Source: Planotetraspora silvatica (GTDB lineage Bacteria > Actinomycetota > Actinomycetes > Streptosporangiales > Streptosporangiaceae). Taken from it: a DNA stretch of 58,702 nt. A program made the position numbers and the translations under genes. The notes beneath the pieces are model-generated. The model searched no databases. It was not told the origin of the DNA and saw only the letters and a program-made list of their open reading frames with translations. Location: assembly GCF_016863315.1 (NCBI RefSeq), contig NZ_BOOQ01000061.1, forward strand, positions 1 through 58,702, in the 5' to 3' direction. Positions 1 to 58,702 of this stretch are shown one piece after another (positions within the stretch are counted from its first letter, which is position 1; each line of letters opens with the position of its first letter).

Positions 1-128
1 TTTTTATTTCCCCCGTAAAGTCCCCCGCAAAGACGAACACCCCCCGCGAAGGCCGTAAACGGCGCCGCCGGCCTCATCCAGAAGCCACTTCACCGTTGTA
101 GCCGCACTGAGCTCGGCGTGGAGTCGTC

Positions 129-614
129 GTGGTGCGCAGGACAGGCTGGGTGCCTGTCCTCATGACGGGGGAGGCCGCGGATCCGACATTCGGTTCCATG
201 GAACATGAGCAGATCTTCGGGGCACCGTCCTCAGACGGACGCGACGGCACCCGAGCCGATCACCGAATCTCGCCGTCCAAGATGGATGGCTTCGCCGTCG
301 CCTCTCTCGTGCTGGGGCTGTGCGGTCTCCTGTGGTTTCCGGGATTACTGATCGCCAGGTACGTCGACGAGCGCGTCGTCGATCTCATCAGGCCGGTCGT
401 GAGGCTCATGTCGCAGCTCCTGTTCTGCGCGGTGCCTTTGGGACTGAGCCTGCTGGGAATCAGCACAGGACACGTCGCCCGGCACAGGCTCAGGTGGGCG
501 GAGGGACGAGGCAATGCGATAGCCGTCGCCGGCCTGTGGGCGGGCTACCTGGCCCTTGTCTGCCTTGTGCTGTTGGTCGCGGGGAGCCTCTGGCTGGCCA
601 GCCAGTTCAGCTGA
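129..614 (+). CDS. small membrane protein, DUF4190-like
   Basis: Hypothetical integral membrane protein of 161 aa from the first possible GTG. The N-terminal 50 residues are polar. From the MDGFAVASLVLGL motif onward there are hydrophobic stretches at about residues 55-75, 90-112 and 130-158. The FAVASLVLGL start and the late GNAIAVAGLWAGYLALV segment are typical of the DUF4190 family, whose function is unknown. The start is uncertain: GTG at 129 or 132, or ATG at 162 or 198, are all possible. It converges on the hydrolase gene that follows. The 128 bases before it show nothing I can name. Confidence 0.6.
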   Translation: MVRRTGWVPVLMTGEAADPTFGSMEHEQIFGAPSSDGRDGTRADHRISPSKMDGFAVASLVLGLCGLLWFPGLLIARYVDERVVDLIRPVVRLMSQLLFCAVPLGLSLLGISTGHVARHRLRWAEGRGNAIAVAGLWAGYLALVCLVLLVAGSLWLASQFS

Positions 615-690
615 CCAGTAGGGCCGGCACAACAAGCCACACGAACGGCCCTCGACCATGTCCGGCAGCCGCGGCCTAATCGCACGCCTG

Positions 691-1386
691 TCATCTGCGC
701 GTCGACGCATCCGCGAGGCGCTCGTCAAGCAGCAGTGCGGCGACGGTCTCCGGGGCTTCGTGCATTGCGTCGTGGCCGGTTGGGACGTCGTGGACCTGCC
801 AACCGGGATCGGCTTGGAGTCGGGTGCGGAGCTCAGCGAACGGCGTCCGATCTTCCCATCCCGAGCAGTAGATGAACTCCCGACGGGGGACCTGGGCGAG
901 CGCGCCGGTGAGCCGGATCGTTTGCAGGAACGAGGCGAGAGGATGGGGACGGCGGCGGGGATCGCCGCCGTCCGGCGGGCGGACGGCGTATCCGGTGGCC
1001 GCAGCGCCGGCAGCGAACACTTCCCGGAAATGCTCGTTCGTTGACGACCAGCACGACTCGCCATCGCGCGGGACGTAGGCGTCGAGATGAACCAGTCGTG
1101 AGATCCGGCCGTCAGCGCGGTCGGCGGCGGCGGCGATCACCATCCCGGCGTAGCTGTGGCCGACCAGGGTCGCGCTGGTGATGTGGTTGCGATCGAGGTG
1201 CCGCAATACGTCGCCGGCGTGTGTGTCGAGGTTGGCGGTCGCGACCGCCGCGTTGTCGTCGTCTGGCCCCAGACCGGTCAGAGTCAGGGCGTGAACGGTG
1301 TGACCGGCACGCTCCAGCAGCGGAACCACCGCCTCAAACGACCAGGAGCCCTTCCAAGCGCCGGGCACGAGGACGAACGTCGCCAT
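691..1386 (-). CDS. alpha/beta hydrolase
   Basis: Soluble alpha/beta-hydrolase fold enzyme of 231 aa, similar to the small esterase/salicylate-esterase-like hydrolases. It opens with the first beta strand and oxyanion region (ATFVLVPGAWKGSW). The nucleophile elbow is GHSYAG near residue 77, and the catalytic His is probably in PTGHDAMHEAPE near the C-terminus. The substrate cannot be deduced. The gene is divergent from the AraC regulator at 1535, so that regulator may control it. Confidence 0.8.
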   Translation of the reverse strand: MATFVLVPGAWKGSWSFEAVVPLLERAGHTVHALTLTGLGPDDDNAAVATANLDTHAGDVLRHLDRNHITSATLVGHSYAGMVIAAAADRADGRISRLVHLDAYVPRDGESCWSSTNEHFREVFAAGAAATGYAVRPPDGGDPRRRPHPLASFLQTIRLTGALAQVPRREFIYCSGWEDRTPFAELRTRLQADPGWQVHDVPTGHDAMHEAPETVAALLLDERLADASTRR

Positions 1387-1534
1387 GTGTTTCTCCTTCT
1401 CTCAAGCCGCGGCATCGAGGCACGCTGCCTCGATGACATGTGGTTCGGTCGGGCGCTGTGCGCGACCGAAACCACCGCATGGAGGTAGTGTCGCCAAATC
1501 AAGGTGTGGCTTACTACCGATAAGATGCCAACTG

Positions 1535-2380
1535 ATGCCTGTTCGCCGCCAACCTCCCGAGATCGCCGGTGTGACGTCACACATGTGGCCGTCTGGCGGG
1601 CGCCACCTCTGGCCATCCGGCGAAGCAAGCGCGGTGCAGTCCCACGAACGGGGACATCTGGTATACGCAGCCAGCGGTGTCCTGGCAGTTCACACCGAGC
1701 GCGGCACGTCGATCGTTCCCGCCAACCGGGTCGCCTGGACCCCGGCCGGGTTCACGCACTCCCACCGCTCCCACGGCGACACCGATATGCGGATCGTCTT
1801 TCTCGCGCCATCCCTCGCTCGGCTGATACCGGACCATCCCGCCGTGTTCCTGGCCTCCGACCTCGCCCGCGAGGTACTGCTCGCCCTGACCGGCCCCCGC
1901 AACTACGACGACGCAGCGCCCGGCTACAGCCGCTCCGCGCGCGCTCGCCTCCTTCGAGTGCTCGTCGATGAACTCCGCGAAGCACCCGAACAGCCACTGC
2001 ATCTGCCGGAGCCACGGGACGACCGGCTGCAAGCCATCGCCCGGATGCTGTACGAGACGCCTGCGGACAACTCCTCGCTGGCCGAACTCGGGAAGACGAT
2101 CGGCGCCAGCACCCGCACCCTCAGCCGACTGTTCCGCAACGAACTCGGCATGACCTTCTATGAGTGGCGCACCCAGCTGCGCGTCCACCACGCGCTCGTG
2201 CTCCTCGCCGACGGCCACGACACCACCCAGACCGCCTACGCCTGCGGATGGGCCAACCCCAGCGGCTTCATCGCGGCGTTCACCAACATCATCGGAACGA
2301 CCCCGGGCCGCTACCGAACCAGTCGCCAGACCACCGCCCTCGCGTCTCAACTCTCGACGGTGGCCAAGTCCTCGGGGTGA
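1535..2380 (+). CDS. AraC-family transcriptional regulator
   Basis: DNA-binding regulator of about 281 aa. An N-terminal cupin-type sensor region (HERGHLVYAASGVLAVHTERG) is followed by a C-terminal double helix-turn-helix: SLAELGKTIGASTRTLSRLF, then TAYACGWANPSGFIAAFTNI and the terminal GTTPGRYR. The frame is open back to 1385, but the early residues look non-coding. ATG at 1535 (MPVRRQPPEI) gives a normal family length; ATG 1583 is the alternative. It is divergent from the hydrolase, and the 148-bp gap probably holds both promoters. Confidence 0.8.
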   Translation: MPVRRQPPEIAGVTSHMWPSGGRHLWPSGEASAVQSHERGHLVYAASGVLAVHTERGTSIVPANRVAWTPAGFTHSHRSHGDTDMRIVFLAPSLARLIPDHPAVFLASDLAREVLLALTGPRNYDDAAPGYSRSARARLLRVLVDELREAPEQPLHLPEPRDDRLQAIARMLYETPADNSSLAELGKTIGASTRTLSRLFRNELGMTFYEWRTQLRVHHALVLLADGHDTTQTAYACGWANPSGFIAAFTNIIGTTPGRYRTSRQTTALASQLSTVAKSSG

Positions 2381-2457
2381 TTCGCACTCGGACTACGAGC
2401 CGATGGGACAGGAGACGACCCCCGTGTGCCTCGCGATTCGCTCAAGGCCTCACAAAA

Positions 2458-2496
2458 GCATTACGCCGAACCCGATGGCCGGGTTCGGCGTAATGC
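2458..2496. terminator. bidirectional intrinsic terminator
   Basis: A perfect 16-bp stem (GCATTACGCCGAACCC paired with its complement) has a 7-nt loop. On the minus strand it is followed by TTTTGTG. It lies 22 bp past the stop of the minus-strand response regulator and also follows the plus-strand AraC gene, so it can end transcription from both sides. Confidence 0.85.
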
Positions 2497-2517
2497 GTGT
2501 GCCTGGAAGGAACGGCG

Positions 2518-3222
2518 TCAGCTGGACACCAAGCGGTAGCCCACCCCACGGACCGTCTGAATCATCTTGTCGTCGTCGTCACCGAGCCTGGCGCGCAGCC
2601 GCTTGACGTGGACGGCGATCGTGTTGGTGGACATCGCGTCCGCGGAATGCCACACGTGTCGCATTATCTGCTCGCGCGTGACGGTCCGGTCGGCGTTGCG
2701 CATCAGGTAGTGAAGCAGTTCGAACTCTCGCAAAGGCAGGTGGACGATGTGCCCCGCCACCTTCACCTGGTAAGCCGTGACGTCCAGTTCGACGTCGCCG
2801 ATCGTGAGCACGATCCGGTGGTCGCCCTGGCGCCGGAACGCCGCCTGGACGAGCGGAAGCAGTTCGTGGACTCGGTAGGGACGCGCCACGCAAGCCGTCG
2901 CCCCGGCCGCGAGAGCCTGCAGGGCCTGCTCGGTATCGCTCCCGAAATCGATACCGAGCAGGACCGGCACGGCCCGTGCGAGCCGTACGGCCCGGACGAA
3001 GTCGACCGGGCCCACGACGGGCAGGGAAGAGCTGATCAACACGGCGTCAGGCTGGAGCGCGCCCGCCTGAAGCAGAGCCTGCGCGCCGTCCATGACGCCG
3101 GTGACGTCGATCCCCTCGGGTTCCAGGGCCGCCGCCAGTTGCTGGATGAGGCCCGCATCCGGATCGGCCACCAAAAGCATGGGTGCCGACCGAGTGTCCC
3201 CCTCCACTACGGGTGCCGCCAC
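2518..3222 (-). CDS. atypical OmpR/PhoB-type response regulator lacking the phosphoacceptor Asp
   Basis: DNA-binding regulator of 234 aa: a receiver-like domain (about residues 14-125) and a C-terminal winged helix (about 140-234, with LPLREFELLHYL, NTIAVHVKRLRARLG and VRGVGYRLV). The receiver is degenerate. Where PDLVLLD is expected it reads PDAVLIS, putting Ser64 in the phosphoacceptor place; the acidic pair is D-P, and the conserved Lys is Arg (ARPY). It therefore probably does not work by Asp phosphorylation. The GTG at 3222 has GGAGG six bases upstream; ATG 3180 is the alternative. It sits 19 bp after pstB on the same strand, so it is probably the last gene of the pst operon. Confidence 0.85.
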   Translation of the reverse strand: MAAPVVEGDTRSAPMLLVADPDAGLIQQLAAALEPEGIDVTGVMDGAQALLQAGALQPDAVLISSSLPVVGPVDFVRAVRLARAVPVLLGIDFGSDTEQALQALAAGATACVARPYRVHELLPLVQAAFRRQGDHRIVLTIGDVELDVTAYQVKVAGHIVHLPLREFELLHYLMRNADRTVTREQIMRHVWHSADAMSTNTIAVHVKRLRARLGDDDDKMIQTVRGVGYRLVSS

Positions 3223-3241
3223 CCGAGTCCTCCAATGCGGT

Positions 3242-4018
3242 TCAGCCGAAGCGTCCGGTGATGTAGTCCTCGGTCGCCTTCTGCGTCGGATTCGTGAAGA
3301 TCTTGGAGGTTTCGTCCATTTCGACGAGCTTGCCTGGCTGCCCCTGGGCCGCAAGGTTGAAGAATGCGGTCCGGTCGCTGACGCGAGCCGCCTGCTGCAT
3401 GTTGTGCGTCACGATGACGATCGTGAACTCCTGCTTGAGCTCGGAGATCAGATCCTCGATCGCGAGGGTCGAGATGGGGTCCAGCGCCGAGCAGGGCTCG
3501 TCCATGAGCAGGACCTGCGGCTGTACGGCGATCGCCCGCGCGATGCACAGACGCTGCTGCTGTCCGCCGGACAGGCCCGCACCGGGCTTGTTCAGCCGGC
3601 TCTTGACCTCGTTCCACAGGTTGGCACCCTTGAGAGAGGTCTCGACGATGCCGTCCAACTGGGACTTGGAGAAACGGCCGTTCAGCTTCAGGCCCGCGGC
3701 CACGTTGTCGAAGATGGACATCGTGGGGAACGGGTTGGGCCGCTGGAACACCATGCCGATGGTCCGCCGCACCGACACGGGGTCGACGCTCGCACCGTAG
3801 AGATCCTGGTCCTCAAGCCGGACCTTTCCCTCGACGCGGGCGCCGGGGATGACCTCGTGCATGCGGTTCAGGGTCCGCAGGAACGTCGACTTGCCGCAAC
3901 CGGAGGGGCCGATGAACGCCGTGACGGAACGCGGCTCGATGGTCATCGAGATGCCTTCGATCGCCTTGTGCGACCCGTAGTAGGCATCGAGATCGGAGAC
4001 CTCGATCTGCTTTGCCAT
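3242..4018 (-). CDS. pstB: phosphate ABC transporter ATP-binding protein PstB
   Basis: ATPase subunit of the high-affinity phosphate importer, 258 aa, the usual PstB length. It shows Walker [11 protein letters not shown]-loop FQRPNPFP, signature LSGGQQQR, Walker B VLLMDEP and H-loop THN. It energises the PstC-PstA membrane channel from the cytoplasmic side. It is 3 bp downstream of pstA and 19 bp upstream of the atypical regulator. No phoU is seen in the window. Confidence 0.98.
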
Positions 4019-4021
4019 CTC

Positions 4022-4906
4022 TTATCCCCTCTTAGCAGGCGAACGCCACCACGAGATGAGGCGCGCGACCAGGTTGAGCAGCATGACAATCAGGATCAGG
4101 GTGAGCGCCCCGGTCCAGGCGCGGTCGATGGCGATGTCCTGGGGGAGGCTCGACTGACCGAAGACGTACAGCGGAAGGCCCATCTGGGGCCCGTTGAACG
4201 GGTCTTCGTTGATGGAGTCGGTGAAGAACACCGTGAGCAGCAGCGGCGCGGTCTCGCCCGCGACACGGGCGACGGCCAGCATCACGCCGGTGACGATTCC
4301 GGTGAAAGCCGTCGGCAGCACGACCTTGACGATCGTGCGCCATTTGGGCACACCGAGCGCGTAGGACGCCTCGCGCAGCTCGTTCGGAACGAGCCGCAGC
4401 ATCTCCTCCGTCGATCTGACCACCACAGGCATCATCAGGATCGACAACGACAGCGCGCCGGCGAAGCCCGAGAACGGCATGCCCAGAACGAGGATCCAGA
4501 ACGCCAGGACGAACAGGCCGGCGACGATGGACGGGACACCGGTCATGATGTCCACGAAGAAGCTGATGAATCGCGACAGCCTGCGGCCGTTGCCGTACTC
4601 CACCAGGTAGACCGCGGTGAGCAGGCCGATCGGCACCGCGATCAGCGAGGCGAGCAGGACCTGCTCGAGCGTTCCGATGATCGCGTGGTAGGCGCCGCCG
4701 CCGGCGTCCCGAGCACCGATGTTGCGCATCGAGTGCGTGAGGAACTCCACGTCGAAGCGCTTGAGGCCGTTCTTGACGACGAGCCACAAGACCGAGACGA
4801 GCGGAACGATGGCGACGGCGAACGCCAGGTAGACCAGGACCCGGACGGCCTGGTCCTTGGCCCGCCTCCCGACGGAAAGGGGCTGGATTCCGGTTTGCAC
4901 GGTCAC
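4022..4906 (-). CDS. pstA: phosphate ABC transporter permease PstA
   Basis: Inner-membrane permease of the phosphate importer, 294 aa, with about six hydrophobic segments. The PstA/BPD_transp_1 coupling loop is visible around EASYALGVPKWRTIVKVVLPTA. An SIVAGLFVLAF segment and the C-terminal VARLISWWRS are also typical. Its start overlaps the pstC stop by 4 bp (ATGA), implying translational coupling; pstB follows after 3 bp. Confidence 0.97.
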   Translation of the reverse strand: MTVQTGIQPLSVGRRAKDQAVRVLVYLAFAVAIVPLVSVLWLVVKNGLKRFDVEFLTHSMRNIGARDAGGGAYHAIIGTLEQVLLASLIAVPIGLLTAVYLVEYGNGRRLSRFISFFVDIMTGVPSIVAGLFVLAFWILVLGMPFSGFAGALSLSILMMPVVVRSTEEMLRLVPNELREASYALGVPKWRTIVKVVLPTAFTGIVTGVMLAVARVAGETAPLLLTVFFTDSINEDPFNGPQMGLPLYVFGQSSLPQDIAIDRAWTGALTLILIVMLLNLVARLISWWRSPAKRG

Positions 4907-5883
4907 GCGGCGGCCCTCGCGTATTCCTTACGGCGGGCGATGATGAGACGGGCGGCGGTGTTCACCACAAGGGTGATGACGAACAGCACCAGGCCGGAGG
5001 CGATGAGCGCGCCGCGGCCGATCGGAGTGGCCTCGCCGAAGCCGTTGGCGATGTTGGCGGCGATGCTGTTGCCGTTCGGGCTGAGGATGCGGAACGAGAT
5101 GGTGAAGGTCGCCGGGAAGATCAGGGCGACGGCGATCGTCTCGCCCATGGCCCGCCCGAGCCCGAGCAGCGCGGCGGTGATGACGCCGGGGCGTCCGAAC
5201 GGCAGGACCGCCATCCGGATCATCTCCCAGCGAGTGGCGCCGAGAGCGAGGGCGGCCTCTTCCTGGAGCTTCGGCGCCTGCAGGAACACTTCACGCGAGA
5301 TCGCGGCGATGATCGGAAGGATCATGATCGCGAGCACGAGCGACGCGGTCAGCATGCTCTTGCCCACCACCGAGTCTCCGCCGAACAGCGGGATCCACGC
5401 GAGGTAGTCGTTCAGGAACTTGGAGGGGCCGAGCATGAAGGGGACGAGGAAGGTGACGCCCCACAGGCCGTAGACGACGCTGGGGACGGCGGCCAGAAGG
5501 TCCACCACGTAGCCGAGGATCGACGCCAGGCGACGGGGCGCGTAGTGGGAGATGAACAGGGCGACGCCCACGGCCACCGGAGTGGAGATGATGAGCGCGA
5601 GGAACGAGCTGACGACGGTGCCGAAGGCCAGTGCGCCGATTCCGAAGACAGGCTTGGTGGCGTTCGGGTTCCAGGTCAGTTCGGTCAGGAAGTGCGACGT
5701 GTTCGCCTGAAGGGCAGGGATCGCCTTCACGACGAGGAAGACCGCGATCGCCGCCATGATCGCCAGCAGGATGACACCTGAGCCGACCGATAGGAAGCGG
5801 AACGGGCCGTCGCCGCGGCTGCGCCGGAAGGCGGACCGGCTAACAGCCGGCCCGCCTTCGGTCTTGGGAAGAGACGTGGCCAT
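4903..5883 (-). CDS. pstC: phosphate ABC transporter permease PstC
   Basis: Partner permease of PstA, 326 aa, with six predicted membrane spans and a polar N-terminal tail of about 30 residues. The ABC coupling motif EEAALALGATRWEMIRMAVL is clear, and the periplasmic segment ANTSHFLTELTWNPN is typical of PstC. It begins 5 bp after pstS and overlaps pstA by 4 bp. Expression should follow the PHO box upstream of pstS. Confidence 0.97.
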   Translation of the reverse strand: MATSLPKTEGGPAVSRSAFRRSRGDGPFRFLSVGSGVILLAIMAAIAVFLVVKAIPALQANTSHFLTELTWNPNATKPVFGIGALAFGTVVSSFLALIISTPVAVGVALFISHYAPRRLASILGYVVDLLAAVPSVVYGLWGVTFLVPFMLGPSKFLNDYLAWIPLFGGDSVVGKSMLTASLVLAIMILPIIAAISREVFLQAPKLQEEAALALGATRWEMIRMAVLPFGRPGVITAALLGLGRAMGETIAVALIFPATFTISFRILSPNGNSIAANIANGFGEATPIGRGALIASGLVLFVITLVVNTAARLIIARRKEYARAAA

Positions 5884-5888
5884 CAGGG

Positions 5889-6995
5889 CTAGGAGATCGC
5901 CTCGACGGCGGTCCGGACCTTGCTGATGAGGCTGGCCGGCAGCGGGGCGTAGCCCAGGCCGGTCAGGGACTGCTGGCCGGCGTCGCTGGCCGTGTAGGTC
6001 AGGAACGACTTGACCAGCGGGAGGTCGGTGGCCGACAGGCCCTTCTCGCAGGTGATCTCGTAGGTCACCAGGACGATCGGGTAGGCGCCCGCGGCGCTGG
6101 TGGCGTAGTCGATCTTGAGCTTGAGGTCGTTGCCGGTGCCCGCGACCTGGGCGGCCTCGACGGTCTTGCCCGCGCTCTCCGGGGTGAGCTCGACGAACTC
6201 GCCGGAGCCGTTGGCGACCTTGGCCTTCTGGAGGCTCGAGTTCTCAGCGAAGGAGAGCTCGACGTAGCTGATCGCGCCCTCGGTGCTCTTCACCGAAGCG
6301 GCGATCTGGTCCGAGCCCTTGGCGCCCTGGCCCTTGGCCTCGGCCGGCCATGCCTTGCCCGGCTCGTACGGCCAGTCGGCGGTCGCCTTGAGGAACTTGG
6401 TGAAGTTGTCGCTCGTGCCCGACTCGTCCGAGCGGTGGAACGCCTGGATGGCGGTCGAGGGCAGCGTGGCGTTGGGGTTGTCGGCCTTGATGGCCGGGTC
6501 GTCCCACTTGGTGATCTTGCTGTTGAAGATGCCGCCGATGGTCTTCGGCGACAGCTGCAGGCCGTCCACACCGGGGACGTTGTAGACGACGGCGACGGGG
6601 CCGATCACCATGGGCAGGTTGATCGCCTTGCCGGTCTTGCAGCGGGCGTCGGCCTGCGCCGGCTCGCCCTTCTCGTCGTTCAGCGCCGAGTCGGAGCCGG
6701 CGAACGCGACGGTGCCCTGGATGAAGGACTGAACACCCGCGCCGGAGCCGGCCGGGTTGTAGTTGACGCTCACACCGGTGTTGGCCGACTGGAAGCCCTT
6801 CTTCCACTCGTCCATCGCGTTGGCCTGAGCCGAGGAGCCTGCGGCGTTGATCGTGCCAGAGAGGCTGCTGCTGCCACCCGCCGATGAGGCGGTGGTGGGG
6901 GCGCCAGTGTCGCCGCTGTTATCGTCGGTGCCGCACGCGGCGAGCGAAAACACGCCGATAATGGCGGCCGCGGCAAGCCGGCCTGCATACTTCAC
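5889..6995 (-). CDS. pstS: phosphate-binding lipoprotein PstS
   Basis: Extracytoplasmic phosphate-binding protein, about 368 aa. The N-terminus is a lipoprotein signal (KYAGRLAAAAIIGVFS, lipobox LAAC), followed by a Ser/Thr/Gly-rich linker. Phosphate-contact motifs include INAAGSSAQANAMDEW, PAGSGAGVQSF and RSDESGTSDNFTKFL. GTG at 6995 is preferred because GGGAGGA lies seven bases before it; the frame is open to 7022. It is the first gene of the pst operon and is preceded by direct repeats of the PHO-box type. Confidence 0.95.
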   Translation of the reverse strand: MKYAGRLAAAAIIGVFSLAACGTDDNSGDTGAPTTASSAGGSSSLSGTINAAGSSAQANAMDEWKKGFQSANTGVSVNYNPAGSGAGVQSFIQGTVAFAGSDSALNDEKGEPAQADARCKTGKAINLPMVIGPVAVVYNVPGVDGLQLSPKTIGGIFNSKITKWDDPAIKADNPNATLPSTAIQAFHRSDESGTSDNFTKFLKATADWPYEPGKAWPAEAKGQGAKGSDQIAASVKSTEGAISYVELSFAENSSLQKAKVANGSGEFVELTPESAGKTVEAAQVAGTGNDLKLKIDYATSAAGAYPIVLVTYEITCEKGLSATDLPLVKSFLTYTASDAGQQSLTGLGYAPLPASLISKVRTAVEAIS

Positions 6996-7041
6996 GGTGA
7001 TTCCTCCCGCTTGAATTCTCATCGTTGAGGACAGTAGAGAT

Positions 7042-7085
7042 CCAAGGTGACCGGATCCCTTGGTAAAGGTGAACGAGTAGTGAAC
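7042..7085 (-). promoter_or_regulatory. PHO box (PhoP direct-repeat units) upstream of pstS
   Basis: On the minus strand, 11-nt units start at 7085 (GTTCACTACTC), 7074 (GTTCACCTTTA), 7063 (degenerate) and 7052 (GGTCACCTTGG). GTTCACC repeated at 11-nt spacing is the Streptomyces PhoP operator pattern. It lies 47-90 bp before the pstS GTG, so PhoP activation under phosphate limitation is the likely control. Confidence 0.8.
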
Positions 7086-7156
7086 GCGCCGGGTCTCTTG
7101 TGGTGATCGATGGAAATAACGAGCAGGTCACGATGGGTATGCGAGACCATTGGTTC

Positions 7157-7615
7157 ATGAAGCGCATATGTCTGGTATGCATGGGAAACATCTGCCGGTC
7201 ACCGATGGCCGAGATCGTTCTGAGACGCACGCTCGAGGAGAGGGGCCTTGACGTGCTCGTCGACAGCGCGGGCACCGGCGGCTGGCACGCGGGTGAGCCC
7301 ATGGACGAGCGCGCCCTCGCGACGCTCGCCGAGCACGGATACGACGGCGAGGCCCATCGTGCACGTCAGTTCGACCGGGCCTGGTTCGCCGAACGCGACC
7401 TGGTCCTCGTGATGGACGCGGAGAACCTCCGGGCCGTGCGGCGGATCGCCCCGCCCGGAGCCGACGTGCGGCTGTTCCGCTCGTTCGACCCCGCCGCGCC
7501 CGAGGGGGCCGAGGTGCCCGATCCCTACTACGGCGGGCAGGAGGGCTTCACCGACGTGCTCGTCATGGTCGAGGCCGCGTCCGAGGGGCTGGCGAAGTAC
7601 CTTGAAGATCACTAG
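7157..7615 (+). CDS. low-molecular-weight protein tyrosine phosphatase
   Basis: Cytoplasmic phosphatase of about 152 aa. The P-loop CMGNICRS (CX5R) stands at the very N-terminus after KRICLV, and the general-acid loop VPDPYYGG near the C-terminus supplies the catalytic Asp. Length and layout match LMW-PTPases such as mycobacterial PtpA. ATG 7157 puts the P-loop at the usual place; ATG 7133 has a slightly better ribosome site. It is divergent from pstS, and its end overlaps the fructosamine kinase start by 14 bp, so the two are probably cotranscribed. Confidence 0.92.
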   Translation: MKRICLVCMGNICRSPMAEIVLRRTLEERGLDVLVDSAGTGGWHAGEPMDERALATLAEHGYDGEAHRARQFDRAWFAERDLVLVMDAENLRAVRRIAPPGADVRLFRSFDPAAPEGAEVPDPYYGGQEGFTDVLVMVEAASEGLAKYLEDH

Positions 7616-8423
7616 GGATCTCGGTACGAGTCACGCCTGGACCCTCCACGAAGGCGTCGTGGACGACGGACGGCGGGTCTTCGTCAAGAGGGGCGCCGAC
7701 TTCACCGCTGAGGCCGCCGGGCTCCGCTGGCTCGCCGAACCGGAGGCCGTGGCCGTCCCGGAGGTGGTCGAGGCGGACCGCGACACCCTCGTGCTGGAGT
7801 GGATCGATACGGCCCAGGCGACGGCGGAGGCGGCCGAACGGTTCGGCCGCGAACTGGCCGCTCTCCACGCAGCGGGAGCGGAGGCCTTCGGTGCCCCGTG
7901 GCCCGGGTCCATCGCCGAGTTGCCCATGGACAACGGGCCGGCTTCCGACTGGCCCTCCTTCTACACCTCCCAGCGGGTCCTCCCGTTCGTACGGCAGGCC
8001 CGCGACGCCGGGCGGCTGTCGGCGGCGGACGTCGACCTGGTCGAGGAGGCGTGCGACCGCGTGACGGAGGTGTCCGGCCCGGCCGAGCCGCCCGCCCGCA
8101 TCCACGGCGACCTCTGGAACGGGAATCTGCTGTGGTCCGCCCCACCGGACACGGACGGAGCGGGCCCCGGGCGTGTCGCGCTGGTCGACCCGGCGGCTCA
8201 CGGGGGCCACAGGGAGACCGACCTCGCCATGCTCGCGCTTTTCGGCGCTCCGCACCTCGCCGTGATTCTGGGCGCCTACCGGGAGGCCGCCCCGCCGGCG
8301 GACGGCTGGCGGGAACGGGTGCCGCTGCACCAGCTTCACCCGCTCGCCGTCCACGTCTGCCTGTACGGCGACGCCTACCGGGGGAGCCTGCTCACGGCCG
8401 CCTCCGAGGTCCTCGCCATGTGA
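7602..8423 (+). CDS. fructosamine kinase family protein
   Basis: Kinase-like protein of 273 aa with the fructosamine-3-kinase/APH fold, a family that phosphorylates ketosamines so that glycated amines break down. It has the nucleotide-binding strand VFVKRG with E-A-GLRWLAE, the catalytic loop RIHGDLWNGNLLW (HGDLxxxN) and the metal-binding segment ALVDPAAHGGHRETDLAML. It starts with TTG at 7602 inside the phosphatase gene, indicating coupling. Fructosamine kinase and LMW-PTP genes are neighbours in other bacteria too. Confidence 0.9.
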   Translation: MKITRDLGTSHAWTLHEGVVDDGRRVFVKRGADFTAEAAGLRWLAEPEAVAVPEVVEADRDTLVLEWIDTAQATAEAAERFGRELAALHAAGAEAFGAPWPGSIAELPMDNGPASDWPSFYTSQRVLPFVRQARDAGRLSAADVDLVEEACDRVTEVSGPAEPPARIHGDLWNGNLLWSAPPDTDGAGPGRVALVDPAAHGGHRETDLAMLALFGAPHLAVILGAYREAAPPADGWRERVPLHQLHPLAVHVCLYGDAYRGSLLTAASEVLAM

Positions 8424-8430
8424 CGCCCGG

Positions 8431-8470
8431 AGATGCTCGTAGATGCCCGGAGATGCTCAGAGATGTTCAG
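8431..8470. repeat. four 10-bp tandem repeats, AGATGNYCNG
   Basis: AGATG recurs at 8431, 8441, 8451 and 8461 with an exact 10-bp step (AGATGCTCGT, AGATGCCCGG, AGATGCTCAG, AGATGTTCAG). The array fills the convergent gap between the fructosamine kinase and HisN genes and runs into the HisN stop codon (8467-8469). Confidence 0.75.
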
Positions 8471-9249
8471 GGGCGCGAGAGGCGTTTGAGCACCTCGCCG
8501 TGCAGCAGTCCGTTCGTGCAGACCATGCTGCCGGTGTCGAGGGGCATGGTGCCGTCGAGGGCGGTGCAGGTGCCGCCCGCCTCCTCGACGATGACGGTGA
8601 GCGCGGCCATGTCCCAGGGGGAGAGCTCGGGCTCGGCGGAGATGTCCACCGAGCCTTCCGCGACCATCATGTGCGACCAGAAGTCGCCGTAGCCGCGGCT
8701 GCGCCAGACCTGCCGGGTGAGGTCGAGGAAACCGTCGAGCCGGTCGTCCTTCTCCCATTCCTCCAGGTCGGAGAAGGCGAAGGAAGCGTCACCGAGGCGG
8801 CCGACCTCCGACACGCGGCAGCGGGACGCCTTGGTCAGGCTGCGCCCGGTCCACGAGCCGCCGTCCTTGGCGGCCCACCAGCGCCGGCCGAGGGCCGGGG
8901 CCGAGACGACGCCGACGACGACCTTGCCCTCTTCCATCAGCGCGATGAGGGTGGCCCACACGGGGACGCCGCGTACGTAGTTCTTCGTGCCGTCGATGGG
9001 GTCGATGACCCACGAGCGCATGCCGTATCCGGTCCGGCCGAACTCCTCGCCCACGACCGCGTCGCGTGGCCTGGCCCGCCGCAGCGTGCCGCGGATGGCC
9101 TCCTCGACGGCCCTGTCGGCGTCGCTGACCGGGGTGAGGTCGGGCTTGGTGTCGACCTTCAGGTCCACGGCCTTGAAGCGGCGCATTGTGATGTCATCGG
9201 CGGCGTCCGCCATCACATGCGCGAGTCGCAGGTCGTCGCTGTATCCCAT
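8467..9249 (-). CDS. hisN: inositol monophosphatase family, probable histidinol-phosphatase HisN
   Basis: Metal-dependent phosphatase of 260 aa. The family metal sites are present: GEEFG, WVIDPIDGTKNYVRG (DPIDGT) and SPWDMAALTVIVEEAGG. The sequence resembles actinobacterial HisN, which dephosphorylates histidinol phosphate, more than generic SuhB (RGVPVWATLIALMEEGK, YGDFWSHMMVAEG). ATG 9249 gives MGYSDDLRLAHVMAD. It is divergent from the thioesterase at 9333. Confidence 0.88.
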   Translation of the reverse strand: MGYSDDLRLAHVMADAADDITMRRFKAVDLKVDTKPDLTPVSDADRAVEEAIRGTLRRARPRDAVVGEEFGRTGYGMRSWVIDPIDGTKNYVRGVPVWATLIALMEEGKVVVGVVSAPALGRRWWAAKDGGSWTGRSLTKASRCRVSEVGRLGDASFAFSDLEEWEKDDRLDGFLDLTRQVWRSRGYGDFWSHMMVAEGSVDISAEPELSPWDMAALTVIVEEAGGTCTALDGTMPLDTGSMVCTNGLLHGEVLKRLSRP

Positions 9250-9332
9250 CACAGGCCCCAAGTTATCGTGCCGGAGGCCGCTTACATCAGGCCCGGATCG
9301 CTCCAAAACATACCCATCGGTAACATCCGATC

Positions 9333-9770
9333 ATGGACATCGCCGCATTCCTCCTCGACAGCGTCCCGTTCGCGCGCCTGCTCGGCATCACCTTCGACTC
9401 GGTCGGAACCGGCACCGCCGTGGCGCGCCTGCCCGACCGTGAGGATCTGCACAACCACGTGGGCGGCCCGCACGCCGGCGCCCTGTTCTCACTCGCGGAG
9501 TCGGCGTCGGGGGCCGCCATGTTGTCGGCGTTCGGCGACCAGCTCTCCCGGGCCGTGCCGCTGGCCACGGTGGCCGCGGTCCGCTATCTCAAGCTGGCCA
9601 AGGGCGAGGTGACGGCGTCGGCGGCCCTGCGGGCCGACCGCGGCGAGGTCGTCGCCCTGCTCGACGCGGGAGAGCGTCCGGAGTTCGACGTGACGGTCGA
9701 CATCCATGACGCGGCGGGGACCCTCGTATCCGAGGTGACCGTCTCCTGGACGCTCCGCCCCAACCGCTGA
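9333..9770 (+). CDS. hotdog-fold thioesterase (DUF4442/PaaI-like)
   Basis: Small protein of 145 aa. The hotdog core shows NHVGGPHAGALFSLAESASG, with the His/Gly-rich turn and the helix Glu typical of acyl-CoA thioesterases. The substrate is unknown. Its TGA (9768-9770) directly abuts the stop of rsgA on the other strand (9771-9773), so the two genes converge with no gap. Confidence 0.82.
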   Translation: MDIAAFLLDSVPFARLLGITFDSVGTGTAVARLPDREDLHNHVGGPHAGALFSLAESASGAAMLSAFGDQLSRAVPLATVAAVRYLKLAKGEVTASAALRADRGEVVALLDAGERPEFDVTVDIHDAAGTLVSEVTVSWTLRPNR

Positions 9771-10859
9771 TCAGTCGTCGTCGGACCCCTCGCGGCTGGC
9801 CAGCAGACGCCTGAGCGACTCCAGCCGCGCGGGGTCGCAGTGGCCGTCCGCGACGAATCGGTCCAGCGCGCAGTCGTCCCCGAGGTGGGTGCACCCCTTC
9901 GGGCAGTCGACCGCGGCCTCGTTCAGATCGGGGAAGGCGGCCAGCACGGTCTCCACGGAGACATGGGCGAGACCGAAGCTGCGGACCCCGGGCGTGTCGA
10001 TGATCCAGCCGCCCTCGGGCAGCTCCAGAGCGACCGCCGACGTGGAGGTGTGCCGTCCCCGGCCGGTCACCGCGTTGACGTGGGACACCGCGCGCCGTGC
10101 CTGCGGCACCAATGCGTTGACCAGCGTCGACTTCCCCACTCCCGAGTGCCCGACGAGCACGCTGATCCGGTCGGTCACCCGCTCGCGCAGCTCGCCGAGC
10201 GGGCTGCCCTTCTCGACCACCACGTACGGCACGCCGAGCGGCTCGTATTGGGAGACCAGCTGGTCGGGCGGGGCGAGGTCGGACTTGGTGAGGCACAACA
10301 GCGGATCGATGTCCGCGTCGAAGGCGGCGACGAGCATCCGGTCGATCATCCGGGGGCGCGGCGGCGGGTCGGCCAGGGCCGTGACGATGACGAGCTGGTC
10401 GGCGTTGGCGACGATCGGCCGCTCGATGTCGTCGGTGTCGTCGGCGCTGCGCCGCAACATCGAGTCGCGCTCCTCCACGCGCACGATCCGTGCCAGCGTG
10501 TCGGGCTGGCCCGTCACGTCGCCCACGATCGCGACGCGGTCACCGACGACGATGCCCTTGCGGCCGAGCTCCCTGGCCTTCATCGCGACGACGAGGGTCC
10601 GTTCCGCCTTGCCCGCGCGGCGAGCCGCCCCCTTCGCGGGACGCGCGGCCCGTGCGTCGCCGTTGATCCGGGGGATGCCGGGCCCGACGAGGCAGGTGTA
10701 GCGGCCGCGGTCGACGGCCACGACGAACCCTTCGACGGCCGCGTCGTGGGCAGGGCGGACCCGCGTCCGGGGCCGGGAGCCCTTGCCCGGTCTCACCCTG
10801 ACGTCGTCCTCGTCGTACTGCCGTTTTCTCAGTGCCCGCGCCCCGATCGTCTCGCGCAC
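9771..10859 (-). CDS. rsgA: ribosome small-subunit-dependent GTPase RsgA
   Basis: Circularly permuted GTPase that helps mature the 30S subunit; 362 aa. After an OB-like N-terminal domain (VVAMKARELGRKGIVVGDRV) the G motifs appear in permuted order: G4 LTKSD, G1 GHSGVGKSTLVN, G3 DTPGVRSFG. A C-terminal Cys/His zinc knuckle follows (DCPKGCTHLGDDCAL). The first about 50 residues are basic. It starts with GTG 43 bp after aroA, in the same direction. Confidence 0.96.
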   Translation of the reverse strand: MRETIGARALRKRQYDEDDVRVRPGKGSRPRTRVRPAHDAAVEGFVVAVDRGRYTCLVGPGIPRINGDARAARPAKGAARRAGKAERTLVVAMKARELGRKGIVVGDRVAIVGDVTGQPDTLARIVRVEERDSMLRRSADDTDDIERPIVANADQLVIVTALADPPPRPRMIDRMLVAAFDADIDPLLCLTKSDLAPPDQLVSQYEPLGVPYVVVEKGSPLGELRERVTDRISVLVGHSGVGKSTLVNALVPQARRAVSHVNAVTGRGRHTSTSAVALELPEGGWIIDTPGVRSFGLAHVSVETVLAAFPDLNEAAVDCPKGCTHLGDDCALDRFVADGHCDPARLESLRRLLASREGSDDD

Positions 10860-10902
10860 CCGTGAGCACCGCTCACGGGGCCGCTCATCGGACGAGGCCC
10901 TC

Positions 10903-12207
10903 TCATCGCGGGCCGCCCAGCATGGCGGCCCACATGTCCGGGAACTCCGGGAGGGTCTTCGCCGTGGTCGCGATGTTCTCCACCTGGACGCCGGGCACGG
11001 CCAGCCCGATCACGGCGCCGGCCGTCGCCATGCGGTGGTCGTCGTAGGAGTGGAAGACCCCGCCGGACAGCGGCCTGGGGTGGATCTCCAGCCCGTCGTC
11101 GGTCTCGCGGGCGTCGCCCCCGAGGCGGTTGATCTCCGTGGCGAGCGCGGTGATGCGGTCGGTCTCGTGGCCGCGGATGTGGGCCACGCCGCTGATGCGG
11201 GACGGTCCGTCGGCGAGGGCGGCCAGCGCGGCGATGGTCGGCGTCAGCTCGCTCACCTCGTGCAGGTCGGCCTCGATGCCCCGCACCTGTCCGGAGCCCG
11301 TCAGCTGGAGGCCCTCGGGGACCCTGGTCACCGTCGCGCCCATCCGCTCGAGCAGGTGGCGGAGCTGGTCGCCGCCCTGCGTGGTCTTCTCCGGCCAGCC
11401 GGGGACGACGACCGTGCCGCCGGTGACGAGCGCCCCGGCGAGGAACGGCGCCGCGTTGGACAGGTCGGGTTCGACGTCGACGTCCCGCGCCCTGATCGGG
11501 CCGGGTTCCACCCGCCACACGTCGGCTCCGGAGTCGTCGACCTCCACACCGGCCTGCCGGAGCATGTGGACGGTCATCTCGATGTGGGGCATCGACGGGA
11601 CCGGGGGCCCGCTGTGCCGTACGGTCACGCCCTGGTCGAAGCGGGCGCCCGCCAGGAGCAGGCCCGACACCATCTGGGAGGAGACCGAGGCGTCGAGGAC
11701 CACCTCCCCGCCGGAGATGGGCCCGCGGACGGTGAACGGCAGGGCGTCATTGTCGACGGACGCGCCCAGCGCGCGGAGGGCCCCCAGGATCGGGCCCATG
11801 GGCCGCTTGCGGGCGGCCGGGTCGCCGTCGAAGAGCACCGGGCCGTCGGCGAGCGCGGCCACCGCGGGCACGAACCGCATGACCGTCCCGGCCAGGCCGA
11901 CGTCGATCGAAACGCCGCCCCTGATCGGCCTCGGGGTGATCGCCCAGTCCACACTGGAGGCGCTCTCCTCGGAGGACGTCATCTCCGCACCCAGCGACCG
12001 CAGGGCGGCCACCATCAGATCGGCGTCGCGGCTGCGCAGGGCCAGCCGTACGCGACTGGGGGCGTCGGCCAGCGCGGCGAGCAGCAGCGCACGGTTGGTC
12101 ACCGACTTGGATCCGGGCAGGCGGACGGTCGCGCGGACCGGATCGGTCGCGACCGGGGCCGCCCAGAGCGCCTCAGGGCCCTTGGATGCGGAGTGCGGTG
12201 TGGCCAT
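10903..12207 (-). CDS. aroA: 5-enolpyruvylshikimate-3-phosphate synthase
   Basis: Shikimate-pathway enzyme joining PEP to shikimate-3-phosphate; 434 aa. Visible motifs are [18 protein letters not shown] (substrate-binding Lys/Ser), [15 protein letters not shown], the Arg/Lys-containing [11 protein letters not shown], and the C-terminal [16 protein letters not shown]. It is the first gene of the aroA-rsgA pair and is divergent from the SRAP gene (74-bp gap). Confidence 0.97.
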
Positions 12208-12281
12208 GCCAGAAGCCTATCGTCGTGCCCCCCTGAGCCCGTACGGCGCGCGCGTGCGGGAGAAATGGCAATCTGGAGGGC

Positions 12282-13052
12282 ATGTGCGGGAGATACGCGT
12301 CGGCGCGCAAGAAGCATGACCTTCTCGAGGAGTTCGAGGTCGAGCTCGACGGCGCCCCCGACCAGGAGCTCGGGCCCGACTACAACGTGGCTCCCACCAA
12401 GGAGGTCTACGCGGTCATGAGCCGCGTCCCCAGGGTCGAGGGCGAGAAGACGTCGGGCCGGCCGGTGCGGCAGTTGCGCGTCGTCCGCTGGGGACTGGTC
12501 CCGAGCTGGGCGAAGGATCCGTCGATCGGCTCGCGGATGATCAACGCGCGGATCGAGACCGTGGGAGAGAAGCCCGCGTTCCGCAAGGCTTTCGCGTCGA
12601 GGCGGTGCCTCCTGCCCGCGGACGGCTATTTCGAGTGGATGCCGACGGAGGACAAGAAGAAGCAGCCCTATTTCATCCATCCCGCGGACGGCGGCGTGCT
12701 CGCGATGGCGGGGCTGTACGAGTTCTGGAAGGACCCCGGGCGGGCGGACGACGATCCGCTGAAATGGCTGTGCACGTGCACGGTGATCACCACGTCGGCC
12801 GAGGACGAGCTGGGCCGCATTCACGACCGCATGCCGATGATGGTCGAGCGTGATCGCTGGGCGGAATGGCTCGACCCCCGGCTGGCGGACCCCGCGAAAC
12901 TGCTGGTCCCCGCCAGTCCCGACAGGCTCGAGGCGTATCCGGTCTCCACCGATGTGAACAACGTGCGCAACAACGGCCCGGCATTGGTCCAGCCGGCGGA
13001 GCCGATCGGCAAGGAATCGGGAAACGACGATGATGCCGGCGCGCTTTTCTAG
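12282..13052 (+). CDS. SOS response-associated peptidase (SRAP/YedK/HMCES family)
   Basis: 256-aa SRAP protein. Cys2 right after the initiator (MCGRYA) is the residue that forms a thiazolidine crosslink with abasic sites in single-stranded DNA. The motifs NVAPTKEV, MINARIETV, LLPADGYFEW (active-site Glu) and IHDRMPMMV are all present. The family shields abasic sites at replication forks. It is divergent from aroA, the same partner as the mycobacterial homologue Rv3226c. Confidence 0.93.
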   Translation: MCGRYASARKKHDLLEEFEVELDGAPDQELGPDYNVAPTKEVYAVMSRVPRVEGEKTSGRPVRQLRVVRWGLVPSWAKDPSIGSRMINARIETVGEKPAFRKAFASRRCLLPADGYFEWMPTEDKKKQPYFIHPADGGVLAMAGLYEFWKDPGRADDDPLKWLCTCTVITTSAEDELGRIHDRMPMMVERDRWAEWLDPRLADPAKLLVPASPDRLEAYPVSTDVNNVRNNGPALVQPAEPIGKESGNDDDAGALF

Positions 13053-13189
13053 AAATCCATTGGTGTAAGTCGGACGCCGAACGGGCATCCGGTAACGAAA
13101 GCGGTTCACCACGCCGTAATAAATGCCGACCTGTCGGGAGACCGGGGCTCCTCGGCGGGTGTTCCCCACGCTCCCGGAGGTGCGGATTC

Positions 13190-13522
13190 GTGGATGTCGC
13201 GACCGCGCGTATGCGCTTGGAAGTCATGCTCGAAGAGCTCGATCGTTCGATCAGGGTGTTGAAGGGCGACCCGGTCGCCGTGCCGGAACGATCGGCCGCC
13301 GACGCGGGGGCCGATCTCACCGACGCCGACCATACGCGAGCCATGCTGGACGTCGCGTCGCGGCAGCGCAAGGAGGTCCAGGACGCCCTGGTCCGGCTCG
13401 ACCAGGGCGGTTACGGGCGGTGCGTGGACTGCGCCGCCCCCGTCCCCGAGGGCAGGCTGGAGGCACGGCCTGAGGCGGCCCGCTGCGTCCAGTGCCAGTC
13501 GAAGCGGGAGCGCCGCCGCTAG
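13190..13522 (+). CDS. TraR/DksA-type zinc finger protein
   Basis: Small protein of 110 aa: a helical N-terminal half and a C-terminal four-cysteine finger (CVDCAAPVPEGRLEARP then CVQC), as in DksA/TraR proteins that act in the RNA polymerase secondary channel or on other partners. The GTG start at 13190 has GGAGG nine bases upstream. Its last 4 bases overlap the convergent methyltransferase gene. Confidence 0.88.
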   Translation: MDVATARMRLEVMLEELDRSIRVLKGDPVAVPERSAADAGADLTDADHTRAMLDVASRQRKEVQDALVRLDQGGYGRCVDCAAPVPEGRLEARPEAARCVQCQSKRERRR

Positions 13523-14280
13523 CTCGGAGCCGGGCCTGCCGGGAGCGGCTTGCGCGCGCTGGCCACCAGGTGGATGCCGACGGTGTCGTCGTCGTCCGGC
13601 CGGCTCGCGAGTTCGGTGCGGACCAGCCACGCGAGCGACCGGCCTCCCGAGCCGAGGACGCGGTCGACCATGGAGGGGGACAGGACCGTCCTCGGGCGGA
13701 TCCACTCCACCTCGAGGCCGGCCCCGGTGATCAGTTCGCGGACCTGCGCGCTGGTGAAGCATCGAGTGATGCTTCCGTCGGGCCAGGGGATGAGCATGAC
13801 CTCGCCGGTCTGGCACAGATGGGCCCAGTAGTTCTGCTCGGCGAGGATCGCCATGCCCAGCACGAGCGAGTCGACGCACAGCAGGACGCGGCCGCCGGGC
13901 TTCAGCACGCGGGCCATGTCGTCGAGCACCGACTCGGCCATGAGGTCGACCGACAACACGCGCTCCTCGGCGATCACCGCGTCGACGCACCCGTCGGGGA
14001 GGAATGAGAGGTCGTCGGCGCGGACCTTCTTGGTGAGGTCGGAGGCGTCTCTCAGCCACGGTTCGACCGGTCTGCGGAAGTCCATCACCTCGATGACCCG
14101 GTGGCCGGCGCGGGCGGCCTGGGCCGGCCACCGGCCCCGGCCTCCGGAGAGGTCGACCAGCAGCGACGGTTCGCCGGGCAGCCACTGACGCAGCTGCTCG
14201 GCGACGACCGCGTGGTAAAAGGTCCAATACGGCCCGAGCGTGCCCGAGCCATTGAGTTCGTTGGCCGGAATAGGCAGCAC
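13519..14280 (-). CDS. class I SAM-dependent methyltransferase
   Basis: 253-aa protein with a Rossmann-type SAM fold: [20 protein letters not shown] (motif I), then [14 protein letters not shown], and [16 protein letters not shown] (post-motif region). The substrate is unknown. The C-terminal end is Pro-rich. It is divergent from sigR and shares the 14281-14493 region with it. Confidence 0.82.
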
Positions 14281-14369
14281 GAGCAGCTCCTGGACGTCGA
14301 ATTTCCGGGCTACCAGCCGGTACGTATGTATTTCCCCTTGCGGAGGCGTTCATCACCTCAAACCGCACC

Positions 14370-14396
14370 GGGAACAGACTCTACGCCCGACCTGTT
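14370..14396 (+). promoter_or_regulatory. SigR/SigH-type promoter of sigR
   Basis: GGGAAC (14370-14375), an 18-base spacer and GTT (14394-14396) match the SigR/SigH consensus (GGAAT or GGAAC, N17-19, GTT). It lies upstream of sigR itself, implying positive autoregulation in thiol-oxidative stress as known in Streptomyces and Mycobacterium. The predicted transcription start falls within a few bases of GTG 14401 and ATG 14407, both in frame with sigR. Confidence 0.72.
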
Positions 14397-14493
14397 ACAG
14401 GTGGGCATGAACACGTTGGTGCTGCCGGAAGCCCCCGGCAGGGGCGCCGCTACCAGGCCGGTATTCTCGGCTGGGTACGGTGTTCTGAAGGGG

Positions 14494-15135
14494 GTGGGTC
14501 CGGTCTCCAAGACAGCTGAGGAGACTCTGGGGCAGCGCAGTGAGCGGTTCGAGCGCGACGTCATGCCGTATCTCGACCAGCTCTACTCCGCCGCGCTCCG
14601 GATGACTCGCAACCCAGCGGATGCGGAAGACCTCCTGCAGGAGACCTTCGCCAAGGCTTTCGCCTCCTTCCACCAGTTCCAAGAGGGCACGAACCTCAAG
14701 GCCTGGCTCTACCGCATCCTGACCAACACCTTCATCAACAGCTATCGCAAGAAGCAGCGCGAGCCCAAGCAGTCCGGCACCGAGGAGATCGAGGACTGGC
14801 AGCTCGCCCGGGCCGAGTCGCACACGTCCAGCGGTCTGAAGTCCGCCGAGATCGAGGCGCTCGAGCACCTGCCCGACAGCGACGTGAAGGACGCACTGGC
14901 GGCTCTTCCCGAGGAGTTCCGCATCGCGGTCTATCTGGCCGACGTCGAGGGCTTCCCGTACAAGGAGATCGCCGACATCATGGGCACGCCGATCGGCACC
15001 GTGATGTCCCGCCTGCATCGTGGCCGCCGCCAGCTGCGGACGCTGCTGCAGGACTACGCACGTGACCGCGGGCTCGCGCGGTCAGACTCCCGCAGCGGGG
15101 GCGACGACGACTCTGTTGGCCAGGAGGGGCGATGA
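14494..15135 (+). CDS. sigR: thiol-stress ECF sigma factor SigR
   Basis: ECF sigma factor of 213 aa, very close to Streptomyces SigR and mycobacterial SigH. Region 2 shows [20 protein letters not shown] and [20 protein letters not shown]; region 4 shows [18 protein letters not shown] and [13 protein letters not shown]. It should drive thioredoxin and mycothiol genes when RsrA is oxidised. GTG 14494 (GPVSKT) matches the conserved SigR start, although AAGGGG is very close to it. The frame stays open upstream, so an extended product from ATG 14407 (+29 residues) is possible. It overlaps rsrA by 4 bp. Confidence 0.95.
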
Positions 15136-15398
15136 GCTGCGGGAACCACCACGAGACCCCGTGTACTGACGTTCTCGACCGGCTCTACAGCTACCTCGAC
15201 GGCGAGCTGGACGAGCACGGTTGCGCCGACATCAGGCAGCACCTCGACGAGTGCCACTCGTGCCTCGACGAGTACGGCCTGGAGAAGGTGGTCAAGCAGC
15301 TCGTCGCCAAGCACTGCGGCTGCGACCCCGTGCCCGACGACCTGCGGGCGAAGGTCATGGGCCGGATCGAACAGGTGCGCGCCCAGCTCGCCGATTAG
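15132..15398 (+). CDS. rsrA: zinc-binding anti-sigma factor RsrA
   Basis: Redox-sensing anti-sigma factor of 88 aa. It has the ZAS signature H37-x3-C41-x2-C44, plus C3, H7 and C11 at the same positions as Streptomyces RsrA, and C62 and C64 in the C-terminal part (CGC). Zinc-bound reduced RsrA holds SigR; disulphide formation releases it. The ATGA overlap with sigR keeps the pair at matched levels. Confidence 0.96.
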
Positions 15399-15431
15399 GA
15401 TCTCCCCCCGGAGCTTCGGGAGGGCGGCGGC

Positions 15432-16343
15432 ATGCGGGTACTGGTCACGGGCGGAGCCGGTTTCATCGGGTCCAATCTGGTCGATCGGCTGGTGCGGGAC
15501 GGGCACGAGGTGACGGTGCTGGACGATCTGTCGTCCGGAGGCAACCGGAACCCCGAGGCGCGGCTGCATGTGATGGACGTGCGCGACCCCGCCATCGGCC
15601 CGGTGATCGAGGGCCTGCGGCCGGAGGTGGTCTGCCATCTGGCCGCGCAGATCAGCGTCAGGAGGAGCGTCGCCGATCCCGCCCTCGACGCCCGGCTGAA
15701 CGTCGAGGGCACGGTCAACGTGCTCGAGGCGGCTCGGCGCGCGGGCGCGCGCAAGGTCGTCTACGCCTCCTCGGTGGCCGTGTACGGGCGGCCCCGGGTC
15801 ATCCCCGTCCCGGCGGACGCCGCCACCGATCCGCGTTCGCCGTACGCCGCGTCGAAACTCAGCGGCGAGATCTACCTGTCCGCCTACCTCGGGCTGCACG
15901 GCCTGGAGTACACCACGTTGGTGCTGTCCAACGTGTACGGCCCGCGCCAGTCGCCGGAAGGCGAGGCGGGCGTCGTCTCGATCTTCACGGACGCCCTGTT
16001 GTCGGGCAGGCGCACGGTCGTGTACGGCGACGGCTCCCAGACGCGCGACTACGTCTTCGTCGACGACGTGGTGGACGGCTTCGCCCGTGCGTGCGGGCCT
16101 GAGGGGAACGGCCGCCGGTTCAATCTCGGGACGGGCGTGCAGACGACCGACCGGCGGCTGCACACGCTCGTCGCCGCCGCGGCCGGTGCCCCCGACGAGC
16201 CGGCGTTCGAGCCGCCCCGGCTGGGCGATCTCCCCGCCATGGCCGTCGACCCGGCCCCCGCCTTCGAGGGACTCGGATGGCGGCCGGCGCACGATCTCGC
16301 CGCCGGGCTGAAGGCAACCGTCGCCTGGGCCACGAGTGCGTGA
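15432..16343 (+). CDS. NAD-dependent epimerase/dehydratase (UDP-glucose 4-epimerase-like)
   Basis: Extended SDR of 303 aa acting on nucleotide sugars. The NAD-binding GGAGFIGSNLVDRL is followed by a Ser before VAVYGRP and the catalytic YAASK (YxxxK). The C-terminal sugar-binding part includes VYGDGSQTRDYVFVDDVVDGF and RRFNLGTG. The exact substrate cannot be set. It starts 33 bp after rsrA and may be read from the same transcript. Confidence 0.88.
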   Translation: MRVLVTGGAGFIGSNLVDRLVRDGHEVTVLDDLSSGGNRNPEARLHVMDVRDPAIGPVIEGLRPEVVCHLAAQISVRRSVADPALDARLNVEGTVNVLEAARRAGARKVVYASSVAVYGRPRVIPVPADAATDPRSPYAASKLSGEIYLSAYLGLHGLEYTTLVLSNVYGPRQSPEGEAGVVSIFTDALLSGRRTVVYGDGSQTRDYVFVDDVVDGFARACGPEGNGRRFNLGTGVQTTDRRLHTLVAAAAGAPDEPAFEPPRLGDLPAMAVDPAPAFEGLGWRPAHDLAAGLKATVAWATSA

Positions 16344-16492
16344 GCTATGTGGGTCGATTCCCGCGCGATAAATCGGGATAATTCAACACAGCGTGATGGC
16401 TTGATTACGTTTTGGCCGCGAAGCCCCGACATCCCCGATCTCCGGTGTCGCGTTCTGTAGCCTGAGTGGCGAATCGATGTGGAGGCGGCACC

Positions 16493-16609
16493 ATGCTTGG
16501 GAAGACCATCGTCCGGCTATTGGCGGCAATGACGCTGCTGACCCCAGTGGTCGTGCTCGTCGGCACTATCGGCACCGTCGCGGGGACCCCGGGGATCTCC
16601 TGGACGTAG
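16493..16609 (+). CDS. 38-aa hydrophobic peptide
   Basis: Read directly from the DNA: ATG 16493, TAG 16607-16609, with GGAGG seven bases before the ATG. The peptide begins MLGKTIVRLLAAMTLL and continues with a Val/Leu/Gly-rich stretch, enough for one membrane segment or a signal peptide, then a short polar end. It lies in the 331-bp gap between the epimerase and the HD-GYP gene, 65 bp before the latter. The good ribosome site and codon bias support it. No function is known. Confidence 0.6.
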   Translation: MLGKTIVRLLAAMTLLTPVVVLVGTIGTVAGTPGISWT

Positions 16610-16674
16610 TTCCTGCCTGTGGATCCACTTCCTGCTCGTCTGATCCATAGGCTTCTCTCACCCGAGGTGGCGTC

Positions 16675-18027
16675 ATGCGGGAACTACCGTGGCCTGCCAG
16701 GATCTATTTCGTCGCGATCATCGGGGCCGCGGTCTACCTGCTCGCGCACTGCATCCTCGCGCCAGAGTGGACGGCGGACATCCACTGGCCGACGCTCCTC
16801 GTGCTCGGGCTGCTGTTCCTGGTCTGCGAGTCCGTTCCGACGTTGCTCAACGTGCCGCAGGCCGCCGTTTCCGTCAGTTACTCCGCCGCCCTGGCGGCCG
16901 TGGTCCTCGTCGGGGCCGAGGGCGCGGCGCTCGTCGGCCTGATGGCCGTCCTGAGCGTGCGTCCCGGCCTCGCCGTCGTCAAGCGCCTGTTCAACGGCGC
17001 GCAATTCGTGATCTGCGGATACGCGGCCGGCCGGGCGTTCGAGCTCGCGGGCGGCGTGCCGGGCCTGCCGAAGATCACCGACTTCCCGGGCATCCTCGTC
17101 CCGTACGGCGCGGCCACCGCGGCCTTCGTCGCGATCAACGTCGCGCTGACCGCGATGATCCTGCTGCTGGTGGGGGGACTGGGCAGGCACCAGGTCGCGT
17201 TGCGCGGCATGATCCAGTTCCTCGGGTCCTACGTGGGATACGCCACCTTCGGCCTGCTGATCGCCGGGCTGTGGGCCACGGTGGAGTCGATCTCGACGGT
17301 GCTCGTCCTGCTGCCCCTGTTCGTCGCCCGCTGGGCGCTCGGCCACTACCACGCCGAACAGCGCTCCTATGACGCGACGATCGCGGCCCTGTGCCAGGCG
17401 GTGGAGACCAAGGACTACTACACCCGGGGCCACTGCACCCGTGTCTCGGCCGCCTCCGGCATGATCGCCGAGGAGATCGGGATGGGGGCCGAGCGCCTCC
17501 AGGCCATCCGCTACGCCGGGATGTTGCACGACGTGGGCAAGCTGGGCGTGCCGACGAAGGTCCTGCAGAAGGACGGAGACCTCACGGAGGAGGAGTACGC
17601 CGCCATCCAGCTGCATCCCATGCGCGGCCTGGAGATCGTGCGCGGGATCGACTTCCTGGACGAGGCGTTCGCCGGAATCATGCACCACCACGAGCGGGTC
17701 GACGGGAAGGGCTATCCGATGGGCCTGGCCGGGCCGGAGATCCCGGAGTTCGCCCGGATCATCGCGGTGGCGGACGCGTTCGACTCGATGACCTCCGACC
17801 GGGCCTACCGCAAGGCGAAGCCGATCGACGTCGCCGTGGGCGAGCTGCTCAAGAACGCGGGAACGCAGTTCGACCCGATCATGGTCAGCACGTTCATCAA
17901 GGCGTTGAGCAGGGACGGCTGGAATCCGCCGCAGACCGCGCCGGCCCCGTCCGACGACGTGGTCGAGACGACCGCCAAGGATCACGACGACCCGACGATG
18001 CCCATCCAGGTGGTGTCGGAGCGGTGA
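16675..18027 (+). CDS. membrane HD-GYP domain protein
   Basis: 450-aa protein. Residues about 5-225 form seven or eight hydrophobic segments, a membrane sensor region. The C-terminal part is a canonical HD-GYP phosphohydrolase: GHCTRVSAASG, the catalytic LHDVGKLGVP, the LHPMRG helix, and HHHERVDGKGYPMGL (HHExxDGxGYP). Such domains usually hydrolyse cyclic di-GMP or related signals. The last 70 residues are polar. It overlaps the next, related HD gene by 4 bp (GTGA), so the pair forms one unit. Confidence 0.9.
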   Translation: MRELPWPARIYFVAIIGAAVYLLAHCILAPEWTADIHWPTLLVLGLLFLVCESVPTLLNVPQAAVSVSYSAALAAVVLVGAEGAALVGLMAVLSVRPGLAVVKRLFNGAQFVICGYAAGRAFELAGGVPGLPKITDFPGILVPYGAATAAFVAINVALTAMILLLVGGLGRHQVALRGMIQFLGSYVGYATFGLLIAGLWATVESISTVLVLLPLFVARWALGHYHAEQRSYDATIAALCQAVETKDYYTRGHCTRVSAASGMIAEEIGMGAERLQAIRYAGMLHDVGKLGVPTKVLQKDGDLTEEEYAAIQLHPMRGLEIVRGIDFLDEAFAGIMHHHERVDGKGYPMGLAGPEIPEFARIIAVADAFDSMTSDRAYRKAKPIDVAVGELLKNAGTQFDPIMVSTFIKALSRDGWNPPQTAPAPSDDVVETTAKDHDDPTMPIQVVSER

Positions 18028-19298
18028 GCGAGCGGCGGATGGCGGCCACCCGGTCGCCGGGGCTCGACTCCGGCCAGCTCCTGCTCATCTGCGCGGCCGG
18101 CATGCTGACCGTCGCGGGTATCTCCCACACGGCCGCGACCGGCCTGGTCGACTCGCAGGTGGCGATCGGGTTCGGCGTGCTGATCGCCGCGGGGGAGCTC
18201 GCCCGGCTGACCATGCCGGGGAACCGGGAGGTGGCGCCGGTCTCGACGGCCGCGTCCCTCGGATACGCGCTCCTCCTCGACGTCGGCGGCCGCGAGGCGA
18301 CCCAGTCGGCGTTGCAGGTCGTCGCGGTGATGTCGGTCGGCATGATCGCCGGCGCCCTGCCGCACATCGCCGTCGGCCGCCCTCCGCGTCTGGACGCGAT
18401 GGCCAGGCGGCTGCTCGCCGGTTCCCTGCTGGCCTTCGCCTACCGCCCGGTCGCGCATCCGCTCTACGAGGTGGCCGCGGCGGGTGACTGGTGGCCTGCC
18501 CTCGGGGTGATGGCGCTGCTCATCGCCGTGATGCTCACGGCCGACGTGGTGATCGCCGCGATGCTCCGCTCCGAGCAGGTCAGGACCGCGTTCGGCGTGG
18601 CCGTACGGGACGAGATCAGGATGGCGGCGCCGCTGGGCGCCGCGGTGGCCGCCTCCGGCATGCTCCTCGCGCTCGCCTCCCACAGCATGGACCTGACCGC
18701 GCTGCCGGCCTTCGCGGCGCCGCTGCTGGTCACGCAGGTGGCCTTCCGCAAGTACGCCGGGATCAGGGCCACCTATCTGCAGACCGTCCGGGCGCTGAGC
18801 CGGGTCACCGAGGTGGGCGGCTACGTCGAACCCGGCCACTCCCGCCGGGTCAGCCAGCTGTCCATCGCCATCGGCAGGGAGCTCGGCATGTCCGAGCCGC
18901 AACTGCTCGAGCTGGAGTACGCCGCCCTCATGCACGACATCGGCCAGCTCTCGCTGCGCGATCCGATTCCGGGCGGGGCCACCGTGCTGACCGACCCCGC
19001 GCAGGCCCGGCGCATCGCGGAGCTGGGCGCCGAGGTGATCAGGAAGACCGGCGTGCTCCACGGCGTCGCCGAGATCGTCCGGAGGCAGTGCGACCCGGTC
19101 GCCGAGTCGCCGCCCGCGGCCAGCCGGATCATCAAGGCGGCCAACGCGTACGACGACCTGGTGGGCGCGTCGACGGACAGGGACCGCGCGGCCGCCGCGC
19201 TGGAGCGGCTCCGTCTCGACGGCGGGACGGAGTACGATCCGATGGTCGTGGAGGCGATGGCCCGGGTGGTCGACCGGCTCACGATGACGCGCTTGTAG
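18024..19298 (+). CDS. membrane HD-domain protein with degenerate GYP motif
   Basis: 424-aa paralogue of the preceding gene: about eight N-terminal hydrophobic segments, then an HD domain (GHSRRVSQLSIAIGRELGM, LMHDIGQLSL). The usual HHExxDGxGYP is missing; the matching stretch reads VRRQCDPVAESPP. The HD pair is kept but the second metal-site His cluster and GYP loop are lost, so it may be a non-catalytic or altered partner. GTG 18024 overlaps the upstream stop; ATG 18039 is the alternative. Confidence 0.85.
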   Translation: MSERRMAATRSPGLDSGQLLLICAAGMLTVAGISHTAATGLVDSQVAIGFGVLIAAGELARLTMPGNREVAPVSTAASLGYALLLDVGGREATQSALQVVAVMSVGMIAGALPHIAVGRPPRLDAMARRLLAGSLLAFAYRPVAHPLYEVAAAGDWWPALGVMALLIAVMLTADVVIAAMLRSEQVRTAFGVAVRDEIRMAAPLGAAVAASGMLLALASHSMDLTALPAFAAPLLVTQVAFRKYAGIRATYLQTVRALSRVTEVGGYVEPGHSRRVSQLSIAIGRELGMSEPQLLELEYAALMHDIGQLSLRDPIPGGATVLTDPAQARRIAELGAEVIRKTGVLHGVAEIVRRQCDPVAESPPAASRIIKAANAYDDLVGASTDRDRAAAALERLRLDGGTEYDPMVVEAMARVVDRLTMTRL

Positions 19299-19431
19299 CA
19301 GACATATCACCGAAACGGGTTTTACGGGGTGCGCAGGCCGCGCTTTTTGTGGCGACCCTACAGATTCGCCTGTCGGGTTCAGTTGGAAACGATCGGCGGT
19401 CGACCTCGGGAATCGCCATAAGGTGGGCTGC

Positions 19432-20784
19432 GTGTTCGACTCAGTCCTCGTCGCCAATCGTGGCGAAATCGCGCGGCGGATCATCCGTACGGTGCAGCGG
19501 ATGGGGCTGCGCGCGATCGCGGTCCACTCCGAGGCGGATGCCGACCTGCCCTTCGTCACCGAGGCGGACGACGCCGTCCTGCTCGGACCGGCCGCTCCCG
19601 CCCAGAGCTATCTCGACGTGGACAAGGTCATCGCCGCCGCCCGCGCCACCGGCGCACAGGCGGTCCACCCGGGCTACGGCTTCCTGGCCGAGAACGCGTC
19701 CTTCGCCCGTGCGGTGACCGAGGCGGGGCTCGTCTGGATCGGGCCGGCACCCGAGGCCATCGAGCGGATGGGCGACAAGATCAACGCCCGGAACATGATG
19801 GAGTCGGCCGGAGTCCCGGTCGCCGCCGGAACCCGTGAGCCGGTGGGGGCGCTCACGGAGGCCGTGCGGGCGGCCGAGCGGATCGGCTACCCGGTCATGG
19901 TGAAGACCGCGGGCGGCGGCGGTGGGATCGGCATGGGCGTCGCGCACGACGAGGAGTCGCTCGGCAAGGCCTTCGAGCAGGCGTCCCGTGCGGCCGCCAG
20001 GTTCGGCGGGGCGCAGGACGGCGAGAGCCCGGCGATCCTGCTGGAGCGCTACATCGAGCGCGCACGGCACGTGGAGATCCAGATCCTCGGCCTCGCCGAC
20101 GGCACCGTGGTCGCGCTCGGGGAGCGGGACTGCTCGGTCCAGCGCCGCCACCAGAAGGTGGTCGAGGAGAGCCCGTCACCCGGCATCACCGGCGATCTGC
20201 GCGAGCGCATGCTGGCCGCGGCGGTGCGTGCGGGTGAGACGGTCGGCTACCGCGGCGCGGGCACCGTGGAGTGCCTGGTGGACGCCGACGCGCAGGACTT
20301 CGTGTTCCTGGAGATGAACACCCGCCTGCAGGTCGAGCACCCGGTCACCGAATCGGTCACCGGCCTCGATCTGGTCGAGCATCAGATCCGGATCGCCGCG
20401 GGCGAGGTCTACGCCCTGGAGTCGAGTCCGGGCGGCCACGCGATCGAGTTCCGCGTGTACGCGGAGGACCCCAAGCGCTTCCTCCCCGGGCCGGGGAAGA
20501 TCGACATGTGGGAGGAACCCTCAGGTGAGGGCGTGCGGGTCGACTCCGGGTACGTGGCGGGCAACGTCGTCACCCCGTTCTATGATCCGCTGATGGCCAA
20601 GCTCTGCGTCCACGGCGCGACCCGCGAGGAGGCCCTGGCCCGGGCCCGTACGGCCATAGCCGCCTTCAAGGTGGAGGGGCCCAAGAACAATCTGCCATTC
20701 TGTGCCGAACTGCTGGACGACCCCGAGTTCGTGAGCGGGGACTACGACACCGGGCTGGTTTCCCGGATGAGGAAAGCCCGATAG
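19432..20784 (+). CDS. accC: acetyl/acyl-CoA carboxylase, biotin carboxylase subunit
   Basis: About 450 aa, the size of stand-alone AccC. It has FDSVLVANRGEIARRIIRT at the start, HPGYGFLAENA, the ATP-grasp Gly-rich loop MVKTAGGGGGIGMG, ERDCSVQRRHQKVVEE and EMNTRLQVEHPVTE. It carboxylates biotin on a carrier using ATP and bicarbonate. GTG 19432 is favoured (AAGG eight bases before); GTG 19423 is the alternative. It is followed 25 bp later by a 70-aa biotinyl carrier, but no carboxyltransferase gene is nearby. Confidence 0.93.
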   Translation: MFDSVLVANRGEIARRIIRTVQRMGLRAIAVHSEADADLPFVTEADDAVLLGPAAPAQSYLDVDKVIAAARATGAQAVHPGYGFLAENASFARAVTEAGLVWIGPAPEAIERMGDKINARNMMESAGVPVAAGTREPVGALTEAVRAAERIGYPVMVKTAGGGGGIGMGVAHDEESLGKAFEQASRAAARFGGAQDGESPAILLERYIERARHVEIQILGLADGTVVALGERDCSVQRRHQKVVEESPSPGITGDLRERMLAAAVRAGETVGYRGAGTVECLVDADAQDFVFLEMNTRLQVEHPVTESVTGLDLVEHQIRIAAGEVYALESSPGGHAIEFRVYAEDPKRFLPGPGKIDMWEEPSGEGVRVDSGYVAGNVVTPFYDPLMAKLCVHGATREEALARARTAIAAFKVEGPKNNLPFCAELLDDPEFVSGDYDTGLVSRMRKAR

Positions 20785-20809
20785 TTGATCGCGATGGAGG
20801 GGAGTTCCA

Positions 20810-21022
20810 GTGGCCGAGGTGCGCGCCGAGATGGTGGCGAACGTCTGGAAGATCGTCGTCGCCGAGGGTGACACGGTCGAGGAGGGTGACACGCTCGTCA
20901 TCCTGGAGTCGATGAAGATGGAGATCCCGGTCCTCGCCGAGGACTCCGGGGTCGTGGCCCAGTTGAAGGTCGCCGAGGGCGACGTCATCCAGGAGGGCCA
21001 CCTGATCGCCGTCATCGAGTGA
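20810..21022 (+). CDS. stand-alone biotin/lipoyl attachment domain protein
   Basis: 70-aa protein that is only a biotinyl domain, with the biotinylated Lys in ESMKMEIP and the usual symmetrical beta hairpins (EGDTVEEGDTLVILE, EGDVIQEGHLIAVIE). It resembles mycobacterial TB7.3 (Rv3221c). The GTG start follows GGAGGGGAG. It is next to the biotin carboxylase and is therefore a probable carrier for it. Confidence 0.93.
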   Translation: MAEVRAEMVANVWKIVVAEGDTVEEGDTLVILESMKMEIPVLAEDSGVVAQLKVAEGDVIQEGHLIAVIE

Positions 21023-21031
21023 CGGCGCGGG

Positions 21032-21409
21032 TCACAGGCGCGACAGGAACCTTTCGCGGTCCACGATCACACGCTCGATGGTGCCGGTGCCCACGAGGAC
21101 GCCCCTCTTGTCGACGGCCATGATCGAGAAGACCAGCCTCCTGCCGTCCACCTCGGTCAGCTCGGCCGCGATCTCCACGTGCATCCCGACCGGGCTCGGT
21201 GCGATGTGCTCCAGATGGACCTTCGTGCCGACCGAGGTCTGGCCGGGCGCGAGATAGTGCTGGACCGCCTTCACCGTGGCGCCCTCGGCGAACGAGAGCA
21301 GCCGCGGCGTGCCCAGGACCGGCACGTCACCGCTGCCCACCCGGATCGCGGTGTCCTCCCGCTCCACCATGATGAGGACCTCGGAGCGCAGGCCAGGAGC
21401 CAGTGTCAT
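21032..21409 (-). CDS. hotdog thioesterase, FlK-like
   Basis: 125-aa hotdog-fold protein resembling the fluoroacetyl-CoA thioesterase/4-hydroxybenzoyl-CoA thioesterase group ([54 protein letters not shown]). Substrate unknown; an acyl-CoA is likely. It converges on the carrier gene (9-bp gap) and is divergent from bsaP. Confidence 0.8.
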
Positions 21410-21447
21410 ACGTGCCAGCCTATTCGGGGCCGATTAAGGTGATGACC

Positions 21448-21630
21448 GTGGACCCCTTCTGCGATCACTGCGGCCGGCCGGCCGCCGAGGGTGATCACGC
21501 CGCATGTCTTGCCGCCCGGGCGATGGAGCCGCCGCGCTACTGCCCGCGGTGCCGTCGTCGCATGGTGGTGCAGGTCACTCCACGGAGCTGGTCGGCACGC
21601 TGCTCCGAGCACGGCAGTGCGGCGGGGTGA
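21448..21630 (+). CDS. bsaP: biotin synthase auxiliary protein BsaP
   Basis: Small Cys-rich protein, about 60 aa from GTG 21448. Two CxxC pairs (CDHCG and CPRC), a lone Cys in [10 protein letters not shown], the block [17 protein letters not shown], and a final Cys in SARCSEHG match the actinobacterial BsaP family, reported in mycobacteria to be needed by BioB, probably for its auxiliary iron-sulfur cluster. GTG 21448 lies eight bases after AAGG; ATG 21442 is also possible. It is not in the bio operon but about 1.8 kb from bioB, on the opposite strand. Confidence 0.82.
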
Positions 21631-21648
21631 GCCGCCGCACCGCCTCGG

Positions 21649-21684
21649 CGAGCCCACGGCCCTGACAGGGGGCCGGGGCTCGCG
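21649..21684. terminator. bidirectional terminator hairpin
   Basis: GCGAGCCC pairs with GGGCTCGC, and inside it GGCCC pairs with GGGCC, giving a GC-rich hairpin in the convergent gap between bsaP (+) and the ThDP enzyme (-). There is no clear T-run. Confidence 0.6.
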
Positions 21685-21687
21685 CGT

Positions 21688-23334
21688 TCACACCCCGGTG
21701 GTGTTCCGGGGGTAGGCGACCTCCGGGTCGGTGGCGATGTTCACCAGGTACGGCACGCCGGAGTCGAACGCACGCTGCAGCGCGGGCGCGATCTCCGTCG
21801 GGGACGTCACCAGTTCGCCGGCGCCGCCGAGGGCGGTGACCACCTGGTCGTATCGGGTCTGCGGCTGAAGCTCGGCCGCCACGTCATAGCCGTACAACAT
21901 CTGCATGGGGTGCTTCTCCAGGCCCCACATGCCGTTGTTGCCGCAGATCATGACGACGGGCAGCTTGTGCCGTACCAGGGTGTCGACGTCCATGAGCGAG
22001 AACCCGGCCGCGCCGTCCCCGAGGAGCAGGACGACCTGCGAGGAGGGCCGCGCGACGCGGGCCGCGATGGAGTACCCGAGCCCGGTCCCGAGGCAGCCGT
22101 ACGGACCCGGGTCGAGCCAGTTGCCGGGCTTGCGGGGCTCGACGTACTTGCCCGCGTAGGACACGAAGTCGCCGCCGTCGCCGATCACCACGGCGTCGTC
22201 GGCCAGCAGCCGGCCGAGCTCGCCGTAGATGCGCATGGGGTGGATCGGGTCGGAGTCCGACTCCATGAGGGGCAGGTCCGCCGCGATCGCGGCAGCGGCC
22301 GTCTCGGCCAGCTTGGTCAGCCACGGGGCAAAGGCCCTGGGGTTCACACCGGCCGTCCCGCACGCCTTGGAGAGGCTCCAGAAGAGCACCGACAGGTCGC
22401 CCGCCGCCGACCCGGACAGACCGGTGTGCGTGGCGATCTGGGAGGGCGCGTCGCCGATGTGGACGACCTTGGCGAGCGGCGCACCGTTCTTGCCGCCGAA
22501 CCAGCCGTAGCCGAGGCGGAAGTCGAGCGGGGCGCCGACGACGATCACAAGGTCCGCCTGCCCGAAGGCGGTTCCGCGCGCCCGCGTGACGAGCAACTCG
22601 TGGCCGGCGGGCAGGATGCCCCGGCCCTGGCCGTTCGGGATGACGGGGAGGCGGAACTCCTCGGCGAAGTCGCGCGCGGCCTCCTCCGCCCGTTCCATCC
22701 ACACGTCCGAGCCCAGCACGAGCACCGGGCGCTCGGCCTCGGCGATCAGCCGTGCGATCTGGGCGAGGGCCTCCTCGTCCGGTTCGAGCGGCGACGGGCT
22801 CAGCGTCTGCGTGGCGTGCTCGGCCGAGGGTGAGAAAAGGTCGTCCATGTAGAAGTCCAGGAAGACCGGCCCGCGGTGGGGGGCGACGGCTGTGCGGAAG
22901 GCCATCTCGACGTCCTGCCCGATGGAGTCCGCGCCGGACCCGGTGAAGGCGAGCTTGGTGATGGGTTCCAGCAGCGGCGGATGGTCCATCTCCTGCAGCG
23001 CGCCCGATCCCCACCGGGACCGCGGAGCCCGGCCGCCGAGCACGACCACGGGAGACCCGTTGAAGTGGGCCGTGGCCACTCCGGAGACGCCGTTGGTGAT
23101 GCCCGGGCCGGCGGTGAGCACCGCCAGGCCCGGCTTTCTCGTCAGGCGCGCGGTCGCCTCGGCGGCGAAGACCGCACTCTGCTCATGGCGGACGTCGAGA
23201 ATGCGCATGTCTTCGTGCACGGCCCCGTCATAGAGGGGGAAGACATGCCCGCCGGACAACGTGAACATCGTCTCGACGCCGTAGGCCTGAGAAACGGCGA
23301 CCGCGATGTCGCCGGCGTGCTTGGGGGACTCCAT
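21688..23334 (-). CDS. thiamine diphosphate-dependent acetolactate synthase-like enzyme
   Basis: 548-aa ThDP enzyme. The N-terminal PYR domain (GVETMFTLSGGHVFPLYDG, RHEQSAVFAAEATARL with catalytic Glu, LTAGPGITNG), a central domain, and the C-terminal ThDP domain with GDGAAGFSLMDVDTLVRHKLPVV... (GDG-x-N type metal site, positions about 22005-21950) are all present. It resembles the IlvG/oxalyl-CoA decarboxylase-like group rather than biosynthetic IlvB, and no regulatory subunit is nearby. The reaction is uncertain. It lies downstream of bioB on the same strand, across an 88-bp gap. Confidence 0.85.
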   Translation of the reverse strand: MESPKHAGDIAVAVSQAYGVETMFTLSGGHVFPLYDGAVHEDMRILDVRHEQSAVFAAEATARLTRKPGLAVLTAGPGITNGVSGVATAHFNGSPVVVLGGRAPRSRWGSGALQEMDHPPLLEPITKLAFTGSGADSIGQDVEMAFRTAVAPHRGPVFLDFYMDDLFSPSAEHATQTLSPSPLEPDEEALAQIARLIAEAERPVLVLGSDVWMERAEEAARDFAEEFRLPVIPNGQGRGILPAGHELLVTRARGTAFGQADLVIVVGAPLDFRLGYGWFGGKNGAPLAKVVHIGDAPSQIATHTGLSGSAAGDLSVLFWSLSKACGTAGVNPRAFAPWLTKLAETAAAAIAADLPLMESDSDPIHPMRIYGELGRLLADDAVVIGDGGDFVSYAGKYVEPRKPGNWLDPGPYGCLGTGLGYSIAARVARPSSQVVLLLGDGAAGFSLMDVDTLVRHKLPVVMICGNNGMWGLEKHPMQMLYGYDVAAELQPQTRYDQVVTALGGAGELVTSPTEIAPALQRAFDSGVPYLVNIATDPEVAYPRNTTGV

Positions 23335-23422
23335 GCGGTGAACCTACCAGTCAGTCACTTAGCCGGTTTGGGCTCTTGGTCTGGCAGAACTTCCCCGAAT
23401 CGACGCGTTGACACCCCGTCCT

Positions 23423-24463
23423 CTACAAGGTGTCGGACAGCGCCCTGATCGGCATCTTCAGGTCGGCCAGCAGCCCGAGGTCCTGCTCGGGTGAGCGCCC
23501 GAGCGTGGTCAGATAGTTCCCCACGATGATCGCGTTGATGCCACCGAGCATGCCGTCGCGCGTGCCGAGGTCGCCGAGCGTGAGCTCGCGTCCTCCCGCG
23601 TAGCGCAGGATCGTGCGCGGCAGCGCGAGGCGGAACGTCGCGATCGTCTTGAGCGCCTCGGCGCCCTCCACGAGCGGGTAGTCGGAGAACGGCGTGCCGG
23701 GACGCGGGTTGAGGAAGTTGAGCGGCACCTCGTCGGGCGCCAGTTCGCCGAGCTGTGCGGCGAACTCGGCCCGCTGCTCCAGGGTCTCGCCCATGCCGAC
23801 GATGCCGCCGCAGCACAGCTCCATGCCGGCCTCGCGCACCATCAGGCAGGTGTCCCAGCGTTCCTCCCAGGAGTGGGTCGTCACCACGTGGGAGAAGTGG
23901 GAGCGCGCGGTCTCCAGGTTGTGGTTGTAGCGGTGGACTCCCATCTCGGCGAGCTCGTCGACCTGGGCCTGGGTGAGCATGCCCAGAGAGCAGGCGACGT
24001 TGATGTCCACGGCCTCGCGGATGGCCTTCACGCCTTCGCGCACCTGGTCCATGAGCCGCCGGTCCGGGCCGCGCACGGCCGCGACGATGCAGAACTCCGT
24101 CGCTCCGGTCCGCGCGGTCTCGACCGCCGCCTGGACCAGCGAGGGGATGTCCAGCCAGGCGGCCCTGACGGGGGAGGAGAACTGGCCCGACTGCGAGCAG
24201 AAGTGGCAGTCCTCGGGGCAGCCGCCGGTCTTGAGGGAGATGATCCCCTCGACCTCGACCTCCGGGCCGCACCACTTCATCCGCACCTCATGGGCCAGGG
24301 CGAGCAACTCGGGCAGGCGCTCGTCGGGCAACGTCAGGCATGCCAGAGCCTGTGCCGCGTCGAGTCCCTTGCCCTGCTCCAGCACCTGGGCACGGGCGAT
24401 TTCCACGATGTCGGTTTCCAACAGGCTCCGTTCCGCTTCAGGCGACTGCGGGGTTTCGGTCAC
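23423..24463 (-). CDS. bioB: biotin synthase
   Basis: Radical-SAM enzyme that inserts sulfur into dethiobiotin; 346 aa. The SAM cluster motif is [12 protein letters not shown]. Other BioB blocks are [44 protein letters not shown] and the C-terminal [17 protein letters not shown] 24463 overlaps the bioD stop by 4 bp. It is the last gene of the bioF-regulator-bioD-bioB operon. Confidence 0.97.
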
Positions 24464-25182
24464 AACGAAAGCTTAAAGGTCGAGCGGAATCCGGAGGGAT
24501 CGAACACACCCCCAAGGGTGGAGGCGAGGCAGGAGCGGGCCACACGGGCGAAGTCCTCCCTGGTCAGCGCACCGGAACCCTCCGGCAGCGCGCCGGCGAG
24601 AGGGCGTGCGGTGAGCATCTCCAAGTCGGCGACGTTACACCGCTCGGCCAGGCCGGGATCGGCGGGCCACGAGCCGATCACCACTCCGGCCAGTTCGAGG
24701 CCGCGGCCCGCCATGGCCTCCAGCGTGAGCGCGGTGTGGTTGAGCGTGCCCAGCGCGGCCCGCGCCACCACCACGACCGGCGCGCGGAGCTCCCTGGCCA
24801 GGTCCGCCAGAGTCCCGCCGTCCTCGTCGAAGCGGACGAGCAGGCCCCCGGCGCCTTCCACGATCACGAGCCGGTGCGACTCGGCGAGCTCACGGACGCG
24901 CGAGGCGGCCGCGGACGGCGACATCGGCGGCAGGCCCGCCACCCGTGCCGCGGCCGCGGGGGAGAGCGGGTCGGGGAACCGGGCGAACTCGAACGTCGTG
25001 GTGACCCCCGACAGCCGGATCACCTCGTCGAGGTCGCCCGGCTCACCCGCGACCACACCGGTCTGCGCGGGCTTCACGACCGCGACGGCTGCGCCTCTTT
25101 CCCGGGCGAGCGCGGCGATGGCGGCCGTCACCACCGTCTTGCCGACTCCTGTGTCCGTGCCGGTGACAACGAGAATGCTCAT
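24460..25182 (-). CDS. bioD: dethiobiotin synthetase
   Basis: ATP-dependent carboxylase closing the ureido ring of dethiobiotin; 240 aa. The P-loop [19 protein letters not shown] is followed by VKPAQTGV and [16 protein letters not shown] 25182 is preferred over the GTG one codon earlier. It starts 16 bp after the DasR-like gene and overlaps bioB by 4 bp. Confidence 0.95.
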
Positions 25183-25198
25183 CACCGCAGCGTAGGAC

Positions 25199-25927
25199 CT
25201 ACGGCCTCCTGAGGCGCGTCACGAACTTGTAGCGGTCGCCGCGATAGAGCGACTGGGCGAACTCGACCGGGTTCCCGTCGGCGTCGAAGGCGTGCCGGGT
25301 CAGCATGAGCATGGGCAGGCCGACGTCCACGCCGAGGATCTGCGCGTCGTACGGCGTGGCCAGCACGGTCTCGATGACCTCCTCCGCGTCGGTGAGCCGC
25401 ACGTTGTAGGCGGTGTGCAGCGTCTCGTAGAGCGAGGAGTGGCCTTCGAGCTCGCGCCTGAGGCGGGGGAAACGCCGCGCCGACAAGTGGGTGGTGTCGA
25501 TCGACATCGGCTCGCCGTTGGCCAGGCGCAGGCGGTGGACCCGCAACACGCGGCCGCCCGGGTTGATCGCGAGCCGCCGTCCCAGGGCCTCGTCGGCCGT
25601 GACGTAGCTGATGTCGAGGATCTTGGTGTCGGGCTCGAGGCCGACCGTCCGCAGATCGCCGGTGTACGACGTGAGCTGGAGGACCTGGGCGACCTTGGGC
25701 TGGGCCACGAACGTGCCCTTGCCCTGGATCCGCAGCAGCCGGCCCTCGACCACGAGCTCGGAAAGAGCCTGGCGGACCGTCGTCCTCGACGTCTCGAAAC
25801 GTACGGCGAGGGTCCGCTCCGGAGGCAGGGCGCTGCCCGGAGGCAGGCTCTTGGTGAGCTCCAGCAGGTTCCGCTTGACGTCGTAGTACTTGGGAACTCT
25901 GGGAGAGTCGTCGCTGTGCTCCGTCAC
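25199..25927 (-). CDS. GntR-family (HutC/UTRA) regulator, DasR-like
   Basis: 242-aa regulator. The N-terminal winged helix ([33 protein letters not shown]) leads into a UTRA effector domain ending [12 protein letters not shown]. Stretches such as [29 protein letters not shown] and [15 protein letters not shown] are very close to Streptomyces DasR, the GlcNAc-phosphate-responsive regulator. Its GTG overlaps the bioF stop by 4 bp and bioD follows 16 bp later, so it is embedded in the biotin operon. A biotin-operon regulator is the other reading. Confidence 0.9.
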
Positions 25928-27084
25928 GTGTCCACCTTCAGCTCGGCCACAGCGGTGAGCGCGCCCCTGACCGCCGCGAGATCATCGGACCTCAGATCGG
26001 CCCGGGCGGTCAACCTGAGGCTGGACCGGCCACGGGGCACTGATGGTGGACGGAAGCATCCCACGCGTATGCCGCGTTCCGCACACAGGTTCGCCGCCGC
26101 CAGCGCGAGTTGCGGCGGGCCGAGCACCACGGGCACCACGGCCGCCGCCGGTTCGCTGGTCTCCAGACCCGCCTCACGGGCCATGCCGGCAAGGGCGCGG
26201 GCTCTCGAAAGGGCCTGTCGGGGCAGGTCGGGTGACTCTTCCAGGATGTCGAGCGCGGCCAGCGCCGCCCCCACGCAGCCAGGGGCGAGACCGGTGTCGA
26301 AGATGAACGAGCGGCCCGTGTCGACGAGCGTCTCGATCACCTCGGGGGCCCCCAGCACGGCGCCTCCCTGGGATCCCAGTGACTTGGAGAGCGTGACGGT
26401 TCTCACAATATGAGAATCCCCCGAAAGGCCCGCTTCGTGAACCGCCCCCCTGCCCCGATCGCCGACGACGCCCAGCGCGTGTGCCTCGTCCACGATGAGC
26501 AGCGCGCCGTGCCGTACGGCCACCGCGTGCAGCCGGCGGAGCGGCGCGAGGTCGCCGTCGACGGAGAAGACGGCGTCGGTCACGACGATCGCGTGCTCCT
26601 CGGAGCGCTCGGCCAGGACCTTGGCGACGGCGTCGACGTCGCCGTGCGGGGTCACGGCCACCCGCGACCGGGACAGGCGGCAGGCGTCGACGATCGAGGC
26701 GTGGTTGCCGGAGTCGGAGACCACCAGGCCGCCTCGTGCCAGCGCGGCGACCGCTCCCAGGTTGGCGAGATAGCCGGAGGAGAACACGAGGGCGCGGTCG
26801 GCTCCGGTGAACGCCGCCAGCCGCTCCTCCAGATCGGCATGGAGCCGGGTGGTTCCCGTCACCAGTCGCGAGCCGGTCGAGCCCGTTCCCCACTCGCGGG
26901 TCGCCCGGACGGCCGCCTCCACCAGGCGCTCGTCCCTGGACAGGCCCAGATAGTCGTTGGAGGCCAGGTCAAGTAGGCCGTCATGGTCGGGGGTCCGCGG
27001 GCGCAGGACCCGCCGGAGGCCTGCCGACTCCCGCTCGGCGGAGGCTGTGCGCAATCTGTCGAGCGGTCGCGTCATGGAGTGCAT
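25924..27084 (-). CDS. bioF: 8-amino-7-oxononanoate synthase
   Basis: PLP enzyme condensing pimeloyl thioester with alanine; 386 aa. It has [53 protein letters not shown] and the PLP lysine segment [17 protein letters not shown] 27084 or 27075; neither has a clear ribosome site. It heads the operon. Only 59 bp separate it from pdtaS, so the two divergent promoters must share that gap. bioA and the pimeloyl genes are not in the window. Confidence 0.95.
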
Positions 27085-27143
27085 ACTGCCAGGTGACAGA
27101 GGTCGATTCGCTTTCGGGCGGCATCACGTCGCATCATGCACAC

Positions 27144-28634
27144 GTGCCGACTCTCAGTGACCTGGTGTGCCGTCACACCACGCTCGAACCAGCCGACCTC
27201 GACTGGATCCACTCACTGGTCTCCGACTGGCAGTTGCTCGCCGACCTGTCCTTCGCCGACCTGATCTTGTGGATCCCGCACAAGGACGGCTCCGGCTGGG
27301 TGGCGGTGGCGCAGATGCGGCCGACCACGGGGCCCACCGTCTACCACGACGACGTCGTGGGGGCGATCTCCGGCAAGGGGGAGCGGCCGCTGATCGACAT
27401 CGCATGGTCCGAGCACCGGATCTGCCGTGAGGGCGATCCCGACTGGTCCAGCGGCGTACCGGTCCGGGAGGAGACCATCCCGGTACGGCGGGGCCGCGGC
27501 GGCCATTTCATCGGCGTCATCCAGCGCTCCACGAACCTGTCGTCGGCCCGCACGCCGTCCCGGCTGGAGCTGACGTACCTGCAGAGCGCCTCCGACCTCG
27601 CCCAGATGGTGGCGGAGGGCCGGTTCCCCTTCACGGAGGAGGAGCCCATCCTGGTCCGCTCGCCCCGCGTGGGCGACGGCCTGCTGCGCCTCGACCGTGC
27701 GGGGCGGGTGACCTACGCCTCCCCGAACGCGTTGTCGGCCTATCGTCGCCTCGGCCTGCACGCCGACCTCGTCGGCGCCGACCTCGGGAAGACCACCGCC
27801 GACCTGTGCTACTCGGATGAGCCGATCAACGAGGACCTGATGCTCGTGGCCAGCGGCAAGGAGCCCAGGGAGACCGAGGTGGAACACGGCGGCACGGTGG
27901 TCCAGTTGCGGGCGATCCCACTGATCGTCGGCGGGGGACGGATCGGCGCCCTCGTGCTCATCCGCGACGTGACCGAGTTGCGCCGCCGGGAGCGGGAGTT
28001 GCTGACCAAGGACGCCACGATCCGCGAGATCCATCACCGGGTCAAGAACAACCTGCAGACGGTCGCGGCGTTGTTGCGGCTCCAGGCACGCCGGCTCAAC
28101 AACCCCGAGGGTCAGGAGGCCCTCAACGAGGCGGTCAGACGGGTCGGCTCGATCGCGATCGTCCACGAGATCCTCGCGCAGATGCCCGAGGAGATGGTGG
28201 AGTTCGACGACATCGCGGACCGGGTCATCACCATGACGGCGGAGGTGTCACTGGCCCACGTGCTGCCCCAGCGAACCGGGAGCTTCGGCGTGCTGCCCGC
28301 CGCTGTGGCCACCCCGATCGCGATGGTCCTCACGGAGTTGTTGCAGAATGCCGTTGAGCACGGTTTTTCGCACAAGTCAGGAAATGTGCAGGTGATCGTG
28401 CGTCGGGATCCCGACCGGCTGGAGGTGGTGGTGGCGGACGACGGTAAGGGCCTGCCGCCGGATTTCGACCTCGAGGCGACCGGCAGCCTGGGGCTGCAGA
28501 TCGTGCGCACGCTGGTCGTCGGCGAGCTGTCCGGCCGCCTGGCCGTCGAGCGAAGGAAAGGCGGGGGAACCGAGGTCATCCTCAGCATCCCGGTGCAGCC
28601 CGAAATCAGGAGTGAGGCTGGAAATCCTCGGTGA
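27144..28634 (+). CDS. pdtaS: sensor histidine kinase PdtaS
   Basis: Cytosolic kinase of about 496 aa. A GAF-like N-terminal domain (LSDWQ... region, VYHDDVVGAISGKGERPLID), a PAS domain (about 185-290, GRVTYASPNALSAYRRLG), then a HisKA_2/HATPase_c module with EIHHRVKNNLQTVAALLRLQ (phospho-His) and the N-box VLTELLQNAVEHGFS. It matches mycobacterial PdtaS, which signals to the antiterminator-type regulator PdtaR; that partner is not here. GTG 27144 (PTLSDLV) fits homologues; no ribosome site precedes it. Confidence 0.93.
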   Translation: MPTLSDLVCRHTTLEPADLDWIHSLVSDWQLLADLSFADLILWIPHKDGSGWVAVAQMRPTTGPTVYHDDVVGAISGKGERPLIDIAWSEHRICREGDPDWSSGVPVREETIPVRRGRGGHFIGVIQRSTNLSSARTPSRLELTYLQSASDLAQMVAEGRFPFTEEEPILVRSPRVGDGLLRLDRAGRVTYASPNALSAYRRLGLHADLVGADLGKTTADLCYSDEPINEDLMLVASGKEPRETEVEHGGTVVQLRAIPLIVGGGRIGALVLIRDVTELRRRERELLTKDATIREIHHRVKNNLQTVAALLRLQARRLNNPEGQEALNEAVRRVGSIAIVHEILAQMPEEMVEFDDIADRVITMTAEVSLAHVLPQRTGSFGVLPAAVATPIAMVLTELLQNAVEHGFSHKSGNVQVIVRRDPDRLEVVVADDGKGLPPDFDLEATGSLGLQIVRTLVVGELSGRLAVERRKGGGTEVILSIPVQPEIRSEAGNPR

Positions 28635-28645
28635 TCAGGTGGTCG

Positions 28646-28900
28646 TCAGACGCCGGCTCGGGCACGAGCGCGAGCGGTACGGCGCTTCAGGGCGCGTCGC
28701 TCGTCCTCACTGAGCCCGCCCCAGACGCCCGCGTCCTGGCCGGACTCCAGAGCCCACTTGAGGCATGACTCGGTGACCGTGCACTGCCGGCACACCTGCT
28801 TGGCCTCTTCGATCTGCATCAGCGCGGGACCCGTGTTCCCGATGGGGAAGAACAGCTCCGGATCCACGTCACGGCAGGCAGCGCGGTGGCGCCAGTCCAT
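28646..28900 (-). CDS. whiB1: WhiB1-type iron-sulfur transcription factor
   Basis: 84-aa Wbl protein. Four cluster cysteines are visible (C at residue 9, then CRQC and C in TESCLKWAL), followed by GVWGGLSEDERRALKRR, the G[VI]WGG turn and basic C-terminal tail. The start MDWRHRAACRDVDPELFFPI is almost that of mycobacterial WhiB1, an essential NO-sensitive factor that binds the primary sigma factor. ATG 28900 has GGAG eight bases upstream. It converges on pdtaS, as in Mycobacterium. Confidence 0.95.
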   Translation of the reverse strand: MDWRHRAACRDVDPELFFPIGNTGPALMQIEEAKQVCRQCTVTESCLKWALESGQDAGVWGGLSEDERRALKRRTARARARAGV

Positions 28901-28955
28901 GCGTTCCACTCCTTCGTCAAGTAGAGCCTCGTGGCTCCACTGGCCGTCGAAACTT

Positions 28956-28971
28956 TGTGAACACTTTCACT
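28956..28971. promoter_or_regulatory. CRP/FNR-type operator upstream of whiB1
   Basis: TGTGAACACTTTCACT fits the CRP palindrome TGTGA-N6-TCACA with one mismatch in the last base. It lies 56-71 bp before the whiB1 ATG. In M. tuberculosis the whiB1 promoter is controlled by CRP, so the site is plausible. The rest of the 286-bp gap (28901-29186) shows only a small GAGCC/GGCTC hairpin near 28925. Confidence 0.5.
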
Positions 28972-29186
28972 AGCTAATGCGTAGACTTGCCCGGCGCTGC
29001 GGTTCGGGCCGGGCTTGTCCACATGATCGTCGGAGTCCTTCAGGAAGCTGTGGCTTCCGTAAAGGTCCTACGTTCCGACGTCGTACTTCAGCTTTTCAGC
29101 CGCGCCTAGACCACACAAGAGGTTTGGGACAAGGTTTTGCCCGGCATGGCTGTCGGATACGTCACACTATGACTACTTGTAACGAG

Positions 29187-30179
29187 CTAGGCCAAGACTT
29201 GTAATGCGTCCGGGATAGACCTGAATTCCACCCATTCGTGTTCTCCCAGGTAGTCGCCGTCAAGCTGGAAGGCGACGGGGCGGGTCGCCACCAATGTGAA
29301 CTCCTGTTCGTCATGAACTTGAACAAGGTGTTTACCCCTCGGTAATCCCGAGTGCTCTCCGATGATCTGCCGGACGAAGGCGAGGAACGAGGGCAGGCTC
29401 AGCTTCCGCAGCCCGAGCACATCGAGCCCCGTCTCGAAGCCCGCCCACGGCGTCGGGGTGATCGGACGAGACCCGGCGTAGGTCCAGGGCGAGACGTTGG
29501 ACACGATCGCCATGAAGAGCCCCGGGGTCTCAGGCCGGCGCGGCCGTACGAGCCGCAGAGCGGGGTGGCGGCGGTCGGTCACGAAGAAGTGCCGCACCGC
29601 GGTGTTCACGTAGAGAGTCGGCCGTGCCCGGTAGCCCGCGCTGCGCAGGCCCTCCACCGCTCTGACGACCTCCGCGTCGTACCCCAGCCCGGCACAGAAG
29701 GTGAAATATCGTGAATTGCGGTGATCGGCCGTCGCCGTAGGTCCAGGGTCCTGGCCCGCGGCCTCGTCGTGCCAGATCGCCTGGCCGAGCCCGATGGTCC
29801 TGCTGCGCCCGTCACGGAGCGCCTCGAGCACGGCGCCGGTCGCCTCGACCGGGTCGTTGGGCAGCCCGAGCGCCCGCGCGAAGACGTTGGCGCTGCCGCC
29901 GGGGATCACGATGAGATTGGGCCGCCGGCTCGCGTCCTCGCCTGGCTGCCCCTCGAGCAGTCCGTTGACGGTCTCGTTGATCGTGCCGTCGCCGCCGAGG
30001 ACGGCGACCGCGTCGAATCCCTTGGCGTGCGCCGTCCCCGCGAGCCCCGCCGCGTGGCCCCGGTAGGCGGTCTCCTCGACGGAAAGATCCACGGCTGCTC
30101 CGAGCGCCCGGATCAGCACGTCCCGGGTGCGCTGGTTCGTGGAGGTCGCCTTCGGGTTGATGACGAGAAGAGCCCGCAT
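29187..30179 (-). CDS. diacylglycerol kinase family lipid kinase
   Basis: 330-aa protein of the DAGK catalytic family. It has LLVINPKATS at the start, the nucleotide-binding AVLGGDGTINETVNGLLEG, IPGGSANVFARALGLP, FCAGLGYDAEVV and the C-terminal QLDGDYLGE. Members phosphorylate diacylglycerol, sphingosine-like or polyprenol lipids at the membrane; the substrate is not set. The gene lies downstream of nothing obvious on its strand, and its end is 287 bp before the whiB1 start. Confidence 0.9.
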   Translation of the reverse strand: MRALLVINPKATSTNQRTRDVLIRALGAAVDLSVEETAYRGHAAGLAGTAHAKGFDAVAVLGGDGTINETVNGLLEGQPGEDASRRPNLIVIPGGSANVFARALGLPNDPVEATGAVLEALRDGRSRTIGLGQAIWHDEAAGQDPGPTATADHRNSRYFTFCAGLGYDAEVVRAVEGLRSAGYRARPTLYVNTAVRHFFVTDRRHPALRLVRPRRPETPGLFMAIVSNVSPWTYAGSRPITPTPWAGFETGLDVLGLRKLSLPSFLAFVRQIIGEHSGLPRGKHLVQVHDEQEFTLVATRPVAFQLDGDYLGEHEWVEFRSIPDALQVLA

Positions 30180-30287
30180 GCCTGAAGGTTAGACGACGCT
30201 TTGCCGCTGCCGCCGGGGACTTCCCGCACGTACGTGACGATGCCGCCCCGACCGGGCCGAAGGGCCGGACAGGTAGGGTTGGGCACT

Positions 30288-30713
30288 GTGATCAGCCAAA
30301 CCGCCGGTCGTCCCGCGACCCTCGCCGTCGCGGCGGCCGTACTGACCGCCGAGGGCGTGTTCGCCCTGGTCCTCGGAGGCTATGTCGCCGTCGAGACCCT
30401 GGTCGGTCGGCCCGCTGATCTGGCCAGTGCCCTGGTCGTCGCGGCGTTCGGCGTGTTGCTCGGTCTCGCCCTGCTCTGGGTGGCCTGGGGCGTGTGGCAG
30501 GCGCTGCGCTGGAGCAGGGGACCGGGCGTGGTCACTCAGATCTTCATCGTGCCGGTGGCGATCTCTCTGATCGGCGCCGGCCAGTACGTCTACGGTGTGC
30601 CGCTCGTCGCCTTGGCGGCGGTCGCGTTGGTCGCACTGCTGGCCCCGCCGTCCACGCACGCACTGATGGGCGAGGACGGCTCCCCGGAGGATTCCCCGGG
30701 GCCGCGGGGTTGA
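30288..30713 (+). CDS. small integral membrane protein
   Basis: 141-aa hypothetical protein with four hydrophobic segments (about residues 8-32, 40-65, 75-100, 102-118) and a short acidic tail. GTG 30288 (ISQTAGRPATLAVAAAV) is chosen because upstream residues look non-coding. I do not recognise a named domain. It is divergent from the lipid kinase and ends inside the terminator loop at 30709-30714. Confidence 0.7.
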   Translation: MISQTAGRPATLAVAAAVLTAEGVFALVLGGYVAVETLVGRPADLASALVVAAFGVLLGLALLWVAWGVWQALRWSRGPGVVTQIFIVPVAISLIGAGQYVYGVPLVALAAVALVALLAPPSTHALMGEDGSPEDSPGPRG

Positions 30714-30724
30714 TCCCGCGGCCC
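30699..30724. terminator. bidirectional terminator with a stop codon in the loop
   Basis: A perfect 10-bp GC stem, GGGCCGCGGG pairing with CCCGCGGCCC, and a 6-nt loop. The TGA of the membrane-protein gene (30711-30713) is in the loop, and the stop of the convergent sigma gene begins at 30727, right outside the stem. No T-run. Confidence 0.65.
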
Positions 30725-31504
30725 TCAGTCTTCGGCGGTCAGGCCCTCGCGCAGCTGGGCCAGGGTCCTGGCCAGCAGGCGGGAGACGTGCATCTGCGAG
30801 ATGCCCAGCTCGGTGGCGATCTGCGACTGGGTCATGTTCCCGAAGAAGCGCAGCAACAGGATGCGCTTCTCCCGCGGAGGCAGACGCTCCAGCAGCGGCT
30901 TCAGCGACTCGCGATACTCGACGCCCTCAAGGGACTCGTCGACGATGCCCAGCGAGTCCGACACGGCGGGCGCGTCGTCGTCACCCGAGTCGGGGGCGTC
31001 GAGAGAGACCGTCGAGTAGGCGTTCGCCGACTCCAGGCCCTCCAGCACCTCTTCCTCGGTCATCTGCAGATGCGCGGCGAGCTCGGCGACCGTCGGCGCG
31101 CGGCTCTCCCGCTGCGACAGCTCGCTTATCGCCTTCGTCAGCGACAGCTTGAGCTCCTGCAGACGGCGCGGCACCCGGACGGCCCAGCCCTTGTCCCGGA
31201 AGTGACGCTTGATCTCGCCGACGATGGTCGGCGTCGCGTAGGTGGAGAACTCGACGCCACGGCCCAGGTCGAACCGGTCGATCGACTTGATGAGTCCGAT
31301 CGTGGCGACCTGTGTGAGGTCGTCGAGCCACTCGCCGCGGTTGCGGAAGCGCCGAGCGAGGTACTCCACCAGCGGAAGGTGCAGCTCGACGAGCTCGTCG
31401 CGGATGCGCTGCCGCCGCGGGTCGTCTGCCGGCAACTCCGACAGCTCACCGAAGAGCGTGCGAGCCCGCACGCGGTCGGGAACCGCCGAGTCGCCAGAGG
31501 CCAT
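30725..31504 (-). CDS. SigB/SigF-family sigma factor
   Basis: Stress-type sigma-70 factor of 259 aa, without an N-terminal region 1. Region 2 shows LVEYLARRF...DDLTQVATIGLIKSID and EFSTYATPTIVGEIKRHFRD; region 3 VPRRLQELKLSLTKAI; region 4 LPPREKRILLLRFFGNMTQ with QIATELGISQMHVSRLL. ATG 31504 has AAGGA eight bases ahead; a GTG at 31525 that overlaps the anti-sigma stop is the other option. With the RsbW-like gene just upstream it forms the actinobacterial rsbW-sigF arrangement. Confidence 0.92.
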   Translation of the reverse strand: MASGDSAVPDRVRARTLFGELSELPADDPRRQRIRDELVELHLPLVEYLARRFRNRGEWLDDLTQVATIGLIKSIDRFDLGRGVEFSTYATPTIVGEIKRHFRDKGWAVRVPRRLQELKLSLTKAISELSQRESRAPTVAELAAHLQMTEEEVLEGLESANAYSTVSLDAPDSGDDDAPAVSDSLGIVDESLEGVEYRESLKPLLERLPPREKRILLLRFFGNMTQSQIATELGISQMHVSRLLARTLAQLREGLTAED

Positions 31505-31521
31505 GGCACGGGTCCTTTCGG

Positions 31522-31947
31522 TCACGCCGGCCTCGCCGCGCCTCGCCGCTTGCGCAGCACGATCGCCATGTGATCGGGATGATCGGAGATGGCGTCCACA
31601 TCATCGGCCAGGGCGGTGAGCACCATCCAGGCGAAGTCGTCTCGCTTGGGGCTGCTGACGCCGACCGTGCTGACCTCCACGCGGATCGTCATCTCCTGTC
31701 CCGTGAGCTCGAACTCGGCCCGGAGATCGGTGCCGGGCACCGCATGCCGAAGGAGCATGGCGCATGCCTCGTCGACCGCGATGCGTAGATCCTCGATCTG
31801 GTCCAGGGTGAAGTCGAGCCGCGCCGCGAGCCCGGCCGTGGCCGTGCGCAGCACAGACAGATAGGCGCTCACGGCGGGCAGTCGGACGCTCACAGCGTCC
31901 CGGATCCCGGTCACATCCACCGCAGGCGTCTCGGTTTCCTCGGTCAC
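31522..31947 (-). CDS. anti-sigma factor, RsbW-like ATPase
   Basis: 141-aa GHKL-fold protein. The N-box is QIEDLRIAVDEACAMLLRHA and the C-terminal part is acidic then Arg-rich. In this family it binds the SigF-type factor and is released by a STAS antagonist, which is not present here. GTG 31947 has an excellent GAGGAGG site five bases upstream. It ends 17 bp before the sigma factor ATG. Confidence 0.85.
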   Translation of the reverse strand: MTEETETPAVDVTGIRDAVSVRLPAVSAYLSVLRTATAGLAARLDFTLDQIEDLRIAVDEACAMLLRHAVPGTDLRAEFELTGQEMTIRVEVSTVGVSSPKRDDFAWMVLTALADDVDAISDHPDHMAIVLRKRRGAARPA

Positions 31948-32121
31948 GTTCCTCCTCGCCCATTCGAGCCGGCGCAGTGCCGTTGTCTGCAACTTACCGC
32001 CACTCACTCCATGTTGCTTCGCTCGGACGCGCCGATTGTGGTGATCTTGGGGGTAACTCCTCGTAAATTCCCTGAGGTTTCTCTGCTCGTGACCGGCACC
32101 TCACCTGGGCCCGAAAACGAT

Positions 32122-32157
32122 CAGGCCCCGCGCGGTCCGGAGACCGTGCGGGGCCTG
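32122..32157 (-). terminator. intrinsic terminator after sodN
   Basis: A 16-bp stem with one mismatch (CAGGCCCCGCGCGGTC with GACCGTGCGGGGCCTG), a CGGA loop, and GATCGTTTT following on the minus strand. It sits 15 bp past the sodN stop. Confidence 0.85.
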
Positions 32158-32171
32158 GTGATCGCCTTGAC

Positions 32172-32576
32172 TCAGGCGGCCGCCTTCGTCTCCCAGAAGA
32201 TCTTGGCGATTTCGTCGATCTTCGCGAGAAGCTCGTCGCCCTGGGCGGGGTCGACCGTGCCCTTGCCACCGGCCGCGCCGGCGAGCTTGGTCGCGTCCCA
32301 GAACAACTGGTGGAGCTGCGGGTACTGCTCCAGGTGCGGGGGCTTGAAGTAGTCGGTCCACAGCACCCACAGGTGATGCTTCACCAGTTCGGCGCGCTGT
32401 TCCTTGATGATGAGGGCGCGGGTCCTGAAGACCGGGTCGTCGCTGTCGGCGTACTTCTTCATGATCGCCTTGACGGACTCGGCCTCAATGCGGGCCTGGG
32501 CCGGGTCGTAGACCCCGCACGGCAGGTCGCAGTGGGCGGACGCCTCGTGCTTCGGCCGCAGCAATCGTGCGAGCAT
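32172..32576 (-). CDS. sodN: nickel superoxide dismutase
   Basis: 134-aa NiSOD precursor. A 14-residue leader ending EASA precedes the mature N-terminus HCDLPCGVYDPAQARIEAE, whose His1, Cys2 and Cys6 form the nickel hook. The rest is the four-helix bundle of mature NiSOD (117-120 aa). The leader must be cut to build the site, and the probable protease SodX is divergently encoded 80 bp away. The ATG has AAGGAAGG upstream. I saw no clear Nur operator in the gap. Confidence 0.97.
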   Translation of the reverse strand: MLARLLRPKHEASAHCDLPCGVYDPAQARIEAESVKAIMKKYADSDDPVFRTRALIIKEQRAELVKHHLWVLWTDYFKPPHLEQYPQLHQLFWDATKLAGAAGGKGTVDPAQGDELLAKIDEIAKIFWETKAAA

Positions 32577-32656
32577 CTGAATCCTTCCTTAGGAATGCAG
32601 CACTGTCCAAGCCCGACCTTACTCGTACCCGAAACCATTAGTCCGTGGAGGGGGAT

Positions 32657-32968
32657 GTGATCACAGCTGTCCGTGTAACTGGGGACTCGATGCTCCCCGC
32701 GCTGCGCCCCGGAGACTGGCTGCTGGTACGGCGAGGCGCCGCGATCAGGGCGGGAGACGTCGTGGTCGCCAGGCGGCCGCACGGCCTGATCGTCAAGCGG
32801 GCGTTCCGGCTCACGGAGGAAGGCTGGTGGGTGGAGAGCGACAACCAGCAGGCTCCGGGGAGGCAGGACAGCTGGAACTTCGGAGCCGTCCCCACCGGTG
32901 AGATCCTGGGCCGGGTCGTCGCGCGCTACTGGCCCTGGCCGTTCCGCTTGTTCTGGCGGGCGCGGTAG
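32657..32968 (+). CDS. sodX: nickel-type superoxide dismutase maturation protease SodX
   Basis: 103-aa S26-family peptidase. The catalytic Ser lies in VTGDSMLPALRPGDWLLV and the catalytic Lys in LIVKRAFRLTEEGWW. It is short and lacks a signal-anchor helix, as in SodX proteins that process the NiSOD leader in the cytosol. GTG 32657 follows GGAGGGGGAT; GTG 32645 is less likely. Its last 43 bp overlap the convergent CGNR gene. Confidence 0.93.
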   Translation: MITAVRVTGDSMLPALRPGDWLLVRRGAAIRAGDVVVARRPHGLIVKRAFRLTEEGWWVESDNQQAPGRQDSWNFGAVPTGEILGRVVARYWPWPFRLFWRAR

Positions 32969-33468
32969 GCGGCGACGTTGGCCCGGCTCGCGCACCGCTC
33001 CGAGCAGTAGCGCCTGGACCGGTTCGAGGAGGTGTCCAGGTAGGCGTTGCGGCACGGCGTGGCCTGGCAGATGCCGAGCCGGTCGGCGCCGAGGCCGGTG
33101 ACGACGCTCGCGAGGCCCATGACCGACCCGACGGCGAGGGCGTCGGCGACCCGGCCGCCCTCGGTCAGGTGCATGTGCCAGGCCTGCCCGTCGTGGCCGG
33201 AGATCTGCGGATGCACGGGATGGCGGACGAGAAGGCCGTTGAGCCGCTCGACCACGTCGGCCTCGTCACCCGTGGACGCGGACTCGAACACATCGGTGAG
33301 CTCTTCCCGCAGTTCGCGGAGGGCATCGAGGTCCCGCCGGTTGACGCGGGCGGCCGACTCGGTCCGGCCGGTCTCCTCCAGGAGGGCGCGCAGCGTGTCG
33401 AGGCTGCTCAGATCCTCGGCTCTGTTGACCAGGAGGACGGCCAGTTCTGCATATGACGTCAGGTCCAC
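32926..33468 (-). CDS. CGNR zinc-finger/ABATE-domain regulator
   Basis: 180-aa protein. The N-terminal two thirds are an ABATE-type domain (SYAELAVLLVNRAEDLSSLD, ALRELREELTDVF). The C-terminal CGNR-type finger reads CRNAYLDTSSNRSRRYCSERC followed by ANVAAYRARQ. Such proteins are thought to be stress-related transcription factors. The end overlaps sodX tail to tail. It is divergent from the malic enzyme across 269 bp. Confidence 0.88.
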   Translation of the reverse strand: MDLTSYAELAVLLVNRAEDLSSLDTLRALLEETGRTESAARVNRRDLDALRELREELTDVFESASTGDEADVVERLNGLLVRHPVHPQISGHDGQAWHMHLTEGGRVADALAVGSVMGLASVVTGLGADRLGICQATPCRNAYLDTSSNRSRRYCSERCASRANVAAYRARQNKRNGQGQ

Positions 33469-33737
33469 TGGGACGACCTAGGGATGTAAGGGACGACTCC
33501 GTCCTTCGAGTATTACACGAGAGAGGTTCGGGCGGAACTCCCCAGGTCACGGATGATCCGTTCCAGGTGCGGATCCGTCGGCTCCCACGTGTGTGGCACA
33601 ATCGGAAAACGGGTGACCCCCGTACCCCCTCAAGAGACGACCGTCAACGACGACGGCCTCCGGCGGCTACCGAAGCCTGGGCTTTCGTTCTCTTGCGGCG
33701 TCTAGAAGGAACTCGTCCTTTCGACACTGGGGTCGCT

Positions 33738-34922
33738 GTGACCGTCTCACCTGATTCCTTGACATCGCTGGATCTGGATCCGGCCTTCGCGCTCCATCGC
33801 GGGGGCAAGCTGGAGGTCCGCTCCACCGTTCCGGTCCGTGACGCGGACGACCTGTCGCTCGCCTACACGCCGGGTGTCGCCCGCGTCTGCTCGGCCATCG
33901 CCGACAACCCCGAACTCGTCAACGACTACACCTGGGTCTCCAACGTCGTCGCCGTGGTCTCGGACGGCACCGCCGTCCTCGGCCTGGGCGACATCGGTCC
34001 CTCGGCCGCCATGCCCGTCATGGAGGGCAAGGCGCTGCTGTTCAAGCAGTTCGCGGGCGTCGACGCCGTCCCGATCTGCCTCGACTGCACCGACGTCGAC
34101 GCCCTGGTCGAGACCGTGACCAGGCTCGCGCCGTCGTTCGGCGGCATCAACCTCGAGGACATCAGCGCGCCGCGGTGCTTCGAGGTGGAGGACCGGCTGC
34201 GCGAGGCGCTCGACGTCCCCGTCTTCCACGACGACCAGCACGGCACCGCGATCGTCGTCCTGGCCGCCCTGCGGAACGCGGCCCGCCTCACCGGGCGGTC
34301 GCTCGGCGATCTCCGGGCCGTGGTGGCGGGCGCCGGCGCCTCGGGCGTCGCCGTGACCCGGATCCTGCTCAACGCCGGCATCGGCGACATCGCGGTCTCC
34401 GACTCCAAGGGCATCGTGCACTCCGGGCGCGAGAGCCTGCACTCCGTCAAGGAGGCGCTGGCCCGCGACACCAACAAGCTGGGCCTGACCGGCTCGACCG
34501 AGCAGGCTCTCGCGGGAGCCGACGTGTTCATCGGCCTGTCCGGCTCGACGGTCTCCGAGGCCGCCGTGGCGGCGATGGCGCCGGACGCGATCGTCTTCGC
34601 GCTGTCCAACCCGACGCCCGAGATCGAGCCGTCGGTGGCGGCCCGTCACGCCAGGGTCGTGGCCACCGGCCGTTCGGACTTCCCCAACCAGATCAACAAC
34701 GTGCTCGCCTTCCCCGGCGTCTTCCGCGGCGCGCTCGACGTGCGGGCCGGCACGATCACGGAGAACATGAAGGTGGCGGCCGCGACCGCGCTCGCCGACG
34801 TGGTCGGGGACGACGTCTCGGAGGAGTACGTCATCCCCTCCCCGTTCGACGCCCGGGTCGCTCCCGCCGTGACCGCCGCGGTCTCCGCCCAAGCCCGCCG
34901 CGACGGCGTCGCCCGCAAATAG
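33738..34922 (+). CDS. NAD(P)-dependent malic enzyme
   Basis: 394-aa short-form malic enzyme making pyruvate and CO2 from malate. It has the Tyr in LSLAYTPGVARVC, the Lys/Asp metal-site region GINLEDISAPRCF and DVPVFHDDQHGTAIVVLAAL, the Rossmann GAGASGVAVTRILL, and ALSNPTPEI. No PTA domain is fused. GTG 33738 matches homologue starts. In the 269-bp upstream gap a small AAGGA-ACTCG-TCCTT hairpin (33706-33720) lies just before the start. Confidence 0.94.
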   Translation: MTVSPDSLTSLDLDPAFALHRGGKLEVRSTVPVRDADDLSLAYTPGVARVCSAIADNPELVNDYTWVSNVVAVVSDGTAVLGLGDIGPSAAMPVMEGKALLFKQFAGVDAVPICLDCTDVDALVETVTRLAPSFGGINLEDISAPRCFEVEDRLREALDVPVFHDDQHGTAIVVLAALRNAARLTGRSLGDLRAVVAGAGASGVAVTRILLNAGIGDIAVSDSKGIVHSGRESLHSVKEALARDTNKLGLTGSTEQALAGADVFIGLSGSTVSEAAVAAMAPDAIVFALSNPTPEIEPSVAARHARVVATGRSDFPNQINNVLAFPGVFRGALDVRAGTITENMKVAAATALADVVGDDVSEEYVIPSPFDARVAPAVTAAVSAQARRDGVARK

Positions 34923-34940
34923 CCCCTCACCCCTTTCCCC

Positions 34941-35152
34941 GTGATCATGCACACCTTCGTGCATGTGCCGTACGACCTGTGCATCCTCTCGGCGTGATCA
35001 TGCACACCTTCGGGTGTATGCCATGCGACCTGTGGAGATCCCGTTCGTGATCATGCGCGGGTTCGTGCGCATGCGGTCGGACCTGCGAAGCCTCGAGTCG
35101 TGATCATGCATTCCCGTACGCATGATTCCGAGTCGAGGCTTTTCGTCTGGAT
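34941..35152 (+). repeat. 53-bp phased tandem repeat array A
   Basis: GTGATCATG begins at 34941, 34994, 35047 and 35100: exact 53-bp steps. The core is GTGATCATGCACNNNTTCG, and the first three units share a later block TACGACCTG, GCGACCTG or GGACCTG. The last unit ends in an imperfect inverted half-copy (GCATGATTCCGAGTCGAGGC, about 35119-35138) that can pair with 35088-35109. The array starts 19 bp after the malic enzyme stop, behind CCTTTCCCC, and fills most of the 332-bp gap to the next gene. Confidence 0.9.
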
Positions 35153-35254
35153 GGCCCGTGGAAACTTGGGAATCCCTTGGGGGTTTCACGCTACGTGCTA
35201 TAAAGAGAGCTCTCCGTTACCTATCGGCTATGCCTGTCCTGGGTGAGGAGAGCG

Positions 35255-36607
35255 ATGCGACGCGAACCCAACCGGCTGCTCCAGCAGCACCTGGCCGAAG
35301 CGGGCCTGTCCCGCAAGGGGCTGGCGAGCCGGCTCAACGATCTCGGCTCCGCCCGTGGGCTGACCGGGATGAGATATGACCATGGTTCGGTGCTGCGCTG
35401 GGCGGGTGGCCAGCGCCCGCGCGATCCGGTTCCCGGCCTGCTGGCGGAGATCTTTTCGCTGCGGCTCGGGAGGCCGGTGTCCATGGAGGACATCGGCATG
35501 CCACGCGGAGCAGTCCCTCTCGACCTCGGACAGGAGTTCCCCCATTCGTGGGAGGAGGGTGTGGCAGGCGTGACAGCACTGTGGAAGGCCGACGTCGAGC
35601 GGCGCAGGTTCCTGCTCGATTCCACCTTCGCTCTGGGAGCGGGCTCCGCCGGGATCGCCCGCTGGCTGACGGTCCCGGCGCAGGACCGACTCTCCGCGAA
35701 CGGCCCGCGCAGGGTGGGCGTCTCCGACGTGACCGCGATTCACGAGGTCACGCGTTCGTTCAGTGAGCTGGACAACCGGTTCGGCGGCGGCAGCATTCGC
35801 GGACCGGTCGTGAAATATCTCGATACGGCGGTCGCGCCTCTCCTGCAGAACGGCTCGTACGGCGAGGCCACCGGGCGGGCGCTCGCCACCGCGGCGGCCG
35901 AGCTCACCCGGCTCGCCGGCTGGATGGCCTACGACCTCGAGCAGCACGGCCTGGCCCAGCGTTATCTGATCCAGGCGCTCGGGCTGGCCCGCGGCGCGGG
36001 CGACCACGGTCTCGGCGGGGAGATACTCGCCGGCATGAGCCACCAGGCCCTCTACATCGGGCAGCCCCGTCACGGCCTCGACCTCGCGCGGGCGGCCACG
36101 ATGGCGGCCACCCGGTCAGGGATCTTCTCCCTGCTGGCCGAGGCCCACGTGCAGGAGGCGCACGCGTTCGCCCAACTCGGCGACGGTCCGTCGTGCGCCG
36201 CCTCGCTGCACGAGGCGGAGAAGGCCTTCGACCGGCGCTCGCCGCAGGACGAGCCCCGATGGATCGCCTACTTCGACGAGGCCTATCTCGCGGCCAAGTC
36301 GGCCCACTGCCTCCGCGACCTCGGTGACGGGGCGGCGGCCGTACGGCATGCGCGGCGGTCGCTGCGGATGGACGGCCGGTTCGTGCGGGGCCGGATGTTC
36401 AACCTCTCGCTCCTGGCGTCCGCGCTCGTGCAGCAGGGCGACCTGGAGGAGGCGTGCATGGCGGCCGGCGCCGCGTTCGACCTCGCCAGGAGTCTCCAGT
36501 CCGTACGGACCAGGTCGTACGTCGACGACTTACGCAAGCGGCTCGAGCCGTACGCCGGAGAGCCGCAAGTGGCGGACCTGCTGGGCCGCAACGGCGTCCC
36601 CGTGTGA
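35255..36607 (+). CDS. XRE-like TPR transcriptional regulator
   Basis: 450-aa protein. The N-terminal 90 residues resemble the helix-turn-helix of actinobacterial XRE/NsdA-type regulators (LLQQHLAEAGLSRKGLASRL, GSVLRWAGGQRPRDPVP). The rest is helical TPR-like (YLIQALGLARGAGDHGLGGE, SLLAEAHVQEAHAFAQLG, AYFDEAYLAAKSAHCLRDLG). Streptomyces relatives influence antibiotic production and sporulation; the target here is unknown. ATG 35255 has GAGGAGA upstream, with a TATAAAG box near 35203. Confidence 0.82.
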   Translation: MRREPNRLLQQHLAEAGLSRKGLASRLNDLGSARGLTGMRYDHGSVLRWAGGQRPRDPVPGLLAEIFSLRLGRPVSMEDIGMPRGAVPLDLGQEFPHSWEEGVAGVTALWKADVERRRFLLDSTFALGAGSAGIARWLTVPAQDRLSANGPRRVGVSDVTAIHEVTRSFSELDNRFGGGSIRGPVVKYLDTAVAPLLQNGSYGEATGRALATAAAELTRLAGWMAYDLEQHGLAQRYLIQALGLARGAGDHGLGGEILAGMSHQALYIGQPRHGLDLARAATMAATRSGIFSLLAEAHVQEAHAFAQLGDGPSCAASLHEAEKAFDRRSPQDEPRWIAYFDEAYLAAKSAHCLRDLGDGAAAVRHARRSLRMDGRFVRGRMFNLSLLASALVQQGDLEEACMAAGAAFDLARSLQSVRTRSYVDDLRKRLEPYAGEPQVADLLGRNGVPV

Positions 36608-36761
36608 CGACCCGGGCTCCGGACGGGCATCCGGGAGGCCCGCTTTCGCCTGGTAGGGGAGTTAACGAGTTGCCAGATTTACCCAAGCAGGCGGAGTGGA
36701 GGCTTGAGCGGGAGCAGTCCGCCGGAGAGGCTGACGGCCATCCGACACTCGGGGGACCGAC

Positions 36762-37373
36762 ATGAAGCCACTCCTTGTTCTGCTGGCCGGCACGGCCATC
36801 GCCGCCGGCCCCACGGCCGCCTTCGCCGGGACGTTGCCGCCACCGCCGCAACCGTCCGGCGTGACGGCGACCACTCCGGTCGCCAAGGTCAATCCGGCCG
36901 ATCAGGTTGCTCCGGGGACTCAAGCCGCTTCGGGTGCTCGGCCGCTCCCGGGCGTCGCTCCGGCGCCTCCGGTCGCCCCCGCGGCTCAGGCGCCTCCGGG
37001 CGTGGCCGCAACCGCTCCGGCGGCTGTGACCAATCGGGTCACGAAGATCCGTCCCATCGCGACTCGCACGCGGGCGCTGATCCTGACCTACGCCGCCGGG
37101 GAGACGGCCAAGCCGGAGCGCTACTCGGTTCTGAACTGCCCGGCGACATTCGGGACCCTGCGTGAGCGAGACGAGGCGTGCGTCGTCGTGAACCGGGTCA
37201 ACGGCGACCTGACCCAGCTCAAGCCGAGCCAGAACACCTTCTGCCCCATGATGTTCAGCCCGGTCACGGTGACGGCCAACGGGATCTGGGACGGTCGCTA
37301 CGTCGACTTCAAGCACACCTTCGGCAACGCCTGCGAGATGCACTCGGCCACCGGCACCATCTTCGACATCTGA
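36762..37373 (+). CDS. subtilisin inhibitor-like (SSI, I16) secreted protease inhibitor
   Basis: 203-aa exported protein. A signal peptide (KPLLVLLAGTAIAAGPTAAFAG) is followed by a Pro/Ala/Val-rich linker of about 65 residues, then an SSI domain from about residue 100: LILTYAAGE, LNCPATFGT, ACVVVNRVNGDLTQL, and the reactive loop CPMMFSP with Met at P1, ending VDFKHTFGNAC. SSI proteins block extracellular subtilisins and trypsin-like enzymes. The long linker is unusual, since classic SSI has only a short propeptide. Confidence 0.9.
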   Translation: MKPLLVLLAGTAIAAGPTAAFAGTLPPPPQPSGVTATTPVAKVNPADQVAPGTQAASGARPLPGVAPAPPVAPAAQAPPGVAATAPAAVTNRVTKIRPIATRTRALILTYAAGETAKPERYSVLNCPATFGTLRERDEACVVVNRVNGDLTQLKPSQNTFCPMMFSPVTVTANGIWDGRYVDFKHTFGNACEMHSATGTIFDI

Positions 37374-37429
37374 TCGCGCCGGCCACGGTGGGCCGTGATC
37401 CGGCAGCGCGGGCAGAGTAATGTTCGGGC

Positions 37430-38392
37430 ATGTTCGCCGTGACCGCTACACAGACAGACCCGGACAACCCTCTCAAGGGACTGACGCTGGGTGACCGGCC
37501 CGAGCCGACGGTCCCCGAGGGCTGGACGACGATCACCGTCAAGGCCACCGCGCTGAACCACCATGACCTGTGGACGCTCAAGGGGGTGGGCATCAGCCAG
37601 GATCGCCTGCCCATCATCCTCGGATGCGACGCCGCGGGCGTGGACGAGAACGGCGACGAGGTCATCGTTCATTCGGTGATCGGCACCCCGATCAACGGGG
37701 ACGAGACCCTCGACCCGCGGCGCTCGCTCCTGTCGGAGACCTACGACGGAACGTTCGCGGAGAAGGTGACCGTTCCCGCGGGCAACGTGGTGCCCAAGCC
37801 CGCCGCGATCACGTTCGAGGAGGCGGCCTGCCTGCCCACCGCCTGGCTGACGGCCTATCGCATGCTCTTCGACAAGGCGGCCCTCCAGCCCGGCTCGACG
37901 GTCCTCGTCCAGGGAGCGGGAGGCGGCGTGGCCACCGCCCTCATCGCGCTCGGGCGGGCCGGAGGGTTCCGGATGTGGGCGACGAGCCGTTCGGAGGAGA
38001 AGCGGGCCAGGGCCCTCGAACTCGGCGCGGACCGGGTCTTCGAGACCGGAGCCCGCCTGCCCGAGCGGGTCGACGCCGTCATGGAGACCGTGGGCGAGGC
38101 GACCTGGGCGCACTCGCTGAGCTCGCTTCGTCCCGGCGGCAAGATCGTCATCAGCGGAGCGACGAGCGGCATGGTGGCCCCCACGCAGTTGGCCCAGGTG
38201 TTCTTCCTGCAGAAGTCGATCATCGGTTCCACGATGGGGACTCGGGATCAACTTGCCAGGCTCGCCGTCTTCCTGGAGCAGACCGGACTGCGGCCGGTGA
38301 TCGACCGCGTGCTCCCGCTGGCCCAGGCCGAGGACGGGTTCGCCGCGATGCACCGCGGCGACATCTTCGGAAAGATCGTCTTCACCGTGTGA
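37430..38392 (+). CDS. zinc-binding alcohol dehydrogenase/quinone oxidoreductase family protein
   Basis: 320-aa MDR enzyme: a GroES-like N-terminal half (ATALNHHDLWTLKGVGI, GCDAAGVDENGDEVIVHSV) and a Rossmann half with VLVQGAGGGVATALIALG. The catalytic zinc Cys and the structural four-Cys lobe are not evident, so it is probably of the NADPH quinone reductase type. Substrate unknown. It starts 56 bp after the SSI gene. Confidence 0.85.
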   Translation: MFAVTATQTDPDNPLKGLTLGDRPEPTVPEGWTTITVKATALNHHDLWTLKGVGISQDRLPIILGCDAAGVDENGDEVIVHSVIGTPINGDETLDPRRSLLSETYDGTFAEKVTVPAGNVVPKPAAITFEEAACLPTAWLTAYRMLFDKAALQPGSTVLVQGAGGGVATALIALGRAGGFRMWATSRSEEKRARALELGADRVFETGARLPERVDAVMETVGEATWAHSLSSLRPGGKIVISGATSGMVAPTQLAQVFFLQKSIIGSTMGTRDQLARLAVFLEQTGLRPVIDRVLPLAQAEDGFAAMHRGDIFGKIVFTV

Positions 38393-38411
38393 CCCGCGCC
38401 CGGCGTGCTCG

Positions 38412-38552
38412 CTACTCGCGTCCGCTGGTGGCGAGCGCGTCCGGGCTCCGGCCGCCTGGTTCGCGGGGATCAGGGTGGTTCTCCGGCGGCGCCTCACGCC
38501 GCGGCGGAGGTGGTTGCCGGAGAAACGGGTCGCGCCAGCCGTACGGACTCAT
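38412..38552 (-). CDS. 46-aa Pro/Arg-rich small protein
   Basis: Read directly from the DNA: ATG 38552, TAG 38412-38414, with AAAGGGG five bases before the start. The peptide begins MSPYGWRDPFLRQPPPP and is rich in Pro, Arg and Glu, probably disordered. It starts 27 bp after the padR stop on the same strand, so it could be the third gene of the DUF4097-padR operon. No homologue recognised. Confidence 0.4.
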   Translation of the reverse strand: MSPYGWRDPFLRQPPPPRREAPPENHPDPREPGGRSPDALATSGRE

Positions 38553-38579
38553 CGTCGCCCCTTTCCGCGAGCAGAGTGA

Positions 38580-39371
38580 TCAGGGGCGGAGGACGTCGCG
38601 GATGCGGGCCGCCGCCTCGTCGAGGATGACCTGGCACTCCGCCACGGTTTCGTCGGTGAGCACGCCCTCGCCGGCCTCCTGGCGGACCCGCCCGATGAAG
38701 TCGGCCAGCGCGCGCCCCAGTTCGGCGTCGTGGGCGAGCCCGCCCTGCCTGGCGAAGGACCGGCCGGTGATCGACCAGGCCTCCTCCCAGGTGCGGCGCC
38801 ACTCACGCTGCCAGCGATCGGCCTCGTTGCGCCACTGCTGGCGCTGGTGGCGCCACTCGTCCTTGTGCTGGCGCCATTCGTCCCTCGCCTGCTGACGCTG
38901 GCGCCTCCACTCTTCCTTCTGCTCGCGCCAGGCGTCGCGGGACTCGTGCGAGTGCGGGCCCCGGGATTCGCCCGCGGAGTCGTGGTTGATGTCCCTGGCC
39001 ATCTGGGTGAGCTCCTGGCGGAGGGAGCGCACGGTCTGCCGTACGTCCTCCTTGACCTCACGCGCGATGTCCTGGACGGATGCGGTGATCTCCCGCTCCA
39101 GCTCGGCGAGCTCGTCCATCCGCTCGTTGAGCTCGTTTCTGCCTCGATCGGTCAGGGTGAAGACCTTCTTGCCCTCCACGACCTCGTGGGTGACCAGGCC
39201 TTCCTCCTCCAGCCTCGCCAGGCGCGGGTAGATCGTGCCGGGCGAGGGGGAGTAGACGCCGAGGAAGCGGTCCTGCAGAAGCCGGATCACCTCGTAGCCG
39301 TGCCGTGGACTCTCCTCAAGGAGCTTCAGCAGGTACAGCCGGAGCCGTCCGTGGCCGAACACCGGGCTCAT
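38580..39371 (-). CDS. PadR-family regulator with Trp-rich coiled-coil
   Basis: 263-aa regulator. The N-terminal PadR winged helix is clear (LRLYLLKLLEESPRHGYEVI, SPGTIYPRLARLEEEGLV). A long helical part follows; between residues 148 and 199 Trp recurs at 148, 155, 166, 173, 180, 187, 191, 195 and 199, mostly in steps of 7 then 4, within Arg/Gln/Glu-rich sequence. The C-terminal 50 residues form another helical domain. It overlaps the DUF4097 gene by 4 bp (ATGA), so the two are coupled, and it may repress its own operon. Confidence 0.88.
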   Translation of the reverse strand: MSPVFGHGRLRLYLLKLLEESPRHGYEVIRLLQDRFLGVYSPSPGTIYPRLARLEEEGLVTHEVVEGKKVFTLTDRGRNELNERMDELAELEREITASVQDIAREVKEDVRQTVRSLRQELTQMARDINHDSAGESRGPHSHESRDAWREQKEEWRRQRQQARDEWRQHKDEWRHQRQQWRNEADRWQREWRRTWEEAWSITGRSFARQGGLAHDAELGRALADFIGRVRQEAGEGVLTDETVAECQVILDEAAARIRDVLRP

Positions 39372-40189
39372 GCTCTCTCCTCGTTCGCTGCGCCGCCGGA
39401 CTGCCTGCTCAGCAGGGTGACGTCGCCGGACACCGTGTTGGCCGACACACGGGCCATGCCGCCGCCGAGCCGTCCGGTGAGCGACCTCACTCCCGGGCGC
39501 TTCTGGTTGTCGAGGTCGGGGAAGGCCGACTCGACCCTGCCGGAACTCGAGCGCATGGACACGTCGCTGTCCACCGTCTGCTGGAGCCGTACGACCACGG
39601 AGCCGGACACGCTGTTCAGCGTGACATCGCCGGTGGGGGTGAGCTCCAGATCGGTGGTGATCCGGCCGGAGACGGTGTTGGCGCGCAGACGGTGCGGCAC
39701 CCCTGCGGCGACGGTCAGGTCACCGGAGATGCTGCTGAAGGACAGATTGCCCGCGAGGCCGCGGCTCTCCACCGATCCGGAGACCGTCTCGGCGTGAACG
39801 TCGCCGCTCACGCCGTCGAGGACGATTTCGCCGGAGACGCTCTTGACGTTCGTCCGCCCCTCGAAGCCGGCCACCACGGCGGACGCGGAGATCACGCCGA
39901 CCTGCACCGGGCAGTCCTTCGGCACGGTGAGCGTGAGCGTCGTGTTCCGCGAGCCGGGACGGAGCCAGCCGAGGATTCCGTCCCAGGTCAGGTCCTTGTA
40001 GGTGACGACGAGCCGGCCGTCGTCCTCGTGGGTGACCAGCAGGGGTGGCGTGCCGATGTCCGTCACCTCGAGACTGGGCGGCCCGTCACTGGCGAGCACT
40101 GCCAGCCGTCCGGCCACGATGCGGACGCTCAGTTGGCTGACAGGGGCGAACGTGAGCTGTTCGGGCTTCTCGATCGTCCAATGGGGCAT
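39368..40189 (-). CDS. DUF4097 beta-strand repeat protein
   Basis: 273-aa protein built of short beta repeats with the recurring motif SVSGxV (VKSVSGEIVLDGVSGDVHAE, ETVSGSVESRGL, SSISGDLTV, NTVSGRITTDL, NSVSGSVVV, NTVSGDVTLL), a right-handed beta-helix-like fold of the DUF4097/adhesin family. No signal peptide or membrane segment is seen, so it is probably cytoplasmic. It is the first gene of the DUF4097-padR operon. Confidence 0.88.
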   Translation of the reverse strand: MPHWTIEKPEQLTFAPVSQLSVRIVAGRLAVLASDGPPSLEVTDIGTPPLLVTHEDDGRLVVTYKDLTWDGILGWLRPGSRNTTLTLTVPKDCPVQVGVISASAVVAGFEGRTNVKSVSGEIVLDGVSGDVHAETVSGSVESRGLAGNLSFSSISGDLTVAAGVPHRLRANTVSGRITTDLELTPTGDVTLNSVSGSVVVRLQQTVDSDVSMRSSSGRVESAFPDLDNQKRPGVRSLTGRLGGGMARVSANTVSGDVTLLSRQSGGAANEERA

Positions 40190-40221
40190 TGCACGGCCCT
40201 TCCAACGCGAGGTCGCCGATC

Positions 40222-40300
40222 TCCGGGGGACCGGCAGCAGTGCTGTCTATAAACACGATATGTCGCGTTGCTGGAAAGTCAAGATGTATCGCGTTTCCGC
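40222..40300 (-). promoter_or_regulatory. promoter and possible PadR operator
   Basis: On the minus strand TTGACT (about 40278-40273), 16 bases, then TATCGT give a fair sigma-70 promoter for the DUF4097-padR operon. Two direct copies of TCGCGTT (40263-40269 and 40289-40295), each preceded by ATGT or ATGTA, flank the -35 box and are candidate regulator sites. Confidence 0.4.
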
Positions 40301-40307
40301 CGCCCGC

Positions 40308-40481
40308 TCAGTCGTCCTCGTCGAGCCGGGCCAGCCAGGTGGCCAGTCGTTCGACGGGGATCTCGAACTCCGGGTTGAGGTCGACGAACTCGCGCAGCCG
40401 CTCGGCCAGCCAGCTCACGCTGACCTCCTCGTCGCCGCGCCGGTCGACGAGTTCCTCGATGCCCCTGTCCGTGAAGTACAT
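40308..40481 (-). CDS. DUF6104 family small protein
   Basis: 57-aa protein read from the DNA, too short for routine calling. It begins MYFTDRGIEELVDRRGDEEV and ends with ATWLARLDEDD; the middle has SWLAERLREFVDLNPEFE. This is the conserved actinobacterial DUF6104 family of unknown function. ATG 40481 has GGAG seven bases upstream. It lies downstream of kgd on the same strand, past a terminator. Confidence 0.85.
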   Translation of the reverse strand: MYFTDRGIEELVDRRGDEEVSVSWLAERLREFVDLNPEFEIPVERLATWLARLDEDD

Positions 40482-40500
40482 GGTGTTGCTCCAATTACGG

Positions 40501-40535
40501 GGAAGTCCCCCACAGTGAAACCGTGGGGGACTTCC
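40501..40535 (-). terminator. terminator after kgd
   Basis: A perfect 13-bp stem, GGAAGTCCCCCAC with its complement, and a 9-nt loop. It starts 20 bp past the kgd stop and separates it from the DUF6104 gene. The T-run is poor. Confidence 0.75.
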
Positions 40536-40554
40536 GTGTGCGTACGCCTTCGGA

Positions 40555-44262
<3,708 letters not shown>

Positions 44263-44574
44263 GGCGGAAACCGCCTTCTTCCGCAGATGGGCGTTGTTGT
44301 TTTAGAACCGGTCCAAGGCTACTCGCCCTGGGCAGTGTGGTGCGCCCGTCGGGGCCCAGGTCCTGGCCCATCGTCCCAGGATCGATCAAAGAGGTCAGGC
44401 GCGAGTAGTCCGTCTGGGTGGTGAGGCCGCGCTTACTGAATGGTCATGTCTCGGCCGTGACGCGCGTTTTCGGCCGAAATGATTACATTCCGGTGATCCG
44501 GCCCGCCCGATCGTGATGTTTCGCGCAGGCCGGTTCCGCCGGGCCTTCGGTGGGAGGATTCGGGTGGCGGAGGT
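44263..44574. other. 312-bp gap upstream of kgd
   Basis: No coding frame is convincing here. It must hold the kgd promoter. Visible structure: a perfect 12-bp palindrome TTTCGGCCGAAA at 44468-44479, and GC-rich inverted repeats around 44325-44385 built of CTGGGC/GCCCAG and CCTGG/CCAGG. Confidence 0.5.
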
Positions 44575-45216
44575 TCAGCCGATCAGCCGGCTTTCGATCC
44601 GGACCTCTGGGGTGATCGCGGCGAGCAGTCCGGAAAGCTCGTCTCCCGCCGCGGCCAGTTCGTCCGACGAGAGCGGCTCGAGCCGTTCGAGCAGGAACAG
44701 GGCGTCCACGGTCTCCTCGGTGATCCGGGTGCGGACGCATTGCCGCCAGTTCCACCTCCGGCAGGTGACGCCCGTGTCGTCACGCCAGACCACCTCGCCG
44801 ATCTCGGGGTCGCCGAGTGCCTCCTCGGACGGCTCGTCGCCGGCGGCGCGGATGAGGCGGGCGGCCCCGTCGTAGCGGCGCAGATCCTCCCCGCCGATCG
44901 GCAGGCCGTGCCGTACGGACACGGTGTTGTAGGCGTCGACGACCAGGTTGATCTCCGGGAGCGGCATCCGGCGGACGAGGGCGTCGACCGACGGCCGGGT
45001 CCGCTGGGGCTTGGCGCCGAAGGCGCGATAGGCCGCGCGCCACGCCTCGACCTTCTCGTGGTCGGTCGGCACGGCCTGGGCGGCCGCAGCCGCCAGCCAC
45101 TCGCGCGACCTGTCGTCCGTCGGCCCGTTACTCAGGCCGTAGGCGCAGATGGCGAGCACGGTGAAGTCGGGACGCAGGCGTCGTACCGCCTCGTCTATCT
45201 GGATTTCCTCGATCAC
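44575..45216 (-). CDS. B3/4 domain protein (PheT-related)
   Basis: 213-aa protein of the B3_4 family, which resembles the editing domain of phenylalanyl-tRNA synthetase beta but stands alone. Motifs: WRAAYRAFGAKPQRTRPSVD, PEINLVVDAYNTVSVRHGLP, GDPEIGEVVWRDDTGVTCRR and NWRQCVRTRITEET. It may act on tRNA or a free amino-acid adduct; the role is unproven. GTG 45216 is the best start. It is divergent from the winged-helix regulator. Confidence 0.85.
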   Translation of the reverse strand: MIEEIQIDEAVRRLRPDFTVLAICAYGLSNGPTDDRSREWLAAAAAQAVPTDHEKVEAWRAAYRAFGAKPQRTRPSVDALVRRMPLPEINLVVDAYNTVSVRHGLPIGGEDLRRYDGAARLIRAAGDEPSEEALGDPEIGEVVWRDDTGVTCRRWNWRQCVRTRITEETVDALFLLERLEPLSSDELAAAGDELSGLLAAITPEVRIESRLIG

Positions 45217-45253
45217 GCGGTCCAGCCTACGGCCGGGCGCCGGGTCGCCATTA

Positions 45254-45288
45254 TTGCAAATGAAAGTTTGCAAAGAGGTCTTTGCGAA
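45254..45288 (+). promoter_or_regulatory. three phased TTGCAAA operator repeats
   Basis: TTGCAAA at 45254, TTGCAAA at 45268 and TTGCGAA at 45282, in exact 14-bp steps, 16-50 bp before the ATG of the winged-helix regulator. They suit dimers binding on nearly one face and probable autoregulation. The same gap serves the divergent B3/4 gene. Confidence 0.6.
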
Positions 45289-45303
45289 GTTAGGCTCACG
45301 GAC

Positions 45304-45864
45304 ATGAGTGATGAGGTCTTCCATGTGAGCGATCCGCGGACGCTCAAGGCGGTGGCTCATCCCCTCCGGGTGCGCCTGCTGGGAGCGCTGCGGTTCGACG
45401 GGCCCGCGACGGCCACCGAGCTGGGGGCCCGATTCGGGGAGAGCTCGGGATCGACGAGCTATCACCTGAGGCAGCTCGCCCGGTACGGCTTCGTCGTGGA
45501 GGACGCGGAGCAGCGGGATCGCCGCGAGCGGCGATGGCGGGCCGTCCATCGGATGACGTCGTGGAGCAACGCCGAGATGGCGGCGACCCCCGAGGGTCGT
45601 GAGGCGTCGGCCTTCTTGAGCCGGCGCCAGGTCGAGGTGCTGACGGACGCCGCGGAGACGTTCGAGCGGGATCGGGACTCCTGGGGTCCGGAGTGGATCG
45701 AGGTCGCCGGGATGTCCGACGACGTCGTACGGCTGTCGCCGGCGTCGGTGGCCTCGTTGTCCGAGCGGATGTGGGCCATGCTCCGGGAGGCGGCGGACCG
45801 GGACAAGGACGCTCCCGACGCCCGTCCCGTGTCGGTCTTCCTCGCCGCCCACCCCCGCCCCTGA
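45304..45864 (+). CDS. ArsR-like winged-helix regulator (HTH_20)
   Basis: 186-aa regulator. The N-terminal winged helix shows DPRTLKAVAHPLRVRLLGAL, TATELGARFGESSGSTSYHL and RQLARYGFVVEDAEQRDRRE. The C-terminal helical half is that of actinobacterial regulators commonly paired with MFS exporters. The frame is open far upstream, but ATG 45304 fits the domain. The MFS gene follows, but 353 bp of repeat array B separate the two. Confidence 0.88.
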   Translation: MSDEVFHVSDPRTLKAVAHPLRVRLLGALRFDGPATATELGARFGESSGSTSYHLRQLARYGFVVEDAEQRDRRERRWRAVHRMTSWSNAEMAATPEGREASAFLSRRQVEVLTDAAETFERDRDSWGPEWIEVAGMSDDVVRLSPASVASLSERMWAMLREAADRDKDAPDARPVSVFLAAHPRP

Positions 45865-45879
45865 CCGCCCCCTTTCCCC

Positions 45880-46243
45880 GTGATCATGCACGGGTTCGTG
45901 GATGGGGCCGCTGAGCTGGCCCTTGACCGCGCGTGATCATGCACAGGTTCGGCGGGATGTGCTGTGAGCTGGGCGAAAGCCGTACGTGATCATGCGCACA
46001 TTCGGCAAAACCATGCGTGACCTGCGCCGACATCCTCCGTGATCATGCAATCCGGTCCGGGGCCCGGACTAAGTGCATGATCACAAACCGAGAAACCGCA
46101 GACCAGGGGTCGTGCCGCCGAAGGTGTGCATGATCACGCAACGTGAAGCCGCTGCTCAGCCGGGTCATCGCCGAACATGTGCATGATCACGGCGGGAGCC
46201 GTGGCAGGTGAGAGGCCATGATCAAGAAAGTGAGCATGATCAC
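45880..46243. repeat. 53-bp phased repeat array B, head to head
   Basis: Direct copies of GTGATCATGC start at 45880, 45933, 45986 and 46039; inverted copies (GCATGATCAC) end at 46084, 46137, 46190 and 46243. All steps are exactly 53 bp. The junction 46039-46084 is a hairpin whose ends are GTGATCATGC and GCATGATCAC and whose middle pairs GTCCGG with CCGGAC. The first unit is preceded by CCTTTCCCC, as in array A. The last inverted copy lies inside the MFS reading frame. Confidence 0.92.
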
Positions 46244-47504
46244 GCCGGAGGGGATGCGGGGGCGATATGCGCTGGTGGAGTTCCTCACCTGGCTGCCGAC
46301 GGGGTTGATGATCGCGCCGATGGTCCTGCTCATGTCGGTACGTGGGCTCGACGTCGCGCAGATCGGCCTGGTCACCGCCGCCTACTCGATCACCGTCGTC
46401 GCCCTGGAACTCCCCACGGGCGGGCTGGCGGACGTCATCGGTCGGCGGACTGTCCTCGCCGCCTCGGCCGTCTTCAGCGTGGCGGGGCTCACCATGACGG
46501 CGCTGGCGGGTTCGGCCTGGATGTTCCTGATCGCCTCGCTGCTCAAGGGCGTCGCGAGGGCGTTGTCCAGTGGCCCGGCCCAGGCCTGGTACGTCGACAG
46601 GCTCCACGCGCTGGAGGGCCCGGCGGCCGACCTCAAGCCCGGTCTCGCGGCGGGCGGAGCCGCCGGTTCCGTCGCCCTCGCCATCGGGACGCTGACCGGC
46701 GGCGTGCTTCCGCTGCTGGTCAGCGGCGAGTCGCTCGCCGTGCCCGTATGGGCGGGGGGAGGCGCCGCCCTGATCCTCCTGTTCACGGTCCTCCTGGTGA
46801 TGCGGGAACCGGCCAGGCAGGTACGGCCGCGCCTGGCCGACGTCTTACGCGACGTGCCGGTGACCATCGGGGGAGGTTTCCGGCTCGCCGTACGCGACCG
46901 GGGCCTCGGGCGGCTGCTGCTCGTCGCCGTGGCCGCGGGCGTGATGCTCAACTCCATCGAACTGCTGACGCCCGGGCGCCTGGCCGCGCTCACCGGCCGC
47001 CCCGAGACGGCCGGCACGATCTACGCCATCGTGGCCGCCGCCGGGTTCGCGGCGAACGCCGTGGGCAGCGCCATCGCTCCGGCGGTCGCCAGGGCCGTCG
47101 GGGGATCGATGCGGGCCGTCATGCTGGCCACCGTCTTCACGGCGGCGTCCGTGGGCGCTCTCGCGGCGTCCGTGGCGCTGGACGGCGTGGCGGGGATGGT
47201 CGCCGCCGGAGCCGCCTATGTCGTGCTGTTCACCGGTCTGGCCGTCAGCTCGCTGTTCAGGAACGAGCTCATCCATCAGCGGATCGTCTCGACCCAACGG
47301 GCGACCGTGATGTCGGTTGACTCGCTCCAGCTTCAGTTCGGCGGAACGGTCTCGTCGCTCGTGCTGGTCCCGCTCTCGGCGCAGGTGGGGGCGGGTGGGG
47401 TCTGGGCCGTGACCGCCGTGATCGCGCTGTCCGCGACTCTCCTCTATGTACGGCTCCCCGCCGCGCGGGCCGAAGTCCCGGTGCCCGTACGGGAACCCCA
47501 GTAG
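46218..47504 (+). CDS. MFS transporter
   Basis: 428-aa major facilitator with about twelve hydrophobic segments. The loop after TM2 reads GGLADVIGRRTVLAASAV (motif A). The substrate is unknown; with the regulator upstream, drug or metabolite export is likely. Starts at 46218 (MIKKVS), 46236 (MITPEG) or 46254 (MRGRYALVEF); the first two ATGs belong to repeat copies ATGATCA, so 46254 may be the ancestral start. Confidence 0.88.
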   Translation: MIKKVSMITPEGMRGRYALVEFLTWLPTGLMIAPMVLLMSVRGLDVAQIGLVTAAYSITVVALELPTGGLADVIGRRTVLAASAVFSVAGLTMTALAGSAWMFLIASLLKGVARALSSGPAQAWYVDRLHALEGPAADLKPGLAAGGAAGSVALAIGTLTGGVLPLLVSGESLAVPVWAGGGAALILLFTVLLVMREPARQVRPRLADVLRDVPVTIGGGFRLAVRDRGLGRLLLVAVAAGVMLNSIELLTPGRLAALTGRPETAGTIYAIVAAAGFAANAVGSAIAPAVARAVGGSMRAVMLATVFTAASVGALAASVALDGVAGMVAAGAAYVVLFTGLAVSSLFRNELIHQRIVSTQRATVMSVDSLQLQFGGTVSSLVLVPLSAQVGAGGVWAVTAVIALSATLLYVRLPAARAEVPVPVREPQ

Positions 47505-47557
47505 AACGTTGTTCGGGTGACAGTGCAGAATCGGGGGGTGCGAAAGGGGTGCGGCCG

Positions 47558-48616
47558 ATGAGCAAGCCGACCGTGACGGCGGCCAACGAGGAACAACGCG
47601 CGGCATGGCTCGCCCGGGTCCTCCCGGAGGTCGAGTGCGTGCGGCCGGGATTGTGGTCGATCCCGGTCCCGATTCCGATCAATCCACTGCGGTACGTCCT
47701 GGTGTACGCGCTGGAGATCCCGGACGGCGTCGTGATCATCGATGCCGGATGGAACACCGACGAGGCCTACGACGCCCTCGTGGCCGGACTGCGGACGGCC
47801 GGCTATGAGATCACCGATGTCAAGGCGGTGCTGGTCACTCACATCCATCCCGATCATTACGGCCTGGCCGGGCGTATCCGGGAGGTCTCCGGGGCCTGGA
47901 TCGGCCTGCATCCGGAAGACGCCCGGCTGGTCCGCGAGCGCTACGACGACTCGGCGATCCAGGAGTTGGTCGTCCGGGAGCGGAGCCTGCTGCTCCGATG
48001 CGGCGTGCCGGAGATGACGGCCCAGGAACTGGCCGGGGCCTCCATGATGCTGCGCAGTTTCGTGACGATGGCCGTGCCGGATCGCCTGATCGAGGACGGC
48101 GACCGGCTGGATCTGCCCGGATGGGACCTTCGCGCCATCTGGACCCCGGGGCACTCGCCCGGCCATCTCTGCTTCGTGGAGCCCGATCGCCGGCTGCTGT
48201 TCTCCGGCGACCACGTGCTGGCCAAGATCACTCCGATGGTGGCGGTGCATCCCCAGTCGACGGCGAACCCGCTCGCCGACTATCTCGACGCCCTCAGGAA
48301 CGTCGGGAAGCTCGACGTGGACGAGGTGCTGCCGGCTCATGAGTTCCGGTTCCTCGAACTGGGCGAGCGGGTGGACTACGTGATCAGTCACCACGAGGAG
48401 CGGCTGGCGGAGGTCGAGCGCGTCGTCGCCGAGACGGGCGGCAGCACGTGCTGGGATCTCGCGACCCGGCTGACCTGGTCGAGGCCGTGGGAGACCATCC
48501 CGCCCCACATGCGGCGTGGCGCCAACAACGAGACGCTGGCCCATCTCGTCTGGCTGGAGGCGCGCGGCCAGGTCTCACGGGTGCCGGGTGAGCCGGACCT
48601 GTGGCTGCCCGCATAG
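47558..48616 (+). CDS. MBL-fold metallo-hydrolase
   Basis: 352-aa metallo-beta-lactamase-fold enzyme. Metal ligands are THIHPDHYGLAG (HxHxDH), the later GHSPGHLCFVEP His and the Asp in LFSGDHVL. A C-terminal helical extension (HHEERLAEVERVV, TLAHLVWLEARGQV) resembles that of thioesterase-type or LACTB2-like members. ATG 47558 has AAGGGG eight bases upstream. It begins 53 bp after the MFS gene. Confidence 0.88.
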   Translation: MSKPTVTAANEEQRAAWLARVLPEVECVRPGLWSIPVPIPINPLRYVLVYALEIPDGVVIIDAGWNTDEAYDALVAGLRTAGYEITDVKAVLVTHIHPDHYGLAGRIREVSGAWIGLHPEDARLVRERYDDSAIQELVVRERSLLLRCGVPEMTAQELAGASMMLRSFVTMAVPDRLIEDGDRLDLPGWDLRAIWTPGHSPGHLCFVEPDRRLLFSGDHVLAKITPMVAVHPQSTANPLADYLDALRNVGKLDVDEVLPAHEFRFLELGERVDYVISHHEERLAEVERVVAETGGSTCWDLATRLTWSRPWETIPPHMRRGANNETLAHLVWLEARGQVSRVPGEPDLWLPA

Positions 48617-48643
48617 GATTCCCCGCAAATCAAGTAGGAAATG

Positions 48644-48672
48644 TTGACTATGTGCGCCGATGCGTTTAGCGT
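48644..48672 (+). promoter_or_regulatory. promoter of the leader peptide and flavin monooxygenase operon
   Basis: TTGACT (48644-48649), a 17-bp spacer and TAGCGT (48667-48672). Transcription starting about seven bases on would begin at or next to the A of ATG 48680, making the leader ORF leaderless. Confidence 0.65.
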
Positions 48673-48679
48673 CAGCGGC

Positions 48680-48760
48680 ATGAGTCAGGACACGTTCTTG
48701 GCCCGGCCCGTTCGCGGGGACGCCGGCCGCGTAGTCGGCGGCCGGTGTCGATCTCGGTGA
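48680..48760 (+). CDS. 26-aa leaderless leader peptide with late Cys codon
   Basis: ATG 48680 to TGA 48758-48760, read from the DNA. The peptide begins MSQDTFLARPVRG and ends GGRCRSR. There is no ribosome site, but a good promoter places the transcript start at the ATG. The single Cys codon (TGT 48746-48748) follows directly on the 3' arm of a hairpin. In mycobacteria leaderless short ORFs with Cys codons sit before sulfur genes and act as attenuators; this ORF has the same setting, though only one Cys. Confidence 0.6.
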   Translation: MSQDTFLARPVRGDAGRVVGGRCRSR

Positions 48761-48820
48761 GAAACCCGCGATCGGACCGGCTCCGGGTCCCACTGGAGCG
48801 TCGCTCTTCCACGTGGAGGA
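48723..48820 (+). promoter_or_regulatory. leader hairpins and sequestered ribosome site (candidate attenuator)
   Basis: Four hairpins are visible. 48723-48745: CCGGCCGC/GCGGCCGG, perfect 8-bp stem within the leader ORF. 48749-48773: CGATC/GATCG plus CGG/CCG around the leader stop. 48774-48790: GGACC/GGTCC, which competes with GCTCC/GGAGC (48780-48799). 48805-48820: TCTTCC/GGAGGA with loop ACGT, which covers the GGAGG ribosome site of the monooxygenase gene. Confidence 0.5.
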
Positions 48821-48824
48821 CCAC

Positions 48825-50201
48825 TTGTCCAGGAAACTGCACCTCAACGCCTTCCTGATGGGTGTGGGGCACCATGAGGCGGCTTGGCGCCACCCCCGCA
48901 CCGACCCCCTGCGACTCACCGACGTCCGGCACTTCCAGAACCTCGCCCAGATCGCCGAGCGCGGCCGGCTCGACTCGGTGTTCTTCGCCGACGGCCTCGC
49001 GTTGCAGGGCGATGTCCGGCACAACGCACTCGGCGGGCTGGAGCCGCTGACGCTGTTGTCGGCGCTCGCCGCCGTGACCGACCACGTCGGCCTGATCGCG
49101 ACGGTCTCGACGACGTACAACGAGCCCTTCCACGTCGCCCGGAGGTTCGCCTCGCTGGACCACATCAGCGGCGGCAGGGCGGGATGGAACATCGTGACCT
49201 CGGCGGGCGAGGCCGAGGCGCACAACTTCGGCATCGAACGGCCTGCCCACCGGGACCGCTACGAGCGGGCCGCCGAGTTCCTCGAGGTCGCCACCAGGCT
49301 CTGGGACAGCTGGGAGGACGACGCGGTGGTCGGAGACCGGGACGCGGGCATTTACGCCGACATCGCCAAGATCCATCAGGTCGACCACGCGGGCGCGCAC
49401 TTCCGGGTGAAGGGCCCGCTCAACATCCAGCGCCCGCCGCAGGGCCGTCCGCTGCTGGTCCAGGCGGGCTCGTCCGACGACGGCAGGGACTTCGCCGCCC
49501 GTCACGCCGAGGCCGTCTTCACCGCGCAGCAGACGCTGGAGGAGGGGCAGGAGTTCTACGCCGACATCAAGGCCCGGGCGGCCCGGTACGGCAGGCCGCC
49601 GGAGAACGTGGTCATCCTCCCCGGCATCTCGCCCATCCTCGGCGGGACCGAGCGGGAGGCGCTCCGGCTGGAGAAGGAGCTGGAGGACCTCATCATCCCG
49701 GCGTACGGCGTGGCCCAGCTGTCCAACATCCTCGGCGTCGACCTGTCGGGACACCCGCTGGACGAGCCGCTGCCACACGTGCCGGTCGAGACCGAAGGCC
49801 AGCAGAGCCGCCTCAAGCTCGTGACCGACCTGGCGCGGCGGGAGGGCCTCAGCCTCCGCGAGCTCATCGCCAGGCTCGCGGGCGGCCGCGGGCACCGGGT
49901 GCTCGCCGGGACCCCCGAGCAGATCGCCGACCAGATCCAGGAGTGGTTCGAGAACGGCGCGGCGGACGGTTTCAACATCATGCCGCCCGTCCTCCCGTCC
50001 GGCCTCGAGGACTTCGTCGACCACGTGGTGCCGGAACTACAGGCCCGAGGGCTGTTCAGGCACGAGTACGAGGGCCGGACGCTGAGGGAGAACTACGGCC
50101 TGCCCCGGCCCGCGAGCAGGTACGCCTCGGGCCCCGCCGGTGAGATCGCAGGCGGGAACGCCCCTGAGAACGCGGACGGCACTGTGGCGGTCGCCTCGTG
50201 A
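48825..50201 (+). CDS. LLM-class flavin-dependent monooxygenase (NtaA/SnaA/DszA/SfnG-like)
   Basis: 458-aa FMNH2-dependent monooxygenase. The start SRKLHLNAFLMGVGHHEAAW and the blocks TDPLRLTDVRHFQNLAQIAE, DSVFFADGL, HVARRFASLDHISGGRAGWN and PLLVQAGSSDDGRDFA are typical of the two-component NtaA/SnaA/DszA group, which cleaves C-S, N- or related bonds, often to gain sulfur. TTG 48825 lies five bases after GGAGG and matches homologue starts. Two flavin reductases follow, which would supply FMNH2. Confidence 0.9.
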   Translation: MSRKLHLNAFLMGVGHHEAAWRHPRTDPLRLTDVRHFQNLAQIAERGRLDSVFFADGLALQGDVRHNALGGLEPLTLLSALAAVTDHVGLIATVSTTYNEPFHVARRFASLDHISGGRAGWNIVTSAGEAEAHNFGIERPAHRDRYERAAEFLEVATRLWDSWEDDAVVGDRDAGIYADIAKIHQVDHAGAHFRVKGPLNIQRPPQGRPLLVQAGSSDDGRDFAARHAEAVFTAQQTLEEGQEFYADIKARAARYGRPPENVVILPGISPILGGTEREALRLEKELEDLIIPAYGVAQLSNILGVDLSGHPLDEPLPHVPVETEGQQSRLKLVTDLARREGLSLRELIARLAGGRGHRVLAGTPEQIADQIQEWFENGAADGFNIMPPVLPSGLEDFVDHVVPELQARGLFRHEYEGRTLRENYGLPRPASRYASGPAGEIAGGNAPENADGTVAVAS

Positions 50202-50253
50202 CCGCGAACCGGTCGGGCCTCACGACGGCCCTCGCACGACGGAGGAGGACGCG

Positions 50254-50871
50254 ATGAGCATCGTGACGCTGGTGGGGAACCCACGGGAAGGATCCCGGAC
50301 ACTCGCCATCGCGGTACGCGCCGCCGAGGCGGTGGCGAAACGACTGCGACAGGCCCCTGGCAACGAAGGCGCCGCAAGCCCATCGGCGGGGACGCGCCCC
50401 GGTCCTGACGGCTTCGCGGCACTGAATGACGTGGTGGACCTGGCCGCTCTCGCACCGCACCTCCTGGCCCGCGAGCCCGGGCCGGGCGTCGAGTCGGCGC
50501 TGAAGCTGGTCCTGGACGCCGAGGTCCTCGTGGTCGCCAGCCCCACCTACAAGGGGACCTACACGGGACTGCTCAAGGTGTTCCTCGACAGGCTTCCCCA
50601 CCAGGCACTGGCGGGGAAGGCGGCGTTGCCGCTGCTGGTCATGGGTGATCCCAAGCACTCGCTCGCGGTGGAGGTTCACCTGAGGCCCGTGCTGGTCGAG
50701 CTGGGCGCCTTCGTGCCTACTCCCGGGCTGGTGGTGCTGGAGTCGGTGGTCCCGCGTGATTTCGGGCCGGATTCCGGGGCTGTCGCCGTACCGGAACTCG
50801 ACGATCTGCTGGACGGCTGGGCCGGTCAGGTGGCTCCGCGACTGTCGTTCCGCCAGGAGGTTTCAGCATGA
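50254..50871 (+). CDS. NAD(P)H-dependent FMN reductase
   Basis: 205-aa flavodoxin-fold reductase (SsuE/MsuE group). It has IVTLVGNPREGSRTLAIAVR (FMN phosphate loop), VLVVASPTYKGTYTGLLKVF and LPLLVMGDPKHSLAVE. It probably feeds reduced FMN to the monooxygenase upstream. ATG 50254 has GGAGGAG upstream. Its stop overlaps the 26-aa ORF start (ATGA). Confidence 0.9.
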   Translation: MSIVTLVGNPREGSRTLAIAVRAAEAVAKRLRQAPGNEGAASPSAGTRPGPDGFAALNDVVDLAALAPHLLAREPGPGVESALKLVLDAEVLVVASPTYKGTYTGLLKVFLDRLPHQALAGKAALPLLVMGDPKHSLAVEVHLRPVLVELGAFVPTPGLVVLESVVPRDFGPDSGAVAVPELDDLLDGWAGQVAPRLSFRQEVSA

Positions 50872-50948
50872 CTGACGGAATCAGCGCGATGGACGGACTC
50901 CTTGTGACGGATGAGGGCACGCGACCGGTTCGGAGGTCCCGGCGATGA
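50868..50948 (+). CDS. 26-aa coupled small ORF
   Basis: ATG 50868 has an ideal site (GGAGG, seven bases upstream). It overlaps the FMN reductase stop by 4 bp, and its own TGA (50946-50948) overlaps the ATG of the next gene by 4 bp. The peptide begins MTDGISAMDGLLVTDEGTR and ends in an Arg-rich tail. It may be a real small protein, a coupling device, or a relic of a lost gene. I recognise no homologue. Confidence 0.5.
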   Translation: MTDGISAMDGLLVTDEGTRPVRRSRR

Positions 50949-51646
50949 CCGCCATGCACGACTCGGCCCCGGACGCTCCCGTCCCGGTGCCGCTCCGGCT
51001 CGTGTCGTCCGGGAACCTCGTGTCGTCTGAGAACCCTGTGCCCTCCCAGAACCGCGTGTCGTCCGAGAACCCTGTGCCCTCCCAGAACCTCGTGTCGTCT
51101 GAGAACCGCGTGTCGTCCGGCGATGTCGACCGTCCGGGGAACGGATCGTCCGCCGAGCAGGCCGTACCGGTCGGCGGCGACGAGTTCCGCCGGGCGCTCG
51201 CCGTGCACGCCGCCGGAGTGGTGGTGGTCACGGCGCGGCCTGAGGACGTGCCGGTGGGATTGACGGCCACCTCGTTCTCGTCGGTCAGCCTTGAGCCGCC
51301 GCTGGTGTCGTTCTACGTCGCGCAGTCGTCGACGACCTGGCCGTCGTTGCGGCTGGCCGATCATTTCGCGGTGAACGTACTCGCCGGCGACCAGGCGGAC
51401 ATCGCGGCCAGATTCGCGAAGAAGGACATCGACCGCTTCGCCCATCCGACCAGATGGGGCGACGGCCCGCAGGGCGTGCCGTTGCTGCACGACGTGTCGG
51501 CGCACCTGATCTGCCGCCCCCACCACACGGTCGAGGTCGGCGATCATGTCCTCGTGGTCGGCCTGGTGACCTCGACCAGCGTGAGCTCGGCGGGGCGTCC
51601 CCTGATCTACCACAAGGGCAGGTTCGGGCGGTTCCTGCCGTACTGA
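50945..51646 (+). CDS. flavin reductase family protein with repetitive N-terminus
   Basis: 233-aa protein. The C-terminal 165 residues are a HpaC-like flavin reductase domain (FRRALAVHAAGVVVVTARPE, GLTATSFSSVSLEPPLVSFY, FAVNVLAGDQADIAARFA, LICRPHHTVEVGDHVLVVG). The first 65 residues are extra and contain hexapeptide repeats VSSENP/VPSQNR encoded by 18-bp tandem repeats. ATG 50945 has GGAGG eight bases upstream. It closes the monooxygenase operon and may be a second FMN reductase. Confidence 0.9.
   Translation: MTAMHDSAPDAPVPVPLRLVSSGNLVSSENPVPSQNRVSSENPVPSQNLVSSENRVSSGDVDRPGNGSSAEQAVPVGGDEFRRALAVHAAGVVVVTARPEDVPVGLTATSFSSVSLEPPLVSFYVAQSSTTWPSLRLADHFAVNVLAGDQADIAARFAKKDIDRFAHPTRWGDGPQGVPLLHDVSAHLICRPHHTVEVGDHVLVVGLVTSTSVSSAGRPLIYHKGRFGRFLPY
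51002..51127 (+). repeat. seven 18-bp coding tandem repeats
   Basis: Units start at 51002, 51020, 51038, 51056, 51074, 51092 and 51110. Types are GTGTCGTCYGAGAACCNN (VSSENx) and GTGCCCTCCCAGAACCNN (VPSQNx), partly alternating. They encode a disordered Ser/Asn-rich spacer before the flavin reductase domain; copy number is likely to vary between strains. Confidence 0.9.
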
Positions 51647-51691
51647 TCCGGAGGGTGGGCCGTTCCGAGGGGGGACGGCCCACCCGACCCT

Positions 51692-52750
51692 TCATGCGAG
51701 GCGGACGGTGCCGCGTCCCGTCGCGAGCGGCAGGTCGAGGATCGTCCGGATGCCCGCCGGCGCCGCGCACACGGCCGCGATCGAGTTGACCGCGTGGGCG
51801 GCGGCGCCCGCCAGCCCGTGCGCCACCTCGTCGATGGTGATCGCCATGGTGGGCCGGCCCTCGATGTGGATGGCGAATCCGGGAGCGGGCCACCGCGGCA
51901 CCTTCTCCGCGTCGGCCTTGTAGACGCATTCGACGGTCATGAACGGCATGTTCTTCACCAGGCCGGAGAAGACCCACCGGGACGCGCAGACCGTGCCCGG
52001 CCGCACCACGCCCGCGGCGATCTCGAACTCCTCCGTGGCCAGTTCGAACTCGTCGCTCTCCTCGATCTCGTCGAGCACGACGCCGAGTGTGGACGCCACC
52101 AGCTGGACGCTCTCGGTGAACAGCGACCGCTGGTAGGCCCGGAAGGGGCGCACCGCTTCCGCGTAGTCCTTGGGCGCGCGGGAGAAGCCGATCAGGTCGG
52201 TGACGATCTGCCGGGACGGATGGCCGCGGTAGTCCGAGGACTCGCGCACGTAGATGTGGTCGAGCCGGTCGGACAGCCCGGTCAGCGCGAGCGGCAGCAG
52301 GTCGCTCATGAAGCCGGGGTTGATGCCCGTCCCGTGCAGTGAGGTCCCGCCGCGGGCGCACGCGGCCTCCAGCCGCTCGACCACGCCGGGGCCGTACGCC
52401 TGGGGGTAGACGAATCCGGTGGTGGTGATGACGTTCTTGCCCGACGACAACAGCGCGCAGATCGTCTCGAGGTCGGTCGCGGGGTCACCGCCGAAGTACG
52501 ACGCGGGAAGCGGCATGTGGAGGACGCAGTCGGCCTGCGTGGCCATCACCTGGTCGACGTCGTCGGTGCAGACGACACCCGCCGTGCCCAGGCCCACCAG
52601 TTCTCCCGCGTCGAGCCCGACCTTGTCGGGGTCGTAGACGAGAGCTCCCGCCAGCTCGAACTCCGGACGATTGATCACATTCCGCAGCGCGTATCCCCCG
52701 ACTGCGCCGGTGGCCCACTGGACCACGCGCAGGGGTGGAGTTAAGGGCAT
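51692..52750 (-). CDS. DapB-like NAD(P)-dependent oxidoreductase (2,4-diaminopentanoate dehydrogenase-like)
   Basis: 352-aa protein. A Rossmann N-terminus (LRVVQWATGAVGGYALRNV) and the motifs ELAGALVYDPDKVGLDAGEL, GKNVITTTGFVYP and GTGINPGFMSDLLPLALTGL are typical of the DapB-like/2,4-diaminopentanoate dehydrogenase group, common in actinomycetes near acyl-CoA and steroid genes. The true substrate is unknown. It is divergent from the SDR gene across 213 bp. Confidence 0.85.
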   Translation of the reverse strand: MPLTPPLRVVQWATGAVGGYALRNVINRPEFELAGALVYDPDKVGLDAGELVGLGTAGVVCTDDVDQVMATQADCVLHMPLPASYFGGDPATDLETICALLSSGKNVITTTGFVYPQAYGPGVVERLEAACARGGTSLHGTGINPGFMSDLLPLALTGLSDRLDHIYVRESSDYRGHPSRQIVTDLIGFSRAPKDYAEAVRPFRAYQRSLFTESVQLVASTLGVVLDEIEESDEFELATEEFEIAAGVVRPGTVCASRWVFSGLVKNMPFMTVECVYKADAEKVPRWPAPGFAIHIEGRPTMAITIDEVAHGLAGAAAHAVNSIAAVCAAPAGIRTILDLPLATGRGTVRLA

Positions 52751-52963
52751 GCGTGGCCTCCAGCCAGGTCAGCTCTGGGCGGGGGCCGTGCTGGGAGGGG
52801 TGTCGTCGTTGACCCACGCCCGTCCGGGGGACCAGAACTATAGCAGAAATTCACATGATTGATCACGATGCGCGGTGTTCTGTTGCCGACTGCTACCGCT
52901 TTCAGGCCGGAGAGCTATTGTTCAGGCAACTAGAACCTTGTTCTCCTCCGAAAGGTGGGCGTC

Positions 52964-53860
52964 ATGCCGGATCTCAGGTTCGACGGACAGGTAGCGGTCG
53001 TGACGGGGGCAGGGCACGGGCTCGGCCGTTCGCACGCGCTCCTGCTCGCGGAGCGGGGGGCCAAGGTCGTCGTCAACGACCTCGGCGGCGCGCTCGACGG
53101 CACCGGCCCGTCCTCCGGTCCTGCCGCCGACGTGGCCGAATTGATCGTCAAGAACGGCGGCGAGGCCATCGCCAGCGGGGACAACGTCGCCACCCCCGAG
53201 GGTGCCCAGGCGATCGTCCAGGCCGCGATCGACACCTTCGGCCGGGTGGACATCGTGGTCAACAACGCCGGGATCCTTCGGGACAAGTCGCTGGGCAAGA
53301 TGAGCGTCGAGGAGTTCGACGCGGTGCTGGCCGTCCATGTGCGCGGCTCGTTCCTGGTCACCCGCGCGGCGTTCCCGCACATGAAGGAGCAGGCGTACGG
53401 GAGGGTCGTCAACACGTCCTCGCCCGCCGGCCTGTTCGGCAACTTCGGCCAGGTCAACTACTCGACCGCGAAGATGGGCCTGGTGGGCCTCACCAAGTCC
53501 GTCGCCATCGAGGGCGCGCGCGCCAACATCAAGGCCAACGCGATCGCGCCGATCGCCTGGACCCGGATGACCGAGGCGCTGTTCCCGGCCGAACTCGAGG
53601 ACAAGCTCACCCCGGAGCGGATCAGCCCGCTGGTCGCATTTCTCGCGCACGAGAGTTGTGAGACGACCGGTGAGGTGTTCTCCGTGGGCGGCGGTCGGGT
53701 CGCGCGCGTGTTCGTCGCCGAGGGCCCGGGTTGGCGTACGGACGACCTCACGATCGAGGCGATCCGCGACAACTGGGACGCCGTGATGACGGAGGAGCCC
53801 CACCTTCAGCCCACCACGCTGGGGCGGCAGGCCACCGCGTCCATGCAGGCCATGCTGTAG
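52964..53860 (+). CDS. SDR-family oxidoreductase (3-hydroxyacyl-CoA dehydrogenase type)
   Basis: 298-aa short-chain dehydrogenase. It has VAVVTGAGHGLGRSHALLLA (NAD site), VVNDLGGALDGTG, NNAGILRDKSLGKM and the catalytic NYSTAKMGLVGL (YxxxK, with Ser in NTSSPAG). The sequence matches the dehydrogenase unit of MFE-2-like beta-oxidation proteins, with a C-terminal tail (GEVFSVGGGRVARVFVAEGP) but no hydratase or SCP2 domain. ATG 52964 has AAAGG eight bases ahead. Confidence 0.9.
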   Translation: MPDLRFDGQVAVVTGAGHGLGRSHALLLAERGAKVVVNDLGGALDGTGPSSGPAADVAELIVKNGGEAIASGDNVATPEGAQAIVQAAIDTFGRVDIVVNNAGILRDKSLGKMSVEEFDAVLAVHVRGSFLVTRAAFPHMKEQAYGRVVNTSSPAGLFGNFGQVNYSTAKMGLVGLTKSVAIEGARANIKANAIAPIAWTRMTEALFPAELEDKLTPERISPLVAFLAHESCETTGEVFSVGGGRVARVFVAEGPGWRTDDLTIEAIRDNWDAVMTEEPHLQPTTLGRQATASMQAML

Positions 53861-53920
53861 GCCACGTCCTCGATACCGCGGCGGGCGCCGGGCATGTCGA
53901 GGCGCCTGCCGCGGCCCACG

Positions 53921-54060
53921 CGCATGATCACGCTCGGGGTTCGCGCAGGTCGTACGGCATGCCCGCGAATCTGTGCATGATCACGCTCGAGGTTTGCGCA
54001 GGTCGTACGGCGTGGCGCCGAACCTGTGCATGATCACGGCCAGGATTTGTGCAGGATCAC
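53921..54060 (-). repeat. 53-bp phased repeat array C
   Basis: Inverted cores GCATGATCAC end at 53931, 53984 and 54037, again exactly 53 bp apart. Read on the minus strand, two units share GTGATCATGCACA, TTCG, then CGTACGACCTGCGC, the same internal block seen in array A. A variant core GTGATCCTGCAC (54050-54061, minus strand) holds the stop codon of the GH65 gene. The array lies in the convergent gap between the SDR and GH65 genes. Confidence 0.9.
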
Positions 54061-56423
54061 GTGGAGATGGGGCCGGGGTGGCGGGGGGATGGTTCGCGGC
54101 CGGGCGGCTGGCGGAGCCTCTGCTCCGGGACCGGGGTGATGGGCGTCGTGCGCGAGACCGGCTCGCGGCCGAGCGTGAACGCCTCCCCGTGGTGGTGCAG
54201 GGTCAGCGAATGCCCGTGCACCAGCGTGTAGGTCGTCGTGGTCGCGGTGATGTCGACGCATACCAGGCGGCCCCGGTAACGCATACGGAAACAGAGCCGG
54301 GTGATGCCGTCGGGCAGCCGGGGGGAGAAGCACATCCGGCCTGAACACGCGCGCATGCCGCCGAAGCCGGCGACCAGAGCCGTCCACGCGCCGGCCAGCG
54401 AGGCCATGTGGACGCCGTCCCTGGTGTTCTTCTCCAGGTCGTGCAGGTCCATCAGCGCGGCCTCGCCGAGGTAGTCGTAGGCGAGCTCCAGCTGGCCCAC
54501 CTCGGCCGCCATCACCGACTGCGTGCAGGCCGACAACGAGGAGTCCCTGACCGTCAGGCGTTCGTAGTAGGCGAAGTCACGGGCCTTCTCCTCCGGCGTG
54601 AACGCGTCGCCGCGCAGGTGGAGCGCGAGCACGAGATCGGCCTGCTTGACCACCTGCTTGCGGTAGAGGTCGAAGTAGGGGAAGTTCAGCAGCAGCGGAT
54701 ACTGCTCCGGCTTGGTGGTCTCGAAGTCCCAGATCGCATGGCGGGTGAACCCCTCGCTCTGGGGGTGGACGCCGAGCCGCTCGTCGTACGGGATGAACAT
54801 CGCGGCCGCGGCGTCCCGCCAGATCGCGATCTCCTCCAGCCCGACGCCGAGCTCCTGGGCGCGGTCGCCGTGGCGGACGGCGGCGTCGGCGGCGGCGCGC
54901 AGGTTCATCTGGGCCATGAGGTTCGTGTAGACGTTGTTGTCGGCCACCGCGCTGTACTCGTCGGGCCCGGTGACGCCGTCGATGCGGTAGTGGCCCTCGA
55001 CGTCGTGGTGGCCGAGGCTGCACCACAGCCGGGCGGTGGCGACGAGCAGCGGCATGCCGGTCTCGCGTTCGAACTCCATGTCCTCGGTGGCGTCGACGTA
55101 CCGGACGGCCGCGTCGGCGATGTCGGCGTTGACGTGGAACGCCGCGGTGCCGGCCGGCCAGTATCCCGAGCACTCCTCGCCGTTGATGGTCCGCCAGGGG
55201 AACGCGGCTCCGTGCAGTCCCAGTTGGTGGGCGCGCTCCTCGGCCTGCGGGAGGATCGACTCCCGCCACTGCAACGCGTCCGCGGCCGACCGGGGGTGTG
55301 TGTAGGTGAGGACGGGCAGAACGAAACTCTCGGTGTCCCAGAACGCGTGCCCGTCGTAGCCGGACCCCGTGAGACCCTTCCCCGGTATCGGCCGCCGTTC
55401 CAGCCGCGCCCCCGCCTGGAGCAGGTGGAACAGCCCGAAGCGGACGGCCTGCTGTATCTCCGCGTCGCCCTCGACCTCCACGTCCGCACCGGCCCAGAAC
55501 TCGTCGAGATACTTCCGCTGCTTGGAGAGCAGGCCGTCCCACCCGGTGAGGCGGGCGGCGGCCAGAGCGGCGACCACCTGGTCGTGCAGGGCGGGGCGGG
55601 AGCGCTGGGCCGACCAGCCGTAGGCGAACAGCTTGATCAGACGCAGCCGCTCTCCAGGCTTGAGCTGCGTCGCCACCGTCAGGCGGCTCACGTCGTCGGC
55701 GCCGTCGGCCTCGGCCCGCGTCCCGGAGGGGCCGTCGATCTGGTGCCGCATCGCGGCGGCCACGCGCAGGTTGCTGGCCCGGGTGCAGTGGACCATGACC
55801 GCCACACCGGACGTACCGGAGGCGTTCTCCTCCAGGACCAGCGGCGCCTCGAGCGCCGCGGCGGCACGCGGGTCGCGGTCCATCCCGGGCAGGGTCTCGT
55901 TGGCGACCAGTTCGGACTGGACGACCACGCCCAGCGGTTGCCCGACGGCCTCGACCTCGTAGTGCACGGCGGCGACCGCCCGGTGAGTGAACGACACCAG
56001 CCGTGTGGACCTGATGCGGACCTCGCCACCCGCCGGAGAGGTCCAGTGGACCGTGCGGGTGAGGGTGCCCGCCCGGAGGTCGAGCACCCGCTCGTGCTCG
56101 TGCAGCGTGCCGTACCGGACGTCGAAGGGCTCGTCGTCGACGAGCAGCCGGATGAGCTTGCCGTTGGTGACGTTGACCACGGTCTGCCCGGACTCGGGAT
56201 AGCCGTAGCCGGCCTCGGCGTACGGCAGGGGCCGCAATTCGTAGACGGAGTTGAGGTAGGTGCCCGGCAGGCCGTGCGGCTCGCCCTCGTCGAGGTTGCC
56301 GCGCAGGCCGATGTGCCCGTTGGACAGCGCGAACACCGACTCGGTCTGCGGCAGCACGTCGAGGTGCAGACGGCACTCGCGGATCCACCACGGCTCCACG
56401 GTGAAGGCGGGATGCTGGATCAT
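54057..56423 (-). CDS. glycoside hydrolase family 65 (disaccharide phosphorylase/hydrolase)
   Basis: 788-aa enzyme of the maltose/trehalose/kojibiose phosphorylase family. The N-terminal beta-sandwich begins VEPWWIRECRLHLDVLPQTE and SNGHIGLRGNLDEGEP; the (alpha/alpha)6 barrel has GHAFWDTESFVLPVL, the general acid Glu in GVTGPDEYSAVADNNVYTN, and the KQADLVLAL sugar/phosphate site; C-terminal beta domains follow. The disaccharide is not certain. ATG 56423 overlaps the mutase gene (ATGA), whose enzyme would take the beta-glucose-1-phosphate. The Pro/Arg-rich tail of about 40 residues runs into repeat array C. Confidence 0.93.
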   Translation of the reverse strand: MIQHPAFTVEPWWIRECRLHLDVLPQTESVFALSNGHIGLRGNLDEGEPHGLPGTYLNSVYELRPLPYAEAGYGYPESGQTVVNVTNGKLIRLLVDDEPFDVRYGTLHEHERVLDLRAGTLTRTVHWTSPAGGEVRIRSTRLVSFTHRAVAAVHYEVEAVGQPLGVVVQSELVANETLPGMDRDPRAAAALEAPLVLEENASGTSGVAVMVHCTRASNLRVAAAMRHQIDGPSGTRAEADGADDVSRLTVATQLKPGERLRLIKLFAYGWSAQRSRPALHDQVVAALAAARLTGWDGLLSKQRKYLDEFWAGADVEVEGDAEIQQAVRFGLFHLLQAGARLERRPIPGKGLTGSGYDGHAFWDTESFVLPVLTYTHPRSAADALQWRESILPQAEERAHQLGLHGAAFPWRTINGEECSGYWPAGTAAFHVNADIADAAVRYVDATEDMEFERETGMPLLVATARLWCSLGHHDVEGHYRIDGVTGPDEYSAVADNNVYTNLMAQMNLRAAADAAVRHGDRAQELGVGLEEIAIWRDAAAAMFIPYDERLGVHPQSEGFTRHAIWDFETTKPEQYPLLLNFPYFDLYRKQVVKQADLVLALHLRGDAFTPEEKARDFAYYERLTVRDSSLSACTQSVMAAEVGQLELAYDYLGEAALMDLHDLEKNTRDGVHMASLAGAWTALVAGFGGMRACSGRMCFSPRLPDGITRLCFRMRYRGRLVCVDITATTTTYTLVHGHSLTLHHHGEAFTLGREPVSRTTPITPVPEQRLRQPPGREPSPRHPGPIST

Positions 56424-57163
56424 CGCTGCTCCAGGAGGTCGGCGAGGTCGGTGACGACGGTGTCCGCACCGTGATCGCGCAGTGCGTCGGCCTGTCCGAC
56501 CCGGTCGACGCCGACGACCAGGGCGAACCGGCCGGCCCTGCCCGCCTCCACTCCGGCGAGGGCGTCCTCGAAGACGGCCGCCTCCGAGGGCTTCAGGCCG
56601 AGGGCCTGTGCTCCCGCGACGTACATGTCCGGTGCGGGTTTGCCGGCGAGATCGCGCGTCTGGGCGACGGCGCCGTCGATCCGCGCCTCGAACAGGTCGG
56701 CGATGCCGGCGGCGGCCAGGACCCGAGCGGTGTTGGCGCTCGACGAGACGACCGCCGTCTTCAGCCCGGCCTCCCGGACCGCGCGGACGTAGCGCACCGA
56801 TCCGTCGAAGACGTCGACGCCCTTCTCGTCGAGGACACTCTGTACGAGTGCGTTCTTGTGGTTGCTGACGCCGTTCACGGTCAGGGCGTCCGGCGGGTCG
56901 CCGGGGTCGCCCTCGGGGAGGTCGATCCCTCTCGAGACCAGGAACGACCTGGTGCCGTCGAGTCGTTTCTTGCCGTCGACGTAGCTGTCGTAATCGGACA
57001 CCTCGTCGAACGGCGTGAAGGGCGTCCCCGTACGACCGGCCCACGTCCGGAGGAATTCGTCGAACGCCCGCTTCCAGGCGGCCGCGTGGACGGTGGCCGT
57101 CCGGGTCAGCACTCCGTCCATGTCGAACAGGCAGCCGCGGACTCCGTCAGGCAACCCCAGCAT
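56420..57163 (-). CDS. HAD-family beta-phosphoglucomutase
   Basis: 247-aa HAD phosphatase-fold mutase. It has CLFDMDGVLTRTATVHAAAW (nucleophile DxD), TAVVSSSANTARVLAAAGI, LAGKPAPDMYVAGAQALG and VFEDALAGVEAGRAG. It turns beta-glucose-1-phosphate into glucose-6-phosphate. ATG 57163 follows GGAGG at four bases; the frame is open upstream but looks non-coding. It is the first gene of the mutase-GH65 operon. Confidence 0.92.
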   Translation of the reverse strand: MLGLPDGVRGCLFDMDGVLTRTATVHAAAWKRAFDEFLRTWAGRTGTPFTPFDEVSDYDSYVDGKKRLDGTRSFLVSRGIDLPEGDPGDPPDALTVNGVSNHKNALVQSVLDEKGVDVFDGSVRYVRAVREAGLKTAVVSSSANTARVLAAAGIADLFEARIDGAVAQTRDLAGKPAPDMYVAGAQALGLKPSEAAVFEDALAGVEAGRAGRFALVVGVDRVGQADALRDHGADTVVTDLADLLEQR

Positions 57164-57249
57164 CAGACCTCCTGGGTATGACATTCCGGAAATAGAAGGC
57201 CTTTCTTCTCGGGTCTCTACCCAACCCGGAAGCGCACGCGCATCCGAAC

Positions 57250-57269
57250 TTTTGCCGTTTTCGGCGAAA
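57250..57269. promoter_or_regulatory. inverted repeat in the mutase/ROK divergent gap
   Basis: TTTTGCCG, 4 bases, CGGCGAAA: an 8-bp imperfect palindrome in the 192-bp divergent gap, and AGAAGGCCTTTCT near 57195 is a second one. Either could be the operator of the ROK regulator. Confidence 0.4.
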
Positions 57270-57355
57270 GATTGCATCAGATCGATAAAAGACCTTCCCT
57301 CCAGCAGGGGACGGGAGGTACCTTCGCCGCAATCACTTTGACGCGGAGGCGCGTT

Positions 57356-58543
57356 GTGAAGCGGAGCACCATGCGGCCGGAGAACGTGCACCAAGCGACC
57401 CTTCTGAGGCTTCTCCGGGAGGGCGGCCGTTCGCGCGCCGAACTCGCGGACGTGGTCGATCTGTCACGCTCCAAGCTCAACGTGGAGCTGGACAGGCTGA
57501 TCGAGCTCGGCCTGGTCGAGTCCGCCGGTCTCGCCGCCTCCCGAGGGGGCAGGCGGTCGGGCAAGGTACGGCTCTCGCCCCACACGCGCTTCGCCGGGAT
57601 CGACATCGGGGCGACGTCGATCGACGTCGCGATCACCAACGGCGAGCTCGAGGTGCTCGGGCACGTCAGCGAGCCGTGCGACATCCGCGAGGGGCCCGCC
57701 GTCGTGCTCGACCGGGCGGTCGAGCTGCTGGGCAAGTTCCGGGAGAACGGGCTGTTCGGCCAGCTCCACGGAGCGGGGATCGGAGTCCCCGGCCCGGTGA
57801 GCTTCCCCGAGGGCGTCCCGGTGGTGCCGCCGATCATGCCGGGCTGGGACCGCTACCCGGTGCGTGAGGCGATCGGGCAGGAGCTCGGTTGTCCCGCGAT
57901 GGTCGACAACGACGTGAACATCATGGCCCTCGGCGAGCTGCACGCCGGCCTGGCGCGCAACGTCGACGACTTCCTCCTGGTGAAGATCGGCACCGGGGTC
58001 GGCTGCGGCATCGTGGTCGACGGCAAGATCTACCGGGGCGTCTCCGGAAGCGCAGGCGACATCGGGCACATCCGGGTGGACGATCTCGGACCGGTCTGCG
58101 CGTGCGGCAACTCCGGCTGCCTGGAGGCCTACTTCGGCGGCGCGGCCTTGGCGAGGGAGGCCACCGCCGTCGCCCGCGGGGGCGGGTCGCCGTACCTCGC
58201 GGAACGGCTGGCCGCGACCGGCGAGCTCCGTGCCGAGGACGTGGCCGCCGCCGCGGCGCAGGGCGACGCGGAGGCGATCAGGCTCATCCGCGACGGCGGC
58301 CATCGGGTCGGGCAGGTGCTGGCCAGCCTGGTCAGCTTCTTCAACCCCGGTCTCGTGATCATCGGCGGCGGGGTCGCCCGCCTCGGCCACGTCCTGCTCG
58401 CCGAGATCAGAAGCGTGGTCTATCGCCGGTCGCTGCCGCTGGCGACGGGCAACATGCCCATCGTGCTCTCCGAACTCGGCGAGATCGCGGGCGTCGTCGG
58501 GGCCGCCCGTCTCATCAGCGACCACGTCTACTCGGCCAAATAG
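57356..58543 (+). CDS. ROK-family transcriptional regulator
   Basis: 395-aa protein. An N-terminal winged helix (NVHQATLLRLLREGGRSRAE, ADVVDLSRSKLNVELDRLIE) precedes a sugar-kinase-like ROK domain: GIDIGATSIDVAITN, VDNDVNIMALGE, KIGTGVGCGIVVDGKIYRG, and the zinc motif CACGNSGCLEAY. It probably senses a sugar and controls the divergent mutase-GH65 operon. GTG 57356 has GGAGG six bases ahead; ATG 57371 is possible. Confidence 0.92.
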   Translation: MKRSTMRPENVHQATLLRLLREGGRSRAELADVVDLSRSKLNVELDRLIELGLVESAGLAASRGGRRSGKVRLSPHTRFAGIDIGATSIDVAITNGELEVLGHVSEPCDIREGPAVVLDRAVELLGKFRENGLFGQLHGAGIGVPGPVSFPEGVPVVPPIMPGWDRYPVREAIGQELGCPAMVDNDVNIMALGELHAGLARNVDDFLLVKIGTGVGCGIVVDGKIYRGVSGSAGDIGHIRVDDLGPVCACGNSGCLEAYFGGAALAREATAVARGGGSPYLAERLAATGELRAEDVAAAAAQGDAEAIRLIRDGGHRVGQVLASLVSFFNPGLVIIGGGVARLGHVLLAEIRSVVYRRSLPLATGNMPIVLSELGEIAGVVGAARLISDHVYSAK

Positions 58544-58572
58544 CCCGTCGAGCCACCCCCCAGGAGAGCCGC

Positions 58573-58702
58573 ATGGCCGACGAACCCCCCGTCTTCCCCC
58601 AGGAGCGCGCGATGACCGAGGTCGACCCGATCGCCACGCCCGGCCCCGGCGAACGTCCGCCCGGAGCGGCCCACCCCGCTTCCCCGTCCGTCCTCGCCCG
58701 GC
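58573..58702 (+). CDS. start of a gene cut by the window end
   Basis: Open frame from ATG 58573 (AGGAGAG upstream) to the end of the window, at least 43 residues, beginning MADEPPVFPQERAMTEVDP and Pro/Ala/Gly-rich. ATG 58612 is a second possible start. It is 29 bp after the ROK gene. Too little is seen to name it; a sugar transporter would suit the context but this is inference. Confidence 0.5.
   Translation, partial: MADEPPVFPQERAMTEVDPIATPGPGERPPGAAHPASPSVLAR

What the first reader, a model, noticed from the sequence alone, without database searches (positions are those of the whole stretch)
34941..54060. Interspersed intergenic repeat family with exact 53-bp phasing
At three loci (34941-35152, 45880-46243, 53921-54060) the core GTGATCATGCAC recurs at steps of exactly 53 bp, with no exception among the full copies. 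A second partly conserved block, TACGACCTG, follows about 30 bp after the core in many units, while the rest varies. 53 bp is close to five helical turns, so the TGATCA palindromes would all face one side of the helix. This suggests an array read by a DNA-binding protein (nucleoid organiser, partition or terminator factor) or a spreading element. Arrays A and C directly follow gene ends, in the sense of the preceding gene. I know of no named family with these features.
Basis: partly seen in the sequence, partly recalled or inferred. Interest (0 to 1): 0.85.

Follow-up and report, generated by a model that had tools for sequence, protein, structure and literature searches.

The report
Phased DNA repeat arrays between genes
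Hundreds of short DNA motifs, set exactly 53 bases apart in directional arrays between genes, stay almost unchanged while the DNA around them drifts, so they are probably docking sites for a still unknown DNA-binding protein of actinobacteria.

Summary
The genome (Planotetraspora) holds 698 exact GTGATCATGCAC, control 0; 74 of 75 exact 10-mer cores in 400 kb lie outside gene calls or within 12 bp of their ends. In samples of seven genomes 212 of 256 close core spacings are exactly 53 bp. Arms of 2-5 cores occur singly or as inward-facing pairs (43 of 43 multi-arm intervals), mostly at gene 3' ends, rarely between divergent genes. Between sister species the core diverges 0.9%, unit interiors 16%, array-free convergent spacers 13%: core and step are under selection. 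53-bp arrays occur in four genera of the family, plus two pairs in a fifth, with drifting cores; in one species position 12 is switched in 52 of 52 sampled units. GTGATCATGCA with a lineage-specific second half recurs in four other actinobacterial families; where spacing was read there (G432, G371) it is not fixed at 53. RNA structure, Rfam and REP transposase do not explain it. Best reading: platforms for an unidentified double-strand DNA-binding protein, working like BIME/REP clusters but not members. Protein and job are not shown; A/T helical phasing was not significant.

The parts
34941..35111 (+). Array A: one arm, four cores at 34941, 34994, 35047, 35100; the last core lies in an imperfect inverted repeat (GCCTCGAGTC...GAGTCGAGGC) followed by TTTT
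   Evidence: first core 18 bp after the stop of the malic-enzyme gene call 33759-34922
34973..34979 (+). Second, partly conserved block (YGACCWG, unit positions 33-39) of the first unit of array A
45880..46050 (+). Array B, first arm: four + cores at 45880, 45933, 45986, 46039; starts 15 bp after the stop of an ArsR-like HTH gene call (45325-45864)
46039..46084 (.). Array B centre: the two terminal cores form a 46-bp inverted pair (GTGATCATGCA...TGCATGATCAC)
46073..46243 (-). Array B, second arm facing the first: four - cores at 46073, 46126, 46179, 46232; overlaps the start of the MFS gene call 46218-47504, to which it is antisense
53920..54037 (-). Array C: one arm, three phased - cores (53920-53931, 53973-53984, 54026-54037) behind the stop of a GH65 gene on the - strand
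54049..54060 (-). Off-phase core of array C (GTGATCCTGCAC, 23 bp from its neighbour); overlaps the stop codon of the GH65 gene call 54057-56423

Best explanation
The arrays are extragenic docking platforms for a dedicated double-strand DNA-binding protein. Each site is a two-part sequence of about 19-20 bp: a first helical turn shared across several actinobacterial families (GTGATCATGCA; GTGATCTTGCA/G in some genera) and a second, lineage-specific turn (most often CAGGTTCG here, GAAGTTCG in one sister species, SRTCYTGGG in another family). In Streptosporangiaceae a weaker further contact (YGACCWG, then A/Y at 45-46) goes with a fixed 53-bp step, so protein units would load head to tail along an arm and two arms would face each other across a core palindrome. 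Most likely job: an architectural or topological node placed in gene-free space, preferentially behind genes and between converging genes, as has been proposed for BIME clusters (recalled). Shown: copy number, extragenic placement, 53-bp step, inward pairing, selection on core and step, genus and species dialects.
For: Core conserved and interiors free at orthologous loci: G000 versus P. mira, 43 gapless units, positions 1-10 differ at 4/430, TTCG 8/172, 33-39 20/301, 20-32 91/559, 47-53 48/301; choosing the units in P. mira instead gives the same counts, and no arm core of 62 or 63 has more than one change. Array-free convergent spacers differ by 13.0%, four-fold sites by 6.6%. Step kept: seven gap openings inside the array spans of 11 loci, one of them a whole unit, seven loci without any, where the 242 substitutions in the units alone predict about 32 at the 0.133 gaps per substitution of array-free convergent spacers. 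Top column links are between neighbours and fold scores are inconsistent; antisense arms 0/70 core changes (three arms, 7 units), sense 4/360. Same 53-bp step with other cores in further genera. Dialect switch in G001: G at position 12 in 52 of 52 sampled units, C in 67 of 67 in G000; at one orthologous locus the switch is in place. Multi-arm intervals face inward in 43 of 43. In G432, another family, 42 half-sites chosen by exact GTGATCATGCA keep TC.TGGG in the second turn (35 to 41 of 42 per position).
Against: No reader protein was identified. A/T phasing at 10.6 bp is not significant (p 0.19 interior, 0.13 whole unit). The second block is exact in only 94 of 254 units. Several distant column pairs slightly exceed the shuffled maximum (for example 42-51, 54% paired against 39% expected), though orthologous units inflate such links. 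In G432 and G371 the spacing is not 53. Arrays can be absent at orthologous convergent junctions and are shorter in P. phitsanulokensis, so they are dispensable locally. In G001 samples none of 11 convergent but 3 of 34 divergent intervals carry arms.
Confidence: 0.5

Rival explanations
1. A REP/MITE/MIRU-like selfish repeat family, old and now mostly immobile, that prefers gene ends as landing sites; the arrays grow and shrink by recombination between units.
For: Extragenic, hundreds of copies, inward palindromes; three convergent junctions with arrays in G105 and none in G000; the first core contains the stop codon TGA in 14 of 81 sense arms; unit number changes; lineage-specific sequence as in REP families.
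Against: Selection on cores of copies that sit at the same place in two species; units of different loci average 0.35-0.40 identity over variable positions and 3 of 1407 pairs exceed 0.7 in the 20 two-arm loci compared; Y1 (RAYT-type) transposase absent from seven of ten array genomes tested, this one included.
Confidence: 0.27
2. RNA-level 3'-UTR element: terminator or transcript-end stabiliser, read from the sense strand.
For: Sense bias 81 to 38; terminal core pairs form hairpins (mean z -1.93 for 49 paired-arm ends); array A ends in an imperfect hairpin with TTTT; units of G000 and G001 fold somewhat better than column shuffles (z -3.4, -2.3).
Against: 28 single-arm ends show no hairpin excess (z -0.18); units of the other five genomes fold no better than shuffles (z -1.1 to 1.1); antisense arms equally conserved; Rfam none; an array can fill a same-strand gap (G000 C2 235270-235440), and array B's second arm runs into the start of the next gene.
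Confidence: 0.12
3. Polar transcription roadblock: protein bound to the array stops RNA polymerase leaving a gene.
For: Arms face the gene they follow in convergent spacers; 19 of 72 convergent, 23 of 273 tandem and 1 of 155 divergent intervals carry arms in the G000, G003 and G004 samples (summed).
Against: Arrays between same-strand genes with little room for another promoter; 53 of those 72 convergent intervals lack arms; antisense arms.
Confidence: 0.08
4. A dialect-type exchange signal, like the DNA uptake sequences of Neisseriaceae (recalled comparison).
For: Short invariant part plus species-specific part, inverted pairs at gene ends.
Against: Uptake sequences are common inside genes (recalled), here 1 of 75; density is about one core per 12 kb; fixed 53-bp arrays have no place in that model.
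Confidence: 0.03

Closest known systems
REP / BIME clusters and REPINs (GTAG- and CGTC-tagged extragenic palindromes; PMC3733652, twelve found passages read; other REP papers seen as listing only)
   Same: Extragenic, high copy number, inverted pairs, a constant end plus a family-specific part, clusters; CGTC REPs too lack a dedicated transposase according to that paper
   Different: No GTAG or CGTC tag; directional tandem arms at a fixed 53-bp step; units of an arm are direct repeats; RAYT-type transposase missing in seven of ten array genomes; the main text of the survey has no occurrence of 'actinobact'
MIRU of mycobacteria (recalled; one search, listed one review that was not opened)
   Same: Tandem units in intergenic gaps, overlap with stop codons, unit number varies (recalled)
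   Different: Here fast-drifting interiors around an invariant core, inward-facing pairs, several genera with core dialects
TAACTGA direct repeats of Beggiatoaceae (PMC4679880, abstract read)
   Same: Abundant intergenic direct repeats of a short core in a bacterial genome
   Different: Heptamer, mostly just upstream of start codons, thought to act on translation
BldC binding to direct repeats (PMC5859096, abstract and headings read)
   Same: Actinobacterial protein loading head to tail on DNA direct repeats: a model for how such arrays could be read
   Different: Studied at regulated promoters; site and spacing differ (recalled); not linked to these arrays by any result here

Membership tests
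REP/BIME/REPIN | Extragenic location, high copy number | tested here: met
   698 exact copies; 74 of 75 cores outside gene calls or within 12 bp of their ends
REP/BIME/REPIN | GTAG or CGTC tag at one end of a short palindrome | tested here: not met
   Site begins GTGATC, usually after C; units of an arm are direct repeats; tags as described in PMC3733652
REP/BIME/REPIN | RAYT (Y1) transposase in the genome, for the GTAG type | tested here: not met
   PF01797 absent in G000, G002, G003, G004, G105, G120, G115; present in array genomes G001, G242, G243
Rfam RNA family | Match to a covariance model | tested here: not met
   0 matches up to E 1 in window 34800-54300
Structured 3'-UTR RNA | Compensatory changes or fold better than control | tested here: not met
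   Six strongest column links are neighbours, several distant ones slightly exceed the null with modest pairing excess; fold z -3.4, -0.8, -2.3, -1.1, 0.4, 0.3, 1.1 in seven genomes
Intrinsic terminator | Hairpin at the end of each arm | tested here: not met
   28 single-arm ends, mean z -0.18, 11% below -2, the same share as 112 interior windows; 49 paired ends mean z -1.93
Phased protein-binding array | Fixed spacing with conserved site and free interior | tested here: met
Phased protein-binding array | Helix-phased A/T signal between sites | tested here: inconclusive
   Fifth harmonic highest of 12 in four of seven genomes but p 0.13-0.19 by column shuffles
Phased protein-binding array | A protein that binds the site | not testable with these tools
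   No proteome-wide comparison or binding data at hand
MIRU | Homology to mycobacterial MIRU units | not tested
   Only recalled

The most novel reading that the evidence does not exclude
Actinobacteria carry an undescribed two-part DNA address (invariant GTGATCATGCA plus a fast-changing second half) read by an unknown two-domain protein; in Streptosporangiaceae the protein assembles on 53-bp phased, inward-facing arrays that mark gene boundaries genome-wide, and a change in its specificity has rewritten hundreds of sites in step in single species, making it a bacterial counterpart of a chromosomal boundary system.
Probability: 0.3. Interest if true: 0.9.

Novelty: new variant of a known kind. 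Interest (0 to 1): 0.76.

Why it matters
A short core is held nearly unchanged at hundreds of places while its surroundings drift about as fast as free spacers, with base-exact spacing kept across genera. That points to an abundant, unknown chromosome-binding factor in actinobacteria. The species dialects give a natural experiment on how a DNA-binding protein and hundreds of its sites change together, and the gene-end placement lets one ask what the arrays do to transcription and supercoiling at converging genes.

Tried and rejected
Local accident: rejected. Structured RNA: tested on units and arm ends, not supported. RAYT mobilisation: rejected for seven of ten carriers tested. Perfect long hairpin between the two arms: partner-arm units of the same rank average 0.44, 0.48, 0.40 and 0.32 identity over variable positions against 0.38, 0.40, 0.38 and 0.35 for unrelated loci. 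Helical A/T phasing: not significant. Helical quantisation of the inverted pair: pair length peaks at 35 bp (21 of 106) and at 24 bp in G120 (4 of 5), but the Rayleigh value is similar at every period tried from 9.5 to 12, so it shows a preferred length only. Phage carriage: 7 stretches with one match each of a 17-base pattern in the viral collection, near chance by my own estimate; those loci were not read. Faster-than-neutral drift of interiors (16% against 6.6% four-fold sites) looked like hypermutation until array-free convergent spacers gave 13%. Bias from choosing units with intact cores: checked by choosing them in the other species, same result. A -35/-10 reading of block plus core was considered, no test run. 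Literature: eight searches. The core and its GTGATCTTGCA variant as strings gave 54 papers; the 20 listed are on unrelated subjects by title, the other 34 were not seen. No paper describing this family was seen in any listing; subscription journals are largely missing from the library.

Limits: gene calls are from my own codon-score caller trained on G000. The G000, G003 and G004 stretches are contiguous, not picked locus by locus, but largely orthologous to each other, and G000 includes the window, which was chosen for the finding. Stretches of G001, G002, G105, G243 and G120 were chosen because they hold arrays, so fractions from them are inflated. Of 13 array loci on the G000 stretch, 11 could be compared with P. 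mira and 8 with G002.
Full report
What is there. The window holds three arrays of the core GTGATCATGCAC. A and C are single arms; B is two arms that face each other. Within an arm cores stand 53 bp apart. C has one extra core 23 bp from its neighbour.

How common. The whole genome has 360 + 338 exact cores, control 0. Of 60 genomes, the four congeners have 165, 231, 652 and 623 exact cores; the other 55 have 0 to 6. In 400 kb of contig C2, 13 loci with two or more cores were found. Of 75 exact 10-mer cores there, 74 lie outside gene calls or within 12 bp of their ends, although calls cover 87% of the stretch; the remaining one is 34 bp inside the end of a call. Twenty loci on C2 are 31 kb apart on average, somewhat more regular than random (CV 0.63, p 0.019, one contig, positions taken from the capped list). 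The genus name rests on named relatives and on contig lengths: G003 equals P. kaengkrachanensis, G004 P. mira, G002 P. phitsanulokensis.

Anatomy. From 55 units: GTGATCATGC, R at 11, C at 12, R at 13, TTCG at 16-19, YGACCWG at 33-39, A/Y at 45-46, C at 53. The block at 33-39 is exact in 94 of 254 units of seven genomes (summed). Arms have 2 to 5 cores (119 placed arms: 21, 55, 27 and 16 with 2, 3, 4 and 5). The last full unit often reads GCGC, and the terminal core often forms an inverted pair with the opposite arm (by eye). The commonest inverted pair is 35 bp long (21 of 106). In samples of seven genomes 212 of 256 close spacings are exactly 53.

Place. Of 123 arms in seven genomes, 81 are sense and 38 antisense to the gene behind them, 3 lie at edges and 1 inside a gene call. 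In 14 of the 81 sense arms the stop codon TGA lies in the first core. In the G000, G003 and G004 stretches plus the window, arms lie in 19 of 72 convergent, 23 of 273 tandem and 1 of 155 divergent intervals (summed; denominators are intervals of 100 bp or more, one counted tandem case of the whole set has a 45-bp gap). Intervals with two or three arms face inward in 43 of 43 over eight genomes, not all independent; a lone opposite core before an arm exists at G000 C2 346764. In the G001 sample 0 of 11 convergent, 9 of 62 tandem and 3 of 34 divergent intervals have arms, against the general trend. Flanking genes in the window have unrelated functions: malic enzyme, ArsR-like HTH, MFS transporter, SDR, GH65.

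Selection. At 11 comparable loci between G000 and P. mira, 43 gapless units differ at 0.9% of positions 1-10, 18.1% of 11-15, 4.7% of TTCG, 16.3% of 20-32, 6.6% of 33-39 and 15.9% of 47-53. The units were chosen for intact cores in G000; choosing them in P. mira gives the same counts, and none of 62 or 63 arm cores has more than one change in the other species. Array-free spacers differ by 13.0% (16 convergent), 4.6% (80 tandem) and 3.1% (35 divergent); four-fold sites by 6.6%. So interiors drift about like free convergent spacers and the core does not. Inside the array spans of the 11 loci there are seven gap openings (1, 31, 3, 53, 14, 4 and 1 bp), where about 32 would be expected for the 242 substitutions in the units alone. 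Against G003, 12 of 13 loci keep an array, unit number changes, and at one locus the arm serves the other gene. In P. phitsanulokensis (G002) 8 of 13 loci could be mapped: one array is lost, six of the other seven are shorter; those stretches had been chosen for array pairs, so losses may be undercounted.

DNA or RNA. The six strongest column links are between neighbours; several distant ones (for example 47-51, 42-51, 22-30, 31-50) slightly exceed the shuffled maximum of 0.161 with at most a modest pairing excess (42-51: 54% against 39%), and orthologous units in that set inflate such links. Columns 44-45 read mostly RA or TY, a choice that is the same on either strand. Fold scores against column shuffles are z -3.4, -0.8, -2.3, -1.1, 0.4, 0.3 and 1.1 for seven genomes: not consistent. 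Antisense arms are as conserved as sense arms (0/70 in three arms, 4/360). Single-arm ends have no hairpin excess. Rfam gives nothing. I therefore place the function at the DNA level.

Relatives. The pattern TGATCNTGC-N43-GTGATCNTGC occurs in 15 of 341 family genomes, controls 0: Planotetraspora 5 of 5 (129 to 675), G105 (383; its contig length equals that of 'Planotetraspora sp. A-T 1434'), G242 and G243 (40, 188), five of 15 g69 species (4 to 79), G130 (2), G134 (1, not like the others). The listed pairs of the others (at most 11 per genome) mostly show a GACC-like block. Positions 11-19 differ by lineage; commonest words are ACAGGTTCG in G000 and G003 (20 of 67, 16 of 51), AGAAGTTCG in G001 (32 of 52), AGTTTGTCG in G120 (9 of 19), AGAAACTCG in G243 (4 of 17). 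In G001 position 12 is G in 52 of 52 sampled units; in G000 C in 67 of 67. At the one locus checked, G000, G003 and G001 share the place and G001 has its own dialect. A looser half-site, TGATCATGCANNNNTTCG, occurs at least once in 42 of 341 genomes but 8 or more times only in Planotetraspora, G074 (89), G075 (106), G078 (30) and G120 (8). In what was read of g56 (G074, G075) and g58 (G078) it forms single or alternating palindromes without 53-bp arms.

Beyond the family. A class-wide scan (246 genomes) found 11 with a 53-bp pair; outside f1 only G432 (5) and G491 (1) look like this family, six others are single matches that do not. G432 has 287 exact CGTGATCATGCA, its congener G388 none, G371 35 including 22-bp satellites. 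Inverted pairs of GTGATCATGCA occur in 8 of 394 class genomes from five families: f1, f30, f32, f33 and f42 (the pattern is palindromic, so forward and reverse counts are the same places). The six genomes outside f1 each show their own extension in the listed places, even within one genus (G491 CGTTCGCCCC, G579 CGCCAGCGCA). In G432, 42 half-sites chosen by exact GTGATCATGCA keep a second block TC.TGGG, in clusters of mixed spacing; one of six clusters in 120 kb runs out-out-in-out rather than simply inward. So the first turn is shared and the second is a dialect; the fixed 53-bp step was found only in Streptosporangiaceae.

Origin. Units of different loci average 0.35-0.40 identity over variable positions and 3 of 1407 pairs exceed 0.7 in the 20 two-arm loci compared, so recent copies are rare. 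Yet three convergent junctions carry arrays in G105 and gene-call gaps of 16, 19 and -4 bp without arrays in G000; one of the three also has an extra gene-like stretch in G105 (by eye). Arrays therefore arise or vanish at gene ends over genus-scale time. RAYT-type transposase is absent from seven of ten array genomes including this one.

Reading. The simplest account of invariant core, exact step, free interior, strand-independent conservation and species-wide dialect switch is a sequence-specific protein that loads on phased double-strand sites. Which protein, and whether the arrays serve topology, insulation or something else, is not shown. A roadblock or terminator role is weakened by arrays between same-strand genes and by antisense arms. 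The literature searches listed no description of the family.

Noticed in passing
G371 C9:47885-48247 (L308): A 22-bp satellite GTGATCATGCAGCCGCTCGGCC of many identical units built on the same core
   Followed up: partly
G399 and G414 (family f33), places: GTGATCATGCA palindromes of 60-bp total length with species-specific stems (5 of 5 listed places in G399, 4 of 5 in G414; the pattern allowed at most 62)
   Followed up: no
G000 C2 (L031-L050) against P. mira (L260-L277): Array-free convergent spacers diverge about three times as fast as tandem and four times as fast as divergent ones (13.0, 4.6, 3.1%)
   Followed up: partly
G002 (P. phitsanulokensis), loci orthologous to G000 C2 arrays: Of eight mapped arrays one is lost and six are shorter, while most remaining cores are intact
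   Followed up: partly
G000 C2:235270-235440 (L042): An array fills the whole gap between two same-strand genes that look by eye like a xanthine dehydrogenase iron-sulphur subunit and an amidohydrolase
   Followed up: no
window 35255-36607: Gene call next to array A has no Pfam match up to E 0.001
   Followed up: no
G001 sample (L234-L246): Array placement differs from the other species: none in convergent, some in divergent intervals
   Followed up: no
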